The notes beneath the pieces are model-generated. The model was not told the DNA's origin and did no database searches. It was given only the letters and a program-made list of their open reading frames with translations. Of a DNA stretch of 64,000 nt, positions 1 through 64,000 are shown one piece after another (position 1 is the first letter of the stretch; every line of letters starts with the position of its first letter). The DNA comes from Acidobacteriaceae bacterium TAA 166 (GTDB lineage Bacteria; Acidobacteriota; Terriglobia; Terriglobales; Acidobacteriaceae), in the NCBI GenBank assembly GCA_000421065.1, contig ATWD01000001.1, forward strand, positions 3,092,001 to 3,156,000, given 5' to 3'. Position numbers and translations under genes: made by a program.

Positions 1-64
1 AGGCCGCGCGCAAAGCGTCGGAGAAGTAGCCAGGGCGTATCGACGGTTTTTTTGCAAAGACAAG

Positions 65-249
65 GCGCTGCCGCGCGGGCCCACTGCGCGTGGGGCGGTC
101 ACTTCGTGACGCGTATGCCGGCAACGCCCGGGGCTCCCTTCGGTTCGGCGCAAACATCTCGCAAGCGACCAACGGGAGCCCCCATCCCGAAGGGCAAATA
201 CACGTCACGAAGTGACCGCTCCACGCGCAGTGGGCCCGCGCGGCAGCGC
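65..249 (+). repeat. Dispersed palindromic repeat, copy A
   Basis: Full copy of a repeat family also found at 9342, 34832 and 49889, with fragments at 4551 and 61028 and a possible remnant at 43313. About 50 bp at the left end (GCGCTGCCGCGCGGGCCCAC...) is the near-perfect reverse complement of the right end (...GTGGGCCCGCGCGGCAGCGC). The core holds smaller nested inverted repeats (GGGCTCCC at 131 with GGGAGCCC at 174; CCCTTCGG with CCGAAGGG) and the conserved string GCAAGCGACCAACGGGAGCC. No protein is encoded. The element lies just after the stop of the MFS gene (minus strand). A possible gene tail ends at base 29 on its other side. Confidence 0.85.
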
Positions 250-279
250 ATTTCTTTTACTCCCAAATGTCGATACAAG

Positions 280-1677
280 CTAGTTCCCCGAGAGAGTCTG
301 CTCCGAGGCGGCCTCAGTCCGCTCCGCCCCCGGAATAATCCCCATCTCGATGTAGATGGGCTTCATCACCCGGCGCACCGACCGCAACTGCGTCGTAAAC
401 CAGGCTCCGCCCAGCAGACACGCCGTGCCCGTAATGATTACCGTGTGCGGAGCTCCGAAGCGATGCGCCAGGCCACCGGCCAGCAGGCTGCCGAAGGGAG
501 TCATCCCCACGAAGGCCATCGTGTAGTAACTCATCACGCGTCCGCGCTTGTCTTCCGGGACCAGCGTCTGGATCACGGTATTGCTGGCCGCGAGTCCCTG
601 CATCATTCCGAATCCTGTGATCAGCATCAGGACCAGTGAAAGCGGAAGGCTGCGCGACAACCCAAACAGAATAAGTCCGCCGCCAAACAGGAACGCCGAG
701 ACCTGGATCATCGTCGTCAGGCCGCGCACCGACTTTCGCACGGCCAGCGAGAACGCCGAGATCAACGCTCCCACCCCCGAAGCTCCAGTGAGAAAGCCCA
801 GCGTGTGCGGCCCCCCATGCAGCACCTCGGCCGCGAAGACCGGCATCAACACCATGAACGGCATCCCCATAAGGCTCATCAGGGCGAACAGCAGAAGGAT
901 CGTGCGGATCGGCCGGAAGCTCGTCACGTAAGACCATCCCTCCTGCAGCTGCGCCAGCATCGGAGCGGGAGTCTTCTCCGCGGCTCTCTGCGTGACTCTC
1001 ATTAGCAACAGCGAGGCCACGACCGCAATATAGCTCACGCCATCGATCAGGAAGCACCATCCCTCACCCACGGCGGCGATGATCAGGCCGGCGATGGCAG
1101 GACCGATCAGGCGGGCAAGATTCACAATCGAAGAGTTCAAGGCGATGGCATTGCTTAGATCGGCCTTGTTCGGCTTGTCCCCATCGCTCGTCACCATCTG
1201 GACCAGAAAAGCCTGTCGCCCCGGCATATCGAAGGCGTTGATAAGCCCCTGAAAGATACTCAGCGCGAGAATCTCATGGATCGTAATGACCTTCGCCAAG
1301 GTAAGCGCCGCCAGCAGCAGAGACTGAATGCCTGCCAGAACCTGGGTCCAGACCAGGAGTCTGCGCCGATCCATTCGCTCCACGATCACGCCCGCAAGCG
1401 GAGCCAGCAGGAACGTCGGAATCTGTCCGGCGAAGCCGACGACTCCCAGAAGAAACGGCGAACCGGTGAGCCGGTACACCAGCCAGCTGGTGGCGATACG
1501 CGTGATCCATGTCCCGATCAGCGAGATGCTCTGACCTACGAAGTAGAGCCGGAAGTTGCGATGCCGCAAGGCTCGCCACGCATGCGAGAGACCTCCCCGC
1601 GAACTCTCTTCGTTTGCGCCTGGATTCGGTTTCGGATTCGGATTCGTCTCGCTCGAAGTCTCTCTCTTCTCCATCAC
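280..1677 (-). CDS. MFS transporter, EntS-like (MFS_3) exporter
   Basis: A 465-residue inner-membrane protein with about twelve hydrophobic segments. It matches the EntS/MFS_3 group of drug or siderophore exporters: an N-terminal FRLYFVGQSISLIGTWI segment, then the loop-2/3 motif ERMDRRRLL, and a second half with the related GRVMSYYTMAFVGMTPFGSL. The first 35 residues are hydrophilic (Asn/Pro/Lys-rich) and lie before the first helix, so the true start could be a little downstream. The substrate cannot be read from sequence. The gene stands alone: a tiny Zn-ribbon gene lies 96 bp upstream on the same strand and repeat copy A follows its stop. Confidence 0.85.
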   Translation of the reverse strand: MMEKRETSSETNPNPKPNPGANEESSRGGLSHAWRALRHRNFRLYFVGQSISLIGTWITRIATSWLVYRLTGSPFLLGVVGFAGQIPTFLLAPLAGVIVERMDRRRLLVWTQVLAGIQSLLLAALTLAKVITIHEILALSIFQGLINAFDMPGRQAFLVQMVTSDGDKPNKADLSNAIALNSSIVNLARLIGPAIAGLIIAAVGEGWCFLIDGVSYIAVVASLLLMRVTQRAAEKTPAPMLAQLQEGWSYVTSFRPIRTILLLFALMSLMGMPFMVLMPVFAAEVLHGGPHTLGFLTGASGVGALISAFSLAVRKSVRGLTTMIQVSAFLFGGGLILFGLSRSLPLSLVLMLITGFGMMQGLAASNTVIQTLVPEDKRGRVMSYYTMAFVGMTPFGSLLAGGLAHRFGAPHTVIITGTACLLGGAWFTTQLRSVRRVMKPIYIEMGIIPGAERTEAASEQTLSGN

Positions 1678-1773
1678 GCCAAAACGCCTTCCAGTTCTCT
1701 CTTATTCGATGATCGCAACAGAGAAGACGATTGGCGCGGTCGGAAAGACGAGAAGGTGGGACCTGAATAAATC

Positions 1774-1923
1774 TCAGTAAAAATCCGAACAGCTCAAAAA
1801 GTAACCGCAGTTGCGGCAGATCAGCTTGCAGCGGCTCTCCTCGAGCCGCGAAGAGCAGGTAGGACACCAGACCTGATGATGTTCCGATGCGATCGGACAT
1901 GCGGCCAGGATCTGCTTCGTCAC
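1774..1923 (-). CDS. Four-Cys zinc-ribbon mini-protein (49 aa)
   Basis: A short GTG-initiated gene. It reads [13 protein letters not shown], then [19 protein letters not shown] at the C-terminus. Two CxxC knuckles (CPTC and CRNC) with 13 residues between them, plus further cysteines, predict one zinc-binding ribbon. From memory, near-identical mini-proteins ending in [11 protein letters not shown] or CGYYLSCSDFY are common in Acidobacteria and some other phyla; their function is unknown to me. The start is chosen because GGAAGAG lies 3-10 bases before the GTG. The gene is co-directional with the MFS gene 96 bp downstream. A role in metal or redox handling would be a guess. Confidence 0.7.
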
Positions 1924-2069
1924 CGACTCTTCCGTTTCCGCTGAATCAGGCTCACCTATTCCGTAAGCTTAAACGCCTTTGCGGAATTTTCAACCAGCGG
2001 GTTCGCACAGCCGCGCATCGAATCGTGTACCGTCGAGAGAGAACGGTCATTGACCGAAAGGAGAACATC

Positions 2070-2498
2070 ATGGATCGCAGCGCAAGCGCCATCTGGCACG
2101 GCACCCTCAAAGAGGGCAAGGGAACCATCTCCACCCAGAGCGGCACGCTCAAGGACACGCAGTACAGCTTTGCAGCCCGCTTCGCCGAAGGCGTCGGAAC
2201 GAATCCCGAGGAGCTCATCGCCGCCGCGCACGCCGGCTGCTACACCATGGCGCTCAGCGCCCAGCTCACCGAGGCCGGCTTCACGCCCGAGTCAATCGAG
2301 ACCAAGGCCGTCGTCACACTCGATCTGCACGGCGAAGGCCCCACCATCACCAAGATTCACCTCACCAACACCTCGAAGGTTCCCAACCTCGACCAAGCCA
2401 AGTTCGAAGAGCTCGCCAACAAGGCGAAGATCGGATGCCCTGTCTCGAAGGTGCTTAAGGCCGCCGATATTACCCTCGACGCTACTCTCGCCTCCTAA
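2070..2498 (+). CDS. osmC: OsmC family hydroperoxide reductase
   Basis: A 142-residue cytosolic thiol peroxidase of the OsmC/Ohr superfamily, which reduces organic hydroperoxides. Both redox cysteines are visible: the peroxidatic one in [12 protein letters not shown] and the resolving one in [11 protein letters not shown]. The length equals the usual OsmC length (about 140). The ATG at 2070 is chosen because AAAGGAGAACATC stands directly before it; an open frame reaching up to 1887 is only read-through. OsmC is favoured over Ohr by the [16 protein letters not shown]-terminus. The gene is single and ends 30 bp before a bidirectional hairpin terminator. Confidence 0.93.
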
Positions 2499-2527
2499 AA
2501 AGTCCCGAAGATCCAGACTGAAAGATA

Positions 2528-2568
2528 AAAGACCGTTGTCCTTCCTCTCGGGACAACGGTCTTTCTTC
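2528..2568. terminator. Bidirectional intrinsic terminator
   Basis: A 14-bp perfect stem, AAAGACCGTTGTCC (2528-2541) with GGACAACGGTCTTT (2551-2564), and a 9-nt loop. T-rich runs follow on both strands. It lies between convergent osmC (ends 2498) and the DUF6496-like gene (ends 2592), so it can serve both. Confidence 0.88.
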
Positions 2569-2591
2569 GTGAACCTCACTTTGGTGTACGT

Positions 2592-2717
2592 CTAGCTCTT
2601 CTTCTCTGGAACCTTCTTGCCCTCTCGCCGGGCCTCGGAGAGTCCGATCGCGATGGCCTGCTTGCGGTTCGTCACCTTCCTGCCGCTGCGCCCGCTCTTG
2701 AGCTTTCCTCCCTTCAT
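2592..2717 (-). CDS. C-terminal half of split DUF6496-like protein
   Basis: A 41-residue frame, starting MKGGKLKSGRSGRKV and continuing with NRKQAIAIGLSEARREGKK. It carries the conserved half of the DUF6496-type Lys-rich small proteins (from memory, GxxVxSRKQAIAIALSEAR). It is normally joined directly to the ...GKDVEREMRR segment that ends the preceding frame. Here the two overlap by 4 nt (ATGA). Adding one base would fuse them, so this is either a recent -1 frameshift, a sequencing error, or a translationally coupled pair. Function unknown; a nucleic-acid-binding role is plausible from its basic composition. Confidence 0.65.
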   Translation of the reverse strand: MKGGKLKSGRSGRKVTNRKQAIAIGLSEARREGKKVPEKKS

Positions 2718-2929
2718 CGCCGCATCTCGCGTTCGACATCTTTGCCCGCCGAAGGCGAGTACTTCCGCGTGCTTGACTTCTTGCTGGACTTCTTTGCGGT
2801 GGTCTTCTTCGTTGCCGTCTTTTTGCTTGCCGTTTTTTTCGTTGCCGACTTCTTGCTTGAGCCCTTCCTCACCGCTTTTTTGCTCGGTGATTTCTTCGCT
2901 GCCTTCTTGCTTGCCTTTTTGGTTGCCAT
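2714..2929 (-). CDS. Lys/Ala/Ser-rich histone H1-like protein (N-terminal half of DUF6496-like gene)
   Basis: A 71-residue protein made mostly of KK-[AST] repeats (KKASKKAAKK, TKKTASKKTA), like bacterial histone H1-like tails, ending SAGKDVEREMRR. Its ATG at 2929 follows a clear GGGAGG ribosome site 6 bases upstream; longer readings upstream are not needed. The tail probably binds DNA or RNA through charge. Its stop codon overlaps the ATG of the next frame, which encodes the rest of the family domain. The codon repeats make the locus prone to slippage. Confidence 0.7.
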   Translation of the reverse strand: MATKKASKKAAKKSPSKKAVRKGSSKKSATKKTASKKTATKKTTAKKSSKKSSTRKYSPSAGKDVEREMRR

Positions 2930-2999
2930 ACTATCCTCCCAACTTATTTCAGAAGGTGTAAAACGTTCTGCGAGTTGCTTCTGTATCCAATTCAGATTC

Positions 3000-4529
3000 T
3001 TATTGCCGGGCGTGTCTTCTCTTTCGCAGCACAAGTCCTACGAGCGAGAGCACGGCAGCCGCAGCCAGCAGACGCAGAAACATCCTGCGCATCCACGACG
3101 ACGTTCGCTTGAGCGAGCCATCCTGCCACGCCGTCTTCACACGCATCAGGTCTGCGGTCAGCCCTGGAATCGTGATTGCATTCAGATCGTCGGTCGGCAA
3201 CGATCCGAAGATGCGCTCTGGTGTCGGCAACCCTCCTTCATAGTCCTTCGGGATCGCCGCCATCATCGCATTCACCTCCGCATCGCGAGGATCGTCGAAG
3301 AGCGAGACGTCGGCCGTGTTCGGGAATAATGTGTCCTTGCCCGTCATCTTCCTTTCAATCGCGGCCACGCCATCCTGGCAGACTCCCAGCGGATAGTAGC
3401 CTCCGAACGGAAGATCGGGCCGGCGCAGATGCTGGTGCGCGAACGCGACCACCATCGCTGCCACCAGCCGCGTCACCTCGACCGCATCCTTGCCGTGATA
3501 CGTATGCGCATGCCGCCCCAGCACCCACGCCTGGTCCTGCGTGTCCATGGTGCGAAACTCGCTCTTGCCGTCGATACCGAAGTACCAGCTCACATTCGCG
3601 TTGATCTTCGGCCCGCGAATCTCCCACTCATACTCGGCGTGGCTCACCGGAACCAGCAGCGGCCGCTTCGTGCCGGGAATCGCAATCCGGGTATCGATCC
3701 AGAAGGGCATCATCACCTCCTGAGCAAGGCCAGTGCCCTGGCGCTTGTAATGGAAGTGCCCGAAGTTGGCGAAGTAGCGTGCGTCGTAGACCGCGACCGT
3801 ATGTCCCGTCGCCATCAGGGCCGCAATCAGATTTTGTGGCGAGGCGGCATGTTCCGCTCCCACCGCAGCCTGAATCTGTTGCACGCTGCTCACTGCGTTC
3901 AGACTCAGCCGATTCAAAACATCCGCCATCCGCTGACTCTCGGCGTGCATCGGAGCGAGGAGCGCATTCGGTCCATCCCCGCGGACAACTCCCGCGCCCA
4001 GCTCGGTGACGATGCCGTCCGTGGTGAATCCCGCAAGCTTCGAGGGCTGGTTCAGGTCTACCACGCCGCCCTGCTCCAGCGTGTACTCCCCCAGATCGAG
4101 GAAGGGCCGCAGACGCTCTGTCGTTACAGCACCGATCTCGAATGAGGCCTGTGCGCTTGCTCCCGCATCATCCCCAGCGCTGCCATCATCCTTCTTCGCC
4201 ACCAGGCGGCCAGCGATCTTCACCGTGGGATTGATGCCCGACAGCGTCCAGCCGGGAAAGCGATCGAGCCCGCTCCAGTCCTTGCCCAGGATCAGCTCAC
4301 GCAGGCGCTTGAGCAGCGAGGGGCTCATCAGCGCCGGCCCCTGCTTCGTACCATGCAGCTGCGCCAGTAGAGCATCGGTAAACCCCGGCGTAGCCGACAG
4401 CTCACGCATCATGCCCGACAGCAGAATCGTATTGGGAGGCATCGGCTCTTCAGGCGCCACGAAACTCTCGTCTCCTCTGCAGCCCATCAGCGCCAACGAT
4501 ACTACTGCAGCCGCAGTCCACATTCGCAT
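3000..4529 (-). CDS. Hypothetical lipoprotein with C-terminal membrane anchor
   Basis: A 509-residue protein of no family that I recognise. The N-terminus is a lipoprotein signal (AAAVVSLALMGC, modified Cys near residue 17). The C-terminus has a hydrophobic helix (MFLRLLAAAAVLSLVGLVL) followed by basic RKRRHARQ, the layout of a protein held by both ends at the outer face of the inner membrane. The middle part has conserved-looking stretches such as YFANFGHFHYKRQGTG, HAHTYHGKD and PFGGYYPLGVCQDGV, rich in His and Tyr, but no catalytic motif that I can name. It is co-directional with gatB, separated only by a repeat fragment. Confidence 0.75.
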   Translation of the reverse strand: MRMWTAAAVVSLALMGCRGDESFVAPEEPMPPNTILLSGMMRELSATPGFTDALLAQLHGTKQGPALMSPSLLKRLRELILGKDWSGLDRFPGWTLSGINPTVKIAGRLVAKKDDGSAGDDAGASAQASFEIGAVTTERLRPFLDLGEYTLEQGGVVDLNQPSKLAGFTTDGIVTELGAGVVRGDGPNALLAPMHAESQRMADVLNRLSLNAVSSVQQIQAAVGAEHAASPQNLIAALMATGHTVAVYDARYFANFGHFHYKRQGTGLAQEVMMPFWIDTRIAIPGTKRPLLVPVSHAEYEWEIRGPKINANVSWYFGIDGKSEFRTMDTQDQAWVLGRHAHTYHGKDAVEVTRLVAAMVVAFAHQHLRRPDLPFGGYYPLGVCQDGVAAIERKMTGKDTLFPNTADVSLFDDPRDAEVNAMMAAIPKDYEGGLPTPERIFGSLPTDDLNAITIPGLTADLMRVKTAWQDGSLKRTSSWMRRMFLRLLAAAAVLSLVGLVLRKRRHARQ

Positions 4530-4550
4530 CCGCTTATTAAACCGCAGAGG

Positions 4551-4600
4551 GCGATTGCCTGCCGGCCGGGCCCACGCGCAGCGGCCCGCGCGGCAGCGCC
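4551..4600 (-). repeat. Dispersed palindromic repeat, internally deleted fragment
   Basis: Both outer ends of the repeat (GATTGCCTGCCGGCCGGGCC and GCGGCCCGCGCGGCAGCGCC) are joined with the roughly 130-bp core missing. The order and sequence match the minus orientation of copy B at 9342. It lies directly after the gatB stop codon. Confidence 0.75.
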
Positions 4601-4616
4601 TGTCTTTTACCCAGCG

Positions 4617-6107
4617 TCAGCTATCGAGCTTCTTCGTCACCAGCTTGTTCAGTAGCCCCGGATTCGCCTGTCCCTTCGACAGCCGCATCACTTGGCCCAC
4701 GAAGAACGCTGCCACCGTCTTCTTGCCGCCGCGATACTGCTCCACCTGCTTCGGATTCGCTGCGATCACCTCGTCGATCATCGTCTCGATCGCACCGGCG
4801 TCGGAGATCTGCTGCGGCTTGTCGCGTTCGTAGATCTCCGGAAAATCCTTGCCCTCGGCGAAGCTCGCATCCAGCAGCTGCTTCAGCTGCTTCGAGCTGA
4901 TCGTGCCCTCTTCCATCAGATCGGCGGCCAGCACGATTCCATCGAGCGAGACCGGAGACTGGTCGTCCTCAAGCTCCGCCGCGCGCAGACGCATCGTAAT
5001 CTCCGACAGCAGAATCGAGGCCACACGTTTGGGCGATCTCGCCTTCCTGGCCGCCTCCTCGAAGCGATCCGCGAAGTCACGCGTCGCCGTAATCGTCGCC
5101 GCGTCCTGCTCGTTCAGGCCGTATTCGGCGATCATGCGAGCACGCCGTTTCTCCGGAAGCTCCGGCATGTCCTCCAGAATCTCTTTGAGCCACTCCGCTC
5201 CCACCACCAGTGGCGGAAGATCCGGCTCCGGGAAGTAGCGATAGTCGTGCGCCTGTTCCTTCGAGCGCATCGAGTACGTCCGGCCCTCGCCCGAGTTCCA
5301 CAGCCGCGACTCTTGCACCACGCGGCCGCCGTCTTCGATCACGCCGATCTGGCGCTCGATCTCGTACTGCACCGCCGCGCGAATGTAGCGGAAGCTATTG
5401 ACGTTCTTCACCTCGGCTTTGGTTCCGAACTGTTTCGCGCCCTTCAGCATCACGCTCACATTGGCGTCGCAACGCAGCGAACCCTCTTCCATGTTGCAGT
5501 CGCTCACGCCCGTATAGAGCAGAATCTCCTTCAATCGCGTCAGGTACTCGAAGACCTCGTCCGGTGTGCGCAGGTCGGGCTCGGAGACGATCTCAACCAG
5601 CGGCGTTCCGCAGCGGTTCAGATCGATATACGTCCGATTGATCGAATCAGCGAAGCCGTCGTGGATACTCTTGCCCGCGTCCTCTTCCATGTGCAGGCGC
5701 GTCACGCCGACGCGCTTGGTGATCGCGACTCCGCTCTCGTCGAACGCGGGAACCTCGATCCATCCGTTCTCCGCGATCGGCTTATCGAACTGCGAGATCT
5801 GGTAGCCCTTCGGCGAATCCGGGTAGAAGTAGTTCTTGCGTGCGAAGACGCTGGTCTCGCGAATCTCGCAGTGGATCGCCCTCGCGGCCAGCGCAGCATA
5901 CTCCACCGCCTTGCGGTTCAACACCGGCAGAGCCCCGGGAAGACCAAGGCAGGTCGGGCAGACGTGCGTATTGGGCTCGCCGCCGTACTGGTTCACACAG
6001 CCGCAGAAGGCCTTGGTCTCGGTCAGCAGCTGAACGTGAACCTCAAGCCCGATCACGGGCTGGTATTTGGCAAGAATCTCCGGCGAAAGCGCGGTAGCAG
6101 TCGACAT
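4617..6107 (-). CDS. gatB: Asp-tRNA(Asn)/Glu-tRNA(Gln) amidotransferase subunit B
   Basis: A 496-residue GatB, which activates and amidates Glu-tRNA(Gln) or Asp-tRNA(Asn) together with GatA and GatC in the cytosol. The N-terminal catalytic cradle shows YQPVIGLEVHVQL, the zinc-site cysteines CGC...CPTCLGLPGALPVLN, and EEDAGKSIHDG. The C-terminal YqeY-like tRNA-binding tail includes PKRVASILLSEI and the final NPGLLNKLVTKKL. Length is as usual (about 475-500). The ATG at 6107 fits the family start; a longer frame to 6185 adds unrelated residues. gatA and gatC are not nearby. The start codon lies inside an 18-bp palindrome and no clear Shine-Dalgarno is seen. Confidence 0.97.
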   Translation of the reverse strand: MSTATALSPEILAKYQPVIGLEVHVQLLTETKAFCGCVNQYGGEPNTHVCPTCLGLPGALPVLNRKAVEYAALAARAIHCEIRETSVFARKNYFYPDSPKGYQISQFDKPIAENGWIEVPAFDESGVAITKRVGVTRLHMEEDAGKSIHDGFADSINRTYIDLNRCGTPLVEIVSEPDLRTPDEVFEYLTRLKEILLYTGVSDCNMEEGSLRCDANVSVMLKGAKQFGTKAEVKNVNSFRYIRAAVQYEIERQIGVIEDGGRVVQESRLWNSGEGRTYSMRSKEQAHDYRYFPEPDLPPLVVGAEWLKEILEDMPELPEKRRARMIAEYGLNEQDAATITATRDFADRFEEAARKARSPKRVASILLSEITMRLRAAELEDDQSPVSLDGIVLAADLMEEGTISSKQLKQLLDASFAEGKDFPEIYERDKPQQISDAGAIETMIDEVIAANPKQVEQYRGGKKTVAAFFVGQVMRLSKGQANPGLLNKLVTKKLDS

Positions 6108-6118
6108 AATTATGTCGA
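6101..6118. promoter_or_regulatory. 18-bp perfect palindrome over the gatB start codon
   Basis: TCGACATAATTATGTCGA is a perfect inverted repeat that contains the gatB ATG. It could be an operator, or an mRNA hairpin that hides the start. No regulator gene is adjacent. Confidence 0.5.
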
Positions 6119-6262
6119 TTCTACCAAGGGACTCTCCGTGCCCCTGCCTGACCGCCCACCCTGCAATCCGGCAGGCGCAGAGCATCCATTACAGATTCAC
6201 GAAAATTCCTGCCCCGGCATCCGAGGCATGCATCCAAACCCAATCGTCTGCGTCTCTCTTGT

Positions 6263-7519
6263 ATGCGTCGTGTGTTCTCCCCTCGCCTGCTGCTTACGAT
6301 TACCCTTCTTTTTGGCACGCTTCCGGCGGGATTGGCACAAAAGACCGTAACAGCCTCTCACCCCAGGCTCGTCGGCTACTTTCCCCAGTGGGGCCTGTAC
6401 GATGATCAACCTTATCTGGTCAAAAACCTCATCTCTCCCGGCGGTCACGCCCCTCTGGTCGATCAGATCAACTATGCCCAGGGCTTCGTGACCAACGGCC
6501 GCTGCTCGGTGGCCGACCCCAACGCCGATCTCAACTTCAGCTTTTCGGCCCAGCAGAGCGTCAATGGCATTGCCGATTCCCCCGCACATCCTTTTCGCGG
6601 CCACCTGCACCAGCTTCAACTGCTCAAGCAGCGATATCCCCACCTCCGCATCCTCATCTCGCTCGAAGGCCGCGCCTCGGACTTCGCCTTCGACGCCCGG
6701 CCTGAGAATCGCGAGTCCTTCGTCGCCTCCTGCATCGACACCTTTATTAAAGGCCACCTCGCGCCGGGCATCGACGCGCCCAATCTCTTCGACGGCATCG
6801 ATCTCGACTGGGAGTTCCCGCGCGAGCCCGATGCTGCCAACTTCCTCGCGCTGCTCCAGGAGTTTCGCCGACAGATGAGCGCCGTCCGCCCTGAGCTGCG
6901 CCTGACTATCGCTACCGGCCCCTCTCCGCATATGTATCCCGGGACTGATGTCGCCGCGGTCGCGGCACTGGTCGACCAGGTGGGCCTGATGACCTACGAC
7001 TTCATCGGACCGTGGAGCGATACCACCGGCCTTATCGCTCCCCTCTCCGCCCCGGAGCAGTTTGAAGGCGGAACCGTAGCCCGTTCCGTCTCCGCCTGGC
7101 ACAACGCCGGCGTCCCCACCGACAAGCTCCTGATGGGCGTCCCCTTCTATGCCTACGGCTGGCACCAGGTCCCAGAGGACGGCCACGGCCTGTTCCAGGA
7201 GGGAACCGGCATCCACGGCGACCGCCCCTACGGCTATATCCAGACCCTGATGGATCACTCGACCGTCTACCGAGATCCCGCCTCGCAGGCTCCCTGGCTG
7301 TTCGACGGCGACGTCTTCTGGACCTACGAAGATCCCATCTCGGTCGCTCACAAGGCCAACTTCGTGCGTGACCAGGGCCTCGGCGGCCTGATGATCTGGG
7401 AGCTTGGCGAGGACAATAACGACGCGGCCCTCCTACGGGCAGCGCACCAGGGATTGAGCAGTACCCCTCCCGGGGTTGGAATCTCTGAACGGTCGAAATC
7501 CATAGGAGCCTCTCCGTAG
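6263..7519 (+). CDS. Secreted GH18 chitinase-like glycosidase
   Basis: A 418-residue exported protein. The N-terminus is a Sec signal (RLLLTITLLFGTLPAGLAQ). The rest is a GH18 barrel: LVGYFPQWG (strand 1), LRILISLEGR in place of the usual SxGG, and the catalytic DGIDLDWEFPREP (DxxDxDxE, Glu as acid). These are followed by QVGLMTYDFIGPWS and the C-terminal GLGGLMIWELGEDN. GH18 enzymes cut chitin or related GlcNAc polymers by substrate-assisted catalysis. A second GH18 gene at 13125 is clearly related but not a close copy. Monocistronic; divergent from gatB with 155 bp between them. Confidence 0.92.
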   Translation: MRRVFSPRLLLTITLLFGTLPAGLAQKTVTASHPRLVGYFPQWGLYDDQPYLVKNLISPGGHAPLVDQINYAQGFVTNGRCSVADPNADLNFSFSAQQSVNGIADSPAHPFRGHLHQLQLLKQRYPHLRILISLEGRASDFAFDARPENRESFVASCIDTFIKGHLAPGIDAPNLFDGIDLDWEFPREPDAANFLALLQEFRRQMSAVRPELRLTIATGPSPHMYPGTDVAAVAALVDQVGLMTYDFIGPWSDTTGLIAPLSAPEQFEGGTVARSVSAWHNAGVPTDKLLMGVPFYAYGWHQVPEDGHGLFQEGTGIHGDRPYGYIQTLMDHSTVYRDPASQAPWLFDGDVFWTYEDPISVAHKANFVRDQGLGGLMIWELGEDNNDAALLRAAHQGLSSTPPGVGISERSKSIGASP

Positions 7520-7652
7520 GTCAGGACTGGTCGGGCGAAGGAACATAGCGCCGCGCCCAACTTTATTTGGAATATTTTTTGTCATTCCTGAAATAAGTGC
7601 TTTGTCATTAATGGTTTAGATCTCTTTCTCTTCTCGCGTCCTATATTTCCCA

Positions 7653-8294
7653 CATGACCAGAGCATTCTTGGTGACGACATCTATCCTTTATGCTCTGTT
7701 CCTCTGCACGCGCCTTCTGTCTCAAGCCAGTCTCAACTGCCTCTGCCCACCGGCCCCTATGGCATAGGACGCATCAGTTACCAGCTCACCGATAGCAGCC
7801 GATTCGAGCCTCTCTCTTCCAAGCCAGATGCCCGTCGCAGGATGATGCTCTACATCTGGTATCCCACAGATCGGAACCTCTCCGGCAGGAGTAAGACGGC
7901 TCCCTATCTTCCCGGCCCTTTTAAAGAGAACGAATCCAAGATAAGCCCGGGCGACTTCGCCGACATGTTTTCCCCGTCGACGTATGAAGGCCTCAGTCAT
8001 TGCCCGCGACCGTTGTAATCGACGATGCCCCCTTCGCCTCGGGCAAGCAACACTTCCCCTTGCTGCTCTTCTCCCATGGCTGGGGGAATCCCGCCTTCCT
8101 CTATACGGCGGAGCTCGAGGACATCGTCAGCCACGGCTATATCATCGCGGCCATCGATCACCTACGACACCAACTTCACTCTCTTTCCGGATGGCGAGAT
8201 CACCCTGTTTGCGCAGGAGAGCAAGGCTCCCGCAGGTCGCTGGAAATCTGTACGCCGACCGATGAATAAGGATGCCTGCCCAGTCTTCCGCTGA
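7653..8294 (+). pseudogene. Decayed alpha/beta hydrolase (PAF-acetylhydrolase-like)
   Basis: Pieces of one protein appear in successive frames: a signal-like start (MTRAFLVTTSILYALFL...LSQAS), then PTGPYGIGRISYQLTD and MMLYIWYP, then a frame change near 8000 to VVIDDAPFASGKQHFPLLLF-SHGWGNPAF (nucleophile-elbow-like GxSxG region read as FSHGWG) and IIAAIDH, then a further change near 8165 to YDTNFTLFPDGEITLFAQ. At least three frameshifts are needed, and the C-terminal half with the catalytic Asp/His is absent. The order and spacing fit the PAF-acetylhydrolase isoform II / dienelactone-hydrolase group. It is certainly non-functional as read. Confidence 0.75.
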
Positions 8295-8312
8295 TATGGG
8301 CAGGCGTCCGGA

Positions 8313-9173
8313 TTACTCGCCTTCGGGGAAGTCGGCGCCTTCGGAGACCTTGGCCCAGGCGTCAAGGTCTTTGGTCAGGGCCGTGACCTTGGTGCGGGCG
8401 GCGTTGAGGGCGATCTTGCCGAGGACCAAGTGCAGCGGCGGGTTGGCGGACTCGACCGTCTCGACGATGGCCCTGGCGGCGCGGGCCGGGTCGCCGGGCT
8501 GCTTGCCGCTGTAGCCGCGGGTGGTCTGGGTGCGCTTGCCGCTGGTCTCGTCGTAGTCGGCGATGGTGCGCGGGGCCTCGTTGGCGGAACGGCCGGCCCA
8601 GTCGGTGCGGAAGGGGCCGGGCTCGACCAGAAGCACCTTGATGCCGAGCGGACCGACCTCCTGCGCGAGGGACTCGGACATGCCCTCCACGGCGAACTTG
8701 GTCCCGTGGTAGTAGCTGAAGGTCGGGAAGGCGGTCAGGCCTCCGATGGAGGAGACGTTGACGATGGTTCCCGAGCGGTGCTTGCGCATGCCGGGAAGGG
8801 CGGCGCGGGTGGCGGAGACCAGACCCCAGACGTTGATGTCGAACATGGCGTGGACCTGATCGAGCTCGCTCTCCTCGAAGGAGCCGAAGTAGCCGATGCC
8901 GGCGTTGTTGACCAGGACGTCGATGCGGCCGAACTTTTCTTCGGCGGCCTTGATGGCGGAGGTGACCTGCTCGGGCTGGGTGACATCGAGCTCAAGCACG
9001 AGGGCGAGATCGGGTGCTGTCTTCGCGATGTCGGCGACCTGCTCGGGCTTGCGGGCGGTGACGACGGTGGGATAGCCGAGCGAGAGGGTGTGGAGCGCGA
9101 GCTCGCGGCCGAAGCCGGTCGAGCAGCCCGTGATGAACCAGACGGGTTTCGAGGAAGTGGAGTTATCGGACAT
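8313..9173 (-). CDS. Short-chain dehydrogenase/reductase (SDR)
   Basis: A 286-residue classical SDR, cytosolic and NAD(P)-dependent. The Rossmann motif is TGCSTGFGREL (TGxxxGxG), followed by LELDVTQ, VLVNNAGIGYFG (NNAG), and the catalytic set NVSSIGG with YYHGTKFAVEG (Ser, Tyr-x3-Lys). VEPGPFRTDWAG follows the active site. The ATG at 9173 is chosen because AGGAG lies 10 bases upstream; a TTG three codons earlier is the alternative. Substrate unknown; the sequence resembles the oxidoreductases often annotated as SDR family NAM-type. Monocistronic, and repeat copy B lies upstream. Confidence 0.93.
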   Translation of the reverse strand: MSDNSTSSKPVWFITGCSTGFGRELALHTLSLGYPTVVTARKPEQVADIAKTAPDLALVLELDVTQPEQVTSAIKAAEEKFGRIDVLVNNAGIGYFGSFEESELDQVHAMFDINVWGLVSATRAALPGMRKHRSGTIVNVSSIGGLTAFPTFSYYHGTKFAVEGMSESLAQEVGPLGIKVLLVEPGPFRTDWAGRSANEAPRTIADYDETSGKRTQTTRGYSGKQPGDPARAARAIVETVESANPPLHLVLGKIALNAARTKVTALTKDLDAWAKVSEGADFPEGE

Positions 9174-9341
9174 AAGATACAAGCTCCTGCGTCGAATATC
9201 GTGATAGGGCCTGCAGCCTTCATGGATCGTAATAAAACGGCTAGTTTAGTTTTGCTGATGTTTGGATGCGGAAGTGGGCGCACCGGTCTCACCGGCTCCA
9301 TGACGCGGAGAACAATTGCCGTTCGCGTTGACCTACTTCAA

Positions 9342-9523
9342 GGCGATGGCCTGCCGGCCGGGCCCACTGCGCGTGGGGCGGTCACTTCGTGACGCGTGTC
9401 TTCCCTTCGGGGTGGGCTCCCGTTGGTCGCTTGCGAAGATCTTTGCGCCGACCACCGGGAAGCCCGCGGAGAAGGCGGTATACGCGTCACGAAGTGACCG
9501 TAGTGGGCCCGCGCGGCAGCGCC
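9342..9523 (-). repeat. Dispersed palindromic repeat, copy B (inverted)
   Basis: A full copy in the opposite orientation to copies A, C and D: the core reads GGGCTCCCGTTGGTCGCTTG, the reverse complement of the core in the others. The terminal arms GGGCCCACTGCGCGTGGGGC and AGTGGGCCCGCGCGGCAGCG are again inverted repeats, with GTCACTTCGTGAC and GTCACGAAGTGAC inside. It ends about 11 bp after the stop of the DUF4337 gene (minus strand). Confidence 0.85.
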
Positions 9524-9533
9524 TGTTCTTCAC

Positions 9534-10106
9534 CTAGTGAATAAAGTTTGCGCCGATCAGCGCATAGGCAACCGAAGCCAGACCGAGCACGACGCTCGCT
9601 CCCATGAAGAGAGGAAGCCCGACCACGACCGAGATAGAGGCCAGAACGATCGCGATCTGCAGGCCCCCGCTGGCGATCTCGAGGACATGGTCGCGGTGCG
9701 AGGCGTGATCGCGCTCGTGCTCCTGCTCGTGCGCCCTCTCGACCAACTGCTCCATGCCGTCCTTTCCAGGCTCGGACTGCATGCGTTCGGCGTTGCCGCG
9801 GGCGTCGGCGATCCGCTTCTGGATGGCGGGATCGGAGGAGTTGGGGAGGCTGGAGAGAAGGTCGGCCTCGGAGAGCAGCGCGGTGCGGCGCACGGACTTG
9901 CCCTGGTATTGCGACCAGGTGTCGCTGGCGGCGATGTGGTTGGTGAGGTACTCGGTCTGGGCGTCCTTGGAGGCGAACTCTGTGATCGAGAGCGCCGCTG
10001 CCATGATTGCGATGAGGATGGCTGCTCGCCGGTTATGGGGGTCGCTTCCGTGGCCGTGGGAGGTGTGTTCGAGATGCTCGTGGGCTTGTTCGAATCCGCC
10101 GCTCAT
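9534..10106 (-). CDS. DUF4337 family membrane protein
   Basis: A 190-residue protein of the DUF4337 type. A His-rich hydrophilic head (HEHLEHTSHGHGSDPHNRR) precedes one helix (AAILIAIMAAALSITEFAS). A long charged, probably coiled-coil middle follows (about residues 50-140, including EQLVERAHEQEHERDHASHRD). Two closing helices are GGLQIAIVLASISVVVGLPL and a Gly/Ala-rich one near the C-terminus. Function is not established for the family. The His-rich head might bind metal, but this is not tested. Monocistronic, followed at once by repeat copy B. Confidence 0.85.
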   Translation of the reverse strand: MSGGFEQAHEHLEHTSHGHGSDPHNRRAAILIAIMAAALSITEFASKDAQTEYLTNHIAASDTWSQYQGKSVRRTALLSEADLLSSLPNSSDPAIQKRIADARGNAERMQSEPGKDGMEQLVERAHEQEHERDHASHRDHVLEIASGGLQIAIVLASISVVVGLPLFMGASVVLGLASVAYALIGANFIH

Positions 10107-10307
10107 CGTTGTCTGTCCTTGTGGAAAGGTTGCGGGGGCCGGAGAGTGGACTATATCCCATCTTTGTTAGGGATGGGTTTCAGATTCTGCTGCTGATGGA
10201 AGAGCGGCAGCGTTTCGGATCACGCTGGCTGTCGATCCTCGTCTCTCCGTGAGGAGGCGATTCGCGGTTGTCTTGGTGTAATCTGGCCGGAAGCAGGACG
10301 GTGTTTT

Positions 10308-11480
10308 ATGGAACAGGGCAGGCTGAGAAGATCCGGGTGGATGCGATGGTTGCTGAGGGCAGGCGTGGTAGGGACGTTTGCGATGGCTTTGACACCGGGG
10401 GCGTGGAGCCAGGGTGCAAAGACGACGCTGCTGGTTCCTCCCGCACCGTTGCTTCCCCAGCAGGCCGGAGACTGGACTCTCCAGGCCGAGCCGATGCCTG
10501 AGCCCCCAAGCAAGGATGATGGACAGCTTCCCACGGTTCTGAAAGAGGATGGCCAGCAGAAGGTGGAGCGCGGAACGTACCGTGCCGGAGCTTCAGGACC
10601 GGCTGTGACCGTGGTGGTGCGGGAGTTTGTTGATGCCACGGGAGCACATGCGGCCTACAGCTTCCTGCAAAAGCCGGGATCGGCGTATCGCGGCGTAGGG
10701 CTGGGCGAGGAAACGAATCTGAACGGCGACCATTACCTCTTCCGGTCGGGCACGAGCCTGGTGGAGACCGAGGGTGGCCGGGGCGACAAGGTGGAGGCCC
10801 TGCTGAGCCGCATCCAGGTCGGGCTGCCGAAGGTGAGCGGGCCGAAGGGTCTGGCTCCGCTGCTGCCGACGCTGGTTCCGGCCAAGGGGCTCGAGCGGGA
10901 TTCGGTGAGGTACGCTCTGGGACCGGTGAGCTACGAGGCGATGGGAGGTGTGCTTCCGGGGGGAATCCTGGGCTTCGACAAGGCCGCCGAGGCGGTGACG
11001 GCCAAGTATGCGGGCCGGGGTAAGCTGACGATGCTGATCTATCCCACGCCGGAGATCGCAGGCGATCGTCTGCGCGCCATCGAGGCCGAGGTCCATAACC
11101 AGGGAAAGGCGGCGGGCACGGTAGTGATGCGAAGGGCCGGAACGCTGGTGATCCTAACGACGGGCGAGTGGCCGTTGGCCGAGGCCAAGGGTCTGGTGGA
11201 GGGCATTCATCCCAAGGTCGAGGTGATCTGGAACAAGCCGATGCCGGCCGAGTTCCACACCGAGGTGCGCAAGACCTACAGCCTGCTGTCGAGCATTGCT
11301 ATCTTCTCGGGCTTTGGAGCTCTGGCTGCCATCGTGCTGGGGCTGTCGCTGGGAGCGGGACGGGCTGCGGTCAGGGTTCTGCAGGGTAAGCCCGCGGCAT
11401 CGGAGCCGGAGTTTCTCCGGATCGACCTGAGCGGTCGGCCGGCCCCGATTCATGGAGAGGGACAGAGCCGGCAGCCCTGA
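10308..11480 (+). CDS. DUF6599 family exported protein
   Basis: A 390-residue protein common in Acidobacteria. A basic N-terminus and hydrophobic segment (LLRAGVVGTFAMALTPGAWSQ) act as signal. The soluble domain starts at LLPQQAGDWTLQ and contains VVREFVDATGAHAAYSFLQ and NLNGDHYLFRSGTSLVE. Near residue 325 a hydrophobic helix (IAIFSGFGALAAIVLGLSL) anchors the C-terminus. The repeated LIYPTPEIAGDRLRAIEA type segment suggests a duplicated fold. No catalytic motif is seen; the function is unknown. It stands alone, divergent from DUF4337. Confidence 0.72.
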   Translation: MEQGRLRRSGWMRWLLRAGVVGTFAMALTPGAWSQGAKTTLLVPPAPLLPQQAGDWTLQAEPMPEPPSKDDGQLPTVLKEDGQQKVERGTYRAGASGPAVTVVVREFVDATGAHAAYSFLQKPGSAYRGVGLGEETNLNGDHYLFRSGTSLVETEGGRGDKVEALLSRIQVGLPKVSGPKGLAPLLPTLVPAKGLERDSVRYALGPVSYEAMGGVLPGGILGFDKAAEAVTAKYAGRGKLTMLIYPTPEIAGDRLRAIEAEVHNQGKAAGTVVMRRAGTLVILTTGEWPLAEAKGLVEGIHPKVEVIWNKPMPAEFHTEVRKTYSLLSSIAIFSGFGALAAIVLGLSLGAGRAAVRVLQGKPAASEPEFLRIDLSGRPAPIHGEGQSRQP

Positions 11481-11586
11481 ACTGCACCGGGGGTGGTGCA
11501 GCTCAAAAGCTAATTGGCTGATTTGAGGCTATTTTTGTTAGAAGATAACCCCATAAAAGCGTATAAATGGCGAATATAGAGAGAGG

Positions 11587-11605
11587 TGTTATCTATTTGA
11601 TAACA
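11587..11605. promoter_or_regulatory. Inverted repeat TGTTATC-N5-GATAACA
   Basis: A perfect 7-bp inverted repeat with a 5-bp centre (19 bp in all), typical in size for a dimeric repressor site. It lies in the 330-bp gap after DUF6599, about 50 bp upstream of a strong -35 box. A related half-site (GATAAC) occurs again near 11542. Confidence 0.4.
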
Positions 11606-11653
11606 TCCATAACTTGCGATGCTCCAATCAGTTATGGCCGTCGGGATTAAACC

Positions 11654-11682
11654 TTGACACGTCATTTTGCCAACCATAGTAT
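11654..11682 (+). promoter_or_regulatory. Orphan sigma-70-type promoter
   Basis: Consensus -35 TTGACA (11654-11659), an ideal 17-bp spacer, and -10 TAGTAT (11677-11682, 4 of 6). It points rightward, but no plus-strand gene follows before the hairpin at 11735. Confidence 0.5.
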
Positions 11683-11688
11683 TTCGCC

Positions 11689-11770
11689 AGAAAGTTCTGA
11701 TGGCTTTGCCTCCGTTGGAACTATTCTCCCTAACAAGAGGCCGCCCTGTTGCCGGGTGGCCTCTTTTGTC
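11689..11770 (+). ncRNA. Candidate small RNA (about 80 nt)
   Basis: Inferred transcript between the orphan promoter at 11654 and the intrinsic terminator at 11735-11770. It contains no credible reading frame. The 5' part includes GCCTCCG and TCTCCC stretches that could pair with Shine-Dalgarno sequences. It resembles no RNA family known to me. The call rests only on the promoter-terminator pairing. Confidence 0.4.
11735..11770 (+). terminator. Intrinsic terminator
   Basis: Stem AAGAGGCCGCCC with GGGTGGCCTCTT (one G-T or mismatch pair), a 7-nt loop, then TTTTGTCTTT. It could end the candidate small RNA, and in reverse may assist the minus-strand gene ending at 11812. Confidence 0.75.
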
Positions 11771-11811
11771 TTTGGAGTGCTTGTCGGCCCCGCTGCTAAG
11801 CCATCCCCGTT

Positions 11812-13068
11812 TTAGATCTGGAGGCGAATCTTCATGCGGGTCAGCACCGCCGAGAGGACGAGGATTAGGGGGGTGAAGGCGATGGCGCGAAGAACGCCCG
11901 GGGTCCCCCAGGCGAGATGGGTGCGGAACCAGGTGATGCCGAGGGCCGAGAGGGCGAAGTACCAGATGTCGGGCAGAAGGTAGGTGAGCAGGGTGTTGGA
12001 GCCGGCGGAGCGGGTGAAGAAGGCCCAGCGGGTGTGATGCCGGACGTCGGCGATCCAGTAGAGAAAGATGAAGGTCAGGATGCTGATGCCGATGCTATAG
12101 AGGCACCAGGTGGGGGTAGCGCGGATCTTCGAGATGCCGAGCGGGGTGAGGATGCCTCCGGCGACCAGCGTCGCTGCCGCGAAGCCCCCGGCGAAGGCGG
12201 CTTTGGAGCGGAAGTTGGGCCACCTTAGGCTGTGAGGCCCGACGAAGATCATGGAGGTGGCGACTCCCGCCATGGAGATCGACGTGGAGGAGCCGTTGTG
12301 GAAGGGCCAGAGGTAGAGCGAGGCGTGGCCGGGCAGTGGAATGAGCTTCGCGGTGGAGAGAGCGCAGAAGAGGGTGAGGACGGCGAACCAGACGAAGGGC
12401 GCCCAGCGCCAGCGCCGGGTGGGGACGTAGAGGATGCAGGTGGTGAGATAGGCGAAGGCGAGCAGGCCGAGAATCTCCGGGTAGGCGGTTCGGATCCAGG
12501 TGACGCTGCCGTCTTTGGCGGTGTGGCGGAAGATAGCGAACATCACGGCGATCAGGAGGGCGCCGGCGATGCGGAGGGCGCGGTAGAGCGTCTGGCGGCC
12601 GTCGTTGCGGGCCCCGTTGTTCCGGGGATAGACCTGCCAGACCAGCAGAGCGCCGAGCAGCGCGAGCAGAGTCCAGACGCTGGGCCGCATATGGATAAGC
12701 GCGGGGTCGCCGCCGCCCGCGTTGGCGAGGATCAGTCCAAGCACCAGTAGCGAGAAGGAGCGCAGGAGGATGTGCATCCAGAGATGCGGCAGGGAGGGAT
12801 CTTTGCGGAGGCGTTGCTCGACGGCGAGCGGAATGGCCATGCCCAAGATGAAGAGGAAGGCGGGGAAGACCATATCGACGTAGGTCATGGCGTCGATATT
12901 GCCAGAGGCGTGATAGGTCCACCAGGGGAGACCTTTGACGCTGGCGAGGTCGTTGACGAAGACCATGACCGCCATGGTGAGGCCGCGGAAGATGTCGAGC
13001 GAGACGACGCGAGGAGCCTGAGTTGTGGGGGGGATGGTTTGGGTTCCAGGTTCTGCGAGAGTGGCCAT
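11812..13068 (-). CDS. Heparan-alpha-glucosaminide N-acetyltransferase-like (DUF5009/DUF1624) membrane protein
   Basis: A 418-residue polytopic protein. The family signature is at the N-terminus: RVVSLDIFRGLTMAVMVFVN, then TYVDMVFPAFLFILGMAIPL. About ten further helices follow, with conserved FHNGSSTSISMAGVATSMI and SNTLLTYLLPDIWYF. Related bacterial proteins (NagX-like) and human HGSNAT pass an acetyl group across the membrane to glucosamine ends. In this window it lies next to a GH18 chitinase (57 bp away, same strand), which suggests use of chitin-derived amino sugars. The enzymatic role here is inferred, not shown. Confidence 0.8.
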   Translation of the reverse strand: MATLAEPGTQTIPPTTQAPRVVSLDIFRGLTMAVMVFVNDLASVKGLPWWTYHASGNIDAMTYVDMVFPAFLFILGMAIPLAVEQRLRKDPSLPHLWMHILLRSFSLLVLGLILANAGGGDPALIHMRPSVWTLLALLGALLVWQVYPRNNGARNDGRQTLYRALRIAGALLIAVMFAIFRHTAKDGSVTWIRTAYPEILGLLAFAYLTTCILYVPTRRWRWAPFVWFAVLTLFCALSTAKLIPLPGHASLYLWPFHNGSSTSISMAGVATSMIFVGPHSLRWPNFRSKAAFAGGFAAATLVAGGILTPLGISKIRATPTWCLYSIGISILTFIFLYWIADVRHHTRWAFFTRSAGSNTLLTYLLPDIWYFALSALGITWFRTHLAWGTPGVLRAIAFTPLILVLSAVLTRMKIRLQI

Positions 13069-13124
13069 GGGCAGTAGGAGCTTTCTAGGTGTTGCTCTGA
13101 TCGGGAAAAGAGATTGAAAGAATT

Positions 13125-14315
13125 CTAGCGTCCCTCTTCGCCTGCCTTCGATGTTTCTTTTGTGTCATGGGTCTTTGGTGCCACAGGCGTCATCCCGGCA
13201 TGGACTGCTTCAAGCAGAATCCCGGTGGAGTCGTTGAAGTACTCCCAGAACATCACGCCACCCAGGCGATGTTCGTTGACGTACCTGCACTTCGCGGCGA
13301 GGGACTGGGGATCTTCGTAGGTGACGAAGATGCGCGTGTGCGGGTTGTAGAGATAGGGTGCGGAGGCTTCGGCGTCCCAGTAGCGGGAGAAGCCGGTGGC
13401 GAGCAGATTCGGCAGGTCGGGGTAGGAGAAGTGAACTCCCTTGGCGGCCTTGCCGGGCTGGAAGAGGCCGTGATTTTTGTTGGCGACCTCGCCCCAGCTT
13501 CTGCCGTAGAAGGGAACGCCGAGGACGATCTTGCGTGCGGAGACTCCGGCCTGTTCGTAGGCTTCGACCGACAGCTCGGCGGAGACGTGCTTGGGATCGG
13601 AAGGATTGTGGAAGAGCGGAGCGTCGTGTCCGGTCGAGGGTCCTCCGACGTAAAAGTCGTAGGTCATCAGGTTGATGGAGTCGACGTAGTTCTGGACCAT
13701 GGCCATCTCGGTGTGTTCTAGGAATTTGGTGAAGGCTCCGGTGGCGATGGAGGTGTAGAGGCGGCGGCCGAGGCGGGTCTGCTCGCGGTCGAGGCGCTGG
13801 CGCAGCTCGGCGAGCAGGAGGGTGAAGTTGTGCTTGTCCTCGGGACGGAAGGTATTGCCGTTGCCGGTCTGGCCGGGATACTCCCAGTCGAGGTCGATGC
13901 CGTCGAGGTGGTGGCGCTCGATGAGACGGGCGGCGCTTGCGATGAAGCGTGCGCGGGACTGCGGCGTGAGGGCCGCGTCGGAGAAGCCGCCGGACCACGT
14001 CCAGCCTCCGACCGAGACGAGGATCTTGAGGGAGGGGTTGGTGTGCTTGAGCTTATTAAGGATGGCGAGGTTCTCGGCATCGTGGGGGAATCCTTCGACG
14101 ATCTCGTCGTTCTTGATGTTGGCGAAGGCGTAGTTGATGCGGGTGAGGCGGCGGCCGTTGACCTCATCGGGCGAGAGGACGCGGTCCTGAGGGAAGACGT
14201 AGGCGATGATCTCTTTGGTCACGGGAGTTGTGGGGTTTTGTGCATGGGTGGGGAGCGCGAAGAGAGCCAGGATGGCGGCGATTGCAGAGAGAAGCGCGGG
14301 CCGAAGCGAGTGCAT
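13125..14315 (-). CDS. Secreted GH18 chitinase
   Basis: A 396-residue exported GH18 enzyme. The ATG at 14315 begins a Sec signal (LLSAIAAILALFALPTHAQ); the longer frame upstream runs through the tRNA region and is not coding. All core GH18 motifs are present: TRINYAFANI, LKILVSVGGWTWSGGFSD (SxGG), catalytic HLDGIDLDWEYPGQTGNG, SINLMTYDFYVG, KIVLGVPFYGRSW and GGVMFWEYFNDS. Compared with the 6263 enzyme, it follows the classical bacterial/fungal chitinase pattern more closely. It probably forms a transcription unit with the acetyltransferase gene downstream. Confidence 0.95.
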   Translation of the reverse strand: MHSLRPALLSAIAAILALFALPTHAQNPTTPVTKEIIAYVFPQDRVLSPDEVNGRRLTRINYAFANIKNDEIVEGFPHDAENLAILNKLKHTNPSLKILVSVGGWTWSGGFSDAALTPQSRARFIASAARLIERHHLDGIDLDWEYPGQTGNGNTFRPEDKHNFTLLLAELRQRLDREQTRLGRRLYTSIATGAFTKFLEHTEMAMVQNYVDSINLMTYDFYVGGPSTGHDAPLFHNPSDPKHVSAELSVEAYEQAGVSARKIVLGVPFYGRSWGEVANKNHGLFQPGKAAKGVHFSYPDLPNLLATGFSRYWDAEASAPYLYNPHTRIFVTYEDPQSLAAKCRYVNEHRLGGVMFWEYFNDSTGILLEAVHAGMTPVAPKTHDTKETSKAGEEGR

Positions 14316-14468
14316 GGTGCTTCTGAGAGTAACCGATTGCGCGAAAAGGGGGGGACAAGCGAATCGTTGCACCGGACGGGCATTCCCGGTAAACTTGATA
14401 GGTGCAGGAGATTCGCGTCTTCTGTTAATCTCGGACGGCGGGTGGCCGTAGCAGAGATCGTTCCAAGC

Positions 14469-14544
<76 letters not shown>

Positions 14545-14563
14545 TACTTCTCCTTCCAGAATA

Positions 14564-15991
14564 TTAACCTCGTGCTGAGAGCGGCTTGCTGATCTTTTCG
14601 AGCGACTGGCCTTCGGCTGCGACTCCCAGGGTCATCTCGGTTCCGGCGGCGATGAGCATCAGCACGGCTGCGCCCAGGTATCCGCGAAAGAGATGCGCGC
14701 GGGAGCCGGTCTGGATGAGTGCTCCGAAGAGGGCCGGCGCGGCGACGCCTCCGATGAGGGTGCCGATGGCGTAGAAGATGCTGATGGCCATGGCTCGGAC
14801 CTCGAGCGGGAAGACCTCGCTCACTGTAAGGTAGGCGGAGCTGGCGGCGGAGGAGGCGACGAAGAAGATCGCCGTCCAGCAGAGGGTCTGGGTAACGGCG
14901 GTGAGCATGTTCTCAACGAAGAGCCAGCCGGTGATGGCGAGCAGGATTCCGCTGAGAGCGTAGGTGAGCGAGATCATCTTCTTGCGTCCGACGGTGTCGA
15001 AGAGATGGCCGATCAGGATGGGGCCGAGGACGTTTCCGAGCGCGAAGGGGAAGATGTAGTAGCCGGCCTTGATGGGCGGAATGTTGTAGAAGCGCTCGAG
15101 CACGAGGGCGTAGGTGAAGAAGATGGCGTTGTAGAAGAAGGCCTGCGCCATCATCAGGGTGAGGCCCAGAACAGAGCGGGCGCGGTTCTCTCCCATCATG
15201 GCGTGCCAGACCTCGCTGAGCGGGGTGTGGGTGCGGGTGTGGATCTCGACGGCGTCTTCGTCGGGGTGAGGCAGGCGCTCGCCGGTCTGTTCGGCGACCT
15301 TGTCTTCGACGTCGCAGACGATCTTCTCGGCGGCATCGTTCTGGCCGTGGATGACGAGCCAACGCGGGCTCTCGGGGACGAAGTGGCGGAGGAAGAGGAT
15401 GCCGATGCCGAGTACGACGCCGAGTCCGAAGGCAAAGCGCCAGGCGATGTTCTCGGAGACGAGATGGCCGTTGAGCAGGACGATGGTCATCGCCGCGCCG
15501 AGGGCGGCTCCGAGCCAGTAGGTGGAGTTGATGATGAGGTCGATGCGGCCGCGGAGGCGGGCGGGAATGAGCTCGTCGATGGCGGAATTGATGGCGGCGT
15601 ATTCGCCTCCGATGCCCAGGCCGGTGATGAAGCGGAAGACGGAGTAGCTGGTGAAGTTCCAGGAGAGGGCGCTGGCGGCGGTCGCCAGAAGATAGACCAG
15701 CAGCGTGATGGTGAAGAGCTTCTTCCGGCCCAGGCGGTCGGTGGACCAGCCGAAGAAGAGGGCTCCGAGGACGGCTCCGGAGAGGTAGAAGGCCGCGGAC
15801 TGGCCGACCTCGGAGTCGGTGAGGTGCAGGGCTTGTTTGAGGACGCCGCCGAGGGTTCCGGCCAGGGTGACCTCTAGGCCGTCGAGGATCCAGGTGATGC
15901 CAAGTCCGGTGACGATAAGCCAGTGCCAGCGAGACCAGGGAAGCCGATCGAGACGCGCGGGAATGCAGGTTCGGATGACCTCTCCACTCAT
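14564..15991 (-). CDS. MFS transporter (metabolite/sugar symporter type)
   Basis: A 475-residue protein with twelve helices and a long central loop. MFS signatures: GWSTDRLGRKKLFTITLL (motif A), RFITGLGIGGEYAAINSAID (helix 5), PESPRWLVIHGQ before the central loop (typical of sugar-porter and MHS families), and in the second half GHLFDTVGRKKMISLTYALS. LTVSEVFPLEVRAMAISIFYA near helix 10 fits the same group. The central loop is long and acidic (EDKVAEQTGERLPHPDED). The ATG at 15991 starts just before the first conserved segment; an upstream ATG at 16120 would add 43 poorly compositioned residues. Substrate unknown. Confidence 0.85.
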   Translation of the reverse strand: MSGEVIRTCIPARLDRLPWSRWHWLIVTGLGITWILDGLEVTLAGTLGGVLKQALHLTDSEVGQSAAFYLSGAVLGALFFGWSTDRLGRKKLFTITLLVYLLATAASALSWNFTSYSVFRFITGLGIGGEYAAINSAIDELIPARLRGRIDLIINSTYWLGAALGAAMTIVLLNGHLVSENIAWRFAFGLGVVLGIGILFLRHFVPESPRWLVIHGQNDAAEKIVCDVEDKVAEQTGERLPHPDEDAVEIHTRTHTPLSEVWHAMMGENRARSVLGLTLMMAQAFFYNAIFFTYALVLERFYNIPPIKAGYYIFPFALGNVLGPILIGHLFDTVGRKKMISLTYALSGILLAITGWLFVENMLTAVTQTLCWTAIFFVASSAASSAYLTVSEVFPLEVRAMAISIFYAIGTLIGGVAAPALFGALIQTGSRAHLFRGYLGAAVLMLIAAGTEMTLGVAAEGQSLEKISKPLSARG

Positions 15992-16976
15992 TCTGGGTGA
16001 GATGCAGAAGAGGGAACAGAGAACGGGCTTATCTGCGGGGTCGTCTTTAGGGGTGATGGTATCGCTGTGGGCGACCACATCTCTTTGTCCCATGAGCGGA
16101 CTGGGTGGACAAGGACCCATTCGCGCAGCGTCCTTAAGCGGAAACCGTAGGGAAAGAGGAGTTATCTCCGGTTTGGAGGAGTTACGCAGAACGGTTCATG
16201 GAAATGGAATTCGATTGCTGGAGAGAAGAGGAGTAAGCGGTCGATCTCTGAAAAATTTTTCAGGATGTTCTTTTTTTGCGAGCAGGAAAAATCTTCCGAA
16301 TGCCGGGTAAGGGCGTTGCGCGCTTTCATTGAGTTAGGTCGGTATGCGGAGATTTATTCTTCCAGGCCATGGAAGAAAGGGGAGAGCATTGAACGAATTT
16401 TCATCGACGAAGGGCCTGCTTTTGCAATCAACCGGCTGTTGCCATGGGGTCTTTGCTGGTATGCTCTACCTAAATCCACACACTGTCTTTTATAGAGCAC
16501 ACAGTAGTCGCACGAAGAATGGATTGCCCTATAGAAGAATGTAACTGTGCCTGTTGTACATTCATCCTTCCCGGAACTTCCTGCCAAAGAATCAGTGTCG
16601 TCGGGCCCCTGTCCTCAGGGCTGAGGTCTCGTTTCATCCATTCGTAGCGCAGGGGGTGGTCCCTGCCGCGAGTCGTACATGAATCGTCTTCAGCCATCTC
16701 CAGGAATCGATCAAAGCGGATTCCTGGAGCGCGGGATATCTGTGTTGATATTGACCGGCCTTGAGCACCTCGCGTGCCCATCAAGGCGGCCACGTTTTGT
16801 TGTTGCGAAGGGATGAGGCCAAAGAATAAAGGCCGACGGATCTGCAGTTTTTTTACGGGAACCAGGCGATCCTGCCGAGAGCAACGCTCGAAGTGTGTCT
16901 CCTGGTTTCGGCCACATCTTCCATCGAGGGAAGCACCTCCCCCCTCCCTACTTTTTACGATTGAGGATCGATAGCA
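15992..16976. other. 985-bp gene-free leader region with several hairpins
   Basis: No frame here has coding character; all candidates have mixed composition and no ribosome site. The region holds a 16-bp palindrome CTGAAAAATTTTTCAG (16248-16263), inverted repeats GAATGTA/TACATTC (16537/16557), CCTCA-GGGC-TGAGG (near 16614) and GCAGGG-GGTGG-TCCCTGC (near 16651), the 11-bp stem at 16698-16729, and AACCAGG/CCTGGTT (near 16860/16901). The density of hairpins from 16530 to 16910, upstream of the gene at 16977, suggests a structured leader RNA or a separate non-coding RNA. It fits no riboswitch consensus that I know. Confidence 0.45.
16698..16729. other. Perfect 11-bp stem-loop
   Basis: CTCCAGGAATC (16698-16708) pairs with GATTCCTGGAG (16719-16729) over a 10-nt loop. 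No T-run follows, so it is not a classic terminator. Confidence 0.5.
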
Positions 16977-18785
16977 ATGCAAAGAATGACGCTGAATTTA
17001 CTCAGAACAGGCTCGGCAGTCGCTCTATTTGCCGGAATGATGACACCTGTCTTCGGACAGGCTGCGAGCAAGACCTTTCTCGCGCTTCCCCCCGGAACTC
17101 TGCACCCGGGACAATACCTCGCCTTCGTCGCGGCGGTCCAATCCTCCACCCCGGTGACTGGCGGCACGGTGACGTTCAGCGATGGAGGAACCGCGGTCGC
17201 GAGCGCACCTGTTAACTCGGCAGGCATCGCCGGTGTCAGCATTCCCGGACTGTCGCAGGGAACGCACTCCATCTCAGCCAGCTACTCGGGCGCAAATGGT
17301 GTGGCTCCGAGCACGGCGGCTGCGACTGCGCTAGTGATCCAGCCCAACTCCGCTCCTCCCACGTTGACCTGCAACGCCTCTCCCGCAACGATCAATCCAG
17401 GAGATTCGACGACGATCACCGGGGCGGCGACGAGTCCCTCCAATCTTCCCGTAACGATGAGCTACACGACGACGGCCGGAACGATCACCGAGAACGGCGG
17501 TACGGCGACTCTCAACTCGGGAGGCGCGACCGGAACCATCCAGGTAACGTGCCATGCGATCGACAGCGTGGGCCAGACGACCTCCGCGACGGCAGCGGTG
17601 AACGTCAATGCGGGACAGGGCGAACAGGCACTTCCGGCGTTCAGCTTTCCGGATTCGGTTGGAGTCAACATCCATCTGACCTTTGGCGAAACGAAGTATT
17701 ACACCGACCTTCCCGGCGTGACGCAGTCGATGGTGAATCTCGGGATTCATCACTATCGCAGCGGCGTCGATAAGTATGTGGTGCCTCAGATCTATGCCAA
17801 CGCCGAGAAGCTGGCGCAGGCGGGCATCAAGGGCGACTGGCTGCTCGATGCCAACATGTCGGCCCAGAACATCAGCGATATCTATGCAAACGCGCCGAAC
17901 TCGGTGGAGGCCTACGAGGGACCGAACGAAGATGATAAAGATGTCGGGGCAACCCTACGGAACTTCATGGCGATGCTGCACGACACGGTTCACTCGAATC
18001 CGGCCACAGCTTCGATGCCGATCTACAATGCGACCATAAGCGATATCAACCTGATTCCAGCGATGGGCAACCTGGGTGCTTCTGTCGACTTCGGCAATAT
18101 GCACGACTATTACTATCCGCGCTTCCCAGAGACGCCCGCTTATGGCGGAGCCTTCTATAACTGCGGGTTGTATGGGACGATGTCGTTCAACGTGTGTGTG
18201 GCCAAGGTGAATGCGGTCGGCAAGCCGGTGGTCTCGACCGAGGCCGGCTACATCAGTGGGACGCAGTCGGACGCGGTCTTTGGCAAGTACATGACCCGCA
18301 TCCTGTTCGAGCACCTGTCGATGGGAGTGCCGCGCACGTACATCTACGAGCTGATGGATGAGCCGACCGGGCCGAGTTATGGGCTGGTCCATGGGGATTA
18401 CTCCCCCAAGCCGGCGTACACGGCGATCAAGAACCTGATCACGTTGTTCTCGGATGAGAACTTCACGACGCCGGGCAAGCTGGACTACTCGTTGACGGGG
18501 CAGACCAATAACGTTTACCACACCCTGTTCCAGAAGAAGGACGGAACCTGGATGATGGCTCTGTGGCTCGGAGTGGCGAGCGCGAACCCGGTCGCTCCGT
18601 ATGAAACGTACTCGATTCCGCCTCAGTCGGTCACGCTGAAGTCGAACACGCCGGTGGGAGCGGTGACGGTCTCGACGCTGGACGATAGTGGAAACATGAA
18701 CACGCAGCCTGCTTCGTCCGGAAACCCGGTGACGATTCCTGTAACCGATGCGGTTACAATCGTGTCCCTGGCCCCCGCCCACTAA
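16977..18785 (+). CDS. Secreted Ig-like/glycosidase-like protein, paralog 1
   Basis: A 602-residue exported protein. Signal peptide about residues 1-28 (GSAVALFAGMMTPVFGQ). Two Ig-like domains follow: Big_3-type GTVTFSDGGTAVASAPVNS...GTHSISASYSG (30-122) and a second at 125-212. The C-terminal module (215-602) looks like a (beta/alpha)8 glycosidase: DSVGVNIHL, NLGIHHYRSGVD, EAYEGPNEDD (Glu318), VDFGNMHDYYYPRFPETPAY, VVSTEAGYISG (Glu422) and TYIYELMDE. The NE and TE.G glutamates lie 104 residues apart, as in clan GH-A acid/base and nucleophile pairs. I cannot assign a GH number. Paralogs at 29426 and 33509 tie it to the EPS locus. A long structured leader precedes it. Confidence 0.8.
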   Translation: MQRMTLNLLRTGSAVALFAGMMTPVFGQAASKTFLALPPGTLHPGQYLAFVAAVQSSTPVTGGTVTFSDGGTAVASAPVNSAGIAGVSIPGLSQGTHSISASYSGANGVAPSTAAATALVIQPNSAPPTLTCNASPATINPGDSTTITGAATSPSNLPVTMSYTTTAGTITENGGTATLNSGGATGTIQVTCHAIDSVGQTTSATAAVNVNAGQGEQALPAFSFPDSVGVNIHLTFGETKYYTDLPGVTQSMVNLGIHHYRSGVDKYVVPQIYANAEKLAQAGIKGDWLLDANMSAQNISDIYANAPNSVEAYEGPNEDDKDVGATLRNFMAMLHDTVHSNPATASMPIYNATISDINLIPAMGNLGASVDFGNMHDYYYPRFPETPAYGGAFYNCGLYGTMSFNVCVAKVNAVGKPVVSTEAGYISGTQSDAVFGKYMTRILFEHLSMGVPRTYIYELMDEPTGPSYGLVHGDYSPKPAYTAIKNLITLFSDENFTTPGKLDYSLTGQTNNVYHTLFQKKDGTWMMALWLGVASANPVAPYETYSIPPQSVTLKSNTPVGAVTVSTLDDSGNMNTQPASSGNPVTIPVTDAVTIVSLAPAH

Positions 18786-18797
18786 CGACTCGTATCG

Positions 18798-18850
18798 CAA
18801 ACGATGCAGCCTGGAGAGGATCTCCAGACTGCATCGTTTGTAGTTTGGTT
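18798..18850 (+). terminator. Long hairpin terminator
   Basis: CAAACGATGCAG (18798-18809) pairs with CTGCATCGTTTG (18829-18840), with an inner CTGGAG/CTCCAG pair, making one long stem, then TAGTTTGGTTT. It lies between the convergent genes ending at 18785 and 18911. The T-run is weak. Confidence 0.72.
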
Positions 18851-18910
18851 TGCATGAGTGGGCTGCTTTTGCTCAGACGAGGTTCGTCGTTATCCGTTCA
18901 CGCGGCGCGC

Positions 18911-19498
18911 TCAATGGTTGAAGCTCAGCCGATAGACGATGCCGAGAGTAAGCGGCTTGGCGTAGATGTGTCCTGAATCCGTCACCGGCGTCGAGTATCT
19001 CTGAAATTGAAAGTCAGCCTTCACGGCGAAGTTTCGATTCAGGTCGTAGTCTGCCCCACCTCCGAAGGAGAGGATGTTCGACGGCGACTGAATATAGAGA
19101 AAGGTACTGGAGAGATCCGGATAACCGCCCTTTTGATAATGGATCGATCCCCGCCCGTAGAGCACATCCCCGTACGGATGGAGCCGACCATAGACCTTCT
19201 CGACCTTGAGGCCGCCCAGCAGGTTACGCTGACTGTCGATGTTGCCTTCGATGAAGGGGTAGGTTCCGCGGATCTCGAGCGAGGGGATGAAGGAATGGTG
19301 GGAAGGCAGGGTAAGATCGCCGCCCGCCGTGATGCCGAGGTTCTTTCCTCCATTCAGTCCTGTCCAGTTTCCGGTGAGTCCGGCGAAGCCCGAGAGCCGA
19401 AGCGTCTGGGTCGCCGCGGGAACCGCCTGGGGCCGTGCCACGGATGCGGGGAAGAGAAGAGCGACCAGGCCAAGGGTGAATTTAATTCCGGGCTTCAA
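18911..19498 (-). CDS. Outer-membrane beta-barrel protein (OMP_b-brl)
   Basis: A 195-residue protein. Signal peptide KPGIKFTLGLVALLFPASVA at the N-terminus, then alternating amphipathic strands typical of 8-stranded OmpA/OMP_b-brl porin-like barrels (TLRLSGFAGLTGNWT, LGITAGGDLTL, NFAVKADFQFQRY, PLTLGIVYRLSFNH). The last residues are aromatic/hydrophobic, close to the usual outer-membrane sorting end. TTG at 19498 is chosen because AGAGG lies 7-8 bases before it and the signal starts there; ATG codons at 19516 and 19531 lack a ribosome site. Such proteins are often structural or porin-like; no specific role can be read. Confidence 0.75.
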   Translation of the reverse strand: MKPGIKFTLGLVALLFPASVARPQAVPAATQTLRLSGFAGLTGNWTGLNGGKNLGITAGGDLTLPSHHSFIPSLEIRGTYPFIEGNIDSQRNLLGGLKVEKVYGRLHPYGDVLYGRGSIHYQKGGYPDLSSTFLYIQSPSNILSFGGGADYDLNRNFAVKADFQFQRYSTPVTDSGHIYAKPLTLGIVYRLSFNH

Positions 19499-19623
19499 AG
19501 GAGAACCTCTAAACATACAGCGTGTATCCATGTTCGACGTGTGCGGACGGTAGTTATCATGCTCTCATCCTCATGGTTTTTTCAAAAGATTTTCGTGTTA
19601 TTTCCGGCTCCCTCCGGCCCATT

Positions 19624-20496
19624 TCAGGAGGTCGGGGTCTTCAGCACAGCACCGTTCAGAGCTCCCTTACAGCTTCCTCCGGTGATCTCGATCGACTGAA
19701 AGTTCAGCATGTCGGCTGCCGGATCGGTGGTGCCGGTCATGACGACAGTCGCGTTGGGGTCGTTGGTGTCGATGCGCAGGGTGACGGCACTTCCGATGAT
19801 GGTTCCGTTGGGGGTGGAGATGGAGCCTCCCTGAAAGCAGGCGAATCCGCTGAAAGCTGCTGTGCCGCCGATCAGGAAGGTGCCGTCTCCGGCTCCAGGG
19901 GGAGTCTGGGTGAGCGAGAGTGAGATGCTCTGGCCGGCTGCTCCTCCTGTGACGGGACCGGAGTACTGACCGGTCACAGGAGCATATTCGACGCCGGTGA
20001 GGGTTCCCTTTGCTCCATCGGCGCAGCCTCCGCTCACGCTCCAGGAGCCGGAGATCTGGTTGCCGGCGGAGTTCGCGTTGGCGTTGATGGTCAGCAGCTG
20101 GCCGTTCACCGGGAACGAACGAAGCGAGACCTGGGTTCCGAGAACGGAGCCGTTCATCGGAAGAGGATTGGCGCTGTAGCAGCCGGTAGCCGCAGTCCCG
20201 AAGGAGCGGAGAGCGGCGGTGGTGAAGTTGCTGTCCGAGCCGCTGGTCCCCTGCTGGTCGAGAAAGCCGGCGAGGGTGGCGAAGGTCGACGGGCCCGCGG
20301 TCTGGGTCGACTGAAACTGCCAGTTGCCGGTGACGTTCACCGAAGGAGTCGCTCCCGGATTGCTTCCGCCTCCGTTGTCGCCTCCACTCCCGCTGCCTCC
20401 GCCTTTGGAGCTGCAGCCTGCGAGCAGGAGGAGCAGGCAGGACAGACAAGAGATCCGGGAGAGGTTGCTTCGCTGGTGAAGATTGAGCTTTCTCAT
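19624..20496 (-). CDS. Acidobacterial lipoprotein, paralog 1 of tandem pair
   Basis: A 290-residue lipoprotein: basic N-terminus, hydrophobic LSCLLLLLAGC lipobox, then a Gly/Ser-rich linker (SSKGGGSGSGGDNGGGS). The mature domain is all-beta, opening VTGNWQFQST with a later TLAGFLDQ, and containing SVLGTQVSLRSFPVNGQ, GSWSVSGGCADGAKGTLTGV and PADMLNFQSIEITGGSCKG. The same blocks in the same order appear in its neighbour at 20568 (TGNWQFQITPTGGPGSF; LSSIQVNGGSCPG), so the two arose by tandem duplication. The spaced cysteines may form disulfides. I know no function for the family. Confidence 0.75.
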   Translation of the reverse strand: MRKLNLHQRSNLSRISCLSCLLLLLAGCSSKGGGSGSGGDNGGGSNPGATPSVNVTGNWQFQSTQTAGPSTFATLAGFLDQQGTSGSDSNFTTAALRSFGTAATGCYSANPLPMNGSVLGTQVSLRSFPVNGQLLTINANANSAGNQISGSWSVSGGCADGAKGTLTGVEYAPVTGQYSGPVTGGAAGQSISLSLTQTPPGAGDGTFLIGGTAAFSGFACFQGGSISTPNGTIIGSAVTLRIDTNDPNATVVMTGTTDPAADMLNFQSIEITGGSCKGALNGAVLKTPTS

Positions 20497-20567
20497 GGTC
20501 GTTGTATGTGTTTCAAGTGATTCAAGCTGAAAGAGGATCGTTGATATCGAATTGGCTCGAGTATGTT

Positions 20568-21455
20568 TCATTGAGACCGCGGGAGGGATGCGGCTCCCAG
20601 GGAACCCGGGCAGCTGCCTCCGTTGACCTGAATGGAGCTGAGGGAGAGGGTGCTCGCCGCAGGGTCGATGGTTCCGGTCAGGACGACCTGGGGGTTGCTG
20701 GGGGCATCGGTGGTGAGCGTCAGGCTGACGGACTGTCCCACGATGTAGCTGGTCGGACTGGTGACGGTTCCACGTGTAAAGCATGGATTGCCGGTGAAGG
20801 CCGCGGTTCCCGTGACCAGGAAGGATCCATCGCCCTGCCCATCTGAACTCTGCTGGAGAGCCACCGAGATGTTTTTGGGAGGATTGCTGCCGGTGATCGC
20901 TCCGGAGTAGCTGCCGCTGAGCGAGGCATAGCGGACGCCGCTGAGGGTTCCGGCCGCGCCGTTGGCGCAGCCCCCGCCGATGCTGTAGGTCCCGGTCAGA
21001 TGGCTGAAGGTGGAGTCCTCGGTCGCGTTGATGGTGACGAACTGCCCGACGATAGAGAAGGAACGAAGATCGAGCTGGCTGGTCTTGACGGTTCCGGAAA
21101 GAGGAATGATTTCCGTTCCATCGAAGCAGGTCGCGGGAGTGGCCTGAAAGACGGCGGTGACGGGATCGCCGTCGACGGGAGTGCCTTCGGTCTCACTGAT
21201 GAACCCCGCGAGCGAGGTAAACGAGCCCGGACCGCCGGTGGGGGTGATCTGAAACTGCCAGTTGCCGGTAAGTCCGGTCGCGGGTCCAGGCCCGGTGGTC
21301 CTGTCGTCAGGGATCTTGATGGTGGCGCAGCCTGTCAGCACAACGGCAAGGCCAAGAAGAAGAACAGCGCGCCCCCTCGACAGTTGCGGCCGGGATCCAA
21401 ATTTATTTGTCTTATCGATCGAGCTTTTCATTGCGTGGCCGCTTTGATAGTTCAT
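20568..21455 (-). CDS. Acidobacterial lipoprotein, paralog 2 of tandem pair
   Basis: A 295-residue lipoprotein, lipobox LLLGLAVVLTGC. It shares the whole domain order with the gene at 19624: TGNWQFQ, FTSLAGFI, TSQLDLRSFSIVGQFVTINA, GTYSIGGGCANGAAGTLSGV, GDGSFLVTGTAAFTGNPCF and IQVNGGSCPGSLG. The ATG at 21455 has GGAG 5 bases upstream; an internal ATG at 21431 is possible. It is co-directional with its paralog 71 bp downstream, so probably co-transcribed. Sequence divergence is substantial, so the duplication is old. Function unknown. Confidence 0.75.
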   Translation of the reverse strand: MNYQSGHAMKSSIDKTNKFGSRPQLSRGRAVLLLGLAVVLTGCATIKIPDDRTTGPGPATGLTGNWQFQITPTGGPGSFTSLAGFISETEGTPVDGDPVTAVFQATPATCFDGTEIIPLSGTVKTSQLDLRSFSIVGQFVTINATEDSTFSHLTGTYSIGGGCANGAAGTLSGVRYASLSGSYSGAITGSNPPKNISVALQQSSDGQGDGSFLVTGTAAFTGNPCFTRGTVTSPTSYIVGQSVSLTLTTDAPSNPQVVLTGTIDPAASTLSLSSIQVNGGSCPGSLGAASLPRSQ

Positions 21456-21841
21456 GGAACTCCAGGTCCGGTGAAGATACAGGGAAGAAAGGAGCTATCT
21501 GTAACATGTGGTCCACACTGACTAGAGCATCCTACATGCCAAATCTATGCACAGAGCAAGAATTCAGGGCATCTATCGAACGCCTAAAAGTAACCATGGT
21601 GAAGTTACTATTCTTATTACCGATTTATTTCGAAACAACGTATCCTTGCTACGGAAAGCGCTTCAATCCTGAACGAAAGCGTACTTTGCCGGGTAGGTGG
21701 AAGTCTGGCTCGATCTCAACTTTCGGGCAGATTCTTCCGGGGAAAGATCGACGCGTATGTTTTGTAACTAATTCGTCTGCTGGAAACTGGGATGCAAGCG
21801 GTGGGCCCCGAGTTCCTTTTCTCGGAAGTGAGTTGGAATCC
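21456..21841 (+). promoter_or_regulatory. 386-bp intergenic region with GTTAC-type repeats
   Basis: No gene is seen. GTAACC (21590-21595) and GTTACT (21604-21609) stand 14 bp apart with an 8-bp spacer, followed by ATTACC at 21616. This is the same pitch as the three GTTAC repeats at 40677-40710. It forms the shared upstream region of the lipoprotein pair (minus) and the first gene of the EPS locus (plus). It is AT-richer than its surroundings. Confidence 0.4.
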
Positions 21842-23077
21842 ATGGAAAAACTTTTCATACATGACCCGATCTCGCGGCCGCCCTCACGCTTCTTTCTGAT
21901 CGCCTACCAGGCGTTGGCGATCATCGGAGGGTTGGGAACGTTGGGGAAGGTGGGGCTGCTGCATGGAGTTCACGGAGGGGGTCGTGTGGCTCTGCTCGTC
22001 ATGCTCTGTCTGTGGATCGTTTCGGCGTTCTTCTGGAGATTGGCTCTGCGCTATCGCCGGCTGCTGGCTCCTGTTGCTTTGCTGGGCCTGATTGCCGTGC
22101 CTCCCGTGGTCTTTCCCCACATTGAAAAGATGCACGCGGTCGGCCGGGGAAGCGACCAGCCCGACTGCATCATCGTGGCGAGCGACAAGCTTCTGCATCG
22201 CCAGTGGCCCTATGACTCTTCGCAGGTGTGGTCGCATAATCCGCTCAGCTGCGGCCCGGGATGGGTTGCGTTGCAGGCTCCCGTCGTCCAGACCCTTCAA
22301 TATCCCGTCGCGGTCGTTCTTTTGTTTGTGATTCCGGCAGTGGCAATTGGCCTTACGGCGGGATGGGATGGCGCTGCGGGTTTTCTGGCGCTGCTCTTAC
22401 TGGCTCCGGGAATGTGGGTGGCGGCGAGCGACGGCACAGACTTTCTGACCTTTGGATTCTGCGCGGCGGCTCTCTATGTAACTGCCAGACGCACAAAACC
22501 CGTTCAGGCAAGCGCCACGGGGGCGGGAGCGATCCTCCATACCCTGCTTCTGGGGCTGGTCGCGCAGTTCCGCGTGGTGACGCTGATGCTGCCGGCCGTG
22601 CTGGGAAGATCGATCGGCACGATGCGGGCGATGATTGCGACTCTGCTGGCGGTCGCGGTGGAGACAGCTTTTCTTGCCTGGTCTCCGGCGAAGTTCATCC
22701 ACGATGGACCGATGCACATCCTGTCGAAGTCGACCGGGATCGATGTCTCGCATGGAGCCCCGGTTCCACTGATCGCCGGTTTCGTCCTGTTTGCGATTGC
22801 GCTGACCCTGGCCACGCTGTGGCTGGCGAAACGGATGCCTGCTTCTACGCTTCTGCTGGCCTACCTGCTCTGCATCTTTGCCGTTCCTGCCCTCGCCAAT
22901 CTTCTCTCCGAGTGGAGACGCTACGGCCTCTCGCTTCAGGCAGTCGGTGTATGGGAGGGGGGCAACTGGATGACCGGATGCACGCCTCTTGCCGCGCTGC
23001 TGCTGGCGATGACGGCGCAGACGCAGGGGAAGCCCGCGCAGGCGACGTATCCGGAGGAGATCGTGACCCTGGCCTGA
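21842..23077 (+). CDS. Polytopic membrane protein, possible GT-C-type glycosyltransferase
   Basis: A 411-residue protein with about nine to ten hydrophobic segments. A loop after helix 3 holds PHIEKMHAVGRGSDQPDCIIVASDKLLHRQ and an aspartate-containing GTDFLTFG occurs later. This is reminiscent of DUF2029/GT87-type polyprenyl-phosphate mannosyltransferases, but I see no decisive motif. ATG at 21842 starts MEKLFIHDPISRPPSRFF, just before the first helix; frame extension to 21407 is not coding in character. It opens the EPS locus and is convergent with the Wzy-like gene (4 bp between stops), which suggests a role in polymer assembly. Confidence 0.6.
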   Translation: MEKLFIHDPISRPPSRFFLIAYQALAIIGGLGTLGKVGLLHGVHGGGRVALLVMLCLWIVSAFFWRLALRYRRLLAPVALLGLIAVPPVVFPHIEKMHAVGRGSDQPDCIIVASDKLLHRQWPYDSSQVWSHNPLSCGPGWVALQAPVVQTLQYPVAVVLLFVIPAVAIGLTAGWDGAAGFLALLLLAPGMWVAASDGTDFLTFGFCAAALYVTARRTKPVQASATGAGAILHTLLLGLVAQFRVVTLMLPAVLGRSIGTMRAMIATLLAVAVETAFLAWSPAKFIHDGPMHILSKSTGIDVSHGAPVPLIAGFVLFAIALTLATLWLAKRMPASTLLLAYLLCIFAVPALANLLSEWRRYGLSLQAVGVWEGGNWMTGCTPLAALLLAMTAQTQGKPAQATYPEEIVTLA

Positions 23078-23081
23078 AAGC

Positions 23082-24407
23082 TCAGGCGGCGTGAACTGTG
23101 GCGATCTCGGGCACGGGCAGCTGCGCCTCTTCGGTTTGACTCAACTGGGCGATCTGCCACTGGTTTTCGGCGAGCGCGCTTCCGCCGCAGGCCCAGAAGA
23201 TCGCTCCCGTGACGTTGACGAAGATGTTTCCTCCGACGTACTGGGCCAGCAGAGCGAAGCAGACCGAACGGAAGGCATGGACGTAGATATCCTGACCCTT
23301 CTTCCGCCCGGACTGGTAGATAAAGAAGGCGACTCCGCCTAAGTAGAGCGTGGTTCCCAGCCATCCCAGGGAGAGAATCGTCGCCAGAATACCGCTATCG
23401 ACCGCGAGGTTATGAACGGTCTCCTGATTCTTGAGGCCATGCCCAAAGGGGTCGTAAAGGATGACCCCCATCACGACCTTGTACATATCCTGGCGTTCGC
23501 GGAAGCTGCCGTCCTGCTTCAGGTCTCCCAGTGTCTTCAGGCGATCGCCGATCACGGGAGCCAGCTGCGGATTCTGCACGATGGGAAGGACGCAGACCGC
23601 GATCAGCACCATCGATGCCAGGATCTGCACCAGAAGCTTGGGACGCGCCTTTCTGAGCAGGAGCACCAGGCCGAGAATCCAGCCGAGCCACGCCGCGCGC
23701 ACGGCGCTGAGAAGAAGAGCCACATAGCCGACGATCGAAAACGGAATCTTGAGCGGGGAACGGGTCACGATCATCAGCAGAAGCGCTGTCGCCATGGCTC
23801 CCCCGAAGACGCCGGGAGCGTTCATGGTGCTCCAGACGCGCATCAGCATCGGCTCCGGCTGTCCGAAGCTGGGATCGATGAGGCCGGCTGAGATGTTTTG
23901 GAGCCAGAAGGCGTCCCACTTGGGAGCTACGAAGTACTGGTAGATCCCGTAGCTTCCCATCACTCCCGCGCCCCAGAGGAAGCTATTGAGGACGGTCTTG
24001 CGATTCTCCTCGGCGTATCTCCAGTCCATTGTTAGGTACATTCCGAACAACAGAGGAGCGCCCCAGTTGAAGAGTCCATAGATGACCTCGCCGGACGGAT
24101 TGAGGAGCATGCCTACGGTGAATCCATAGAGGACACCGGCGCCGCACAGGATGAAGGCTGGAGAGACCTGGATGGCACGCCGATGCGAGGGGACGATCAG
24201 GGAGAGGGCGGCGACCGACGAGACCAGATTCGGCGAGAGCAGGATGAGATTCTGATCGTGCCAGCCGAACTGCCAGTCGACCAGGCGACGGACCAGGGGC
24301 GCGACAAACCAGACCCAGATCGTGAAGCCTACATAGGCCGAAGGCCGGGTGAAGTACAGAAAAATCGCCACAAGGACAGCGAGAGCGGGAACGAGTACCT
24401 GGATCAA
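23082..24407 (-). CDS. O-antigen/EPS polymerase (Wzy/WaaL-like)
   Basis: A 441-residue inner-membrane protein with about twelve helices and a large periplasmic loop, the layout of Wzy/O-antigen ligase proteins. The loop and following helices show SGDRLKTLGDL-type text (GDRLKTLGDLKQDGSFRER), then YDPFGHGLKNQETVHNLAVDSG, where a His near HNL and the preceding Arg residues match the Wzy_C loop pattern. TTG start at 24407 with AGGA about 8 bases before it. It would polymerise lipid-linked repeat units delivered by the flippase at 36265. It is oriented against its neighbour at 21842. Confidence 0.82.
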   Translation of the reverse strand: MIQVLVPALAVLVAIFLYFTRPSAYVGFTIWVWFVAPLVRRLVDWQFGWHDQNLILLSPNLVSSVAALSLIVPSHRRAIQVSPAFILCGAGVLYGFTVGMLLNPSGEVIYGLFNWGAPLLFGMYLTMDWRYAEENRKTVLNSFLWGAGVMGSYGIYQYFVAPKWDAFWLQNISAGLIDPSFGQPEPMLMRVWSTMNAPGVFGGAMATALLLMIVTRSPLKIPFSIVGYVALLLSAVRAAWLGWILGLVLLLRKARPKLLVQILASMVLIAVCVLPIVQNPQLAPVIGDRLKTLGDLKQDGSFRERQDMYKVVMGVILYDPFGHGLKNQETVHNLAVDSGILATILSLGWLGTTLYLGGVAFFIYQSGRKKGQDIYVHAFRSVCFALLAQYVGGNIFVNVTGAIFWACGGSALAENQWQIAQLSQTEEAQLPVPEIATVHAA

Positions 24408-24543
24408 AGGAAGTCCTTTCCGCCCGCCGAAGGCCGCGTGGGGCTTGATTCAACCACGTAGTGCGTCTTCAGAATATCCATATCCAGTCCAATTGCATCT
24501 TCAATTGCATTCAGAGGGCCAAACTTTTTTGTCGCGAAACGAG

Positions 24544-25659
24544 TCATCCGGCGACCGTAGATAGCGTATCGACCGGCCCGAGGCCTTGAAATCTTTTCCC
24601 GAGGCGCATCGCGGGGCGTTCGATCGTGAGGTGGGTTCCGGAGGCGACGAGGAGCGAGATCGAGGTAAACAGCAGAAATGCAAGCGTGTTCCCCTTGCGC
24701 GCTCCGAAGAAAGCCAGCACCAGCGGATGAAGGAGATAGAGGGAGTAGCTGATCCTGCCGATCCACAGCAGGGCGGCCGGAAGCTTGCGGTGAGGACGTG
24801 CGAGAAGCCACAGAAAGAGGGCCCAGGCGGCTGCCCACGGCAGGATCACCGAGACGAAGGTGTAGTGCTCGAAGGTATCTGCTTTCTTCAGCGCGACGTA
24901 GTTCAGCCATGTGCCGGCAAAGACGAAGACCATGATTCCGCCCCCGAGCGCTGTCATTGCGTTGCCGGAGACCTTCGCCCGATAGAAGCGGTAGAGCACG
25001 GTTCCGGAGGCCAGGCAGACTACGTAGAAGAGGCCGGCCATCTCGACGCGGCGGTGCAGAGCGAGGGGAAGGCAGACTCCGATCGCTGCTGCTGCCGCGA
25101 GCACCATCCAGCAGATTGTGTAGGAGTAACGCAGCAGATTCTTCGCGCTCAGCGCCGAGCAGACGACGTAGAAGACCATCTCGATGGTCAGGGTGTAGTA
25201 GAGGCCGATCGCATAAGGGATCCTGAGTAGACCTTCGAGCATGGTCAGGTTGACGAGTGAATTTCTTGCCAGGTGTGGAGTGAAGTCAGGCTCGAGGGCT
25301 CCGCTGACCCCCAAGCTGTAGAGAAGAAGCGCGGCGCCGAGGCTGAACCAATACAGAGGATAGAGGCGGAAGAAGCGGAGAATCCAGAATCGCCGCAGGC
25401 CGGGTCTGCCCTCGAGGCTGAAGGGGATGACGAACCCGCTGACCAGGAAGAAGCAGGCCAGGCCGAACTTGCCGAAGCTGAAGACCGTGTGCGTCATGGC
25501 CGCGAAGTTCGGGATGAAGTGATAGCCGCCATGTTCGATCAGGACGGCGACCGCGGCGATCGCTCTCAGGCCGTCCAGAAACTCGAGCCGGACGGTTCGG
25601 GCTCTGTCCTGTTGCTTGGGATGGGTCTCTAAGTTGCCGGCAGATAAGGTTCCGGTCAT
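24544..25659 (-). CDS. Acyltransferase 3 family (OafA/YrhL-like)
   Basis: A 371-residue membrane acyltransferase that adds acetyl or similar groups to surface glycans. The family start RLEFLDGLRAIAAVAVLIEHGGYHF includes the conserved His-Gly pair after the first helix, followed by FGLACFFLVSGFVIPFSL (FFxxSG) and RFFRLYPLYWFSLG (R-x10 aromatic). About ten helices follow, ending ISYSLYLLHPLVLAFF and LTIERPAMRLGKR. The ATG at 25659 is chosen for GGAG six bases upstream; the frame can be read back to 25734. In the EPS context, O-acetylation of the polymer is the likely job. It is divergent from the sugar transferase gene. Confidence 0.92.
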   Translation of the reverse strand: MTGTLSAGNLETHPKQQDRARTVRLEFLDGLRAIAAVAVLIEHGGYHFIPNFAAMTHTVFSFGKFGLACFFLVSGFVIPFSLEGRPGLRRFWILRFFRLYPLYWFSLGAALLLYSLGVSGALEPDFTPHLARNSLVNLTMLEGLLRIPYAIGLYYTLTIEMVFYVVCSALSAKNLLRYSYTICWMVLAAAAAIGVCLPLALHRRVEMAGLFYVVCLASGTVLYRFYRAKVSGNAMTALGGGIMVFVFAGTWLNYVALKKADTFEHYTFVSVILPWAAAWALFLWLLARPHRKLPAALLWIGRISYSLYLLHPLVLAFFGARKGNTLAFLLFTSISLLVASGTHLTIERPAMRLGKRFQGLGPVDTLSTVAG

Positions 25660-25958
25660 ATCCAGCTCCAAGGATTCTGAAAGATCAATTTCTTTCTCAG
25701 TTACTCGGAAGTTACAAATAATTGCGATTTGCAAGCTGGGCTCTTTGGGCCCATTCAGTTACGGTCCGATGATTTTTTATAGAGAGAGGTCTCCTCCATC
25801 GGTCTCTTCACTATAACTTGGGCAAAAAAAGGCGACCGGGCCTGGTAACCAATGTTGGCCGCGCTGAGAGGAAGGGACTTAGGACGGCTAATTGCGGTTG
25901 AGTGAGGAGTTAGTGGGAAGAGATCGCGCAAAGGGCATAGGCCAAAAGTGGGATCGTA

Positions 25959-26002
25959 GTTACCAAAGAGTTGTATTGACACTCCCCGGCCCATGCTACA
26001 AA
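25959..26002 (+). promoter_or_regulatory. Putative promoter of the EPS initiating transferase, with GTTACC box
   Basis: TTGACA (25976-25981), a 15-bp spacer and TACAAA (25997-26002), with GTTACC at 25959-25964 just upstream. The intergenic region to the gene at 26184 shows no other feature. Further GTTAC words lie at 25700, 25711 and 25758, in the upstream region of the divergent acyltransferase gene. The short spacer makes the promoter uncertain. Confidence 0.35.
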
Positions 26003-26183
26003 AAGCTTGAATCTTATTTTCCGGTTTTTGTGGTTGGGAAGTTACAGCGCATTCAGACTTCAACGGCAGGGGCCTGTCTTCTGGGAGAAAGAGCAGGGAT
26101 GCACGACCGCTCGCAACTCCCCTGCGAGGAAGCTGGCGTTTATTCGAACGCACGAGAAAGATCTGCACAGACGAGGACAGATT

Positions 26184-27665
26184 ATGGCGATTCGACCAGA
26201 ATGGCGTGCTGCATATTCCAACGCGACCTCCGCAGCGGTCAACGATCTTCCCGCTCTTGGAAAGGGCCAGAGACTGCGTCTCTCCTTTACCAACTACAGG
26301 ACGTTGTTCGCGATTGGTCTGGATTTTCTCTCCATCTCGCTGGGGTGGAGCGTTGCGCTGATCATTTACACGATCTTTACCGGAAAATACGTTAGCAACG
26401 AATCGCTGAAGTTATTCCTTTTTTCGCTGCAATACACGGCCGCCTTCATCCTCTTCGGCCGGGTTCAGTTCCTTTACAGCTATGACCACAGCCTGCTGCA
26501 GATTCGCAGCACGGCGTGCATTTTGCGCGTCTCCTGCTTCTCCTTCTTTCTCGTTACGATAGAATCCTTCTTCGGCAAGATGCTGATTCCGCGTCTTCTG
26601 CTGGTCCTGTGCTGGGTCTTCATCACCCTGTTCGTTCTTTTGCAGAAGCATGCCACGCGGCGTCTTCTGGCCCATGCGGGAGCGAAGAACGCAGGCGTGA
26701 GGAATGCCCTGATCGTCGGCGCGGGATCGGAGGCGCGTCGCGTCTTTTCGTTCCTTCATAACTCGCCCGATCTCGAGCTGCACCCGGTGGGCTTCTTTCA
26801 GGATGGTCCGGGCGAGTCGCGCGTCGTCTACAGCCACGACTACCAGTTCAAGCACTACGCTCCGGTCTACGGTGGAAGCCTGGACCGGGCTTTCCTGGAG
26901 CAGCACGAGATCTCCGACATCTTTGTCGCCGATCCGAGCCTCTCTCCGCAGAAGATCGTCGAGGTCTCGCTGCTGGCGTCGGAGTGCCAGACCCAGCTCT
27001 CCTTTGCCGGATCGGTTCATCCTCATCTAAACGGCAAGCCTACCAACTACCGGATGATCGATGGCCTGGTGGTGAGCTCGTTTGCGATGGCAAAAGACCA
27101 GAACCTGGGCTACGAGCTGGTGAAGAGGATCTTCGACTTCATCATCGCCTCGTGCATGCTCCTGGTCTCGCTTCCGATCTTTGCCGCGGTGGCGGTATGG
27201 ATCAAGATGAGCTCCGAGGGCCCGATCTTCTTCAAGCAGGAGAGGATTGGGCGCGATGGCGTGCCGTTCAAGATGTACAAGTTCCGGAGCATGTATGTGA
27301 CGGCGCCGAAGTATGGCCGCTCGCCGGAGAGCTCGGACGATCCCCGCATCACCCCGGCCGGACGTTTCCTGCGCAAGACCAGCCTGGACGAGCTTCCGCA
27401 GGTGCTGAATGTTCTAACGGGGGATATGTCGGTCGTGGGCCCGCGGCCGGAGATGCCATATGTGGTGGCCGAATATGGTCCGCAACAGATGCAGCGCCTG
27501 AAGGTGCAGCAGGGAATCACGGGAATCTGGCAGCTGAGCGCGGATCGCAAGTTCGCCATCCACGACAGCATCGAGTACGACCTCTACTACATCGAGAATC
27601 GTGGATTCTTCCTCGACCTCGCCATCCTCCTTCACACGGCTGCCTTTGCCATGAAGGGAATTTAG
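26184..27665 (+). CDS. EPS polyprenyl glycosylphosphotransferase (WbaP/WcaJ-like)
   Basis: A 493-residue enzyme that transfers a sugar-1-phosphate to undecaprenyl phosphate, the first step of repeat-unit synthesis. N-terminal half: four to five helices (residues 35-165) and a CoA-binding-like domain (ALIVGAGSEARRVFSFLHN). C-terminal half: the phosphotransferase domain, with helix RIFDFIIASCMLLVSLPIFA, then GPIFFKQERIGRDGVPFKMY, KFRSM, DDPRITPAGRFLRKTSLDEL, and PQVLNVLTGDMSVVGPRPEM. ATG at 26184 has CGAGGACAG nine bases before it; the frame extends upstream to 26007 but without coding sense. It begins the plus-strand EPS run with the GT4 gene 65 bp downstream. Confidence 0.94.
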   Translation: MAIRPEWRAAYSNATSAAVNDLPALGKGQRLRLSFTNYRTLFAIGLDFLSISLGWSVALIIYTIFTGKYVSNESLKLFLFSLQYTAAFILFGRVQFLYSYDHSLLQIRSTACILRVSCFSFFLVTIESFFGKMLIPRLLLVLCWVFITLFVLLQKHATRRLLAHAGAKNAGVRNALIVGAGSEARRVFSFLHNSPDLELHPVGFFQDGPGESRVVYSHDYQFKHYAPVYGGSLDRAFLEQHEISDIFVADPSLSPQKIVEVSLLASECQTQLSFAGSVHPHLNGKPTNYRMIDGLVVSSFAMAKDQNLGYELVKRIFDFIIASCMLLVSLPIFAAVAVWIKMSSEGPIFFKQERIGRDGVPFKMYKFRSMYVTAPKYGRSPESSDDPRITPAGRFLRKTSLDELPQVLNVLTGDMSVVGPRPEMPYVVAEYGPQQMQRLKVQQGITGIWQLSADRKFAIHDSIEYDLYYIENRGFFLDLAILLHTAAFAMKGI

Positions 27666-27730
27666 CCGATCGGAAACCGTATCGGTTACAAATCCGCCGC
27701 GGTCGTTTCGCGGCCTGATCTTCGGGGAAG

Positions 27731-28897
27731 ATGCTTATGTCCAAGACCGTCTTTGTGCACGACAACTTCGTTCAGGCCGGGGGTGGGGAGCGCGTAGCGG
27801 AGGAGCTGGCCCGCTGCCTTCCGGATGCGGATATCGTCAGCACCGTAGTGGTTGAGGAACGTCTCTCTCCGTATGTGAAGCAGAGAGGCGTGACGACCAC
27901 CTGGCTGCAGCAGTTCCCGGCGATGAAGCGCTTCTACCGCCACTACTTTCTCTTCTATCCCTTCGCCGCCCGCAGCCTCGATCTTTCGAAGTACGACAAG
28001 ATCGTCAGCAGCTGCTATGGCTTCGCGAAGATGATTCGCAAGCCGCAGGGCGCGGTTCATATCTGCTACTGCCATACCCCGACCCGATGGATCTGGAGAG
28101 CGGAGGACTACTTCGGCCGCGAGAACTTCGGCAGGACGACGCGTTCCCTCCTGAACGCTCTGATCTCGCGCATGAAGAAGCTCGATCTGGATGCCGCCGA
28201 TCAGGTGGATTTCTTCATCGCCAACTCGCAGGTGGTCAAGGAGAGGATCAGGAAGTACTACGGTCGGGACTCCATCGTGATCTACCCTCCGATTCAGGTG
28301 AACCGCTTCGAGACCTCGGACGAGGTTGAGGACTACTACTTGGTGCTCTCGCGTCTGGTGGCCTACAAGAGGATTGAGCTTGCCGTCCAGGCCTGCGAGA
28401 GACTTGGTCGCAAGCTGAAGATCGTCGGTCAGGGGCCGGACCGCAAGCGCCTGGAGCAGCTGGCGGGTAAGAATACGGAGTTTCTGGGACGTCTCTCCGA
28501 CGCCGAGACGACCCGCCTGCTCTCCCGCTGTCGCGCCCTGATCTTCCCCGGAGAAGAGGACTTCGGTCTGACTCCTCTCGAAGCGAGCGCCTCCGGTCGC
28601 CCAGTGGTCGCCTATGGTGGGGGGGGGGCTTTGGATACGGTCATTCCCGGGCTCAACGGGGTTCACTTTTCGGAGCCGACAGTCGATTCTCTGGCCGGCG
28701 CGATTGAGCGCATGGAAGAGGGAAGCTGGGACAGTGCGGCGATTCGTCAGCACGCGGAGAAGTTCTCGGTGGAGTCCTTTGCGCGTCAGTTCAACGCTGC
28801 GGTGCAGAACTTTTCGGGCAGGAAGGCAGGAGGAGCGGAACATGTTCCTGGCCATGCCGCAGGTGCGCTCTCGCTGGAGAGCGCGGTTCGTTCCTGA
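27731..28897 (+). CDS. GT4 family glycosyltransferase with internal G10 tract
   Basis: A 388-residue GT-B fold enzyme. N-terminal acceptor side: TVFVHDNFVQAGGGERVAEEL, then CYCHTPTRWIWR. C-terminal Glycos_transf_1 domain: YYLVLSRLVAYKRIELAVQA, LKIVGQGPDRKRLEQLA, and the donor site FPGEEDFGLTPLEASASGRP (E-x7-E). It is similar to WbaZ/mannosyl-type transferases in EPS loci. The codons for VVAYGGGGALDTV include ten consecutive G (28619-28628), so a slip of one base would truncate the protein close to the donor site. Start at 27731; MSK at 27737 is the alternative. Confidence 0.92.
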   Translation: MLMSKTVFVHDNFVQAGGGERVAEELARCLPDADIVSTVVVEERLSPYVKQRGVTTTWLQQFPAMKRFYRHYFLFYPFAARSLDLSKYDKIVSSCYGFAKMIRKPQGAVHICYCHTPTRWIWRAEDYFGRENFGRTTRSLLNALISRMKKLDLDAADQVDFFIANSQVVKERIRKYYGRDSIVIYPPIQVNRFETSDEVEDYYLVLSRLVAYKRIELAVQACERLGRKLKIVGQGPDRKRLEQLAGKNTEFLGRLSDAETTRLLSRCRALIFPGEEDFGLTPLEASASGRPVVAYGGGGALDTVIPGLNGVHFSEPTVDSLAGAIERMEEGSWDSAAIRQHAEKFSVESFARQFNAAVQNFSGRKAGGAEHVPGHAAGALSLESAVRS

Positions 28898-29052
28898 GTC
28901 CGCTGCAGGCGGGGATTAATTGCACCGGCGGGTCTTCGACTATGCAAAATAGTTAACATAAAGTACTTTAAAGTGGTATTTTATTTCCCTAGGCGGCTCG
29001 TTAAGCTGCTGTTGCCGGATGTTGCAGAGATACGGCCAGAGGGTGAAGTAAG

Positions 29053-29232
29053 ATGACAATGTTTGCGGTTTTCATGGTGGGTACCTGGGTTGGATTGGCG
29101 TTTGGCCTTCTTCTTGGTGGTTTCGGCCGTATGCTCCGGCAGACAAGTGAAAAGCGGCAGCAAGAGCGCGCTTCGAGTCACTCCGGGCATCATGGCCTGG
29201 TGATCGCGGCTCGCGGGGCTCAGCGCGGCTAA
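29053..29232 (+). CDS. Small single-helix membrane protein (59 aa)
   Basis: A short gene with one N-terminal helix (FAVFMVGTWVGLAFGLLLGG) followed by a basic tail (GRMLRQTSEKRQQERASSHS). GGGTGAAG stands 5-12 bases before the ATG and a good terminator follows at 29262, so it has its own expression signals. It lies between the GT4 gene and the second glycosidase-like protein. I know no family for it. Small bitopic proteins of this kind often modulate larger membrane enzymes, but this is only a suggestion. Confidence 0.6.
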   Translation: MTMFAVFMVGTWVGLAFGLLLGGFGRMLRQTSEKRQQERASSHSGHHGLVIAARGAQRG

Positions 29233-29261
29233 GTTTTTCTTCTAGAAGATCCATTCTTTGG

Positions 29262-29300
29262 ACAAGCGGCTCCCTTTACAGGGGAGCCGCTTGTGTTTGT
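29262..29300 (+). terminator. Intrinsic terminator
   Basis: ACAAGCGGCTCCC (29262-29274) pairs perfectly with GGGAGCCGCTTGT (29282-29294), 7-nt loop, then GTTTGTT. It closes the small gene at 29053 and isolates the gene at 29426. Confidence 0.88.
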
Positions 29301-29406
29301 TCGCAGGGGGGATGACTTCCCGCATCTGTGTCATACGCGCTCCCGACAGGGTGATCTCGCGTTACCACTGAAGGGGAATTCATTGAATGGCCGTGGTTGG
29401 GTAAGT

Positions 29407-29426
29407 TAAGTCTCACGTGAGACTTA
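29407..29426. promoter_or_regulatory. 20-bp perfect palindrome at the start codon
   Basis: TAAGTCTCACGTGAGACTTA is a perfect inverted repeat whose last base is the A of the ATG at 29426. Its size fits a dimeric repressor operator. In mRNA it would hide the ribosome site of the gene. No ordinary Shine-Dalgarno is seen upstream of the ATG. Confidence 0.6.
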
Positions 29427-31639
29427 TGAAAACCCTCCCCATCGCGCCCTCGGCGCAGATCCAGCACCCCTGTGTGCCAAATCGCCTGAAGAAGTCTTCG
29501 TCTTCGCGACTAGGTCTGCTTAGTCTTTTTGCAGCTCTCACCCTCTCCCCGGTCTGGTCTGAAGCCGCTCCTCAGCCGACGGCCGGGACGACCGTCAGTA
29601 TCGTCGTTCCTCTGAAAGCCCCTCCACTCATCAGCAAAACCACGCTGATGGCGACCCCTACCCCCGCGAAGGCTGGAACGCCGGTGACGATCTCCGCCCA
29701 GGTCACGGCGAATGCCGGTACTGTAACCGGTACGGTCACATTTGCGGATGGAGCCCATGTGTTCGCCACGGTTCCGGTCGCTTCGGGCAAGGCGGCTGCG
29801 GTGATGTCCTCGCCGAGTACGGGGACGCATGCGTTGACGGCAACGTTTTCGGGATCGGGCAAGCTGCCTGGAAGTGCAGCCTCGCTCTCGCTGGTGGTTG
29901 CAGGGCCGGTTGCGACTTCAACCTCCCTGGTGGCGCAGCCTGCTTCAGCCATGACGGGATCTCCGATCACTCTGACAGGAACTGTGACGGCTGCCTCTGG
30001 ACAGGCTTCAGGAACGGTGACCTTTCTGGATGGAAGCGTGGTTCTGGGCAGCCAGCCGGTGAATTCAGCGGGCAAGGCGCAGCTCTCTCTCACAACGCTC
30101 AAGCAGGGGACGCATAGCATTCGGGCAAGTTACGGCGGCGCGGCGGCGTTGGCGGCCAGCGTTTCATCTCCAATAGCGGTGAGTATTACGCCGCGGCCCT
30201 CTGCTCCGACGATTCAATGTTCGGGTGCTCCTTCGTCCGTCAATGCAGGCGATCTCGCTATGATCTCAGCGGTTGCCTCCAGCCCCTCGGGCCGTTCCGT
30301 GAGCGTGAGTTTCACCTCGACCGAGGGGGAGCTTACCGCCAAGGGAAGCACGGCAACGCTGAACACCTCCGGGATTCAGGCCGGCAACGTGCAGGTGACC
30401 TGCAAGGCGACCGATGATCTCGGCCAGACAGCTTCGGCGGTGGCTTCGATCTGGGTCAACGGCGGCAATGGAGAGCAGGCTCTGACCGCATACAGCTTTA
30501 CCGACTCCATCGGCGTCAATATTCATCTTCACTCCGGAGAGACCCCCGTGGTGCAGAACTTCCCGGGCTTCTTCAAGGCGATCGTCGCGCTCGGTGTCCA
30601 CCACTATCGCAACGGGATCGATCCGTACGCCGGGCCGTTCGAGTATCAGAGCGCGGAGACGCTGGCGGCGGCGGGCATTAAGGCGGACTGGCTGATCGAC
30701 GGCCACGACAGCCCGGACAACATCAATGCGATCTACGCCAATGCACCGAACTCCATCGAGAGCTTTGAGGGCCCGAACGAGGATGACGTCGATGCCGGAC
30801 CGGTGCTGTCTACGTTCACCCAGATGCTCTATGCGACGGTGCGCAGCAACTCCAAGACGGCAAAGATTCCCATCTATGCCCCGACGCTCACCGATCTCGG
30901 CAAGATCGCCACGCAGGCGACCTTCGGCTCCGCCGTCGACTTCGGAAACATGCACGACTACTACTATCCCCGCTATCCGGAGACTCCGGCCTACGGCGGA
31001 TCGTTCTTCAACTGCGGCGCTTACGGCACGATGGCTTTCAATATCTGCGTCTCCCGGTTTCTCGCCCCGGGGAAGCCGGTTGTTTCGACGGAGACCGGAT
31101 TTGTGAGCGGAACGCAGTCCGATGAGGTGCTAGGCCGTTACATTACCCGCACTCTCTTCCTCCATCTGGGAATGGGCGTGATGCGAACGTATCTCTATGA
31201 ATTCGTGGACGATTCGGCGCAGCCCGGATACGGCCTGATGCGCTCGGACTTCACCCCCAGGCCGGCTTACACGGCGATCCAGAATCTGGTGAAGCTCTTT
31301 GGCGACATCAGCTATGGAACCCCTGGCAAGCTCCAGTACACGTTGACGGGCTCTATCTCCAATGTCCAACATGTGCTCTTTCAGAAGAGCGATGGAACCT
31401 ACATGATGGCGATCTGGCTGGGAGTTCGCAGCGCGAATGAGGTGGCCCCCTACGAGAACCTCAGCGTCCCAGCGCAGACGGTGTCGATCTCTACGTCCAC
31501 TCCGGTGGGAGCTGTCACCATTGATGCACTGGATGACGAAGGAAATATCTCGAGCGAGTTGGGAGCGACCTCGGGAGCGGGAACTCCTGTTACGGTTACC
31601 GATCGGATTACGATCGTTTCTTTCGCCGCCTCACACTAA
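29426..31639 (+). CDS. Secreted Ig-like/glycosidase-like protein, paralog 2
   Basis: A 737-residue exported protein. Signal region with helix LGLLSLFAALTLSPVWSEA (about 29-47). Three Ig-like domains: two Big_3-type (about 70-160 and 163-255, each with GTVTF-[AL]DG) and one at 258-345. The C-terminal glycosidase-like module (350-737) parallels paralog 1 block by block: DSIGVNIHLHSGET, HHYRNGID, SFEGPNEDD (Glu452), DFGNMHDYYYPRYPETPAYG, VVSTETGFVSG (Glu556), RTYLYEFVDD and YMMAIWLGVRSAN. The two glutamates are 104 residues apart, exactly as in paralog 1. It sits in the centre of the EPS locus under a palindromic site. A polymer-cleaving role is inferred. Confidence 0.82.
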   Translation: MKTLPIAPSAQIQHPCVPNRLKKSSSSRLGLLSLFAALTLSPVWSEAAPQPTAGTTVSIVVPLKAPPLISKTTLMATPTPAKAGTPVTISAQVTANAGTVTGTVTFADGAHVFATVPVASGKAAAVMSSPSTGTHALTATFSGSGKLPGSAASLSLVVAGPVATSTSLVAQPASAMTGSPITLTGTVTAASGQASGTVTFLDGSVVLGSQPVNSAGKAQLSLTTLKQGTHSIRASYGGAAALAASVSSPIAVSITPRPSAPTIQCSGAPSSVNAGDLAMISAVASSPSGRSVSVSFTSTEGELTAKGSTATLNTSGIQAGNVQVTCKATDDLGQTASAVASIWVNGGNGEQALTAYSFTDSIGVNIHLHSGETPVVQNFPGFFKAIVALGVHHYRNGIDPYAGPFEYQSAETLAAAGIKADWLIDGHDSPDNINAIYANAPNSIESFEGPNEDDVDAGPVLSTFTQMLYATVRSNSKTAKIPIYAPTLTDLGKIATQATFGSAVDFGNMHDYYYPRYPETPAYGGSFFNCGAYGTMAFNICVSRFLAPGKPVVSTETGFVSGTQSDEVLGRYITRTLFLHLGMGVMRTYLYEFVDDSAQPGYGLMRSDFTPRPAYTAIQNLVKLFGDISYGTPGKLQYTLTGSISNVQHVLFQKSDGTYMMAIWLGVRSANEVAPYENLSVPAQTVSISTSTPVGAVTIDALDDEGNISSELGATSGAGTPVTVTDRITIVSFAASH

Positions 31640-31857
31640 AAAACATACAAATTGTTACTCGGAGGAGATGGATTGTCGTAATGAATGTTTACGGCACTCT
31701 ATCTCCCGCGAGATAATAAGGTAGCTTACTTTTTCGACCATTTCTCTGGACACGTTCTTGGATAACGATGGGTAAGTCTGTTTGTCGGGTTTTTTAATAA
31801 GTAATTATCTTTAGAATCTCCCGTCACGTTGATCTAGATCGTCGAGAGTGGAAACCC
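31640..31857 (+). other. 218-bp gene-free spacer
   Basis: AT-rich. It contains GTTACT near 31654 and a T-run (GGGTTTTTTAAT) near 31788, but no convincing hairpin before it. No real gene is seen. It probably carries the promoter of the gene at 31858. Confidence 0.4.
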
Positions 31858-33501
31858 ATGACTCCTATACAGGACGTGCAGATCTTTCAAGAACCTTACT
31901 TCAAAGAGTCAGAGAAGCCCGGCTTCTCCGGATGGATAACAGCACTGCTCCCCTGGATCGCGATCGCGGGCCTGCTTCTGATGATCGTGGGGCCTGCCCT
32001 TCTGGTTCCGGCCGAAGACGCGACCATCCTTTTTCAATACAGCGACAACTGGGCATCGACAGGACAGATCACCTACTACGCCGGAGGTCCGAGGGTAGAA
32101 GGTGCAACGGACTTCCTGTGGATGGCCTTGCTGACTGTCTTTCGGCTGGTGCATATTGAGCCCTTTTACGCGACGGCTCTGCTCAATGTCCTGTCCGCCT
32201 GCGCGATCGCTTCCCTGATTCTTCTGCTTGCGGGCAAGAAGGTTACGTGGAAGGCGATGCTGGTTCCGTTGGGACTGGTGATGATGGCGCCTCAGCTCGG
32301 AGCGGCTCTAGCCGGCTTCTCTGTGCTGCCCTTCACAGCACTCATTCTTGCCTGCGCCTATCTCTTCTACAAGGAAAAAGATGCGGCTCTGGCGGTCACC
32401 TGCCTTCTGCTCTGCCTCTTCCGTCCGGATGGAGTGGTCTTTGCGTCTCCGATGATCGCCCTTCGCGTCTTTGGCGAAAAGACGGGGGTCTTGAAGAAGA
32501 TCGGAACTTACCTTCTGTTGTTCGTAGTTCCTGGTCTGATCTACTTCGTCTGGCGCTGGAAGTACTTCGGCCAGATCATGCCGTTGCCGTTCCTGGTGAA
32601 GTCCGATACGCCGCGCTTCCTGGGCATTGCGCTGGGAACCAGCAATATCGACATCCTGAAGTATCTCGCGTTCGATATCGTCTTCCTCGCCCTGACCCTG
32701 GGCACGAAGCTGAAGGAGCGGATGAACCTTCTGCTTCTGATCTCGATCGGGATCGTACCGACGCTCTTCTATCTCACGATGCGTCTGGATCAGGACATCG
32801 CCGATCGCTTCTTCACCTACCTGCTGGTGTGCAGCGCCGTGCTGCTGGCGATTAATTGGGATCGCCTGCGCGACACGCAATCCCGCGCGATCTCAACCTT
32901 CGCCGTGCTGTGGTGCCTGTTGCTGAGTTTTGCGTGGCTCTCGGGCATGTCTCGGTTTATCTCAGACGGATACAAGAACATCATCGTCTCGATCGCGAAG
33001 GAGCTGAAGGATGTTCAGCCCAACGGAACCCTGGCGCTCAGCGAGGCCGGCCGCATCGCCTACTTCTCGCGCTGGCCCACCACCGACCTGTGGGGACTGA
33101 ATACGCCCGAGTTCGCGCATCATCTCTTCGCGCCGGCCGATGTGGCTGCGGTCTCTCCGGATCTTCTGGTCCTCTACTATCCCGAGGCTAATCATGATTG
33201 CCGGTTCAAGCCGGGCTGGAACACTCCTTACACGACGCGCGTCTGGACCAACCTCGCGAAGAACGTCATCACCGGGCTTCACGACACGAACAACTACGAT
33301 CTGTGGATGGTTCCTTCGAGCGGCGTACTGCGCCGCGAAATCCATGGGAACCAGCCTGGGGCTGGCGAGTATCAGTGCTGGTTCGTCAAGAAGACCTACG
33401 CCGGCCATGACCAGGTGGTGAATATTCTCGTTCGCCATGCAGCGATGCTGGAGGCCGACTTCGCTCGCGTCCGTGCCGAGTTGCCGGCCGAGACGAAGTA
33501 G
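31858..33501 (+). CDS. GT-C family membrane glycosyltransferase (AftB/GT89-like)
   Basis: A 547-residue protein with about ten helices and a C-terminal periplasmic domain. The first loop holds the GT-C signature: PAEDATILFQYSDNWASTGQ, then ITYYAGGPRVEGATDFLWMA. This strongly recalls the acidic D-x-x-I..RY..N..G..L...GERVEGYT-LW pattern of AftB-like arabinofuranosyl- and related polyprenyl-linked transferases, here with EDA as the likely acidic motif. The tail (residues 370-547) is soluble (LALSEAGRIAYFSRWPTTDLWGLN). It would add sugars to the polymer on the periplasmic side. A glycosidase-like lipoprotein gene starts 7 bases after its stop. Confidence 0.75.
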   Translation: MTPIQDVQIFQEPYFKESEKPGFSGWITALLPWIAIAGLLLMIVGPALLVPAEDATILFQYSDNWASTGQITYYAGGPRVEGATDFLWMALLTVFRLVHIEPFYATALLNVLSACAIASLILLLAGKKVTWKAMLVPLGLVMMAPQLGAALAGFSVLPFTALILACAYLFYKEKDAALAVTCLLLCLFRPDGVVFASPMIALRVFGEKTGVLKKIGTYLLLFVVPGLIYFVWRWKYFGQIMPLPFLVKSDTPRFLGIALGTSNIDILKYLAFDIVFLALTLGTKLKERMNLLLLISIGIVPTLFYLTMRLDQDIADRFFTYLLVCSAVLLAINWDRLRDTQSRAISTFAVLWCLLLSFAWLSGMSRFISDGYKNIIVSIAKELKDVQPNGTLALSEAGRIAYFSRWPTTDLWGLNTPEFAHHLFAPADVAAVSPDLLVLYYPEANHDCRFKPGWNTPYTTRVWTNLAKNVITGLHDTNNYDLWMVPSSGVLRREIHGNQPGAGEYQCWFVKKTYAGHDQVVNILVRHAAMLEADFARVRAELPAETK

Positions 33502-33508
33502 GTATCTT

Positions 33509-34792
33509 TTGAGACTCCAGGCTGGGAAGAGATCGTTTACGCGGCAACGCCTCGCGGCATGGACGTTATTGATGGCTTCTCTGGTCGCGGCGCCGGGCTG
33601 CAAGACACAGACCCTGAAGGCCGAGCCGACGATGAGCGCGGATGCCTTCGTCGATTCGATCGGGATCAACGTGCATCTTCACAACGGAGACATGATCTAC
33701 GGGAACTTTCCGGTGATCTCCGCGGCCCTGCATGATCTGGGTGTGCGGCATACTCGGGATGGCCTGATCCATACGACCTGGCAGGATTACTACGCAAGAC
33801 ACGCGCAGCTCGCCCAAAGCGGGATCCACTGCCTCTTCATCACCGGAACCGGCGACACGCCGGAGGATTTGCTCGACTTCACCCAAAAGGTTCACGGAGC
33901 GGTCGAAGGGTTCGAGGCACCGAACGAATACGACGCCGCGGGCGATCCCGACTGGGCTCCGAAGCTTTCGGCTTACATGCCGCGATTGAAATCCGCGACC
34001 GCATCGATTCCTTCCGAACGAAAGATCCCCGTCGTCGGTCCCGCACTGGTCACTCCCGATGCGGACAAAAAGGTTCCCGGACTCAGCCCAAGCTTTGACG
34101 AGGCCAACATGCACAACTATTTTGGAGGCCACAACCCGGGGACCCCAGGGTGGGGAGAGAACGGGTACGGCTCCATCCAATGGAATATGGCGCTCGCTGA
34201 AAAGGCATGGGGAGCGAAGCCCATCGTCACCACCGAGACGGGATATCTCTCCGACCCTCACGTTCCGCAGGGCGTCGGCGAGCGGGCGCAAGCCATCTAC
34301 ACGCCGCGTCTCTTTCTGGAGCAGACCCTGCATGGCGTCCAGCGGACATGGCTCTTCGAATTGGCCGACGGAGGGAATCAGAGCTCCTATGGGCTGTTGC
34401 GCAGCGATGGCTCCCGCAAGCCTGCCTTCTTCACTCTGGAGAAGATGATCCGGGTTCTCTCCGACACCGGTCCAACATTTGCCGCTTCTCCCTTGCCGAT
34501 GGAGCTGAAGGGAACAACGCCCGAGCTTCATCACCTTCTTCTTCAGAAGCGAAATGGAAGGTATCTGCTGGCGTACTGGCTTGAGGTTCCCGCGCTCGAT
34601 GCTTCGGAGAAGGAGACAGGAGCGAACACCGTGCCCTTCACGCTTCACACCGCAGTGCCGATCCAAAATGCGCTTGTGTGGAGCGTCGATCCCGCAGCCT
34701 CGAACGACGGCACGCGCGTAAAGGCGGGAGCGGAGCTTACTCTCAATGCTTCGCAGTGGGTCTCGATCCTGGAGTTCGAGATCAAGCACTGA
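33509..34792 (+). CDS. Glycosidase-like lipoprotein, paralog 3
   Basis: A 427-residue version without Ig domains. TTG at 33509 gives a lipoprotein signal (TRQRLAAWTLLMASLVAAPGC, Cys31); a longer frame from 33437 would overlap the upstream gene. The module follows paralogs 1 and 2: DSIGINVHLHNGD, LGVRHTRDGL, EGFEAPNEYD (Glu140), ANMHNYFGGHNPGTPGWG, IVTTETGYLSD (Glu243), RTWLFELADGG and RYLLAYWLEV. Spacing of the glutamates is 103. Only 7 bp separate it from the GT-C gene, so the two are co-transcribed and probably translationally coupled. It likely acts at the inner or outer membrane surface on the same glycan. Confidence 0.8.
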   Translation: MRLQAGKRSFTRQRLAAWTLLMASLVAAPGCKTQTLKAEPTMSADAFVDSIGINVHLHNGDMIYGNFPVISAALHDLGVRHTRDGLIHTTWQDYYARHAQLAQSGIHCLFITGTGDTPEDLLDFTQKVHGAVEGFEAPNEYDAAGDPDWAPKLSAYMPRLKSATASIPSERKIPVVGPALVTPDADKKVPGLSPSFDEANMHNYFGGHNPGTPGWGENGYGSIQWNMALAEKAWGAKPIVTTETGYLSDPHVPQGVGERAQAIYTPRLFLEQTLHGVQRTWLFELADGGNQSSYGLLRSDGSRKPAFFTLEKMIRVLSDTGPTFAASPLPMELKGTTPELHHLLLQKRNGRYLLAYWLEVPALDASEKETGANTVPFTLHTAVPIQNALVWSVDPAASNDGTRVKAGAELTLNASQWVSILEFEIKH

Positions 34793-34831
34793 CCTCGTGC
34801 ATATTACCCATGGTTTTTGGGGGGGAGGTCA

Positions 34832-35028
34832 GGCGCTGCCGCGCGGGCGCCCTGCGCGGGCAGCGCCCACTTCGTGGGGTGTACCGGCTTCGCCGTGGGC
34901 CTGCCTTCGGTCGGTGTAAACATCTTCGCAAGCGACCAACGGGAGCCCACCCCGGGGTCCCCACAAACAGGTCTTCGTTTGTGGGGTGGCCGAGCGCAGT
35001 GGGCCCCGGCCGGCAGGCCATCGCCTTT
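34832..35028 (+). repeat. Dispersed palindromic repeat, copy C
   Basis: A full copy in plus orientation between the convergent genes ending at 34792 and 35078. The core AAGCGACCAACGGGAGCCCA is identical in the central part to copies A and D. The outer arms have drifted: TGCCGCGCGGGCGCCCTGCG at the left, GCAGTGGGCCCCGGCCGGCA at the right. The inner arm is replaced by CCCACTTCGTGGGG and a CCACAAAC/GTTTGTGG pair. Confidence 0.83.
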
Positions 35029-35077
35029 CCCCCCTCGAAAACCGTTGATTTTAATTTGTCGATTCGCCCTCGGGCAG

Positions 35078-36268
35078 CTACGCCGAGGCGCGCGCGGAAC
35101 GTTGTTGCATCGTGATTTCGTAGATCTCTTCGAGCCGTTCCATGATCTTCGGCCAGGACATGGTGCCGATTGCACGCTGGCGGTTGTACTCGCCCATGGC
35201 GGCGCGGCGGGCAGGATCGCCGAGCAGCTCGCCGAGCGCCTGTGCCAGCTCCTGCGGCTGTTTCATTGGGACGCGTAGGCCGCCTTCGTCCGCGACCAGA
35301 TAGCCAAGTCCCCCCTCTTGGGTTGCTACCAGGGGTTTGGCGCAGCTCATGGCCTCGGCGACCGACATGCCATAGGGCTCGCCGTGCGATGGCTGGCAGA
35401 AGACGGCGCAGTGGCGCAGCAGCTCGAGGCTCTGCTCCCGCGTCTGCTTGCCCAGAAAGAAGACGTTATTCGAGAGACGCAGCCGTTCGGCGAGCGCACG
35501 GACCTTGCCGCTCTCCGGTCCGTCGCCGGCGATGATCAGCCTCGCCGCGGGCCGGGTCAGTGCGACAAGGGCGAAGGCGTTGACCAGGTCGAGGACTCCC
35601 TTGCGCTCGACCAGGTTCGATAGGAAGAGGATGTCCTGGTCCTTCTCCCGCATGCCTCGTTGGCCTGGGATGGGAGAGAAGAGATCCGTGTCCAGTCCAT
35701 GGGGTAGGGCATAGATGCGTGGCCGCAGGCGGCTCGCGGACGGAATGCGATCCTCGGCCTTTGGCGTGGTGACCAGCAGAGCATCCGCACGCTGCTGTTG
35801 CATATCGGCGATACCGGTCTTGAGGCTGGAGGCGGCCTTGCCGAGAGCTCCCGAGCGGGAGATGCCGGAGTCCGGATCGACCGGCCAGTCTGCAACGTAC
35901 GGTCCCAGGATCACCGGCTCCTGAGCCCCCATAAGCGCCAGGCTCATTCCGGTGAAGACAGGGTTGAGCTGATGAATCACATCAAAACGTGTCTGACGGC
36001 GAAGCTCGCGGTACCAGGCACGGAGCTCGCGCATGTAACTCAGCCGAAATGCGGGGCCGGATTTTGCTTCGCCTCCCAGCTTGCGGAGATGAACGTTCGA
36101 AGGCAGAGGACGCGCAAGATCGATCGCTTCGACTGCGACGTAAAGGGTGTGTCCTCGTTCAGCCAGCCGCTTAATGAAACCGTGCGCGACAAGGCCGTCT
36201 CCATGAGAACGGTGGTCGGTGAGCAGACCGGAGGAGTGGGGAATGAAGATGCTGAGGGGGCGGCTCAA
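35078..36268 (-). CDS. GT4 family glycosyltransferase
   Basis: A 396-residue GT-B enzyme. N-terminal domain: LSIFIPHSSGLLTDHRSHGD, HGFIKRLAERGHTLYVAVE, FDVIHQLNPVFTGMSLALMG. C-terminal donor domain: DILFLSNLVERKGVLDLVNA, RLIIAGDGPESGKVRALAER, FLGKQTREQSLELLRH and the E-x7-E region HGEPYGMSVAEAMSCAKPLV. It is in the minus-strand EPS operon: its start overlaps the flippase stop by 4 nt (ATGA). Sugar specificity cannot be told. Confidence 0.93.
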   Translation of the reverse strand: MSRPLSIFIPHSSGLLTDHRSHGDGLVAHGFIKRLAERGHTLYVAVEAIDLARPLPSNVHLRKLGGEAKSGPAFRLSYMRELRAWYRELRRQTRFDVIHQLNPVFTGMSLALMGAQEPVILGPYVADWPVDPDSGISRSGALGKAASSLKTGIADMQQQRADALLVTTPKAEDRIPSASRLRPRIYALPHGLDTDLFSPIPGQRGMREKDQDILFLSNLVERKGVLDLVNAFALVALTRPAARLIIAGDGPESGKVRALAERLRLSNNVFFLGKQTREQSLELLRHCAVFCQPSHGEPYGMSVAEAMSCAKPLVATQEGGLGYLVADEGGLRVPMKQPQELAQALGELLGDPARRAAMGEYNRQRAIGTMSWPKIMERLEEIYEITMQQRSARASA

Positions 36269-37602
36269 ATCGACGCTCCGACCGCATCCGGCTTCGCCCT
36301 CCGCAGCTTACCGGCGATCATGGACCGCATCATCTGCAGGTCGGAGAGACGCAATAAGATTCGCGGACAGCGGTAGCCCAGATACTTCGGGAAGAAGAGA
36401 ATGACGAAACCAAAGCGGGCGCAGGTGGAGAGCAGCAGCGACCATGCGGCGCCGGTTGTGCCGTAACGAGGCACCAGAACCAGCATCAGGGGAATCGTCA
36501 GGCTTAGACCGATGACATGCAGAATGGTGACAATACCGGGACGGGAGAGTGCCATGAAGGCCTGCGAGAGCACCAGCGTGGCTCCCGAGAGAACCACCTC
36601 GAGAACAAGGATGCGAAGAATCGAAGAGGCCGAGCGATACTCATGCCCATAGAAAAGGCTGAGAAGCTGAGGGCCGATCAGGACGATGCCCAGGCCGCAG
36701 ATCGCGGTGAAGAAGGTGGTCAGGCGAGTGGCGCGGCCCGTCATCTCGATGACCTCGGCTGGACTGGCGGAGACCGCCTTAGGGAACAGCACCATCACGA
36801 CCGCGGTATGGAGCGCGTTGAGCATGCGCGAGAGGCTGAGGGCAACCACGTAGGTTCCCATCATCTCCGGCTTGAGAATGCGGATGACGAGCGCCTGATC
36901 GACGTAGAGCGCCATGGTTCCGCAGAGATCGATTCCATAGGAGCGGATGCCATAGCTCATCAACAGCTTCGCATTCTGAAGCAGATTGATGAAGCGAACC
37001 CGGAAGCGGGTGTGGAGCTGGTGCATCATCAGGTAAAACGAAGGAAGTCCAGCGGGCACATAAGCCCAGGCGGCGTTGACCGGATTCATGTGATGCGTGA
37101 TCCAGAGCGCCGCAAGGCCGATGACGGTAAGCAGCGGAGGCCCGATGAGCGAGAGATTTGATGAGGTGAAGTCGTTGTCGCTCTCGAGCGCGGCCCTGCC
37201 GATAAGAAACAGAGTGGAGATCGGCGTATTCAGCAGGAAGATTCGAGCGAAGAAGATGACGCGATGATCGTACTGGGCCAGCCAGTGCGGCATGCCGAGC
37301 AAGCCGACCACCATGGCCAGCATCGCCGTCAACAGGCCCAGCACAAGACCAGCGCCGAGGATCTCCGATCGGCGCTCGGGATTCTTGCGGAGCTGGTAGG
37401 TCAAAGCACTCGGCACGCCGAAGGTGAAGGTACTGGCAAGAAAGACATACCAGAGGATCATCGCGGCAAGCTCGCCGCGGCCGGCTGGCTGCAGCGAGCG
37501 CGCCGAAAGAATCCCCGTCGCGGCATTCAGCCCGACTACAAAGATCTTGGCGCCGGCGGACTGGGCAAAGGCCCTGGCTGCCGAAGTCGATGCTTTAGCC
37601 AT
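36265..37602 (-). CDS. Polysaccharide flippase (Wzx, MOP/PST family)
   Basis: A 445-residue protein with about twelve to fourteen helices. The N-terminus is typical: SAGAKIFVVGLNAATGILSARSLQPAGRGELAAMILWYVF, containing the conserved R-x-LxPxGRGELA motif after helix 1. Later blocks are SYGIRSYGIDLCGTMALYVDQALVIRIL-type segments (MGTYVVALSLSRMLNAL). It carries lipid-linked repeat units across the inner membrane to the Wzy polymerase. The gene is in tandem with the GT4 gene (4-nt overlap) and 42 bp after the export gene start region, in one minus-strand operon. Confidence 0.92.
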   Translation of the reverse strand: MAKASTSAARAFAQSAGAKIFVVGLNAATGILSARSLQPAGRGELAAMILWYVFLASTFTFGVPSALTYQLRKNPERRSEILGAGLVLGLLTAMLAMVVGLLGMPHWLAQYDHRVIFFARIFLLNTPISTLFLIGRAALESDNDFTSSNLSLIGPPLLTVIGLAALWITHHMNPVNAAWAYVPAGLPSFYLMMHQLHTRFRVRFINLLQNAKLLMSYGIRSYGIDLCGTMALYVDQALVIRILKPEMMGTYVVALSLSRMLNALHTAVVMVLFPKAVSASPAEVIEMTGRATRLTTFFTAICGLGIVLIGPQLLSLFYGHEYRSASSILRILVLEVVLSGATLVLSQAFMALSRPGIVTILHVIGLSLTIPLMLVLVPRYGTTGAAWSLLLSTCARFGFVILFFPKYLGYRCPRILLRLSDLQMMRSMIAGKLRRAKPDAVGASI

Positions 37603-37644
37603 TCGGTCTCTTCCCGTCTCTCTTCATAACCGCTGAGGTCGAAT

Positions 37645-38298
37645 CTATCGACCTATGGTGGTAGGGTCGAAATACATTCCCACGTTTGTCAGACTCATAT
37701 AATGCTGGATCGTGGCGATCCGGTCGCGCGGAACGAAGACGACATCCCCCGGTTGAAGATCCATATCTCTTTCGAGATCGGCATTCTTCTTTAGTTTGGA
37801 GAAGTTCAGCTGCTTGACCTCGACAAAGTCGTCGCCCGCTTTGCGAAAGACCAGGATCTGGCCCGACTTCGCATTCACCGTGAATCCGCCCGTTGCCATC
37901 ACGGCACCGAGGGCGGTCGTATTTTCTTTGAGCTCTAATTTCCCGGGGCCCTTCACCTCACCGGCCACGGTAATCGTGGGATGAGTGAAGTCCTTCAGAA
38001 TGAGGTTGAGCTCGGGATTGTTCAGCTTCGCGCTGTCCTTCTCGACGATCAGATCGTGGGCCTGCTTCACCGTCAGGCCGCCAACATGCACATCGCCGGC
38101 GACGCTCAGGTTCACGAAGCCGTCGGGCTGGACGATGGCGGTCTGGTTCAGATCGGAGGTAAGACGATACTGCAACTCCAGGGTATCGCCGGGACGCAGA
38201 ACGTATCGCGTGCGCGTCTGCAACGTCTGCGCGGAGGCGAGAGGAAACGAAAGCAGGAGCAGTGAAGATGCGGCAAGCTTGCGGCTGAAAGGATTCAT
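37645..38298 (-). CDS. Polysaccharide export protein (Wza-like, Poly_export/SLBB)
   Basis: A 217-residue secreted or outer-membrane protein: signal ASSLLLLSFPLASAQ, then the Poly_export domain YVLRPGDTLELQYRLTSDLN, VQPDGFVNLSVAGDVHVGGL, and an SLBB-type segment TITVAGEVKGPGKLELKENT, with QPGDVVFVPRDRIATIQHYM at the end. It is much shorter than E. coli Wza (about 380) and lacks the lipobox, which is usual for the Acidobacteria/Deltaproteobacteria type. It would form the export channel. It lies 1 bp after the kinase-like gene. Confidence 0.87.
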   Translation of the reverse strand: MNPFSRKLAASSLLLLSFPLASAQTLQTRTRYVLRPGDTLELQYRLTSDLNQTAIVQPDGFVNLSVAGDVHVGGLTVKQAHDLIVEKDSAKLNNPELNLILKDFTHPTITVAGEVKGPGKLELKENTTALGAVMATGGFTVNAKSGQILVFRKAGDDFVEVKQLNFSKLKKNADLERDMDLQPGDVVFVPRDRIATIQHYMSLTNVGMYFDPTTIGR

Positions 38299-38299
38299 G

Positions 38300-38899
38300 T
38301 TAGATTCCCATGCTTTCCATGCGGTTATGAAGCCACTCTGGAATGAGATAGGTCCGCTTGTTCAGAACGTGACCCAGAAGGCGTCCGCCCGACTGCGCTA
38401 CCGTGCGCTCGAGGTAGGAGATCTGGCTCTTGGTGGTGCGGTTCGCTTCCACCACCGAGACGATTCCATCGACTACATCGGAGAGGCTCAGGACCTCGCT
38501 GCTCTCGCTGATCGGAGGGCAATCGATCGCGATGTAGGAGTAGCGCGATCGCAGCTCCTGAATATAGTCGTGACGGTAATTGGGGCTGCTGCGCCATAGC
38601 CCCGTGGTGGTCTTGACCGGACGATTGCTTCCATCCTGATAGATCTGCAGACCGAGCTGCTCATCGAGACGGGTGATGCCGGACTCCGTGCGGCAGTCCA
38701 CGGCGATCGCGCGGCCTGGATCGTCGCGGTTCAAGGAGTCGACCAGAAGATTGGTGAGATAAGAAACTCCGCTCTGGCTGTGGGGCGAAGTGATTGCAAC
38801 CACAAAGCAGGAGAACTTCGATGTGCCTGCCGAACGCTGCAGCAGACTGTAGATCGAGCCCTGATAGACGTGCGCGGCCTGGCGAACCTCGGGAACCAT
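38300..38899 (-). CDS. BY-kinase/CpsD-like protein lacking the P-loop lysine
   Basis: A 199-residue protein with the fold order of CpsD/Wzc-type kinases. Where a Walker A (GEGKS) is expected it has TSPHSQSGVSYLTNLLVDSL, with no lysine. The Walker A' region is GRAIAVDCRTESG, and Walker B-like YSYIAIDCPPISESSEVLSL is retained. The C-terminus (LIPEWLHNRMESMGI) lacks the usual Tyr cluster. It is therefore unlikely to bind ATP normally or autophosphorylate, and may be a structural partner of the Wzc-like protein encoded directly upstream. The overall family call is good; catalytic loss is read directly. Confidence 0.78.
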   Translation of the reverse strand: MVPEVRQAAHVYQGSIYSLLQRSAGTSKFSCFVVAITSPHSQSGVSYLTNLLVDSLNRDDPGRAIAVDCRTESGITRLDEQLGLQIYQDGSNRPVKTTTGLWRSSPNYRHDYIQELRSRYSYIAIDCPPISESSEVLSLSDVVDGIVSVVEANRTTKSQISYLERTVAQSGGRLLGHVLNKRTYLIPEWLHNRMESMGI

Positions 38900-38902
38900 A
38901 AA

Positions 38903-40507
38903 TTACCTCTCTGCTATCCGCTGCGACGCTGCGTTGACCTGCTGTACAGCATGCGCCAGTCTCCCATTTCGGGGATATGCGCTGTTGACCGGTTGATTGG
39001 CTTCAGCGGCAAACGTATTCGTAGAGGTCGCACCGGCCGACAGGTGATCCAGGGGAATCGAGGCCAGCACCGGCGTGGCGGAGAAGGCCTCGAGCTCCTG
39101 TGCATTGGCAATCGTCGATCGGGAGAGCTCTGCGAAGTAAACCAGGCCACAGGCCAGGAACAGCCCCGTCAAAAGGCCCAGCGCAAGATTTTGAAGAGTC
39201 TTGGGGGTGTAGGGGCGATAGCTTAGCGTCGGGCTCTCCGCTACAGCGACGTTCACCAGCTGATGCTCGTCCATCGCATCTTCAATCTGCGCCTGGTCCC
39301 TCTTTTCAGAGAAGGTCTTGTAGTTATTCTGAGCCTCTTCCGAGCGGGTCTTCAGGTTGTCGAACTGCACCGCAAGGTCTTGCGCCGAGGCCAGACGTTT
39401 CTGAAGCCCGTCCTTTGCAAGGTTCAGACTGGTGATGCGGCCCAGCAGGGCGCTGCGATTGACCTGCTCCATCGAGGAGCTGCCCTTCAGCTGTTGCCAT
39501 ACCGGGCTTACATCGGTCGTATCTTCCTGCTGCTTGTCGGAGATGGCATGCTTCAAAGCTGCCTGGGTATTTGCGATCTGCTGGTCGATGTCCTGCACAA
39601 GAGGATCGGTCGCTTTATAGCGTGTAACCGCCTCGGTACGCTTGTTGGCCAGCTGTACCAGAAGGGTCTGCATCTGCTGGATGGAAGACTGGTTGGCGAT
39701 GGTACGTTGCTGCGTCGATTGGCGCGAGGGAATCGCCTGCAGCTGATTGCCCACGGCGTTCAGCTTGTGGTTGGTCTCAGCCAGGCTTACATTCGCAGTC
39801 TCGAGATCACTGTTCACCCGGTCGAGCTCATGCTTAAGGCTGTCTTCCATCTCGGGGACCGAGACGAGATGGTTCTGCTGCTGAAACTGGACCAGCATGT
39901 TGTTGGCCTGCTGCCACTCGTGAAGATAGCGAGTGGCTTCGTCAGAGAAGAACTGGGTCGCTCCCCCGGGACGAGAGAGCCGCTTGCGCTGCGCCATGTA
40001 GGCATCGGTCAGACGCTGCAGAGTCTCGGTCGCTTCCTTCGGGTCGGGATTGAGCACCGACACCTGAATTACGTTGGACTTGCGCGCAGCCTCGATGGAG
40101 AGCCGCTTGCGGGTCTGCGTGACCTTCAGCTCGTGCGCCTTCATCTGCTGCATCGTCAGCTTCTCTTTATTGGCAGGATTCCATCCCGGATCGGCGACCT
40201 GGCTGAGGACGTCCTCGCTCTGCAGAACCTCGAGTTCGGAGTTGATCTCCTGCTCCGTGACGTCAGTGGTCGTTACGGCTGCCGAACGGTCGGCCGTAGC
40301 TGTGATGACGCTGTTTGTTCGAGCGTTCTGGATCAGCAGCTTCATCTCGGATTGATATTGCTTCTTCGAGATAAGCGTGAACAAAATCGCCAGCAGAAAG
40401 ATGGCGCTGACCATGCCAACAAACAATTTCCAGTGTCGATAGCCTGCTTCAATCACGCGGCGTAGTGATCTGGACTCTGTTGACACAGCTCCTTTGGCTA
40501 GCTCCAC
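38903..40507 (-). CDS. Chain-length determinant/Wzc-like protein without kinase domain
   Basis: A 534-residue Wzz/GNVR-type protein. Helix 1 (WKLFVGMVSAIFLLAILFTLI) is followed by the Wzz domain (KKQYQSEMKLLIQNARTNSV, then EQEINSELEVLQSEDVL). A long periplasmic coiled coil (about 190-420) and helix 2 (LGLLTGLFLACGLVYFAEL) come next. The cytosolic tail is about 70 residues and has no ATP-binding domain. GTG at 40507 has AGGGGGG 6-9 bases before it. It sets polymer length together with the kinase-like protein 3 bp downstream. It heads the minus-strand operon with the SLBB, flippase and GT4 genes. Confidence 0.9.
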   Translation of the reverse strand: MELAKGAVSTESRSLRRVIEAGYRHWKLFVGMVSAIFLLAILFTLISKKQYQSEMKLLIQNARTNSVITATADRSAAVTTTDVTEQEINSELEVLQSEDVLSQVADPGWNPANKEKLTMQQMKAHELKVTQTRKRLSIEAARKSNVIQVSVLNPDPKEATETLQRLTDAYMAQRKRLSRPGGATQFFSDEATRYLHEWQQANNMLVQFQQQNHLVSVPEMEDSLKHELDRVNSDLETANVSLAETNHKLNAVGNQLQAIPSRQSTQQRTIANQSSIQQMQTLLVQLANKRTEAVTRYKATDPLVQDIDQQIANTQAALKHAISDKQQEDTTDVSPVWQQLKGSSSMEQVNRSALLGRITSLNLAKDGLQKRLASAQDLAVQFDNLKTRSEEAQNNYKTFSEKRDQAQIEDAMDEHQLVNVAVAESPTLSYRPYTPKTLQNLALGLLTGLFLACGLVYFAELSRSTIANAQELEAFSATPVLASIPLDHLSAGATSTNTFAAEANQPVNSAYPRNGRLAHAVQQVNAASQRIAER

Positions 40508-40676
40508 GAGAACCCCCCTGCATTGATCGAAAAGATATAAAACTTATCGGGCAGGAACCAATGATCGAAAAATCGGATCGCCTTCGATTTAGGTTCTAAT
40601 GTAGCATGGCTTGTTGCAGCATCTATGCGATTTCCGCGTAAATAAAGCCCGTGGTCATGGATAGATAGAACCTATA

Positions 40677-40710
40677 GTTACCTTGATGTGGTTACCTTTT
40701 ATAAGTTACT
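40677..40710. promoter_or_regulatory. Three GTTAC direct repeats at 14-bp pitch
   Basis: GTTACC (40677), GTTACC (40691) and GTTACT (40705) are spaced exactly 14 bp. They lie in the 247-bp divergent gap between the Wzc-like operon and the GT4 gene. A -10-like TAGTAT follows at 40736 without a good -35, which would suit activator dependence. Confidence 0.5.
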
Positions 40711-40754
40711 TAATCTAACTCTTCGGCGGCAGGGCTAGTATCTTCCGGATAGAA

Positions 40755-42023
40755 ATGAAAAGGCACAAGCTAGATTCGAAGGAAAAGCTGCGAGTTCTTT
40801 ACGTCGATCACACCGCCAAGCTGGGAGGCGGAGAGATCGCGATCAGGAACCTTATTCAAGGGCTGGACCGTTCTAAGATCGAGCCCATCCTCCTTTCTTT
40901 TGAAGAGGGTCCGCTCGTCGATCAACTACGAAGTTCTATAAGTGTGCATGTTCTTGCACTCAAAAAGTCTGTGGCAACAGCCTCGCGCCAGAGTCTGGGC
41001 TTTGCCTCTATTTTAAAGTTCGGAGAACTTGCAGCGGTAGCGCAGCACATACGCCAGGTCGCGCAGAAGATGCGGGAGTTAGAGATCGATCTGGTCCACA
41101 CCAATTCACTGAAATCCGACATCATCGGTGGCCTTGCAGGAAGACTCGCCGGCATTCCCGTTATCTGGCACGTTCGTGACCGCATCGCCCCTGACTATCT
41201 TCCAGCAAAGGTCGTTCATGTCTTTCGCGCCCTGAGCCGCGTAATCCCAAAGTTTATGATCGCCGTCTCCGAGGCCAGCCTCGCGACCACCGTCTCAGGC
41301 AGCGAAGCCAACCCCTCTACGCGCGCGGCCGTCGTCTACGATGGCCTTAGCGCGGCTCAACTCGCAGGCTCCGAGCCCTTGAGCGACGCGATGCCTGTAC
41401 GCCGCATCGGGCTGGTCGGACGCATCTGCCCCTGGAAGGGGCAGCACATCTTTCTTGAGGCAGCGTCACAGGTTCACCGGGAGTTTCCCGAAGTTCGCTT
41501 CGAGATCATCGGAGGCCCTCTCTTCGGCGAAGAGCAGTATGAGCAGGAGCTTCGCGACCTCGCCGCAAAGCTCGAACTGAACGGAGTGGTCACCTTCACC
41601 GGATTCGTTCACGATGTGCCGCGCCGCATCGCCGAGCTTGAGATCATGGTCCACGCCTCGACCATCAGCGAACCGTTTGGTTTGGTGGCCATCGAGGCGA
41701 TGGCCCAGAGCAAGCCTCTGATCGCGACGCGCGGCGGAGGAATTCCTGAGATCGTGGTCGATCAGGAGACCGGTCTGCTGATTCCGATGAACGATGCCGA
41801 GGCGATGGCGCAGGCGATACTCTCCCTGCTGCGCAATCCGGTTTTGGCGGAGGAGATGGGAAGGCGGGGGCGCACTCGTGTTGAGCGGCACTTCACCCTC
41901 GAGCAGACGGTTCGCGACGTCGAGCAGATCTACCGTCGTGTTCTCGACCTGCAGCCGCTCTCCGAGAGGCCGGAGCAAATGGATGGCGCGGTTCTCGCTA
42001 CGCCTTCCATCGAGAGAGATTAA
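40755..42023 (+). CDS. GT4 family glycosyltransferase
   Basis: A 422-residue GT-B enzyme. N-terminus: [20 protein letters not shown] followed by [20 protein letters not shown] and [15 protein letters not shown]. Donor domain: [60 protein letters not shown] and the E-x7-E region [20 protein letters not shown]. It is transcribed divergently from the Wzc operon under the GTTAC repeats. Its stop overlaps the convergent DUF1348 gene by 4 nt. Sugar specificity unknown. Confidence 0.93.
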
Positions 42024-42496
42024 AGTCCGAGCTCGCTCAGTCCGGGGTGATCGTCCGGTCTGCGTCCAAGGGACCAGTGGTAGAGCCGTTCGGACTCGGA
42101 GATGGCGAGATCGTTGATGCAGGCGTGGCGCACCTCCATCAGGCCGTGTTCGTCGAACTCCCAGTTTTCGTTTCCGTAGCTGCGCCACCACTGGCCGTTC
42201 CCGTCTTGGCATTCGTAGGCAAAGCGCACGGCGATCCGTGCTGTATCGAAGGCCCAGATCTCCTTGATGAGCCTGTACTCCAGCTCGCGCGACCACTTGC
42301 GCGTAAGGAAGGCAACGATCTCCTCGTGCCCGTTGAGGAACTCCGAGCGATTGCGCCAGCGGCTGTCGACCGTGTACGCGAGCGAGACCTTCTGCGGGTC
42401 GCGCGTGTTCCATCCATCCTCTGCCGCACGGACCTTCTTGATTGCGATCTCGCGCGTGAATGGAGGAACCAGCGGAGTCGCTGCTGCCTGCGTCAT
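42020..42496 (-). CDS. DUF1348 (NTF2-like) protein
   Basis: A 158-residue cytosolic protein of the DUF1348 family, an NTF2-like cone fold: [60 protein letters not shown] and the close [12 protein letters not shown]. The family is highly conserved but has no firm biochemical role that I know. Length is as usual (about 150). It overlaps the convergent GT4 gene by 4 nt; it does not appear to belong to the EPS pathway. Confidence 0.92.
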
Positions 42497-42516
42497 CTCA
42501 TCTCCTTCTCAGCCGA

Positions 42517-43260
42517 TCAGTGCGCCAGGGCTTCTGCAATCGCCTTCTCGGCCAATGGGGACATCATCGCATATCCCTTGCTGGTGGGGTGGACACCGTC
42601 CTTTGCCAGCTCCGGATCCAGGCCGCCCTTGGCGTTGGCCATCGCAGTGTAGTAGTCGAGGTAGACAATTCCCTCACGCTGGCAGAGCGCCTTGAGGCGA
42701 AGATTCATCTGGCGAACCTGCTCCGCCGGCTGCGCCTCGGGCTTCCATCCGTAGTGATCTGTCGGAAGGATGGATGAGACCACGAACCGGATGTTGTTCG
42801 CCTTCGCGATGGCGATCATCGATGCGAAGTTGTCCTCGATCATCTCGGGAGTCGAAGGACCTGTATTACCAGCGATATCGTTGGTGCCCGCGAGGATGAC
42901 GACGACGGCAGGCTTCAGATGAACGACGTCCTGCTGAAACCGCACCAGCATCTGTGGAGTCGTCTGTCCGCTGATGCCGCGGCCGATGTAATGTTTGCCC
43001 GGAAAGAACTCATCCGGCTTCTTTGCCCATGCGTCCGTGATCGAATCGCCATAGAAGATCACACGCTTCTCCCCCGCGGCGACCGGCGGCAGAGCGGCAT
43101 TGGCATCGCGATAGCGCTCCAGCTGCGGCCAATCGTTCAGCTTCTGCTGCATCGTCGCGATCTGCTTCTCGGTATCGCTGGCAGACGTCTGCGCAGCCAC
43201 TGTAAGTGGCAGACAGAAAGACACGATGAGAGCGAGTTTGAGGGAATATGCTGTCTGCAT
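42517..43260 (-). CDS. Secreted SGNH/GDSL hydrolase
   Basis: A 247-residue exported esterase-like protein. Signal LKLALIVSFCLPLTVAAQ. The four SGNH blocks are all present: VIFYGDSITDAW (Ser), YIGRGISGQTTPQMLVRF (Gly), VVILAGTNDIAGN (Asn) and LAKDGVHPTSKGYAMM (Asp-x2-His). This subfamily acts on acetylated sugars or lipids. ATG at 43260 has AAGGAAAG 7-14 bases before it. Its paralog lies 105 bp upstream on the same strand. Nearness to the EPS locus and acyltransferase suggests removal of acetyl groups from the polymer, as an inference. Confidence 0.92.
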   Translation of the reverse strand: MQTAYSLKLALIVSFCLPLTVAAQTSASDTEKQIATMQQKLNDWPQLERYRDANAALPPVAAGEKRVIFYGDSITDAWAKKPDEFFPGKHYIGRGISGQTTPQMLVRFQQDVVHLKPAVVVILAGTNDIAGNTGPSTPEMIEDNFASMIAIAKANNIRFVVSSILPTDHYGWKPEAQPAEQVRQMNLRLKALCQREGIVYLDYYTAMANAKGGLDPELAKDGVHPTSKGYAMMSPLAEKAIAEALAH

Positions 43261-43312
43261 TAATGACTTTCCTTTCTCTTCCATGCTAGCCCCAGCCAGG
43301 ACCTATCGACCT

Positions 43313-43330
43313 AGTGGGCCCAGCCGGCAG
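43313..43330 (+). repeat. Possible remnant of the dispersed repeat
   Basis: AGTGGGCCCAGCCGGCAG matches the right end of copies C and D (AGTGGGCCCCGGCCGGCAG type) closely. It lies between the two SGNH genes, after the stop of the one ending at 43366. It is too short to be sure. Confidence 0.4.
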
Positions 43331-43365
43331 AGTAATCCTCTCTCCGTCGAGTTTGTAGATACGCC

Positions 43366-44118
43366 CTAAGGGGCAGGTGAGGCTAAGGCCTTTGCAATTG
43401 CCTGTTCGGCCAGCGGTTGCATGATCGCATATCCCGCGGCATTGGGGTGGACGGCCTTGTCAAAGGCAAGCTCAGGCTTCATTCCGCCCACTGGGTCGAC
43501 GAGCGCCGAATAGTAGTCCAGGTAAACGAGGTGTTGCTCGACCGCGTACTGCCGCAGCCAGCCATTCCACTCCCGAATCTCTTCCGCAGGGTGGGCGCCC
43601 GGCTTCCAGGGAAAATACGAGGCAGGTAAAAGCGATGCGAGGATGACGCGGATATGATTCGCCCGTGCAATGGCCACCATGGAAACAATATCGTCCTGAA
43701 ACATCGCCAGCGTCGCCGGTCCGGCGTTGCCGGCAATGTTGTTCGCTCCGGCGTCGGCGAGGATGACGGCGGCTGGCTTCAGGTGAACGACGTCCTGCTC
43801 AAAGCGCAGCAGCAGCTGTGAGGTGACCTGCCCGCTGATGCCGCGATTGACGTAAGGCCTGCCTGGAAAGAACTCGCCATACCTCCTGCCCCAGAAATCG
43901 GTGATGGACGCACCCAGGAAGACGATCCTGTTTTCACCCGGCCCGGGATCGCCCAAAGTCCTGTTCTCCTCGCGGTACCTTGCAAGCTCTGGCCAATCTG
44001 CAAGTCTTTTCATCATGCGATCGGATTCGCTTGCGGCCTGGGGAGCAGCGGCCGGCCTCGCAACTGTTTGTCCCGGCAGTGTGCCGGCAAGCATCCCAAG
44101 GACCCAGATCCAGCGCAT
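43366..44118 (-). CDS. Secreted SGNH/GDSL hydrolase, paralog
   Basis: A 250-residue paralog of the gene at 42517 with the same order: signal (WIWVLGMLAGTLPGQTVA), KRLADWPELARYREEN, IVFLGASITDFWG (Ser; GDS replaced by GAS), YVNRGISGQVTSQLLLRF, ILADAGANNIAGN (GTND replaced by GANN, Asn kept) and AFDKAVHPNAAGYAIM (Asp..His, one extra residue). The catalytic Ser, Gly, Asn and His are kept, but the Asp of GDS and the Asp of GxND are lost, so activity may differ. It probably forms an operon with its paralog. Confidence 0.85.
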   Translation of the reverse strand: MRWIWVLGMLAGTLPGQTVARPAAAPQAASESDRMMKRLADWPELARYREENRTLGDPGPGENRIVFLGASITDFWGRRYGEFFPGRPYVNRGISGQVTSQLLLRFEQDVVHLKPAAVILADAGANNIAGNAGPATLAMFQDDIVSMVAIARANHIRVILASLLPASYFPWKPGAHPAEEIREWNGWLRQYAVEQHLVYLDYYSALVDPVGGMKPELAFDKAVHPNAAGYAIMQPLAEQAIAKALASPAP

Positions 44119-44199
44119 GCGTTCTCCTGAGAAAAATCTCAGGCGCCATGCTACCTGAAATCACACCGACGCCGACCTGTTGTAACCTTCTAATTCAGC

Positions 44200-45060
44200 A
44201 TGCAGCCCGGAATCTCCACCCACGTCTTTCTCTCCCAGCGCCTCCATCCCGGCCTGCTCGACGCCTTAAAGCGCGGCGGGGTCCGCACCATCGAGATCTT
44301 TGCCGCGCGCCATCACTTCGACTACACCGACCGGGCCTTTGTGCGTGAGATCGCCACCTGGTTCCGCGACACGGGCACAGGAGCCACCCTCCATCAGCCC
44401 ATCTTCACCCGAGAGCAGTCGGAGAACTGGTCGAGGCACGTCGGTGCGACCCTCTCGCTGATTGCCTCCGACAAGGCCCATCGCATCGATGCGATGGACG
44501 AGGTGAAGCGCGCACTTGAGTCTGCCGAGCAGATCTCCGTGTCCGCCATCACCCTCCATCTCGGGCTCAAAGACGATGACTGGGATGAGCGGGCCATCGA
44601 GAACTCCCTCACCGCCATCGAGCACATCCATACCTTCGCCCGGCCGCTTGGCGTGAAGGTGCTGCTGGAAAATCTGCAGAACGACGTGACCACGCCGGAG
44701 CATCTGCTGGAGATCCTCCACATCGGCCACTTCGATCACGTGGGGGTCACCCTCGATGTGGGGCACGCCAACCTCAGCGATACCGGCCTCGAGCACGCCT
44801 TCGAGCTGTTGCGTCCGCGCATCGGCGAGCTGCATCTGCACGACAACCATGGTCTGCGCGACGAACATCTCTGGCCCGGCTCGGGAGAGATTGACTGGAC
44901 CAGGCTTGCGCGGCTCACAGCAACGCTCCCCGCCGAAGTTCCCGGAATCCTCGAGATCGCTTATGACCTCAACGAGACGACCGAATCGGTCACGGCCAAA
45001 ACATCAGAAGCCTTCTCGAGGCAGGCGAAGATTGAAGAGACTCTCCAGGAGTCAGTCTGA
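44200..45060 (+). CDS. Sugar phosphate isomerase/epimerase (xylose-isomerase-like TIM barrel)
   Basis: A 286-residue AP_endonuc_2/xylose-isomerase-like barrel. Likely metal ligands are visible at strand ends: VLLENLQND (Glu), GVTLDVGHANLS (Asp, His), ELHLHDNHGLRDEHLWPGSG (His, Asp) and PGILEIAYD (Glu). Early blocks are VRTIEIFAARHHFDYTD and ITLHLGLKDDDWDE. Such proteins isomerise or epimerise keto-sugars; the substrate cannot be given. Monocistronic, divergent from the SGNH pair and convergent with the permease. Confidence 0.88.
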   Translation: MQPGISTHVFLSQRLHPGLLDALKRGGVRTIEIFAARHHFDYTDRAFVREIATWFRDTGTGATLHQPIFTREQSENWSRHVGATLSLIASDKAHRIDAMDEVKRALESAEQISVSAITLHLGLKDDDWDERAIENSLTAIEHIHTFARPLGVKVLLENLQNDVTTPEHLLEILHIGHFDHVGVTLDVGHANLSDTGLEHAFELLRPRIGELHLHDNHGLRDEHLWPGSGEIDWTRLARLTATLPAEVPGILEIAYDLNETTESVTAKTSEAFSRQAKIEETLQESV

Positions 45061-45106
45061 GCAACGCCGGAGTTTGATTAGGCGTGCTGGAAGGATAGGG
45101 AAGAGC

Positions 45107-46405
45107 TTACTCGTACTTCAGCGTTTGGACTGGATCCAGCCGTGCCGCGCGATTCGCAGGCAGCGTGCCGAAGAGCACTCCGACGAGCATGGAGGTCCCA
45201 AGTGCGATGATCGCCGACCATATTGAGACCGGAATTTTGAAGGGCGTAAGCAGGCTGACGGAGAGCGGGAGCGCGAGACCCAGGACCGTCCCGATCAGGC
45301 CGCCGCTCAACGAGAGAAAGACCGCTTCGGTAAGGAACTGCAGCCGGATCTCATGGCTGGTCGCGCCCAGCGCCTTACGAATGCCAATCTCTCGTAAACG
45401 AGACTGAACATTCGCCAGCATGCTGTTCATGATGCCGACGCCCGAGACGATCAGGGTGATCGCTGCAGCCAGCGTCAGTACGATCGTCAGCATATTGGCG
45501 ATTCTCGCCATCACGCTCAGAATCTGGGTGAGATTGAAGGCCGTATAGACAGAGGTTGGACGATGGCGGCCTTTGATAATCTCAAGAATCTTCGCCGAGG
45601 CCGGAATCACCATGTTCGAATTCTTCATGGTGAAGAAGATCTGCTTCACCGTATCGGTTCCCGTGAAGTATCGGGCGACAGGGTAGGGGATCAGGATCGT
45701 CTGATCACTGATCTCGGACTGGCCGAAGGTCTCAATGCTCTCCTCGAAGACCCCGATGATGGTGAAGGGAATCCCATGGATGCTCACCGAGCGGCCCACC
45801 GCAGACTGAGCGCTCCCGAACAGCTCCTTGGCAAACGAGAGCACGATGACCGCAACCTTCGCATGCGTGACCGCGTCCTGATCGTCGAAGAAACGGCCTG
45901 AGCGGACCACCAGGTTGCGTACCTGCTTGTACTGCGGCGAAACTCCGAGGATCATCGTGTCCTTCACGATGCCGCCGCCGATACTGACACGATCGTGATC
46001 TTCCAGCATGGGAGAAGAGGCAACAATGCCCGGTACCTGCTCGATAACCGCCTGCATGTCGTCCCGCGTCATGAAGTCCGGAGAGCTTGTGTTATCCGGT
46101 CCGACGGTCGTTCCGCCGTTGTACTGCATCTCGATCATGTTCGGTCCGATGGACGAGATGAGATTCAGCGCATAGTCCCGCCCCGTAAGCCCGAGCGTGT
46201 AGACGAGAATGATTGAAGCCGAGCCGATGATCATGCCCAGCATCGTCAGCAGGAAACGGACCTTGCTGGCTTTGAAGCTGTCGATTGCGAGCCGGACGAT
46301 CTCGCTGAACATCATCGTCGAGCGTGCGCTCTGGAGCGTCCGTTCGAAGGAAGTCAATCGAGGTTTGACCTGAGGCTCGGGTTTGGGAAGGTTCGCAGTC
46401 GCCAT
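45107..46405 (-). CDS. MacB-like ABC transporter permease (FtsX family)
   Basis: A 432-residue permease. Helix 1 lies in KASKVRFLLTMLGMIIGSASIILVYTLGL, followed by a periplasmic MacB_PCD domain (about 70-280). Three closing helices include the FtsX signature: TLAAAITLIVSGVGIMNSML, SRLREIGIRKALGATSHEIR, FLTEAVFLSLSGGLIGTVLG. MacB-type systems export peptides or lipids together with an ATPase and a membrane-fusion protein. Neither partner is adjacent, and the ATPase domain is not fused here. Divergent from the TonB receptor, 44 bp apart. Confidence 0.92.
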   Translation of the reverse strand: MATANLPKPEPQVKPRLTSFERTLQSARSTMMFSEIVRLAIDSFKASKVRFLLTMLGMIIGSASIILVYTLGLTGRDYALNLISSIGPNMIEMQYNGGTTVGPDNTSSPDFMTRDDMQAVIEQVPGIVASSPMLEDHDRVSIGGGIVKDTMILGVSPQYKQVRNLVVRSGRFFDDQDAVTHAKVAVIVLSFAKELFGSAQSAVGRSVSIHGIPFTIIGVFEESIETFGQSEISDQTILIPYPVARYFTGTDTVKQIFFTMKNSNMVIPASAKILEIIKGRHRPTSVYTAFNLTQILSVMARIANMLTIVLTLAAAITLIVSGVGIMNSMLANVQSRLREIGIRKALGATSHEIRLQFLTEAVFLSLSGGLIGTVLGLALPLSVSLLTPFKIPVSIWSAIIALGTSMLVGVLFGTLPANRAARLDPVQTLKYE

Positions 46406-46449
46406 CGACGTAGGGCTCGAAAGATTAGACGCTCTCTAGTATCGCAGCG

Positions 46450-49400
46450 GTGCACTCCTTTTCGCTACAAAAGCCTCTTCTCCCGAACTCGAAGAGGCAC
46501 GTCTCCCGTAATCTGGATAGGGAGAAGAAGTTGCCAGTAAGACGGGAACCCAAAGATCACCCTTCCAGGACGACCGCCGAACCGGTATGGCTGTTCGCCA
46601 TCGCCCTCCTGATCGTTCTGGGATGCCTCTCGCAAGCCGCCCTCGCGCAGGCGACGGGGCAGGTGAGCGGAGTCGTCTATGACGTCTCCGAAGGGGTGAT
46701 TCCCGGTGCCAAAGTCCAGCTCCAAAACGCGACCACCGCCGAGGTCCGCGCGACCGGTACGAGCCAGAACGGATCGTACAGCTTTCCCCTGATCAATCCG
46801 GGCATCTACCTTCTGAAAGCGACTTCGTCCGGTTTTCGAACCACCGTCGTCGAAAAGGTCGAAGTCTTCGTGAATACAACCTCGCGGGTCGACGTGCATC
46901 TCGCCGTGGGGGGCGTGGCAGAGGAGATGACCGTCACCGGCTCCAGCCCCCTGGTTGAGACCGGAAACGCCACGCTCGGCACCGTCGTCGAACACCAGCA
47001 GATCGTCGACCTTCCCCTCAACGGACGCAGCTTCGCCCAGCTGGGAACGCTGATCCCGGGAGTCGCCGCCGCCCCCGCATCGCTCGGAGGAGCGAACGGC
47101 AATGCTACCCCGGGAGGATTCGGCAACAGCACCGGCAGCTTCAACGTCAATGGCATGCGGAATCAGTCCAATAACTTCCTTCTGGACGGAGCGCAGAACA
47201 ACGACTCCTTCAACAGCGGCTTCGTCATGCGGCCTCCTCCCGATGCCATTGAGGAGTTCAAGATCATGACCCACTCCTACGACGCTCAATACGGTCGCAA
47301 TGCGGGAGCGGTCGTCAATGTGGTCACTCGATCCGGGACAAACATCTGGCACGGCAGCGTGTGGGAATTCAATCGCGAGGCCGCCTTGGCCGCAAAAAAC
47401 TACTTTGCAACGACGAATCCGAACTATCAGCAGAACCAGTTCGGCGGAGCCGCAGGTGGAAGGATCCTTCGGGACCGCTTCTTCGTCTTCGGGTTTTATG
47501 AAGGCTTTCGCCTGAAGGATGCCACCAGCAATGTATTGAACCAGAGGGTCCCGACCCCCGCCGAGCGCAATGGCGACTTCTCCGCCTCGGGAGTATCGCT
47601 GCTCGATCCGGCAACTGGTCAGCCGTTCAGCTATGGGGGCGTGTTGAACAGGATCGACCCCTCGAGAATCAGCGCCGTCAGCCAATACATTCTCGACACC
47701 TACGTTCCCCCGCCAAACTCCTCCGGCGGCTTTTACACGGCAGCGCCCCCGAACATCGACAATCGCGACATGTACGGCGTCCGCGCCGACCTGAAGCTCG
47801 CTACCCACGCCCTTCTCGGCCGCTACCTGAGGGCGCATCAGAATCTCTTTGGACCGATTACACCCTCGAACTTTGCGCCCACAGGCAATCGTCAGATCAT
47901 CACCTTGCAGGATGCAATGGTCTCCGACACATGGCTGATTGGCCCGCGAAGCATCAACGTAGCGCGTTATGCGCGGCAGTGGATCGACGGAAGGCCGAAC
48001 TCTACGAGCGGAATCAGTCCTTCCACCGCGGGGTATGCCTTTGCCTCGACCAGCGCGCAGGCGGCCGGTCTTCCCAACGTCAGCGTCACCGGATATTTCA
48101 CCGAGGGGGACGCGCAGCAGCCGTTTGCCTCGCGAACCAGCGCGGTCGATACCCTCTCGAACGACTTCACCCGCACGCAGGGCAGACATACGCTCCAGTT
48201 CGGCGGCGAGGTTCGGCGCGACAACATCGGCCTTCTCTACATCAACCGTCCAAATGGCGCCTTCACCTTCACCAACTTCTTTACCGGCTTCGCGCTCGCG
48301 GATTTTCTGCTGGGTCTTCCGCAAACCTTCCAGCAGGGATCGGGCGACCCCTCGATGAACGGAACCTCATGGACCTACTCCGTCTATGCACAGGATCAGT
48401 TCCGCATCAATTCAAAGTTCACGGTGGTTGCGGGCGCGCGGTATGAGGTCAACCTTCCCTACTCCGAGGAAAAGGGACATCTTGCCGCACTTCATCCCGG
48501 GCAACAATCGACCCTACAGCCCAATGCGCCCCTCGGGCTCGTCTATCCGGGAGATAAAGACACGCCCGCGGCAACCTACTACGCCGATACGAACAATCTC
48601 TCCCCCAGGCTGGGGGCAATCTACGATCCGGCAGGCGATGGCAAGACCGTCTTTCGCGCAGGCTACGGAGTCTACTTCGACACCGTGCCCGGACAGGGCG
48701 ACTTCTTTCAAAACGGAACGCTCGCGCCTCCCTTCCAGCCGCTCCAGGAGATCGACTTCAATACGCGTCCTCTCGCCGCGGCAAACGCAGCTTATTTTTC
48801 GAATCCCTATGCAGGTGTCCCGGTGGGAGGAAGCGGCTTCCCCCCAGGCCTTACTTTCATCGGCTGGAGCCTTCCGCACTCCTACAAAACCCCCAATGTC
48901 GCTCACTACAATCTCGGAATCGAACATCAGTTCACGCAGCAAATGGGCTTCGAGCTGGGATACGTAGGGACCCGTGCCAAGCAGCTCCCCATCTTCATCG
49001 AGGTCAATCCAACCGAGGTCACCTCTGCGTCCGCAAGCTCTCCGAATGCGTACGCCGCTGGACCTCGCGCTGTCTTCCCCGCATTTGCCCTCACGCGCCC
49101 GACCTTTTCGGCAGCAAAGAGCCGGTATGACGGGTTACAGACGAGTCTCACGCTTCGCAGTCGGCACCGCGCCACGGCGACGATGGCCTATACCTGGAGC
49201 CGGTCGATCGACGATGTCTCCGGACTCAACATCGGCACGGATCAGCGACCCGTCCTGCCGGTGACGATCGGCGACAACGCCTCGATTGAATCTGCGATGC
49301 AGCGCGAACGCGGCAACTCGCTCTTCGACACGCGCAATCGTTTTGTGCTCAGCTTCGGCTACGAGCTTCCCCGCCTGCAGAGCAAATCTGCGGCGACCCG

Positions 49401-49875
49401 CCTGCTGATCGGAGGCTGGCAGTGGAACGGGATCTTCCAGGTGCAATCGGGAAATCCATTGACGGTGATCAACTCCACCACCACGGCTCAATCGTTGACC
49501 TTTCGCCCGGACATGATCTGCAACCCGAACCAAGGCGCAGCCAAAAAGCCAGGAACGACGCAGCTCTTCTTCAACACGGCATGCTTTGCGCAACCCATGA
49601 TCGGCCCGAAGGTCGATAACCGCCAGTCCGGCAACGAGCCGCGAAACATCGTGCTGGGTCCGGGCTTCAACACGACGGATATGTCGATCTTCAAGATCTT
49701 TCGCATTACCGAGAATCAACACGCGGACCTTCGCTTCGAGGTCTTCAATCTCTTCAACGAAGCCCACTTCGCGCAGCCTGGGCTGACCTTTGGCACATCC
49801 ACCTTCGGACGCATTACCTCCACCGTCGGCAACGACTCGCGTGTCGTGCAGCTTGCGTTCAAGTACGGCTTCTAG
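46450..49875 (+). CDS. TonB-dependent receptor, Oar-like with carboxypeptidase-regulatory domain
   Basis: A 1141-residue outer-membrane receptor. Signal helix VWLFAIALLIVLGCLSQAALA (about 46-66), then an N-terminal CarboxypepD_reg domain (GQVSGVVYDVSEGVIPGAKV, 70-155). The plug includes VDLPLNGRSFAQLGTLIPGV, MRNQSNNFLLDGAQNND, IEEFKIMTHSYDAQYGRNAG and AVVNVVTRSGTNIWHGS. The barrel runs to a C-terminus of VVQLAFKYGF with terminal Phe. Acidobacteria encode dozens of these, usually for uptake of glycans or other large substrates. No SusD-like partner is adjacent. The first 40 residues may not be translated. Confidence 0.95.
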   Translation: MHSFSLQKPLLPNSKRHVSRNLDREKKLPVRREPKDHPSRTTAEPVWLFAIALLIVLGCLSQAALAQATGQVSGVVYDVSEGVIPGAKVQLQNATTAEVRATGTSQNGSYSFPLINPGIYLLKATSSGFRTTVVEKVEVFVNTTSRVDVHLAVGGVAEEMTVTGSSPLVETGNATLGTVVEHQQIVDLPLNGRSFAQLGTLIPGVAAAPASLGGANGNATPGGFGNSTGSFNVNGMRNQSNNFLLDGAQNNDSFNSGFVMRPPPDAIEEFKIMTHSYDAQYGRNAGAVVNVVTRSGTNIWHGSVWEFNREAALAAKNYFATTNPNYQQNQFGGAAGGRILRDRFFVFGFYEGFRLKDATSNVLNQRVPTPAERNGDFSASGVSLLDPATGQPFSYGGVLNRIDPSRISAVSQYILDTYVPPPNSSGGFYTAAPPNIDNRDMYGVRADLKLATHALLGRYLRAHQNLFGPITPSNFAPTGNRQIITLQDAMVSDTWLIGPRSINVARYARQWIDGRPNSTSGISPSTAGYAFASTSAQAAGLPNVSVTGYFTEGDAQQPFASRTSAVDTLSNDFTRTQGRHTLQFGGEVRRDNIGLLYINRPNGAFTFTNFFTGFALADFLLGLPQTFQQGSGDPSMNGTSWTYSVYAQDQFRINSKFTVVAGARYEVNLPYSEEKGHLAALHPGQQSTLQPNAPLGLVYPGDKDTPAATYYADTNNLSPRLGAIYDPAGDGKTVFRAGYGVYFDTVPGQGDFFQNGTLAPPFQPLQEIDFNTRPLAAANAAYFSNPYAGVPVGGSGFPPGLTFIGWSLPHSYKTPNVAHYNLGIEHQFTQQMGFELGYVGTRAKQLPIFIEVNPTEVTSASASSPNAYAAGPRAVFPAFALTRPTFSAAKSRYDGLQTSLTLRSRHRATATMAYTWSRSIDDVSGLNIGTDQRPVLPVTIGDNASIESAMQRERGNSLFDTRNRFVLSFGYELPRLQSKSAATRLLIGGWQWNGIFQVQSGNPLTVINSTTTAQSLTFRPDMICNPNQGAAKKPGTTQLFFNTACFAQPMIGPKVDNRQSGNEPRNIVLGPGFNTTDMSIFKIFRITENQHADLRFEVFNLFNEAHFAQPGLTFGTSTFGRITSTVGNDSRVVQLAFKYGF

Positions 49876-49888
49876 GTCGGAAAGGATA

Positions 49889-50079
49889 GGCGCTGCCGCG
49901 CGGGCGCCCTACGCGGGCAGCGGTCACTTCGTGACGTGTATACCGGCTTCGCCTAGGCCTCCCCCTGGTCGGCGCGAAGATTTCTCAAGCGACCAACGGG
50001 AGCCGCAACCCGAAGGGAGTACACGCGTCACGAAGTGACCGCCCCACGCGCAGTAGACCCGGCCGGCAGGCTATGCCCT
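49889..50079 (+). repeat. Dispersed palindromic repeat, copy D
   Basis: A full copy in plus orientation, beginning 14 bp after the TonB receptor stop and ending about 20 bp before the symporter start. Arms GCGGTCACTTCGTGACGTGT and ACGCGTCACGAAGTGACCGC pair; the core contains AAGCGACCAACGGGAGCC. Confidence 0.87.
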
Positions 50080-50101
50080 AACATAGAAGTAACTCACTCG
50101 A

Positions 50102-51541
50102 ATGAACATCTACCTCATTGCGCTGCTCGTCTACTCCATCTTTCTGATGGCGCTCGGCATCGCGATGAGCCGTAGGGTGAAGAACTCCTCAGACTTTCTC
50201 GTCGCGGGGCGCAGCCTTGGTCCCGGAAGATTGTTTGCGACCTTCCTCGCGGCGAACATCGGCGCGGGCTCGACCGTTGGAGCGACAGGACTCGGCTATC
50301 GCCTCGGAATGTCGGCATGGTGGTGGGTCGGATCGGCGTGCATCGGAACCTTTCTGCTCTCCCAGTTCGTAGGTCCAAGACTGTGGACGATCGCCAAGCA
50401 GCATAATCTCGCAACCCTGCAGGACTACTTGGAGTTCCGCTATAACAAGGCCGTAAAGGCTGTGATCAGCGTCCTCTTCTGGTTCGGCGCACTTGCCATT
50501 CTCGCAGGCCAGATCATCGCCATCGCGCGCATTCTGAACACCATCGCAAACATTCCCAAATGGGAGGGCTGCGTCATCGGCGGCGCGGTGGCCATCGTCT
50601 ACTGCACCGCGGGCGGATTGATGTCCTCGTCTTTCGTCAACATGTTCGAGCTCGCCGTTACCCTGTCCGGCCTCCTGCTCGCCGTGCCCTTCGCTCTGCA
50701 TGCGGTCGGCGGGTGGTCGCATCTGCACGCTCTTGTTCTTGCAAACACCGCCAGGCCGGAGAAGGCCGCCAGCCTGTTCAGCCTCACCGGCGCGGGCTCA
50801 AAGCAGCTTCTGGCGTGGATTGCCATTCTCGTGCCGTCGTTCATCGTCTCTCCCGGCCTGGTCCAGAAGGTCTATGGCGCGCGCGATGTGCGGAGCGTGC
50901 GCAGAGGCGTAAGCCTGAACTCACTGGGCCAGGCTATCTTCGCCTTCGTCCCGCCTGTGCTTGGCCTGTGTGCCTTTGCAGCGATGCCTCATCTTTCCGA
51001 AGCCGAACTCGCGCTCCCGGCGGTCATGAAGAATCTTCTTCCACCCTGGCTCGGCGTATGGACTTTAGCATCGATCTTCTCGGCAGAGCTAAGCGCCACC
51101 GACGCTATCCTGTTCATGCTCTCCACCTCGCTCGCTGTTGACCTCTACAAGACCTTCCTGAACCCCGCCGTCTCGCAGTCCCGATTGCTTTGGGCAAGCC
51201 GCATCGCCTCGGTAGTCGCCGGCGTTCTGGGCATCCTTCTCGCGATCGTCCTTCCTTCCATCATCGCGGCCGTTCAGATCTTTTACGGATTGATCGCAGT
51301 GGTCCTGTTTGTTCCCGTGCTCGCCGGGCTCTACTCAAGACGCATCCTCTCCTCGGCCGCCTTGAGCAGCATCTTCGCCGCGCTGGCCGCGACGATCGCC
51401 ACCATAAGGCTTACGCATGGATCCGGCCTCGCCCTGCTGTCTCCCCAGGCAATCGGCATCGCCACTGCATTGCTGGTGACGATTGCATTTCGTATCTTCA
51501 CCCCCGCTCGCAACTCCACAGAAAGAGCGTCTGGATCGTAA
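50102..51541 (+). CDS. Sodium:solute symporter (SSS family)
   Basis: A 479-residue LeuT-fold symporter with about 13 helices. SSS features: NSSDFLVAGRSLGPGRLFAT at the end of helix 1, then FLAANIGAGSTVGATGLGYR, LATLQDYLEFRYNKAVKAVI, and GLMSSSFVNMFELAVTLSGL in the sodium-site region. FIVSPGLVQKVYGARDVRSV and SIFSAELSATDAILFMLSTS follow. The substrate may be a sugar, amino acid, peptide or carboxylate. The P1-peptidase gene follows 20 bp downstream, so peptide or amino-acid uptake coupled with hydrolysis is one reading. Confidence 0.93.
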   Translation: MNIYLIALLVYSIFLMALGIAMSRRVKNSSDFLVAGRSLGPGRLFATFLAANIGAGSTVGATGLGYRLGMSAWWWVGSACIGTFLLSQFVGPRLWTIAKQHNLATLQDYLEFRYNKAVKAVISVLFWFGALAILAGQIIAIARILNTIANIPKWEGCVIGGAVAIVYCTAGGLMSSSFVNMFELAVTLSGLLLAVPFALHAVGGWSHLHALVLANTARPEKAASLFSLTGAGSKQLLAWIAILVPSFIVSPGLVQKVYGARDVRSVRRGVSLNSLGQAIFAFVPPVLGLCAFAAMPHLSEAELALPAVMKNLLPPWLGVWTLASIFSAELSATDAILFMLSTSLAVDLYKTFLNPAVSQSRLLWASRIASVVAGVLGILLAIVLPSIIAAVQIFYGLIAVVLFVPVLAGLYSRRILSSAALSSIFAALAATIATIRLTHGSGLALLSPQAIGIATALLVTIAFRIFTPARNSTERASGS

Positions 51542-51561
51542 TCAAGCAAACGAGGCCCACG

Positions 51562-52647
51562 ATGAAGCGTCGCGAATTCGCACGAAATCTGCTCGGAGTT
51601 CCACTGGCTGCCGTCCTGCCGCCAGCAGCTGCAATGGCGTTCGATCGAACACTTGAAATGCCGGAGGGCGGCTCGATTACTGACGTCCCCGGCCTCAAGG
51701 TCGGACACAAGACGCTGACGACGCGTCCCACAGGATGTACCGTCATCCTCTGCGAAAGCGGTGCCACGGCCGGCGTCGACGTGCGCGGCTCCGCGCCGGG
51801 AACCCGCGAGACCGATCTACTCTCGCCGACGAATACGGTCGAGCAGGTGCAGGCCATCCTTCTCTCCGGAGGAAGCGCGTATGGTCTCGCCGCTGCGACC
51901 GGCGTCGTGCGCTGGCTCGAGGAGCACAACCTCGGATACAAGATCGGAAAAGGCGTTGTGCCCATCGTGCCCGCCGCAATCCTGATGGATCTCGGCGTCG
52001 GTGACTTCAAGATTCGCCCCGGCGACGAAGACGGTTACAAGGCCTGTGTCGCGGCGACGACAGGCTCTGTAGCCGAGGGCAATGTCGGTGCCGGCGCGGG
52101 GGCCACTCTGGGAAAGATGTTCGGCCCGAAGTTCGCGATGAAGTCAGGCCTGGGCACAGCCAGCGCTCGGATCGGAGATACCGGCATCGTGGTCGGCGCG
52201 CTCGTCGCGGTGAATGCTGTTGGCGATGTCGTTGATCCTCGTACAGGAAAGATTGTTGCGGGAGCAAGAGCCGAAGATGGCAAAGGCTATCGCAACACCA
52301 TGGACGCCATCATGAAGGGATATCGTGTCGTCGCGCAGAATGGAGCCAACACGACCCTCGGTGTGGTGGCTACAAACGCGCACTTCACCAAGACCCAGAT
52401 GACCAAGATCGCTCAGATGTCCCATGATGGCTACGCCCGCGCGATCAATCCCGTCCACACCATGGCCGACGGGGATACCATCTTCGCCCTCTCGACCGGG
52501 ACCGCGAAGGTCGCTGCCGATGTAACCGCCATCGGAGCCATCGCCGCAACCGTGATGGCCCGTGCCATCGTAAGAGCGGTGATGCAGGCAACCAGCTTGC
52601 CTGATCTGAACCTGCCCGGCTATCGGGATTACGCAGGCAGATTCTGA
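51562..52647 (+). CDS. P1 family aminopeptidase (DmpA/BapA-like), Tat-type signal
   Basis: A 361-residue N-terminal-nucleophile peptidase precursor. The N-terminus KRREFARNLLGVPLAAVLPP with an RR pair looks like a Tat signal. Family blocks are ITDVPGLKVGHKTLTTRPTG, CTVILCESGATAGVDVRGSA, PGTRETDLLSPTNTVEQVQA, ILLSGGSAYGLAAATGVVRW and GAGAGATLGKMFG. The self-cleavage site and nucleophile lie in QNGANTTLGVVATNAHFTK (Thr). The enzymes cut N-terminal D- or beta-residues. ATG at 51562 is chosen at the signal start. It is probably co-transcribed with the symporter and overlaps the convergent RND gene by 19 bp. Confidence 0.93.
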   Translation: MKRREFARNLLGVPLAAVLPPAAAMAFDRTLEMPEGGSITDVPGLKVGHKTLTTRPTGCTVILCESGATAGVDVRGSAPGTRETDLLSPTNTVEQVQAILLSGGSAYGLAAATGVVRWLEEHNLGYKIGKGVVPIVPAAILMDLGVGDFKIRPGDEDGYKACVAATTGSVAEGNVGAGAGATLGKMFGPKFAMKSGLGTASARIGDTGIVVGALVAVNAVGDVVDPRTGKIVAGARAEDGKGYRNTMDAIMKGYRVVAQNGANTTLGVVATNAHFTKTQMTKIAQMSHDGYARAINPVHTMADGDTIFALSTGTAKVAADVTAIGAIAATVMARAIVRAVMQATSLPDLNLPGYRDYAGRF

Positions 52648-55600
52648 TCTTCGCGCACCGGAATGCGATGCTTGCCTTCGAAGGTCGCATACACCACAGG
52701 CACGAGAATCAAGGTAAGCAGCGTCGAGCTGAGCAGGCCGCCGATCACCACAATCGCCAGAGGTCGCTGAATCTCCGAGCCCGCACCATGGGAGAACAAA
52801 AAGGGGACCAGGCCCAGCGCCGCAACGGTGGCCGTCATCATTACAGGACGGAACCTCAGCCGTGCACCCTCGCGTACGGCCTCGTCCTGCGAGAGCCCCT
52901 CATCACGCAGCTTGCGAATGTAGGAGACCAGCACCACGCCGTTCAACACGGCGATTCCCCAAAGCGCGATAAAGCCGACCGATGCGGGAACCGACAGATA
53001 CTCGCCCGAGAGGAACAGGCCCAGAACGCCGCCGATCGACGCCAGAGGAAGCACCGTAATGATCAGCGCGGCAAAACGCACCGAGTGAAACAGGATGAAG
53101 AGAAGGAAGAAGATCGCTCCAATCGTGATGGGAACGATAATCATCAGATGGCGCATCGCCCGTTCCATGTTGTGGAACTGGCCGCCCCACTCGAGGGAAT
53201 AGCCGGAGGGTAGCTTCACCTGCTGCCCGACCTTCTGCTGCAGCTCCTTGACGTAGCCTCCAAGATCGCGATTCTGCACATTGATGCCCACAACAATGCG
53301 CCGCTTCGCCATGCTGCGATTGATCAGCGCCGGGCCTTCTTTCACGGTGACGCGCGCCAGGTTATCGAGAGGAATACGCGGTCCGTCAGGCGAGCTGATC
53401 TGCAGCTCGCGAATATCCGGAACACTGTCGCGAAGCGTCTGCGGCAGACGAACTACCGCCTGAAATCGTCGCTCACCTTCGTAGATCTCCGTCGCGGACT
53501 TGCCCGCAATCGCCGTCTCGATGACATCGTTTACATCCGCGGCGTTCAATCCGAAACGGGCAATCGCGCGCCGATCGATATCGATGTTGAGATACTGCTG
53601 CCCTCCCACGCGATCGACGCGGGTATCCTGTGTGCCTTGAATGCCAGAGGCGACGCGAGCGATCTCCCGCGCCTTCTCCACCAACACGTCGAGATCGTCT
53701 CCATAAAGCATGACCGCAATGTCAGCCCGAACGCCCGAGACCATCTCGTCGACGCGGTCGGAGATCGGTTGCGACATCACCAGATTAATCCCCGGGATTG
53801 CGCCCAGCTTCTCGCGCATCTCATCGGCAATCTTCTCCTGCGTCATGCCGCTCGGCCGATCATCGATTGGAGTCAACGAGGCGAGTACATCTGCCTCATT
53901 CGGTCCTGCCGGATCGGCCGGCGATTCGCCACGGCCCACGCGCGAGACGACGGTTTCCACTCCAGGCACTGTCTTCATGATCTTCTGCATCGCCATCTCC
54001 ATCCGGAGCGACTCATCGAGAGAGATATTCGGGACGCGGTCCGCATTCGGCGAGAGCGTTCCCTCGGCCATCTCGGGGATGAAGGCCGTGCCGAGAAAAG
54101 GGAAGAGGCACAGCGCGAAGAGGAATAGTGCGATGACGCTCGCGACGGTGAGCTTCCGGTGCGAGAGCGCCCAGTTGAGCATCGCGCTGTAAGGCCGACG
54201 CAGAATGCGTACCAGCCGCGTATCCTCCTCCGAGCCTCCGCGAAGAAGATAGGTGCAAAGAACCGGCGAAAGCGTAAGAGACAGCAGAAGAGAGATGCCC
54301 AGCGCAATGGCGATCGTGTAGGCGAGGGGTGCAAACATCTTGCCTTCCATTCCCTCGAGCGTCATCAGGGGTAGGAACACGAGAATGATGATGGTGACGC
54401 CAAACAGCACCGGTGTCGCAACCTCGCTTACTGCATCCAGAACGACGCGCATCTTGCCCTGGACCGACGCGACTTCATGGCCGTGATGCCGCGCATGGCT
54501 GAGCTTCGCGAAGACGTTCTCGACGACGACCACCGAGCCGTCCACCATCAACCCAATTGCAATGGCCAGTCCGCCCAGAGACATAAGATTTGCCGAAAGC
54601 TCGATCTTGTTCATTACCAGGAAGGTCAGCAGAGGAGTCAGCAAAAGCGTTGCGCTCACAATCAGGCTGGATCGCAGGTCTCCAAGAAAGAGCACGAGCA
54701 CGACGATGACAAAGACGATGCCCTCACCCAGAACCTCCGTGACCGTGTGGATTGCAGCATCGACCAGCTGCGAGCGATCGTAGTAAGGAGTAATCTGAAG
54801 GCCGCCTGGGATCATGTGCCCGGAGTTGATCTCCGCAACCCTCTGCTTGACGCGGCTGACGATCTCCTTCGCATTTCCTCCCGACGTCATCAGCACCACG
54901 CCGCCGACGGATTCGGTGTAGCCGTTCTTGATCATCGCGCCATAACGCACCTCGGTCCCGATGCGAACCTCCGCCACATCGCGGATGTACACCGGCGTCG
55001 CTCCCGACTCCTTCACGACAATGCCGCGAATGTCATCGAGATCGCGAATCAGCCCGACAGAGCGGATCAGATATTGCTCTGCATGCTGCGGCAGAATACC
55101 CCCGCCGGCATTGGCGTTGTTGCTCGCCAGGGCATTGCGGACATCCTGAATCGTCAGGTTGTAATAGCGCAGCTTCTGCGGATCGACCAGCGTCTCGTAC
55201 TGCTTGACGTAGCCGCCCGTCGAGTTGATCTCAGCGACGCCCGAGATCGAGCGCAGCAGCGGACGCACCACCCAGTCCTGCACCGTCCGCCGCTCGATCA
55301 ACTCATCCCTCGTCAGTGGACGCTTGCCATCGCCTGGCCGCTCCAAGGTGTACTGGTAGACCTCGCCGAGCGCATTCGTGATCGGGCCGAGAATGGGAGT
55401 GACGCCCTCCGGCATACGATCGCGCAGCTCGTTCAAGCGCTCCGAGACCATCTGACGCTCAAGGTAAAGATTCCGTCCGTCTTCAAAGACCAGGGTGATC
55501 AACGAGAGGCCCGGCTTGTTGAGCGAACGCATATCGGTCATGCCGGGAAGGCCCGTCATGGCAATCTCGACCGGAATCGTGATGAAGCGCTCTACCTCTT

Positions 55601-55775
55601 CGGGAGACTTTCCCGGAGCCTCGGTCGCGATCTGAACCTGAACATTGGTGACGTCGGGAAACGCGTCCACCGACAAGCGCTGTGCCGCATTGATGCCGAA
55701 GCAAAGCAGGATCAGCGCGACCACCACCAGGATCAGCCGATGCTTCAGGGCGCCATGAACGATGGCTTCGATCAT
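52629..55775 (-). CDS. Heavy-metal efflux RND transporter (CzcA/CusA family)
   Basis: A 1048-residue inner-membrane proton-driven pump. The start MIEAIVHGALKHRLILVVVA and the HME blocks VDAFPDVTNVQVQIATEAPG, PGKSPEEVERFITIPVEIAM, TGLPGMTDMRSLNKPGLSLI are clear. In TM4 the proton-relay/selectivity motif reads AIAIGLMVDGSVVVVENVFA. It lacks the first Asp of the CzcA pattern (DFGxxxDGAxxxVEN) and is closer to the CusA pattern at the left (AIG), but keeps DG-x5-EN. Metal specificity therefore remains open. It is third in the operon after the outer-membrane and adaptor genes. Sigma-54 control is inferred from the upstream region. Confidence 0.95.
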   Translation of the reverse strand: MIEAIVHGALKHRLILVVVALILLCFGINAAQRLSVDAFPDVTNVQVQIATEAPGKSPEEVERFITIPVEIAMTGLPGMTDMRSLNKPGLSLITLVFEDGRNLYLERQMVSERLNELRDRMPEGVTPILGPITNALGEVYQYTLERPGDGKRPLTRDELIERRTVQDWVVRPLLRSISGVAEINSTGGYVKQYETLVDPQKLRYYNLTIQDVRNALASNNANAGGGILPQHAEQYLIRSVGLIRDLDDIRGIVVKESGATPVYIRDVAEVRIGTEVRYGAMIKNGYTESVGGVVLMTSGGNAKEIVSRVKQRVAEINSGHMIPGGLQITPYYDRSQLVDAAIHTVTEVLGEGIVFVIVVLVLFLGDLRSSLIVSATLLLTPLLTFLVMNKIELSANLMSLGGLAIAIGLMVDGSVVVVENVFAKLSHARHHGHEVASVQGKMRVVLDAVSEVATPVLFGVTIIILVFLPLMTLEGMEGKMFAPLAYTIAIALGISLLLSLTLSPVLCTYLLRGGSEEDTRLVRILRRPYSAMLNWALSHRKLTVASVIALFLFALCLFPFLGTAFIPEMAEGTLSPNADRVPNISLDESLRMEMAMQKIMKTVPGVETVVSRVGRGESPADPAGPNEADVLASLTPIDDRPSGMTQEKIADEMREKLGAIPGINLVMSQPISDRVDEMVSGVRADIAVMLYGDDLDVLVEKAREIARVASGIQGTQDTRVDRVGGQQYLNIDIDRRAIARFGLNAADVNDVIETAIAGKSATEIYEGERRFQAVVRLPQTLRDSVPDIRELQISSPDGPRIPLDNLARVTVKEGPALINRSMAKRRIVVGINVQNRDLGGYVKELQQKVGQQVKLPSGYSLEWGGQFHNMERAMRHLMIIVPITIGAIFFLLFILFHSVRFAALIITVLPLASIGGVLGLFLSGEYLSVPASVGFIALWGIAVLNGVVLVSYIRKLRDEGLSQDEAVREGARLRFRPVMMTATVAALGLVPFLFSHGAGSEIQRPLAIVVIGGLLSSTLLTLILVPVVYATFEGKHRIPVREDQNLPA

Positions 55776-55777
55776 CG

Positions 55778-56956
55778 CTATTGGCCTCCCTTGATGGCGT
55801 TCTGCTTGCGCTGATTGTTCAGGTGGAAGGCGCCGTCCAGAACGATCTTCTCGCCGGGACTGACGCCGCTATCGAGCACGCGCTTGTCGCCGTTCTCCAT
55901 CCCCAGCGAGACCTCGCGCAGCAGGAACTTCGTGGGCTCGGTCTGAACGAAGACATAGTCCTTGTTCTCCTCACGGACCACAGCCGTCGAGGGAACCGTC
56001 ATCCTCTTCTCGGTGTTGTCGAGAAAGGTCATTCCCGCCAGCATGGCCGGCTTGAAGACTCCCTTAGAATTCGGAAGATCCATGCGAACCTGCACCGTGC
56101 GGGTCGCCGGGTCGACGATCGGCGCAACGTAAGAGAGTTGTCCCTCGATATGCTGCTCCGGCAGAGCCGGAATCCTGACCGTGACCTTCATCCCGCGATG
56201 TAAACGGCCCGCACTCTCCTCCGGAACATCGGCCACAAGCCAGACGTTCGAGAGATCGGCCACCATAAATGCGACCTCGGCCGGCTGCACGATCTGCCCA
56301 AGCGTTACCTTGCGTTCAAGCACCGTACCGCCGATCGTCGAAAGAATCGGATATTCCGCATTGAGCTGGCGCGTCGATTCCAGCTGATGAATCGATCCAT
56401 CCGACATGCCGAGTCCGCGAAGCTGCGTCCGAAAAGCGGCCGCCTCGGCCGTCGCCTGCAGAAGTTCGGCGCGCCTACGCTCCAGCTCCGCGCGGCCCAT
56501 CACATCGGCCTTCACCAGCTGCTCCGCGCGCGAGGTCGCCTGCTCGGCCAGCTTCTCCTGCGAGTAGGCCTTGATGAATGAGAACTGTGTGTCGGAGAGG
56601 TCCGTGCTGTGCAGAGTCGCCATCGCCGCTCCACGGCGAATGTTCTGGCCCTCCAGCACCAGCAGTCGAATGATGCGTCCCGCGACGGGCGATCCGATGC
56701 GGGCAATCCGGCTCGCATCCGTCTCGATTCGAGCCGAAACTTGCAACGAACCTGCAACATCCCGTTCCACCGGTTCTCCGACCTTGAGCTGCTTCGCCAG
56801 GTCGGGCGTAACCGAGATCGCGGCCTGATCCTCCGCGGCCTGGGGCTCGGGGACCGTCGTTGGCACCGTCTTCTTACAACCCGCAACAGGCCACAAAAAC
56901 GCGGCGGATACCAGGGTCAGGCAGGCAAGCGAGCGTGAACGCTTCATGGTCTTCAA
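55778..56956 (-). CDS. RND periplasmic adaptor lipoprotein (CzcB/CusB-like)
   Basis: A 392-residue membrane-fusion protein. Lipobox LVSAAFLWPVAGC (Cys27). Domains in order are the beta-barrel/lipoyl start SLQVSARIETDASRIARIGS, the lipoyl half VAGRIIRLLVLEGQNIRRGA, a helical hairpin (about 115-205), the second lipoyl half STIGGTVLERKVTLGQIVQP, then the barrel and membrane-proximal parts VWLVADVPEESAGRLHRGMK and GVSPGEKIVLDGAFHLNNQR. It links the RND pump to the outer-membrane channel. Its start overlaps the upstream gene by 4 nt (ATGA). Confidence 0.94.
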   Translation of the reverse strand: MKTMKRSRSLACLTLVSAAFLWPVAGCKKTVPTTVPEPQAAEDQAAISVTPDLAKQLKVGEPVERDVAGSLQVSARIETDASRIARIGSPVAGRIIRLLVLEGQNIRRGAAMATLHSTDLSDTQFSFIKAYSQEKLAEQATSRAEQLVKADVMGRAELERRRAELLQATAEAAAFRTQLRGLGMSDGSIHQLESTRQLNAEYPILSTIGGTVLERKVTLGQIVQPAEVAFMVADLSNVWLVADVPEESAGRLHRGMKVTVRIPALPEQHIEGQLSYVAPIVDPATRTVQVRMDLPNSKGVFKPAMLAGMTFLDNTEKRMTVPSTAVVREENKDYVFVQTEPTKFLLREVSLGMENGDKRVLDSGVSPGEKIVLDGAFHLNNQRKQNAIKGGQ

Positions 56957-58257
56957 TGCTTTTCTCCAGAGGGAACAACGCCCAGTTCTTCAAGATCGAC
57001 CAGCGCGGACTGGCGCTCAAAGCGAGCATCCAGCAGGTCGCCGCGAACGCTCTGCAGCACACGCTGCGCGTCCAGCACCTCGACGATTCCGCGTTCGCCG
57101 TAGCGATAGGCAGCCATCGCCGCATCCACGGCGCTCTCGGCCTCATGCAGTGAGCCCGCTTCAAGCGAAGCTGCCTGCTGATCCGCAAGCTGATAGCTCT
57201 CATAAGCGCGCTCCAACGCCGAGGTCAGCTCCAGCTGGCGTTGATTGCGGATCGCCGCCGACTGCCGGACCGCGGCCCGCGTATCCGCGATCTGTCCACG
57301 CCTTCGGTCCCACAGCGGAAGGGGCACATTGACGCCCAGCCTCCAGAAGGTAAGGTCCGGCTGCCTCTCCCATTCGCCGTAGAACGTAGGCTGCGGCACG
57401 CGAAGCGATCGCTGATGTTCGAGCTCCGTCTCGGCCTGCTCGATCGCCGTGTTGGCTTCGGCGACCACGGGATGGTTCTTGAGAACCTGCGCACGAAGCT
57501 CTGCAATAGGACCCAGCCGCACAGGTGGCTCAAGATCGCCCACCGGATCGATAGCGATATCCGGCGACGCAGCGATCCCAGACCGTAGCAGGGCAATCGC
57601 ATTGGCAAGATTGATCTGTGCGCTCCGCACCGCGAAGTTCGCCCGCGCCAGCTCGGCCTCGGCGCGCGTCAGCTCCAGACGCCCCTTCTCTCCCACCTGC
57701 ACCTCGACCTCAACGCGATTGCGGAGATCCTGTACCAGAGCAAGATTGGCGCGCGCGTACTCAACCTCATGCTTCCATCGCAGAGCCTCATAAAAGGCGT
57801 GTTTCACATCCGCGGTTACAGAGAGACGCTCCGTGTCTCGCTGGTAGCTCTGTCCCGTGCGGCCAAGATCGGCAACCCTGCGACGCAGCTCCCGCTCATG
57901 CGGAACCTCGACCGTCTGGGAGGCGGAATAATGCTGCAACAACCCAGGCACGCCCGGCGTCGCAATATTCCTCGCGCTCTGCTTGCCTGCATAAAACTCA
58001 ACCTGCGGATTGGTGTAAGCGCGTGCCATCCGGGTTCCGGCAACCGCACGATCCAGCTGCGCATTCGCGACGTGCAGACGGGGACTATCGTCCTCGGCCA
58101 TCTTCAGAGCGTCTGCCAATGTAAGTGGCGTCAACAGATGTTCCTCCGCGGATGCGTCAGCGAGAGCAGGCGGCGGAGCACCGCCGGCTCCGGATTGCTG
58201 CGCCGGGGAGCCATGCAGAGAGAACAGCAAAATGGGAAGAAGCCATCGCAAGGACAC
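56953..58257 (-). CDS. Outer-membrane efflux protein (CzcC/TolC-like)
   Basis: A 434-residue channel protein. Signal LRWLLPILLFSLHGSPAQ, then two OEP repeats: LTLADALKMAEDDSPRLHVA with LDRAVAGTRMARAYTNPQVE, and LRAQVLKNHPVVAEANTAIE, with long helices typical of TolC. VNVPLPLWDRRRGQIADTRA is characteristic of CzcC. The GTG at 58257 lies only a few bases after the transcription start predicted from the -24/-12 box, so the real start may be the TTG at 58251. First gene of the efflux operon. Confidence 0.92.
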   Translation of the reverse strand: MSLRWLLPILLFSLHGSPAQQSGAGGAPPPALADASAEEHLLTPLTLADALKMAEDDSPRLHVANAQLDRAVAGTRMARAYTNPQVEFYAGKQSARNIATPGVPGLLQHYSASQTVEVPHERELRRRVADLGRTGQSYQRDTERLSVTADVKHAFYEALRWKHEVEYARANLALVQDLRNRVEVEVQVGEKGRLELTRAEAELARANFAVRSAQINLANAIALLRSGIAASPDIAIDPVGDLEPPVRLGPIAELRAQVLKNHPVVAEANTAIEQAETELEHQRSLRVPQPTFYGEWERQPDLTFWRLGVNVPLPLWDRRRGQIADTRAAVRQSAAIRNQRQLELTSALERAYESYQLADQQAASLEAGSLHEAESAVDAAMAAYRYGERGIVEVLDAQRVLQSVRGDLLDARFERQSALVDLEELGVVPSGEKH

Positions 58258-58269
58258 AAAGGCTGGAAA

Positions 58270-58286
58270 TGCAATCGAGCGGCCAA
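58270..58286 (-). promoter_or_regulatory. Sigma-54 promoter of the efflux operon
   Basis: On the minus strand it reads TTGGCCGCTCGATTGCA: GG (-24) and GC (-12) are exactly 10 bp apart, with TTGGC and TTGCA matching the consensus TTGGCACG-N4-TTGCA. It points toward the gene at 58257. Confidence 0.72.
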
Positions 58287-58326
58287 AGAGAAAACTCCCG
58301 TATTGACCGTATCTTCCGCATCAGAG

Positions 58327-58376
58327 CTGTCCCTTTTGGTACAGTTCACAACTCCGGTCTGTCCCCTATGGTCCAG
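58327..58376. promoter_or_regulatory. Two tandem enhancer sites for the NtrC-type regulator
   Basis: CTGTCCCTTTTGGTACAG (58327-58344) and CTGTCCCCTATGGTCCAG (58359-58376) are imperfect palindromes of 18 bp, consensus CTGTCCC-N4-GGTMCAG, 32 bp centre to centre (three helical turns). Both lie about 80 bp from each of the two flanking -24/-12 boxes. Confidence 0.72.
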
Positions 58377-58415
58377 AAAGTTGAGAAGGCTTCTCTTCTT
58401 TCAGCGCTTACCGAA

Positions 58416-58431
58416 TGGTGAGGAAATTGCA
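58416..58431 (+). promoter_or_regulatory. Sigma-54 promoter of the kinase/regulator operon
   Basis: TGGTGAGGAAATTGCA: GG and GC again exactly 10 bp apart, TTGCA kept, TGGC changed to TGGT. It points toward the kinase gene; the predicted transcript start is near 58443. Confidence 0.6.
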
Positions 58432-58506
58432 TCGCTCGCCTCCATGCAGTCCTGGTTCTCCCCCGTGCTCTCGTCCCCCGGCCCTTCTCCATGGATGGAG
58501 CGCGCG

Positions 58507-59655
58507 ATGACGGCTGCGTGGGACAATAAGCAGATGGCACCTGCGCCAACATCCCGCTCCATGCTGCGATCTTCGCGCGTGAAGGCGGCCGCAATCGCGG
58601 GGATGATCGCATTGCTGGCGGCCGCAACATGGTTCACCCCACCCCACGCAATCGAGCTGCACAACGTGCTGCATCATCTGAACTTTCTTCCGTTCATGAT
58701 GGCGGGCATGATCTTCGGATGGCGTGGAGCCGCGAAGGCCATCGCCTTCAGCGCGCTCATCCAGGCTCCCGTCATCGCCCGGCACTGGTCCCGCTGGCCC
58801 ATGGATGCGAAGGATCAGATCCTCGAGTTCAGCATCTTTGCCAGCGCCGGCGTCATCGCCGGCCTGCTCTCCGACCGCGAGCGTATTCAGCGCATGAAGG
58901 TCGAATCCACCAAACGCGAGCTCGAAGACGTCTATACCGAGCTGCGCGAAAATGTGGAGAAGATGAAGAAGACCGAGCGGCTCTCCGCCGCCGGTCAACT
59001 GGCCGCCAGCCTCGCGCACGAGATTCGCAATCCACTCGCCAGCATCTCCGGCGCCGCGGGAATTCTCAAGCGCGGCAACGCCTCCACCGGCAATCAGCAG
59101 GAGTGTCTCGGAATCCTCGAGAAGGAGTCGCAGCGCCTCAACAAGCTGCTCACCAACTTTCTCGACTTTGCCCGCCCCCGTCTGCCGCGCTATCAACGCT
59201 GCGATCCCGGTGCGATCATCCGCTCCGTCATCGTCCTCGCGCGTCACACCGCCATTCGCCAGCAGGTCGAGGTCCTCGACGAGCTTCCCCAGCGGCTTCC
59301 CGCACTCGACTGCGATGGCGAACAGATGAAGCAGGTGCTGCTTAACGTCCTGCTCAACGCCATCCAGGCCACCCAGAGCGGAGGCTGCGTCATCGTAAGA
59401 GCCCTCGCGACCGGCGCGAATCTCTCCATCGAGGTCCGAGACGAGGGCTGTGGAATGTCCTTCGCCGAGCTCGAAAAAATCTTCGAACCCTTCTTCACCA
59501 CCAAGGAGGCCGGGACCGGCCTCGGCCTGGCCGTCGCCGCCAACATCGTCGAGCAACACGGTGGCCTTATCCGCGCGGCCAACAACCCTGACCATGGCAT
59601 GACCTTTTACATCGAGCTTCCTCTCGAGCGCGCACAGAGAGCGGTTGCCTCATGA
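58507..59655 (+). CDS. Sensor histidine kinase (NtrB/ZraS-like)
   Basis: A 382-residue membrane kinase. Three hydrophobic segments lie in residues 25-122 (KAAAIAGMIALLAAATW; FLPFMMAGMIFGWRGAAKAI; FSIFASAGVIAGLL), then a coiled coil (124-158). The HisKA domain is RLSAAGQLAASLAHEIRNPL (His171). HATPase_c boxes are QVLLNVLLNAIQA (N), EVRDEGCGMS (G1), EPFFTTKEAGTGLGLAVAAN (F, G2). No PAS or large periplasmic sensor is present, so sensing may be intramembrane. ATG at 58507 is chosen for GGAG six bases upstream; it lies downstream of the predicted sigma-54 start. Overlaps the regulator gene by 4 nt. Confidence 0.93.
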   Translation: MTAAWDNKQMAPAPTSRSMLRSSRVKAAAIAGMIALLAAATWFTPPHAIELHNVLHHLNFLPFMMAGMIFGWRGAAKAIAFSALIQAPVIARHWSRWPMDAKDQILEFSIFASAGVIAGLLSDRERIQRMKVESTKRELEDVYTELRENVEKMKKTERLSAAGQLAASLAHEIRNPLASISGAAGILKRGNASTGNQQECLGILEKESQRLNKLLTNFLDFARPRLPRYQRCDPGAIIRSVIVLARHTAIRQQVEVLDELPQRLPALDCDGEQMKQVLLNVLLNAIQATQSGGCVIVRALATGANLSIEVRDEGCGMSFAELEKIFEPFFTTKEAGTGLGLAVAANIVEQHGGLIRAANNPDHGMTFYIELPLERAQRAVAS

Positions 59656-61019
59656 TCGGCAACAAAAAGATCCTCGTCGTCGATGACGACAGCAGCCTTC
59701 GCAAGGTGATGAAGATGCAGCTCGAGGAGGCCGGCTATCAGGTCACGCTCGCCTCCGATGGCGCCGAAGCCTACGACCTTATTCATGAGACCCGCCCGCA
59801 GCTCGTTATCAGCGACCTGAAGATGCCGACCAGCGGACTCGAGCTCATGCGTCGCATCGCCGAGGACGACATTCCGCCCACGCTGATCATCGTAACCGCC
59901 TTCGGCACCGTCGAGACCGCCGTCGAGGCCATGAAGCTCGGAGCCTACGACTACGTCACCAAGCCCCTGGACTTCGAAGAGCTCACGCTCGTCGTTCACC
60001 GCGCGATGGAGCGCCAGAACCTGCTCGACGAGGTGCGCAGCCTGCGCTCTGCGCTCGATCAGCGTTACGGCTTCGAAGGAATCATCGGCCGGGCCAAGGG
60101 GCTTCTTCGCGTGCTCGATCAGGCCTCGCGCGTCGCCCAGCGGGATACCACGGTCCTCATCCAGGGAGAGACCGGAACCGGCAAAGAGCTGCTCGCCCGC
60201 GCCATCCATCAGAACAGCCCGCGCAAGAGCCGTCCCTTCGTCACCATCAACTGCGGCTCCATCCCCAAGGAGCTGGTCGAGTCTGAGCTCTTCGGCTACA
60301 CCCGCGGAGCCTTCACCGGAGCCCACACCTCGCGCTCCGGTAAGATCGAGCTCGCCGACGGAGGCACGCTCTTCCTCGATGAGGTCGGCGAGCTTCCCCT
60401 CGACGCGCAGGTCAAGCTGCTCCGCGTCCTGCAGCAGGGAGAGATCGCCAAGATCGGCTCAACCGAGGTCGTTAAAGCCGACGTCCGCGTCGTAGCGGCC
60501 ACGCACCGCAACCTTCAGGCGATGATCGAAGATGGAGCCTTCCGCGAAGATCTCTACTACCGGCTCGCCGTCGTGCCTCTGCAGCTCCCACCCCTGCGGG
60601 AGCGAAGAGACGATCTCCCCGAGCTGGTGAAGCACCTCTTCAGCAAGGCAAAAGAGCGGCACAACATCGCCGATGTCGAGCTGTCCGCAGCCGTGGTGCA
60701 GCACCTCACGCGCTATCGCTGGCCGGGAAACGTCCGCGAGCTCGAGAATGTGCTTGAGCGCATGCTCGTCCTCTGCTCTTCCAACCTCATCACCGAGGTC
60801 GATCTCCCCGAAGAGATTCGCCGCGTTCCCCCCGACAGCTCGTCCTTCTGGATCGAGCTTCCGGAGGAAGGCATCAGCCTCGAAGCGGTTGAGCGCGAGC
60901 TGATCGTCCGGGCTCTTGAGAACGCCAAGGGCAATCAGACCCGCGCGGCAAAGTACCTCGATATCAGCCGAAGAACTCTCATCTATCGCATGGAGAAGTA
61001 CGGCCTGGCTCAGGAGTAA
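59652..61019 (+). CDS. Sigma-54-dependent response regulator (NtrC/ZraR family)
   Basis: A 455-residue activator. The receiver (1-120) has acidic DDD at 11-13, Asp55 in LVISDLKMP, and the Lys in YVTKPLDFEEL. The AAA+ domain (about 140-375) has Walker A GETGTGKELLARAIH, the sigma-54 contact loop GYTRGAFTGA, Walker B GGTLFLDEVGELP and RWPGNVRELENVLERML. The C-terminal Fis-type helix-turn-helix is NQTRAAKYLDISRRTLIYRM. ATGA overlap couples it to the kinase. It is the obvious binder of the two palindromes at 58327-58376 and so would control both itself and the efflux operon. Confidence 0.96.
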   Translation: MIGNKKILVVDDDSSLRKVMKMQLEEAGYQVTLASDGAEAYDLIHETRPQLVISDLKMPTSGLELMRRIAEDDIPPTLIIVTAFGTVETAVEAMKLGAYDYVTKPLDFEELTLVVHRAMERQNLLDEVRSLRSALDQRYGFEGIIGRAKGLLRVLDQASRVAQRDTTVLIQGETGTGKELLARAIHQNSPRKSRPFVTINCGSIPKELVESELFGYTRGAFTGAHTSRSGKIELADGGTLFLDEVGELPLDAQVKLLRVLQQGEIAKIGSTEVVKADVRVVAATHRNLQAMIEDGAFREDLYYRLAVVPLQLPPLRERRDDLPELVKHLFSKAKERHNIADVELSAAVVQHLTRYRWPGNVRELENVLERMLVLCSSNLITEVDLPEEIRRVPPDSSSFWIELPEEGISLEAVERELIVRALENAKGNQTRAAKYLDISRRTLIYRMEKYGLAQE

Positions 61020-61027
61020 AGGCTTGT

Positions 61028-61050
61028 GGCCGGCAGGCCATCGCCTTTCC
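61028..61050 (+). repeat. Dispersed palindromic repeat, right-end fragment
   Basis: GGCCGGCAGGCCATCGCCTT matches the right end of copy C (34,800s element) over 20 bases and continues TTCC. It starts 9 bp after the regulator stop codon. Confidence 0.65.
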
Positions 61051-61121
61051 TCCCGAATTGCGGGTTCGAATCTGTCGATACCACTCCCGGCAAAGCGGCA
61101 TGAAACAATCTCACTACGCCC

Positions 61122-63011
61122 ATGTTTCGATGGACTCCGCTTCCGGCCTACCTCCGCACACTCGCCGCTGAAAACCCTGGTGCCGTTCTGCTCGAGACCT
61201 CCCGCTTCGATCACGAGAATCGACACAGCTATCTCTTTCTCGATCCGGTCGAAGTCTTCGCCGCCCGCGCGCCGGACGATCTTCCTCTTCTCTTCCCCTG
61301 GATCGAAGCAGCGCGACATCGAGGTCTCCACCTCGCCGGTTACCTCAGCTACGAATGCGGCTATTCCTTCGAGTACAAAAACAAGCCCGCGACGCCTCAC
61401 CACGGCACCTTGCCCCTGGCCTGGTTCGGAGCCTACGCCAGACCCTATCTCTTCGATCACGCAGCCGGAGCCTTCCTCGGTCCCACCCCTTCTGAAGCCC
61501 CATCTCCGACGATTCCCGAGTCCTTCACGAAGGAGGCGCACCTCAGCATCGCGGAGAGCGATTACACCCAAAAGATTCACGCCATCCAACGCTATATCGA
61601 GGCAGGCGATACCTATCAGGTCAACTTCACCGACTCGGTCACCGTCGCGGCAACCCATCCGGCCTCCGCATCGTTCACCGTGCTCGCCGAAGCGCAGCCC
61701 GTCGCCTACAGCGCCCTTCTCCACATCGAAAAACATCACATCCTCTCGCACTCGCCCGAGCTCTTCTTCAGCATCCGCGACCGACGCATCACGACCCGTC
61801 CGATGAAGGGCACCCTGGCCCGCGGCCTCGACATCGCCGAAGACGCTCTGCAATCCGCCTTCCTCCAGGCCGATGTCAAGAACCGCGCCGAGCACGTCAT
61901 GATCGTCGATCTCCTCCGCAACGATCTCGGCCGTATCTGCCGTATGGGATCCGTACAGGTCGACGATCTCTTCGCGGTGGAGCGATACAAAACGCTCCTG
62001 CAGATGACCTCCACCATCACAGGAGAGCTCCGTCCCGGCCTCACCTTCCGCGAGATTTTCCACGCTCTCTTTCCCTCCGGCTCCATCACTGGCGCACCCA
62101 AGCTCCGAACCATGGAGATCATTCACGAGCTCGAATCCCAGCCTCGCGGAATCTACACGGGAGCCATCGGCCACATCGCGCCCTCCGGAGACGCTGCCTT
62201 CAACGTCGCCATCCGCACCCTCGTCCTCGAAAACGGCCTCGCCCGCATGGGCGTGGGAGGAGGCATCGTCGCCGACTCCAAGGCTGCCTCGGAGTATCGC
62301 GAGTGCCAGCTCAAAGCCTCCTTTCTCACTCGCCCACATCAGTCTTTCCAGCTCATCGAGACCATGCTCTTCGATGGCGCGTCCATTCCCCTGCTGACCT
62401 CGCATCTCAGCCGTCTCGAATCCTCCGCGGCCTACTTCGACTTTCACTACGACCGGGCCGCCATCGAATCAAAACTCGCCGCACTCGCCTCTACCCTGAC
62501 TCCCGGGCTTCGCTTCCGCATTCGTCTCCTGCTCTCCGCGAATGGCGAGACCGCCCTTACCTATACTGTCCTCACCGACGAGCCCAGGCCGCTTCGCATT
62601 TGCATCTCGGCTTCTCGTATCCATTCCAGCGATCTCATGCGCCGTCACAAGACCACAAGCCGAGAGCTCTACGATCGCGAACTCGCCCAAGCCCGCCAGC
62701 AGGGCTTCGACGAAGTTCTGTTTCTCAATCAGCGCGACGAGCTCGCCGAAGGCGCCATCAGCAACCTTTTCGTCCAGCGCGAAGGCCATCTCCTCACGCC
62801 TCCTCTCTCCGCGGGTGCTCTCCCCGGCCTCCTTCGCACCGACATCCTCGCAACTAATCCCAAAGCACAAGAGCGAACCCTCGCCCTCGAAGACCTGCGA
62901 AGCGCCGATGCAATCTATCTGGGAAACTCCGTTCGCGGCCTCTGCCCAGTCGACCGCATCGAGCTTTCGGAGGGGATTACCATTTACACAAACTCGTCTC
63001 ATCCACGATGA
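61122..63011 (+). CDS. pabB: Aminodeoxychorismate synthase component I fused to aminodeoxychorismate lyase (PabB-PabC)
   Basis: A 629-residue bifunctional folate-pathway enzyme making p-aminobenzoate. The PabB part (1-about 410) has YIEAGDTYQVNFTDSVTV, RRITTRPMKGTLARG with the catalytic Lys, DLLRNDLGRICRMGSV, FPSGSITGAPKLRTMEIIHE and GVGGGIVADSKAASEYRECQ. The PabC part (about 420-629, PLP fold IV) has LIETMLFDGASIPLLTSHLS, the PLP lysine in LMRRHKTTSRELYDREL, and FDEVLFLNQRDELAEGAISN. Glutamine-dependent activity would need PabA elsewhere. The fused order is well known in bacteria. Expression starts after a short gap holding a repeat fragment. Confidence 0.95.
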   Translation: MFRWTPLPAYLRTLAAENPGAVLLETSRFDHENRHSYLFLDPVEVFAARAPDDLPLLFPWIEAARHRGLHLAGYLSYECGYSFEYKNKPATPHHGTLPLAWFGAYARPYLFDHAAGAFLGPTPSEAPSPTIPESFTKEAHLSIAESDYTQKIHAIQRYIEAGDTYQVNFTDSVTVAATHPASASFTVLAEAQPVAYSALLHIEKHHILSHSPELFFSIRDRRITTRPMKGTLARGLDIAEDALQSAFLQADVKNRAEHVMIVDLLRNDLGRICRMGSVQVDDLFAVERYKTLLQMTSTITGELRPGLTFREIFHALFPSGSITGAPKLRTMEIIHELESQPRGIYTGAIGHIAPSGDAAFNVAIRTLVLENGLARMGVGGGIVADSKAASEYRECQLKASFLTRPHQSFQLIETMLFDGASIPLLTSHLSRLESSAAYFDFHYDRAAIESKLAALASTLTPGLRFRIRLLLSANGETALTYTVLTDEPRPLRICISASRIHSSDLMRRHKTTSRELYDRELAQARQQGFDEVLFLNQRDELAEGAISNLFVQREGHLLTPPLSAGALPGLLRTDILATNPKAQERTLALEDLRSADAIYLGNSVRGLCPVDRIELSEGITIYTNSSHPR

Positions 63012-63067
63012 TGGATCGTCCGCAAGGAACATCCTCGACGCGGAGCGACCCGAAAGAGTAGAGACCG

Positions 63068-64000
63068 TTGTCCACCCAGACCTCATCGCCCGCATCTCCC
63101 TTCGTTCTGTTGCCCAGCTCCCACGCGCGCGTTCACGATCACTTCGCCGATGCTGCCGATCTCGAGCGTGAGCTCCGAGCAAATATCCGTGGCGAGGTCC
63201 GCTTCGATCCCGCATCGCGCGCTCTCTACGCGACCGATGCCTCGAACTACCGCCACATCCCCATCGGCCTCGTCGTCCCGCTCGATGAAGACGACGTAAT
63301 CGCCACCGTCGCCGCCTGCCGCAGGTTCAACGCGCCCGTCCTCTCGCGTGGGGGAGGAACCTCGCTGGCAGGGCAGGGAACCAACGCCGCCGTCGTGCTC
63401 GATTTTTCGAAGTACATGAACAAGATGGGTCTCGTTGATCCCATTAGCCGCACCGTCCATGTGCAGCCAGGCATCGTCCTCGACCGCGTCCGCGAGGCTG
63501 CGGAAAAGTTCGCGCTCACCTACGCTCCCGACCCCGCCACGCACAGCCGCTGCACCATCGGCGGAATGATCGGCAACAACTCCTGCGGCGTCCACGCCCT
63601 GATGGGCGGCAAGACCGTCGACAATATCCATTCGCTCGACCTTCTTCTCTACGACGGAACCCGCCTCACCGTAGGCCCCACCACCGACGAGCAGATCGAA
63701 CAGCACATCGCCTCCGGTGGCCGCATCGGCAAGCTCTACGCCGGCCTCAAGCGCATCCGCGACGACTACGCCGCGTTCGTACGCGAGCGTTTCCCCGACA
63801 TCCCCCGCCGTGTCTCCGGCTACAACCTCGACGAGCTCCTCCCCGAAAACCACTTCAACGTCGCCCGCGCGCTCGTCGGCAGCGAAGGCACCTGCGCCGT
63901 CATCCTCGGCGCAACGCTCAACCTCGTCGAGAGCCCTCAGTTCCGCACCCTCGTCGGCGTCGGCTTCAAAGACGTCTTCGTCGCCGCCGATCACGTGCCT
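63068..64000 (+). CDS. FAD-linked oxidase (glycolate/D-lactate dehydrogenase type), 5' part
   Basis: The gene runs off the end of the window; 311 codons are visible. FAD_binding_4 (PCMH) domain: YATDASNYRHIPIGLVVPLD, PVLSRGGGTSLAGQGTNAAV, VVLDFSKYMNKMG, VHVQPGIVLDRVREAAEKFA, YAPDPATHSRCTIGGMIGNN and SCGVHALMGGKTVDNIHSLD. Then VSGYNLDELLPENHFNVARA and LVGSEGTCAVILGATLNLVE lead into the FAD-oxidase C domain. In many relatives a GlpC-type iron-sulfur domain follows, outside the window. No ATG is in frame; an in-frame TAG lies just before the TTG at 63068, which is the first possible start. Confidence 0.88.
   Translation, partial: MSTQTSSPASPFVLLPSSHARVHDHFADAADLERELRANIRGEVRFDPASRALYATDASNYRHIPIGLVVPLDEDDVIATVAACRRFNAPVLSRGGGTSLAGQGTNAAVVLDFSKYMNKMGLVDPISRTVHVQPGIVLDRVREAAEKFALTYAPDPATHSRCTIGGMIGNNSCGVHALMGGKTVDNIHSLDLLLYDGTRLTVGPTTDEQIEQHIASGGRIGKLYAGLKRIRDDYAAFVRERFPDIPRRVSGYNLDELLPENHFNVARALVGSEGTCAVILGATLNLVESPQFRTLVGVGFKDVFVAADHVP

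Follow-up and report, generated by a model that had tools for sequence, protein, structure and literature searches.

The window, that is, the whole 64,000-nucleotide stretch of Acidobacteriaceae bacterium TAA 166 DNA that was analysed, contains three genes (A, B and C) that share a C-terminal module and sit in a Wzx/Wzy-type exopolysaccharide (EPS) locus. Between A and C the locus encodes, besides Wzy_C, a PF02397 initiating sugar transferase, an acyltransferase and a GT4-type glycosyltransferase; past C, two further GT4 genes flank those for the flippase, the Wza-type export protein and Wzz. PF02397, Polysacc_synt, Wzy_C, Poly_export and Wzz occur together in the locus, each above its Pfam cut-off. 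In systems of this kind, Wzx flips and Wzy polymerises the repeat unit, while Wzz and the export protein set the chain length and carry the polymer out. The features, in window coordinates, are:

16977..18785 (+), gene A: exported protein (export read from the N-terminus) with an Ig-like N-terminal part and a PslG-like module
about 17091-17336 (+), Big_3_5 domain in gene A (Pfam)
17607..18782 (+), PslG-like glycosidase module of A; Glu codons 17928-17930 (acid/base) and 18240-18242 (nucleophile), roles by position
23082..24407 (-), Wzy_C protein, O-antigen ligase/polymerase family (Pfam)
24544..25734 (-), Acyl_transf_3 acyltransferase
26007..27665 (+), EPS-initiating sugar transferase PF02397 (Pfam; TIGR03025 above cut-off)
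27731..28897 (+), GT4-type glycosyltransferase, GT4a
29426..31639 (+), gene B: predicted exported protein (again from its N-terminus) carrying the module and two Big_3_5 domains, plus a PKD-like stretch below threshold
30467..31636 (+), PslG-like module of B, with Glu codons at 30779-30781 and 31091-31093
31858..33501 (+), membrane protein that may be a GT-C glycosyltransferase
33509..34792 (+), gene C: putative lipoprotein with the module, TTG start
33533..34789 (+), modelled part of gene C; Glu codons 33926-33928 and 34235-34237
35078..36268 (-), GT4-type glycosyltransferase
36265..37602 (-), flippase, Wzx type (Polysacc_synt)
37645..38298 (-), polysaccharide export protein, Wza type (Poly_export, SLBB)
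38300..38899 (-), conserved locus protein without a Pfam family
38903..40507 (-), Wzz chain-length protein
40755..42023 (+), GT4-type glycosyltransferase

Searches of positions 16500-35200 returned 7 promoter-like sites (5.3 in shuffled sequence) and 17 terminator-like sites (14.6 in shuffles), neither a clear excess, so these sites do not set operon limits. The strongest terminator-like site of the region is a 15-pair hairpin at 29262-29294, between GT4a and B. The gene at 38300-38899, between the Wza-type and Wzz genes, has homologues at the equivalent position of at least five related loci (L033, L037, L038, L042 and L044). Two adjoining lipoprotein-like genes without a Pfam family occupy 19624-20784 and 20568-21455 (-), and homologues of the latter occur in pairs next to the EPS loci of genomes G177 and G154. 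A GH18-family protein is encoded at 13125-14495 (-), just outside the EPS locus.

Architecture of A, B and C

The initial annotation, made from the letters of the window, had recognised the common C-terminal module, and this is borne out: it spans about 390 residues, with E of about 1e-48 in pairwise BLASTP of C against the other two (A-C: 28.0% identity across 404 aa, E 4e-48; B-C: 28.8% across 406 aa, E 8e-49). All six of the motifs listed there are present in each protein, and the glutamates of the PNE and TE motifs are indeed 104, 104 and 103 residues apart in A, B and C. A and B are 53.6% identical across 582 aa, and since this alignment takes in the Ig-like part, B seems to be a duplicated A that has acquired one more Ig-like domain. 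The three genes are the only full copies of the module found by a search of their own genome, where the one further match is partial (16 bits, E 0.009).

The anchoring parts had been described as two to three Ig-like domains in two of the proteins and a lipoprotein fused by a 7-bp spacing to a GT-C gene. Big_3_5 domains exceed the Pfam cut-off once in A and twice in B, whereas the PKD-like stretch of B scores 17 bits against a cut-off of 23.5, so the proposed domain count is plausible but partly sub-threshold. The 7-bp gap is exact, with the stop of the upstream gene at 33501 and the TTG of C at 33509. The two assignments on either side of that gap proved weaker than claimed: the upstream gene has a single NCBIfam match to GT-C proteins at 26 bits against a cut-off of 200, and the putative lipobox of C, VAAPGC, departs from the usual form. 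Alternative starts are GTG 29417 for B and ATG 33437 for C, the latter of which would overlap the upstream gene.

The module of A, B and C matched no Pfam family and no NCBIfam, and among the 64 members of a module alignment no NCBIfam family was found in the module. Eight known Pfam families each matched a single member of the 64 and were rejected as names for the module, the glycosidase ones scoring E 0.056 (GH17) and 0.085 (Glyco_hydro_cc). PF01229, a profile that may miss PslG itself, matched none of the 64.

Predicted fold, catalytic glutamates and nearest structures

Enzymes of clan GH-A have a TIM barrel with an Asn-Glu acid/base at the end of strand beta-4 and a nucleophilic Glu in beta-7, and work by a retaining mechanism. 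The models predicted for C (pLDDT 93.9) and A (pLDDT 95.6) have a secondary structure of a TIM-barrel catalytic domain followed by a beta-sandwich, and both match GH-A structures in a structure search. On these models the TIM barrel, foreseen in the initial annotation, and the assignment to clan GH-A are near certain. In the model of C, Glu132 comes after strand 124-128 and Glu235 lies inside strand 231-237, and one of the module glutamates aligns with the nucleophile of PslG. Whether the two glutamates face one pocket was tested in part, by position alone, and the positions fit GH-A, with the PNE glutamate after beta-4 and the TE glutamate in beta-7.

Conservation was evaluated in an alignment of 277 rows (230 retrieved proteins and 46 genome modules; the rows are not independent and some occur twice). 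The acid/base column holds 273 Glu, one Gly and three gaps, i.e. Glu in 273/274 filled rows, and the nucleophile column 272 Glu, one Gly and four gaps (272/273). Both glycines belong to the same row, L046 of genome G174, a 1075-residue open frame at 7551-10775 (-) in which PNE has become PSG, TE has become TG and the His-Tyr motif is gone, although the remainder can be aligned. This module, 23 kb from a PF02397 gene, is apparently a dead glycosidase copy as judged from its residues.

The nearest solved structures among the matches listed, by fold and by profile, are PslG of Pseudomonas aeruginosa (GH39; PDB 4zn2, 5bx9, 9g17) and GH39wh2 of Bacteroides cellulosilyticus (PDB 5jvk), and the PslG/GH39 precedent suggested at the outset was thus well chosen. 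PslG aligns structurally with the module over its full length at 16-18% identity; 5jvk, a gut bacterium's enzyme with an extra N-terminal beta-sandwich, shows 17-18% identity. Profile matches to 5jvk (E 3.9e-11 and 9.8e-12) and to PslG (E 6.5e-10 and 2.2e-10) span about 100-130 residues only, and a single-sequence match to PslG is not significant (E 0.095). The beta-glucuronidase of Acidobacterium capsulatum (PDB 8b0d and others), which we take to be a GH79 enzyme, falls about 6 and 5 Z units under the best GH39 match and is without a reported sequence-profile match to the module. The beta-sandwich after the TIM barrel in both module models is also the GH39 architecture as given in PMC6933502. 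The module is therefore best called PslG-like, in clan GH-A and near GH39, with membership in GH39 not proven.

Published work describes PslG as a retaining endo-beta-glucosidase belonging to the psl cluster (PMC11912335), and reports that loss of PslG or of its activity alters the location of Psl and leaves long chains of cells (PMC9075953). The window differs from PslG in having three copies, with Ig-like or lipoprotein N-termini. A functional precedent is the hydrolase domain of PelA, an EPS-locus hydrolase whose activity gives rise to secreted, low-molecular-weight Pel polymer according to PMC9894940; a PelA structure is absent among the structural matches listed.

Distribution, linkage to EPS loci and possible duplication

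Gene C has 1,389 homologues at E 0.001 (7,997 scored candidates) and module A has 204 (3,338 scored candidates). Some profile match at E 0.001 occurs in 33 of the 150 genomes drawn from the family, but only nine, the own genome included, have matches over 100 bits; the own genus contributes 10/60 genomes with a match, and a draw across the phylum 43/395, six of them over 200 bits. The domains fused to the module vary among relatives (Ig-like, ricin-B lectin, fn3, cadherin-like and GH115_C). C alone against genome contigs gave 18 pattern matches and no relative. A phage origin found no support in an alignment-based scan of viral contigs (12 pattern matches, no relative), a miss at that sensitivity only. 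As judged by titles and the beginnings of abstracts, mostly outside subscription journals, no paper describing the module was found. On contig 1 of genome G570 (Defluviicoccus sp. SSA4), intact and broken copies of the module, in several frames, form two arrays (about 2196000-2203300 and 4287700-4292500), with no PF02397 gene close by.

Linkage was counted in 14 Acidobacteriota genomes selected from the genome searches, with 29 modules in 15 clusters, a set that includes the window, two close relatives (G128 and G148) and fragmented assemblies. A PF02397 gene lies within 15 kb of 18/29 modules, compared with 0.78 expected under uniform placement, and of 9/15 clusters (0.41 expected); with the window removed, the figure is 8/14 clusters. 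Outside the count were weaker copies in G020 and G101 and another full module in G070, a 242-bit match on contig 36, which has no PF02397 match; adding the latter gives 18/30 and 9/16. Modules have genes of the window's locus as neighbours in G504, G177, G154, G128, G148, G119 and G039, and partly in G174 and G043; the shared synteny extends to Wzy, Wzx, Wza, Wzz and GT4a. Close homologues of GT4a (at least 48% identity) occur in 7/150 genomes, and the module is present in six of these seven compared with 3/143 others (Fisher p 4e-8, with kinship ignored and the identity cut chosen after viewing the list).

Farther afield, we considered 13 named records, mostly from other phyla, which are the 14 loci of an alignment-based contig scan minus L052 (the same genome as G070). 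EPS genes accompany the module in six, namely Pararhizobium mangrovi, four MAGs of Actinomycetota and one of Acidobacteriota; in the other seven, some of them on short contigs, the stretch fetched contains nothing homologous to the EPS genes of the window. The possibility that relatives lie mostly away from polysaccharide loci, raised in the initial annotation as a potential objection, thus fails for the Acidobacteriota and retains some weight for the named records. Orphan copies do occur in Acidobacteriota. The one in Terriglobus roseus adjoins arginine biosynthesis genes, about 24 kb from the nearest PF02397, and an ABC-2 permease and recG lie in the flank of the one in Acidobacterium sp. 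S8 (G070). The G192 copy (L040) neighbours a GH5 cellulase, and of the three G119 copies one (L041) neighbours a galactose-oxidase-like protein. For the G204 copy, the distance to a PF02397 gene is 42 kb.

Two or three modules are present in 8/15 clusters. In a module tree of 45 rows, A and B are sisters (100/100), and copies of one locus also group together in G504 (three copies, 99/93), G154 (three, 95/87), G167 (two, 100/100), L054 (two, 99/77) and L056 (two out of three, 97/93). An adjacent module pair is common to G128 and G148 (100/100), and the G119 orphan is sister to the same genome's EPS-locus copy (100/100). Exceptions are C, which stands at a distance from A and B; the G177 copies, not all of which are sisters; and the two in the G119 locus, which are separate from each other. 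The tree fits repeated duplication inside loci, with concerted evolution of same-locus copies as a possible alternative.

Proposed role and alternative explanations

We propose, at a probability of roughly 65%, that A, B and C are exported GH-A glycosidases, distant kin of the PslG-like branch of GH39, that cut the polymer of the surrounding locus. The observations behind this reading are the shared module, the predicted TIM barrel and beta-sandwich, the nearest structures, the near-invariant glutamates and the recurrent EPS linkage; it agrees with the initial annotation, whose module, motifs, spacing, fold and hint at PslG were all upheld. From these we infer active enzymes with a division of labour: all three would cut the heteropolysaccharide of the locus, most likely as retaining, endo-acting enzymes. 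C, which is probably tethered to a membrane, would shorten or remove chains while they are exported or soon afterwards, and A and B, with their Ig-like domains, may act on the secreted outer polymer to give shorter, released or remodelled material. Points against this reading are the orphan copies, the seven named records without homologues of the window's EPS genes in the fetched stretch, the low identity to PslG and the absence of both glutamates from L046.

Some of these points would suit scavenging enzymes that digest the polysaccharides of others (plant, fungal or bacterial) for food, with the EPS neighbourhood a by-product of the mobility of surface and carbohydrate genes. The orphans beside a GH5 cellulase and a galactose-oxidase-like protein, the relatives fused to lectin, fn3 or GH115_C domains and the carriage of a three-copy EPS locus by a plasmid are consistent with such a role, which we nevertheless consider unlikely: linkage to PF02397 is far above uniform placement, synteny takes in the polymerase, flippase and export genes, and no transporter or other catabolic gene was recognised between A and C. 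A retaining GH-A site also permits transglycosylation, by which the proteins would transfer or attach EPS chains to other chains or to an acceptor at the surface with no hydrolysis. The fold and catalytic pair would be the same, the Ig-like domains of A and B suit a surface location and there is a weak profile match to the beta-1,3-glucanosyltransferase 4wtp (E 0.014 and 0.007); however, PMC6933502 and PMC11912335 describe PslG and 5jvk, the nearest structures, as endoglycosidases, and we regard transglycosylases as distinctly unlikely. L046, which has kept the rest of the module after losing both glutamates and the His-Tyr pair, would be a model for non-catalytic polymer-binding proteins on a dead glycosidase fold; given that all but one of the filled rows retain each glutamate, A, B and C included, this explanation is very improbable for the window.

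Returning to polymer-cutting glycosidases, a bolder form of this reading takes up the earlier suggestion of a new polymer-specific family. The module would be a family of its own in GH-A, dedicated to the polymer made next door, gained by EPS loci in separate lineages and then duplicated; copies would diverge with the polymer, so that module sequence could label polymer type, and L046 would be a polymer-binding derivative. We put this forward tentatively, as possible but short of even odds.

A module with no Pfam or NCBIfam name is thus tied, often in two or three copies, to EPS loci of Acidobacteriota, Actinomycetota and an alphaproteobacterium. The reason for the presence of hydrolases in polysaccharide gene clusters is called an open question in papers on PslG and PelA (PelA: PMC9894940), both on one pathogen. 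Because relatives sit beside similar EPS genes in several other bacteria, polymer-trimming enzymes in EPS loci may be more general than that one pathogen suggests.

The idea could be tested in a soil bacterium through the plasmid locus of Granulicella tundricola. Contig 3 of G177 corresponds to plasmid pACIX904 of strain MP5ACTX9 (115,493 bp), typed by PLSDB as mobilizable, so such an EPS locus may travel. For two other Granulicella strains, EPS has been isolated and its sugars listed (PMC5259719). The plasmid carries, in the stretch L063 (NC_015059.1, 60000-109000), an EPS locus of the Wzx/Wzy type that includes dTDP-rhamnose genes. Of its three module genes, two are annotated as RICIN domain-containing and one as hypothetical, and a fragment of a fourth module lies at 103716-103922.
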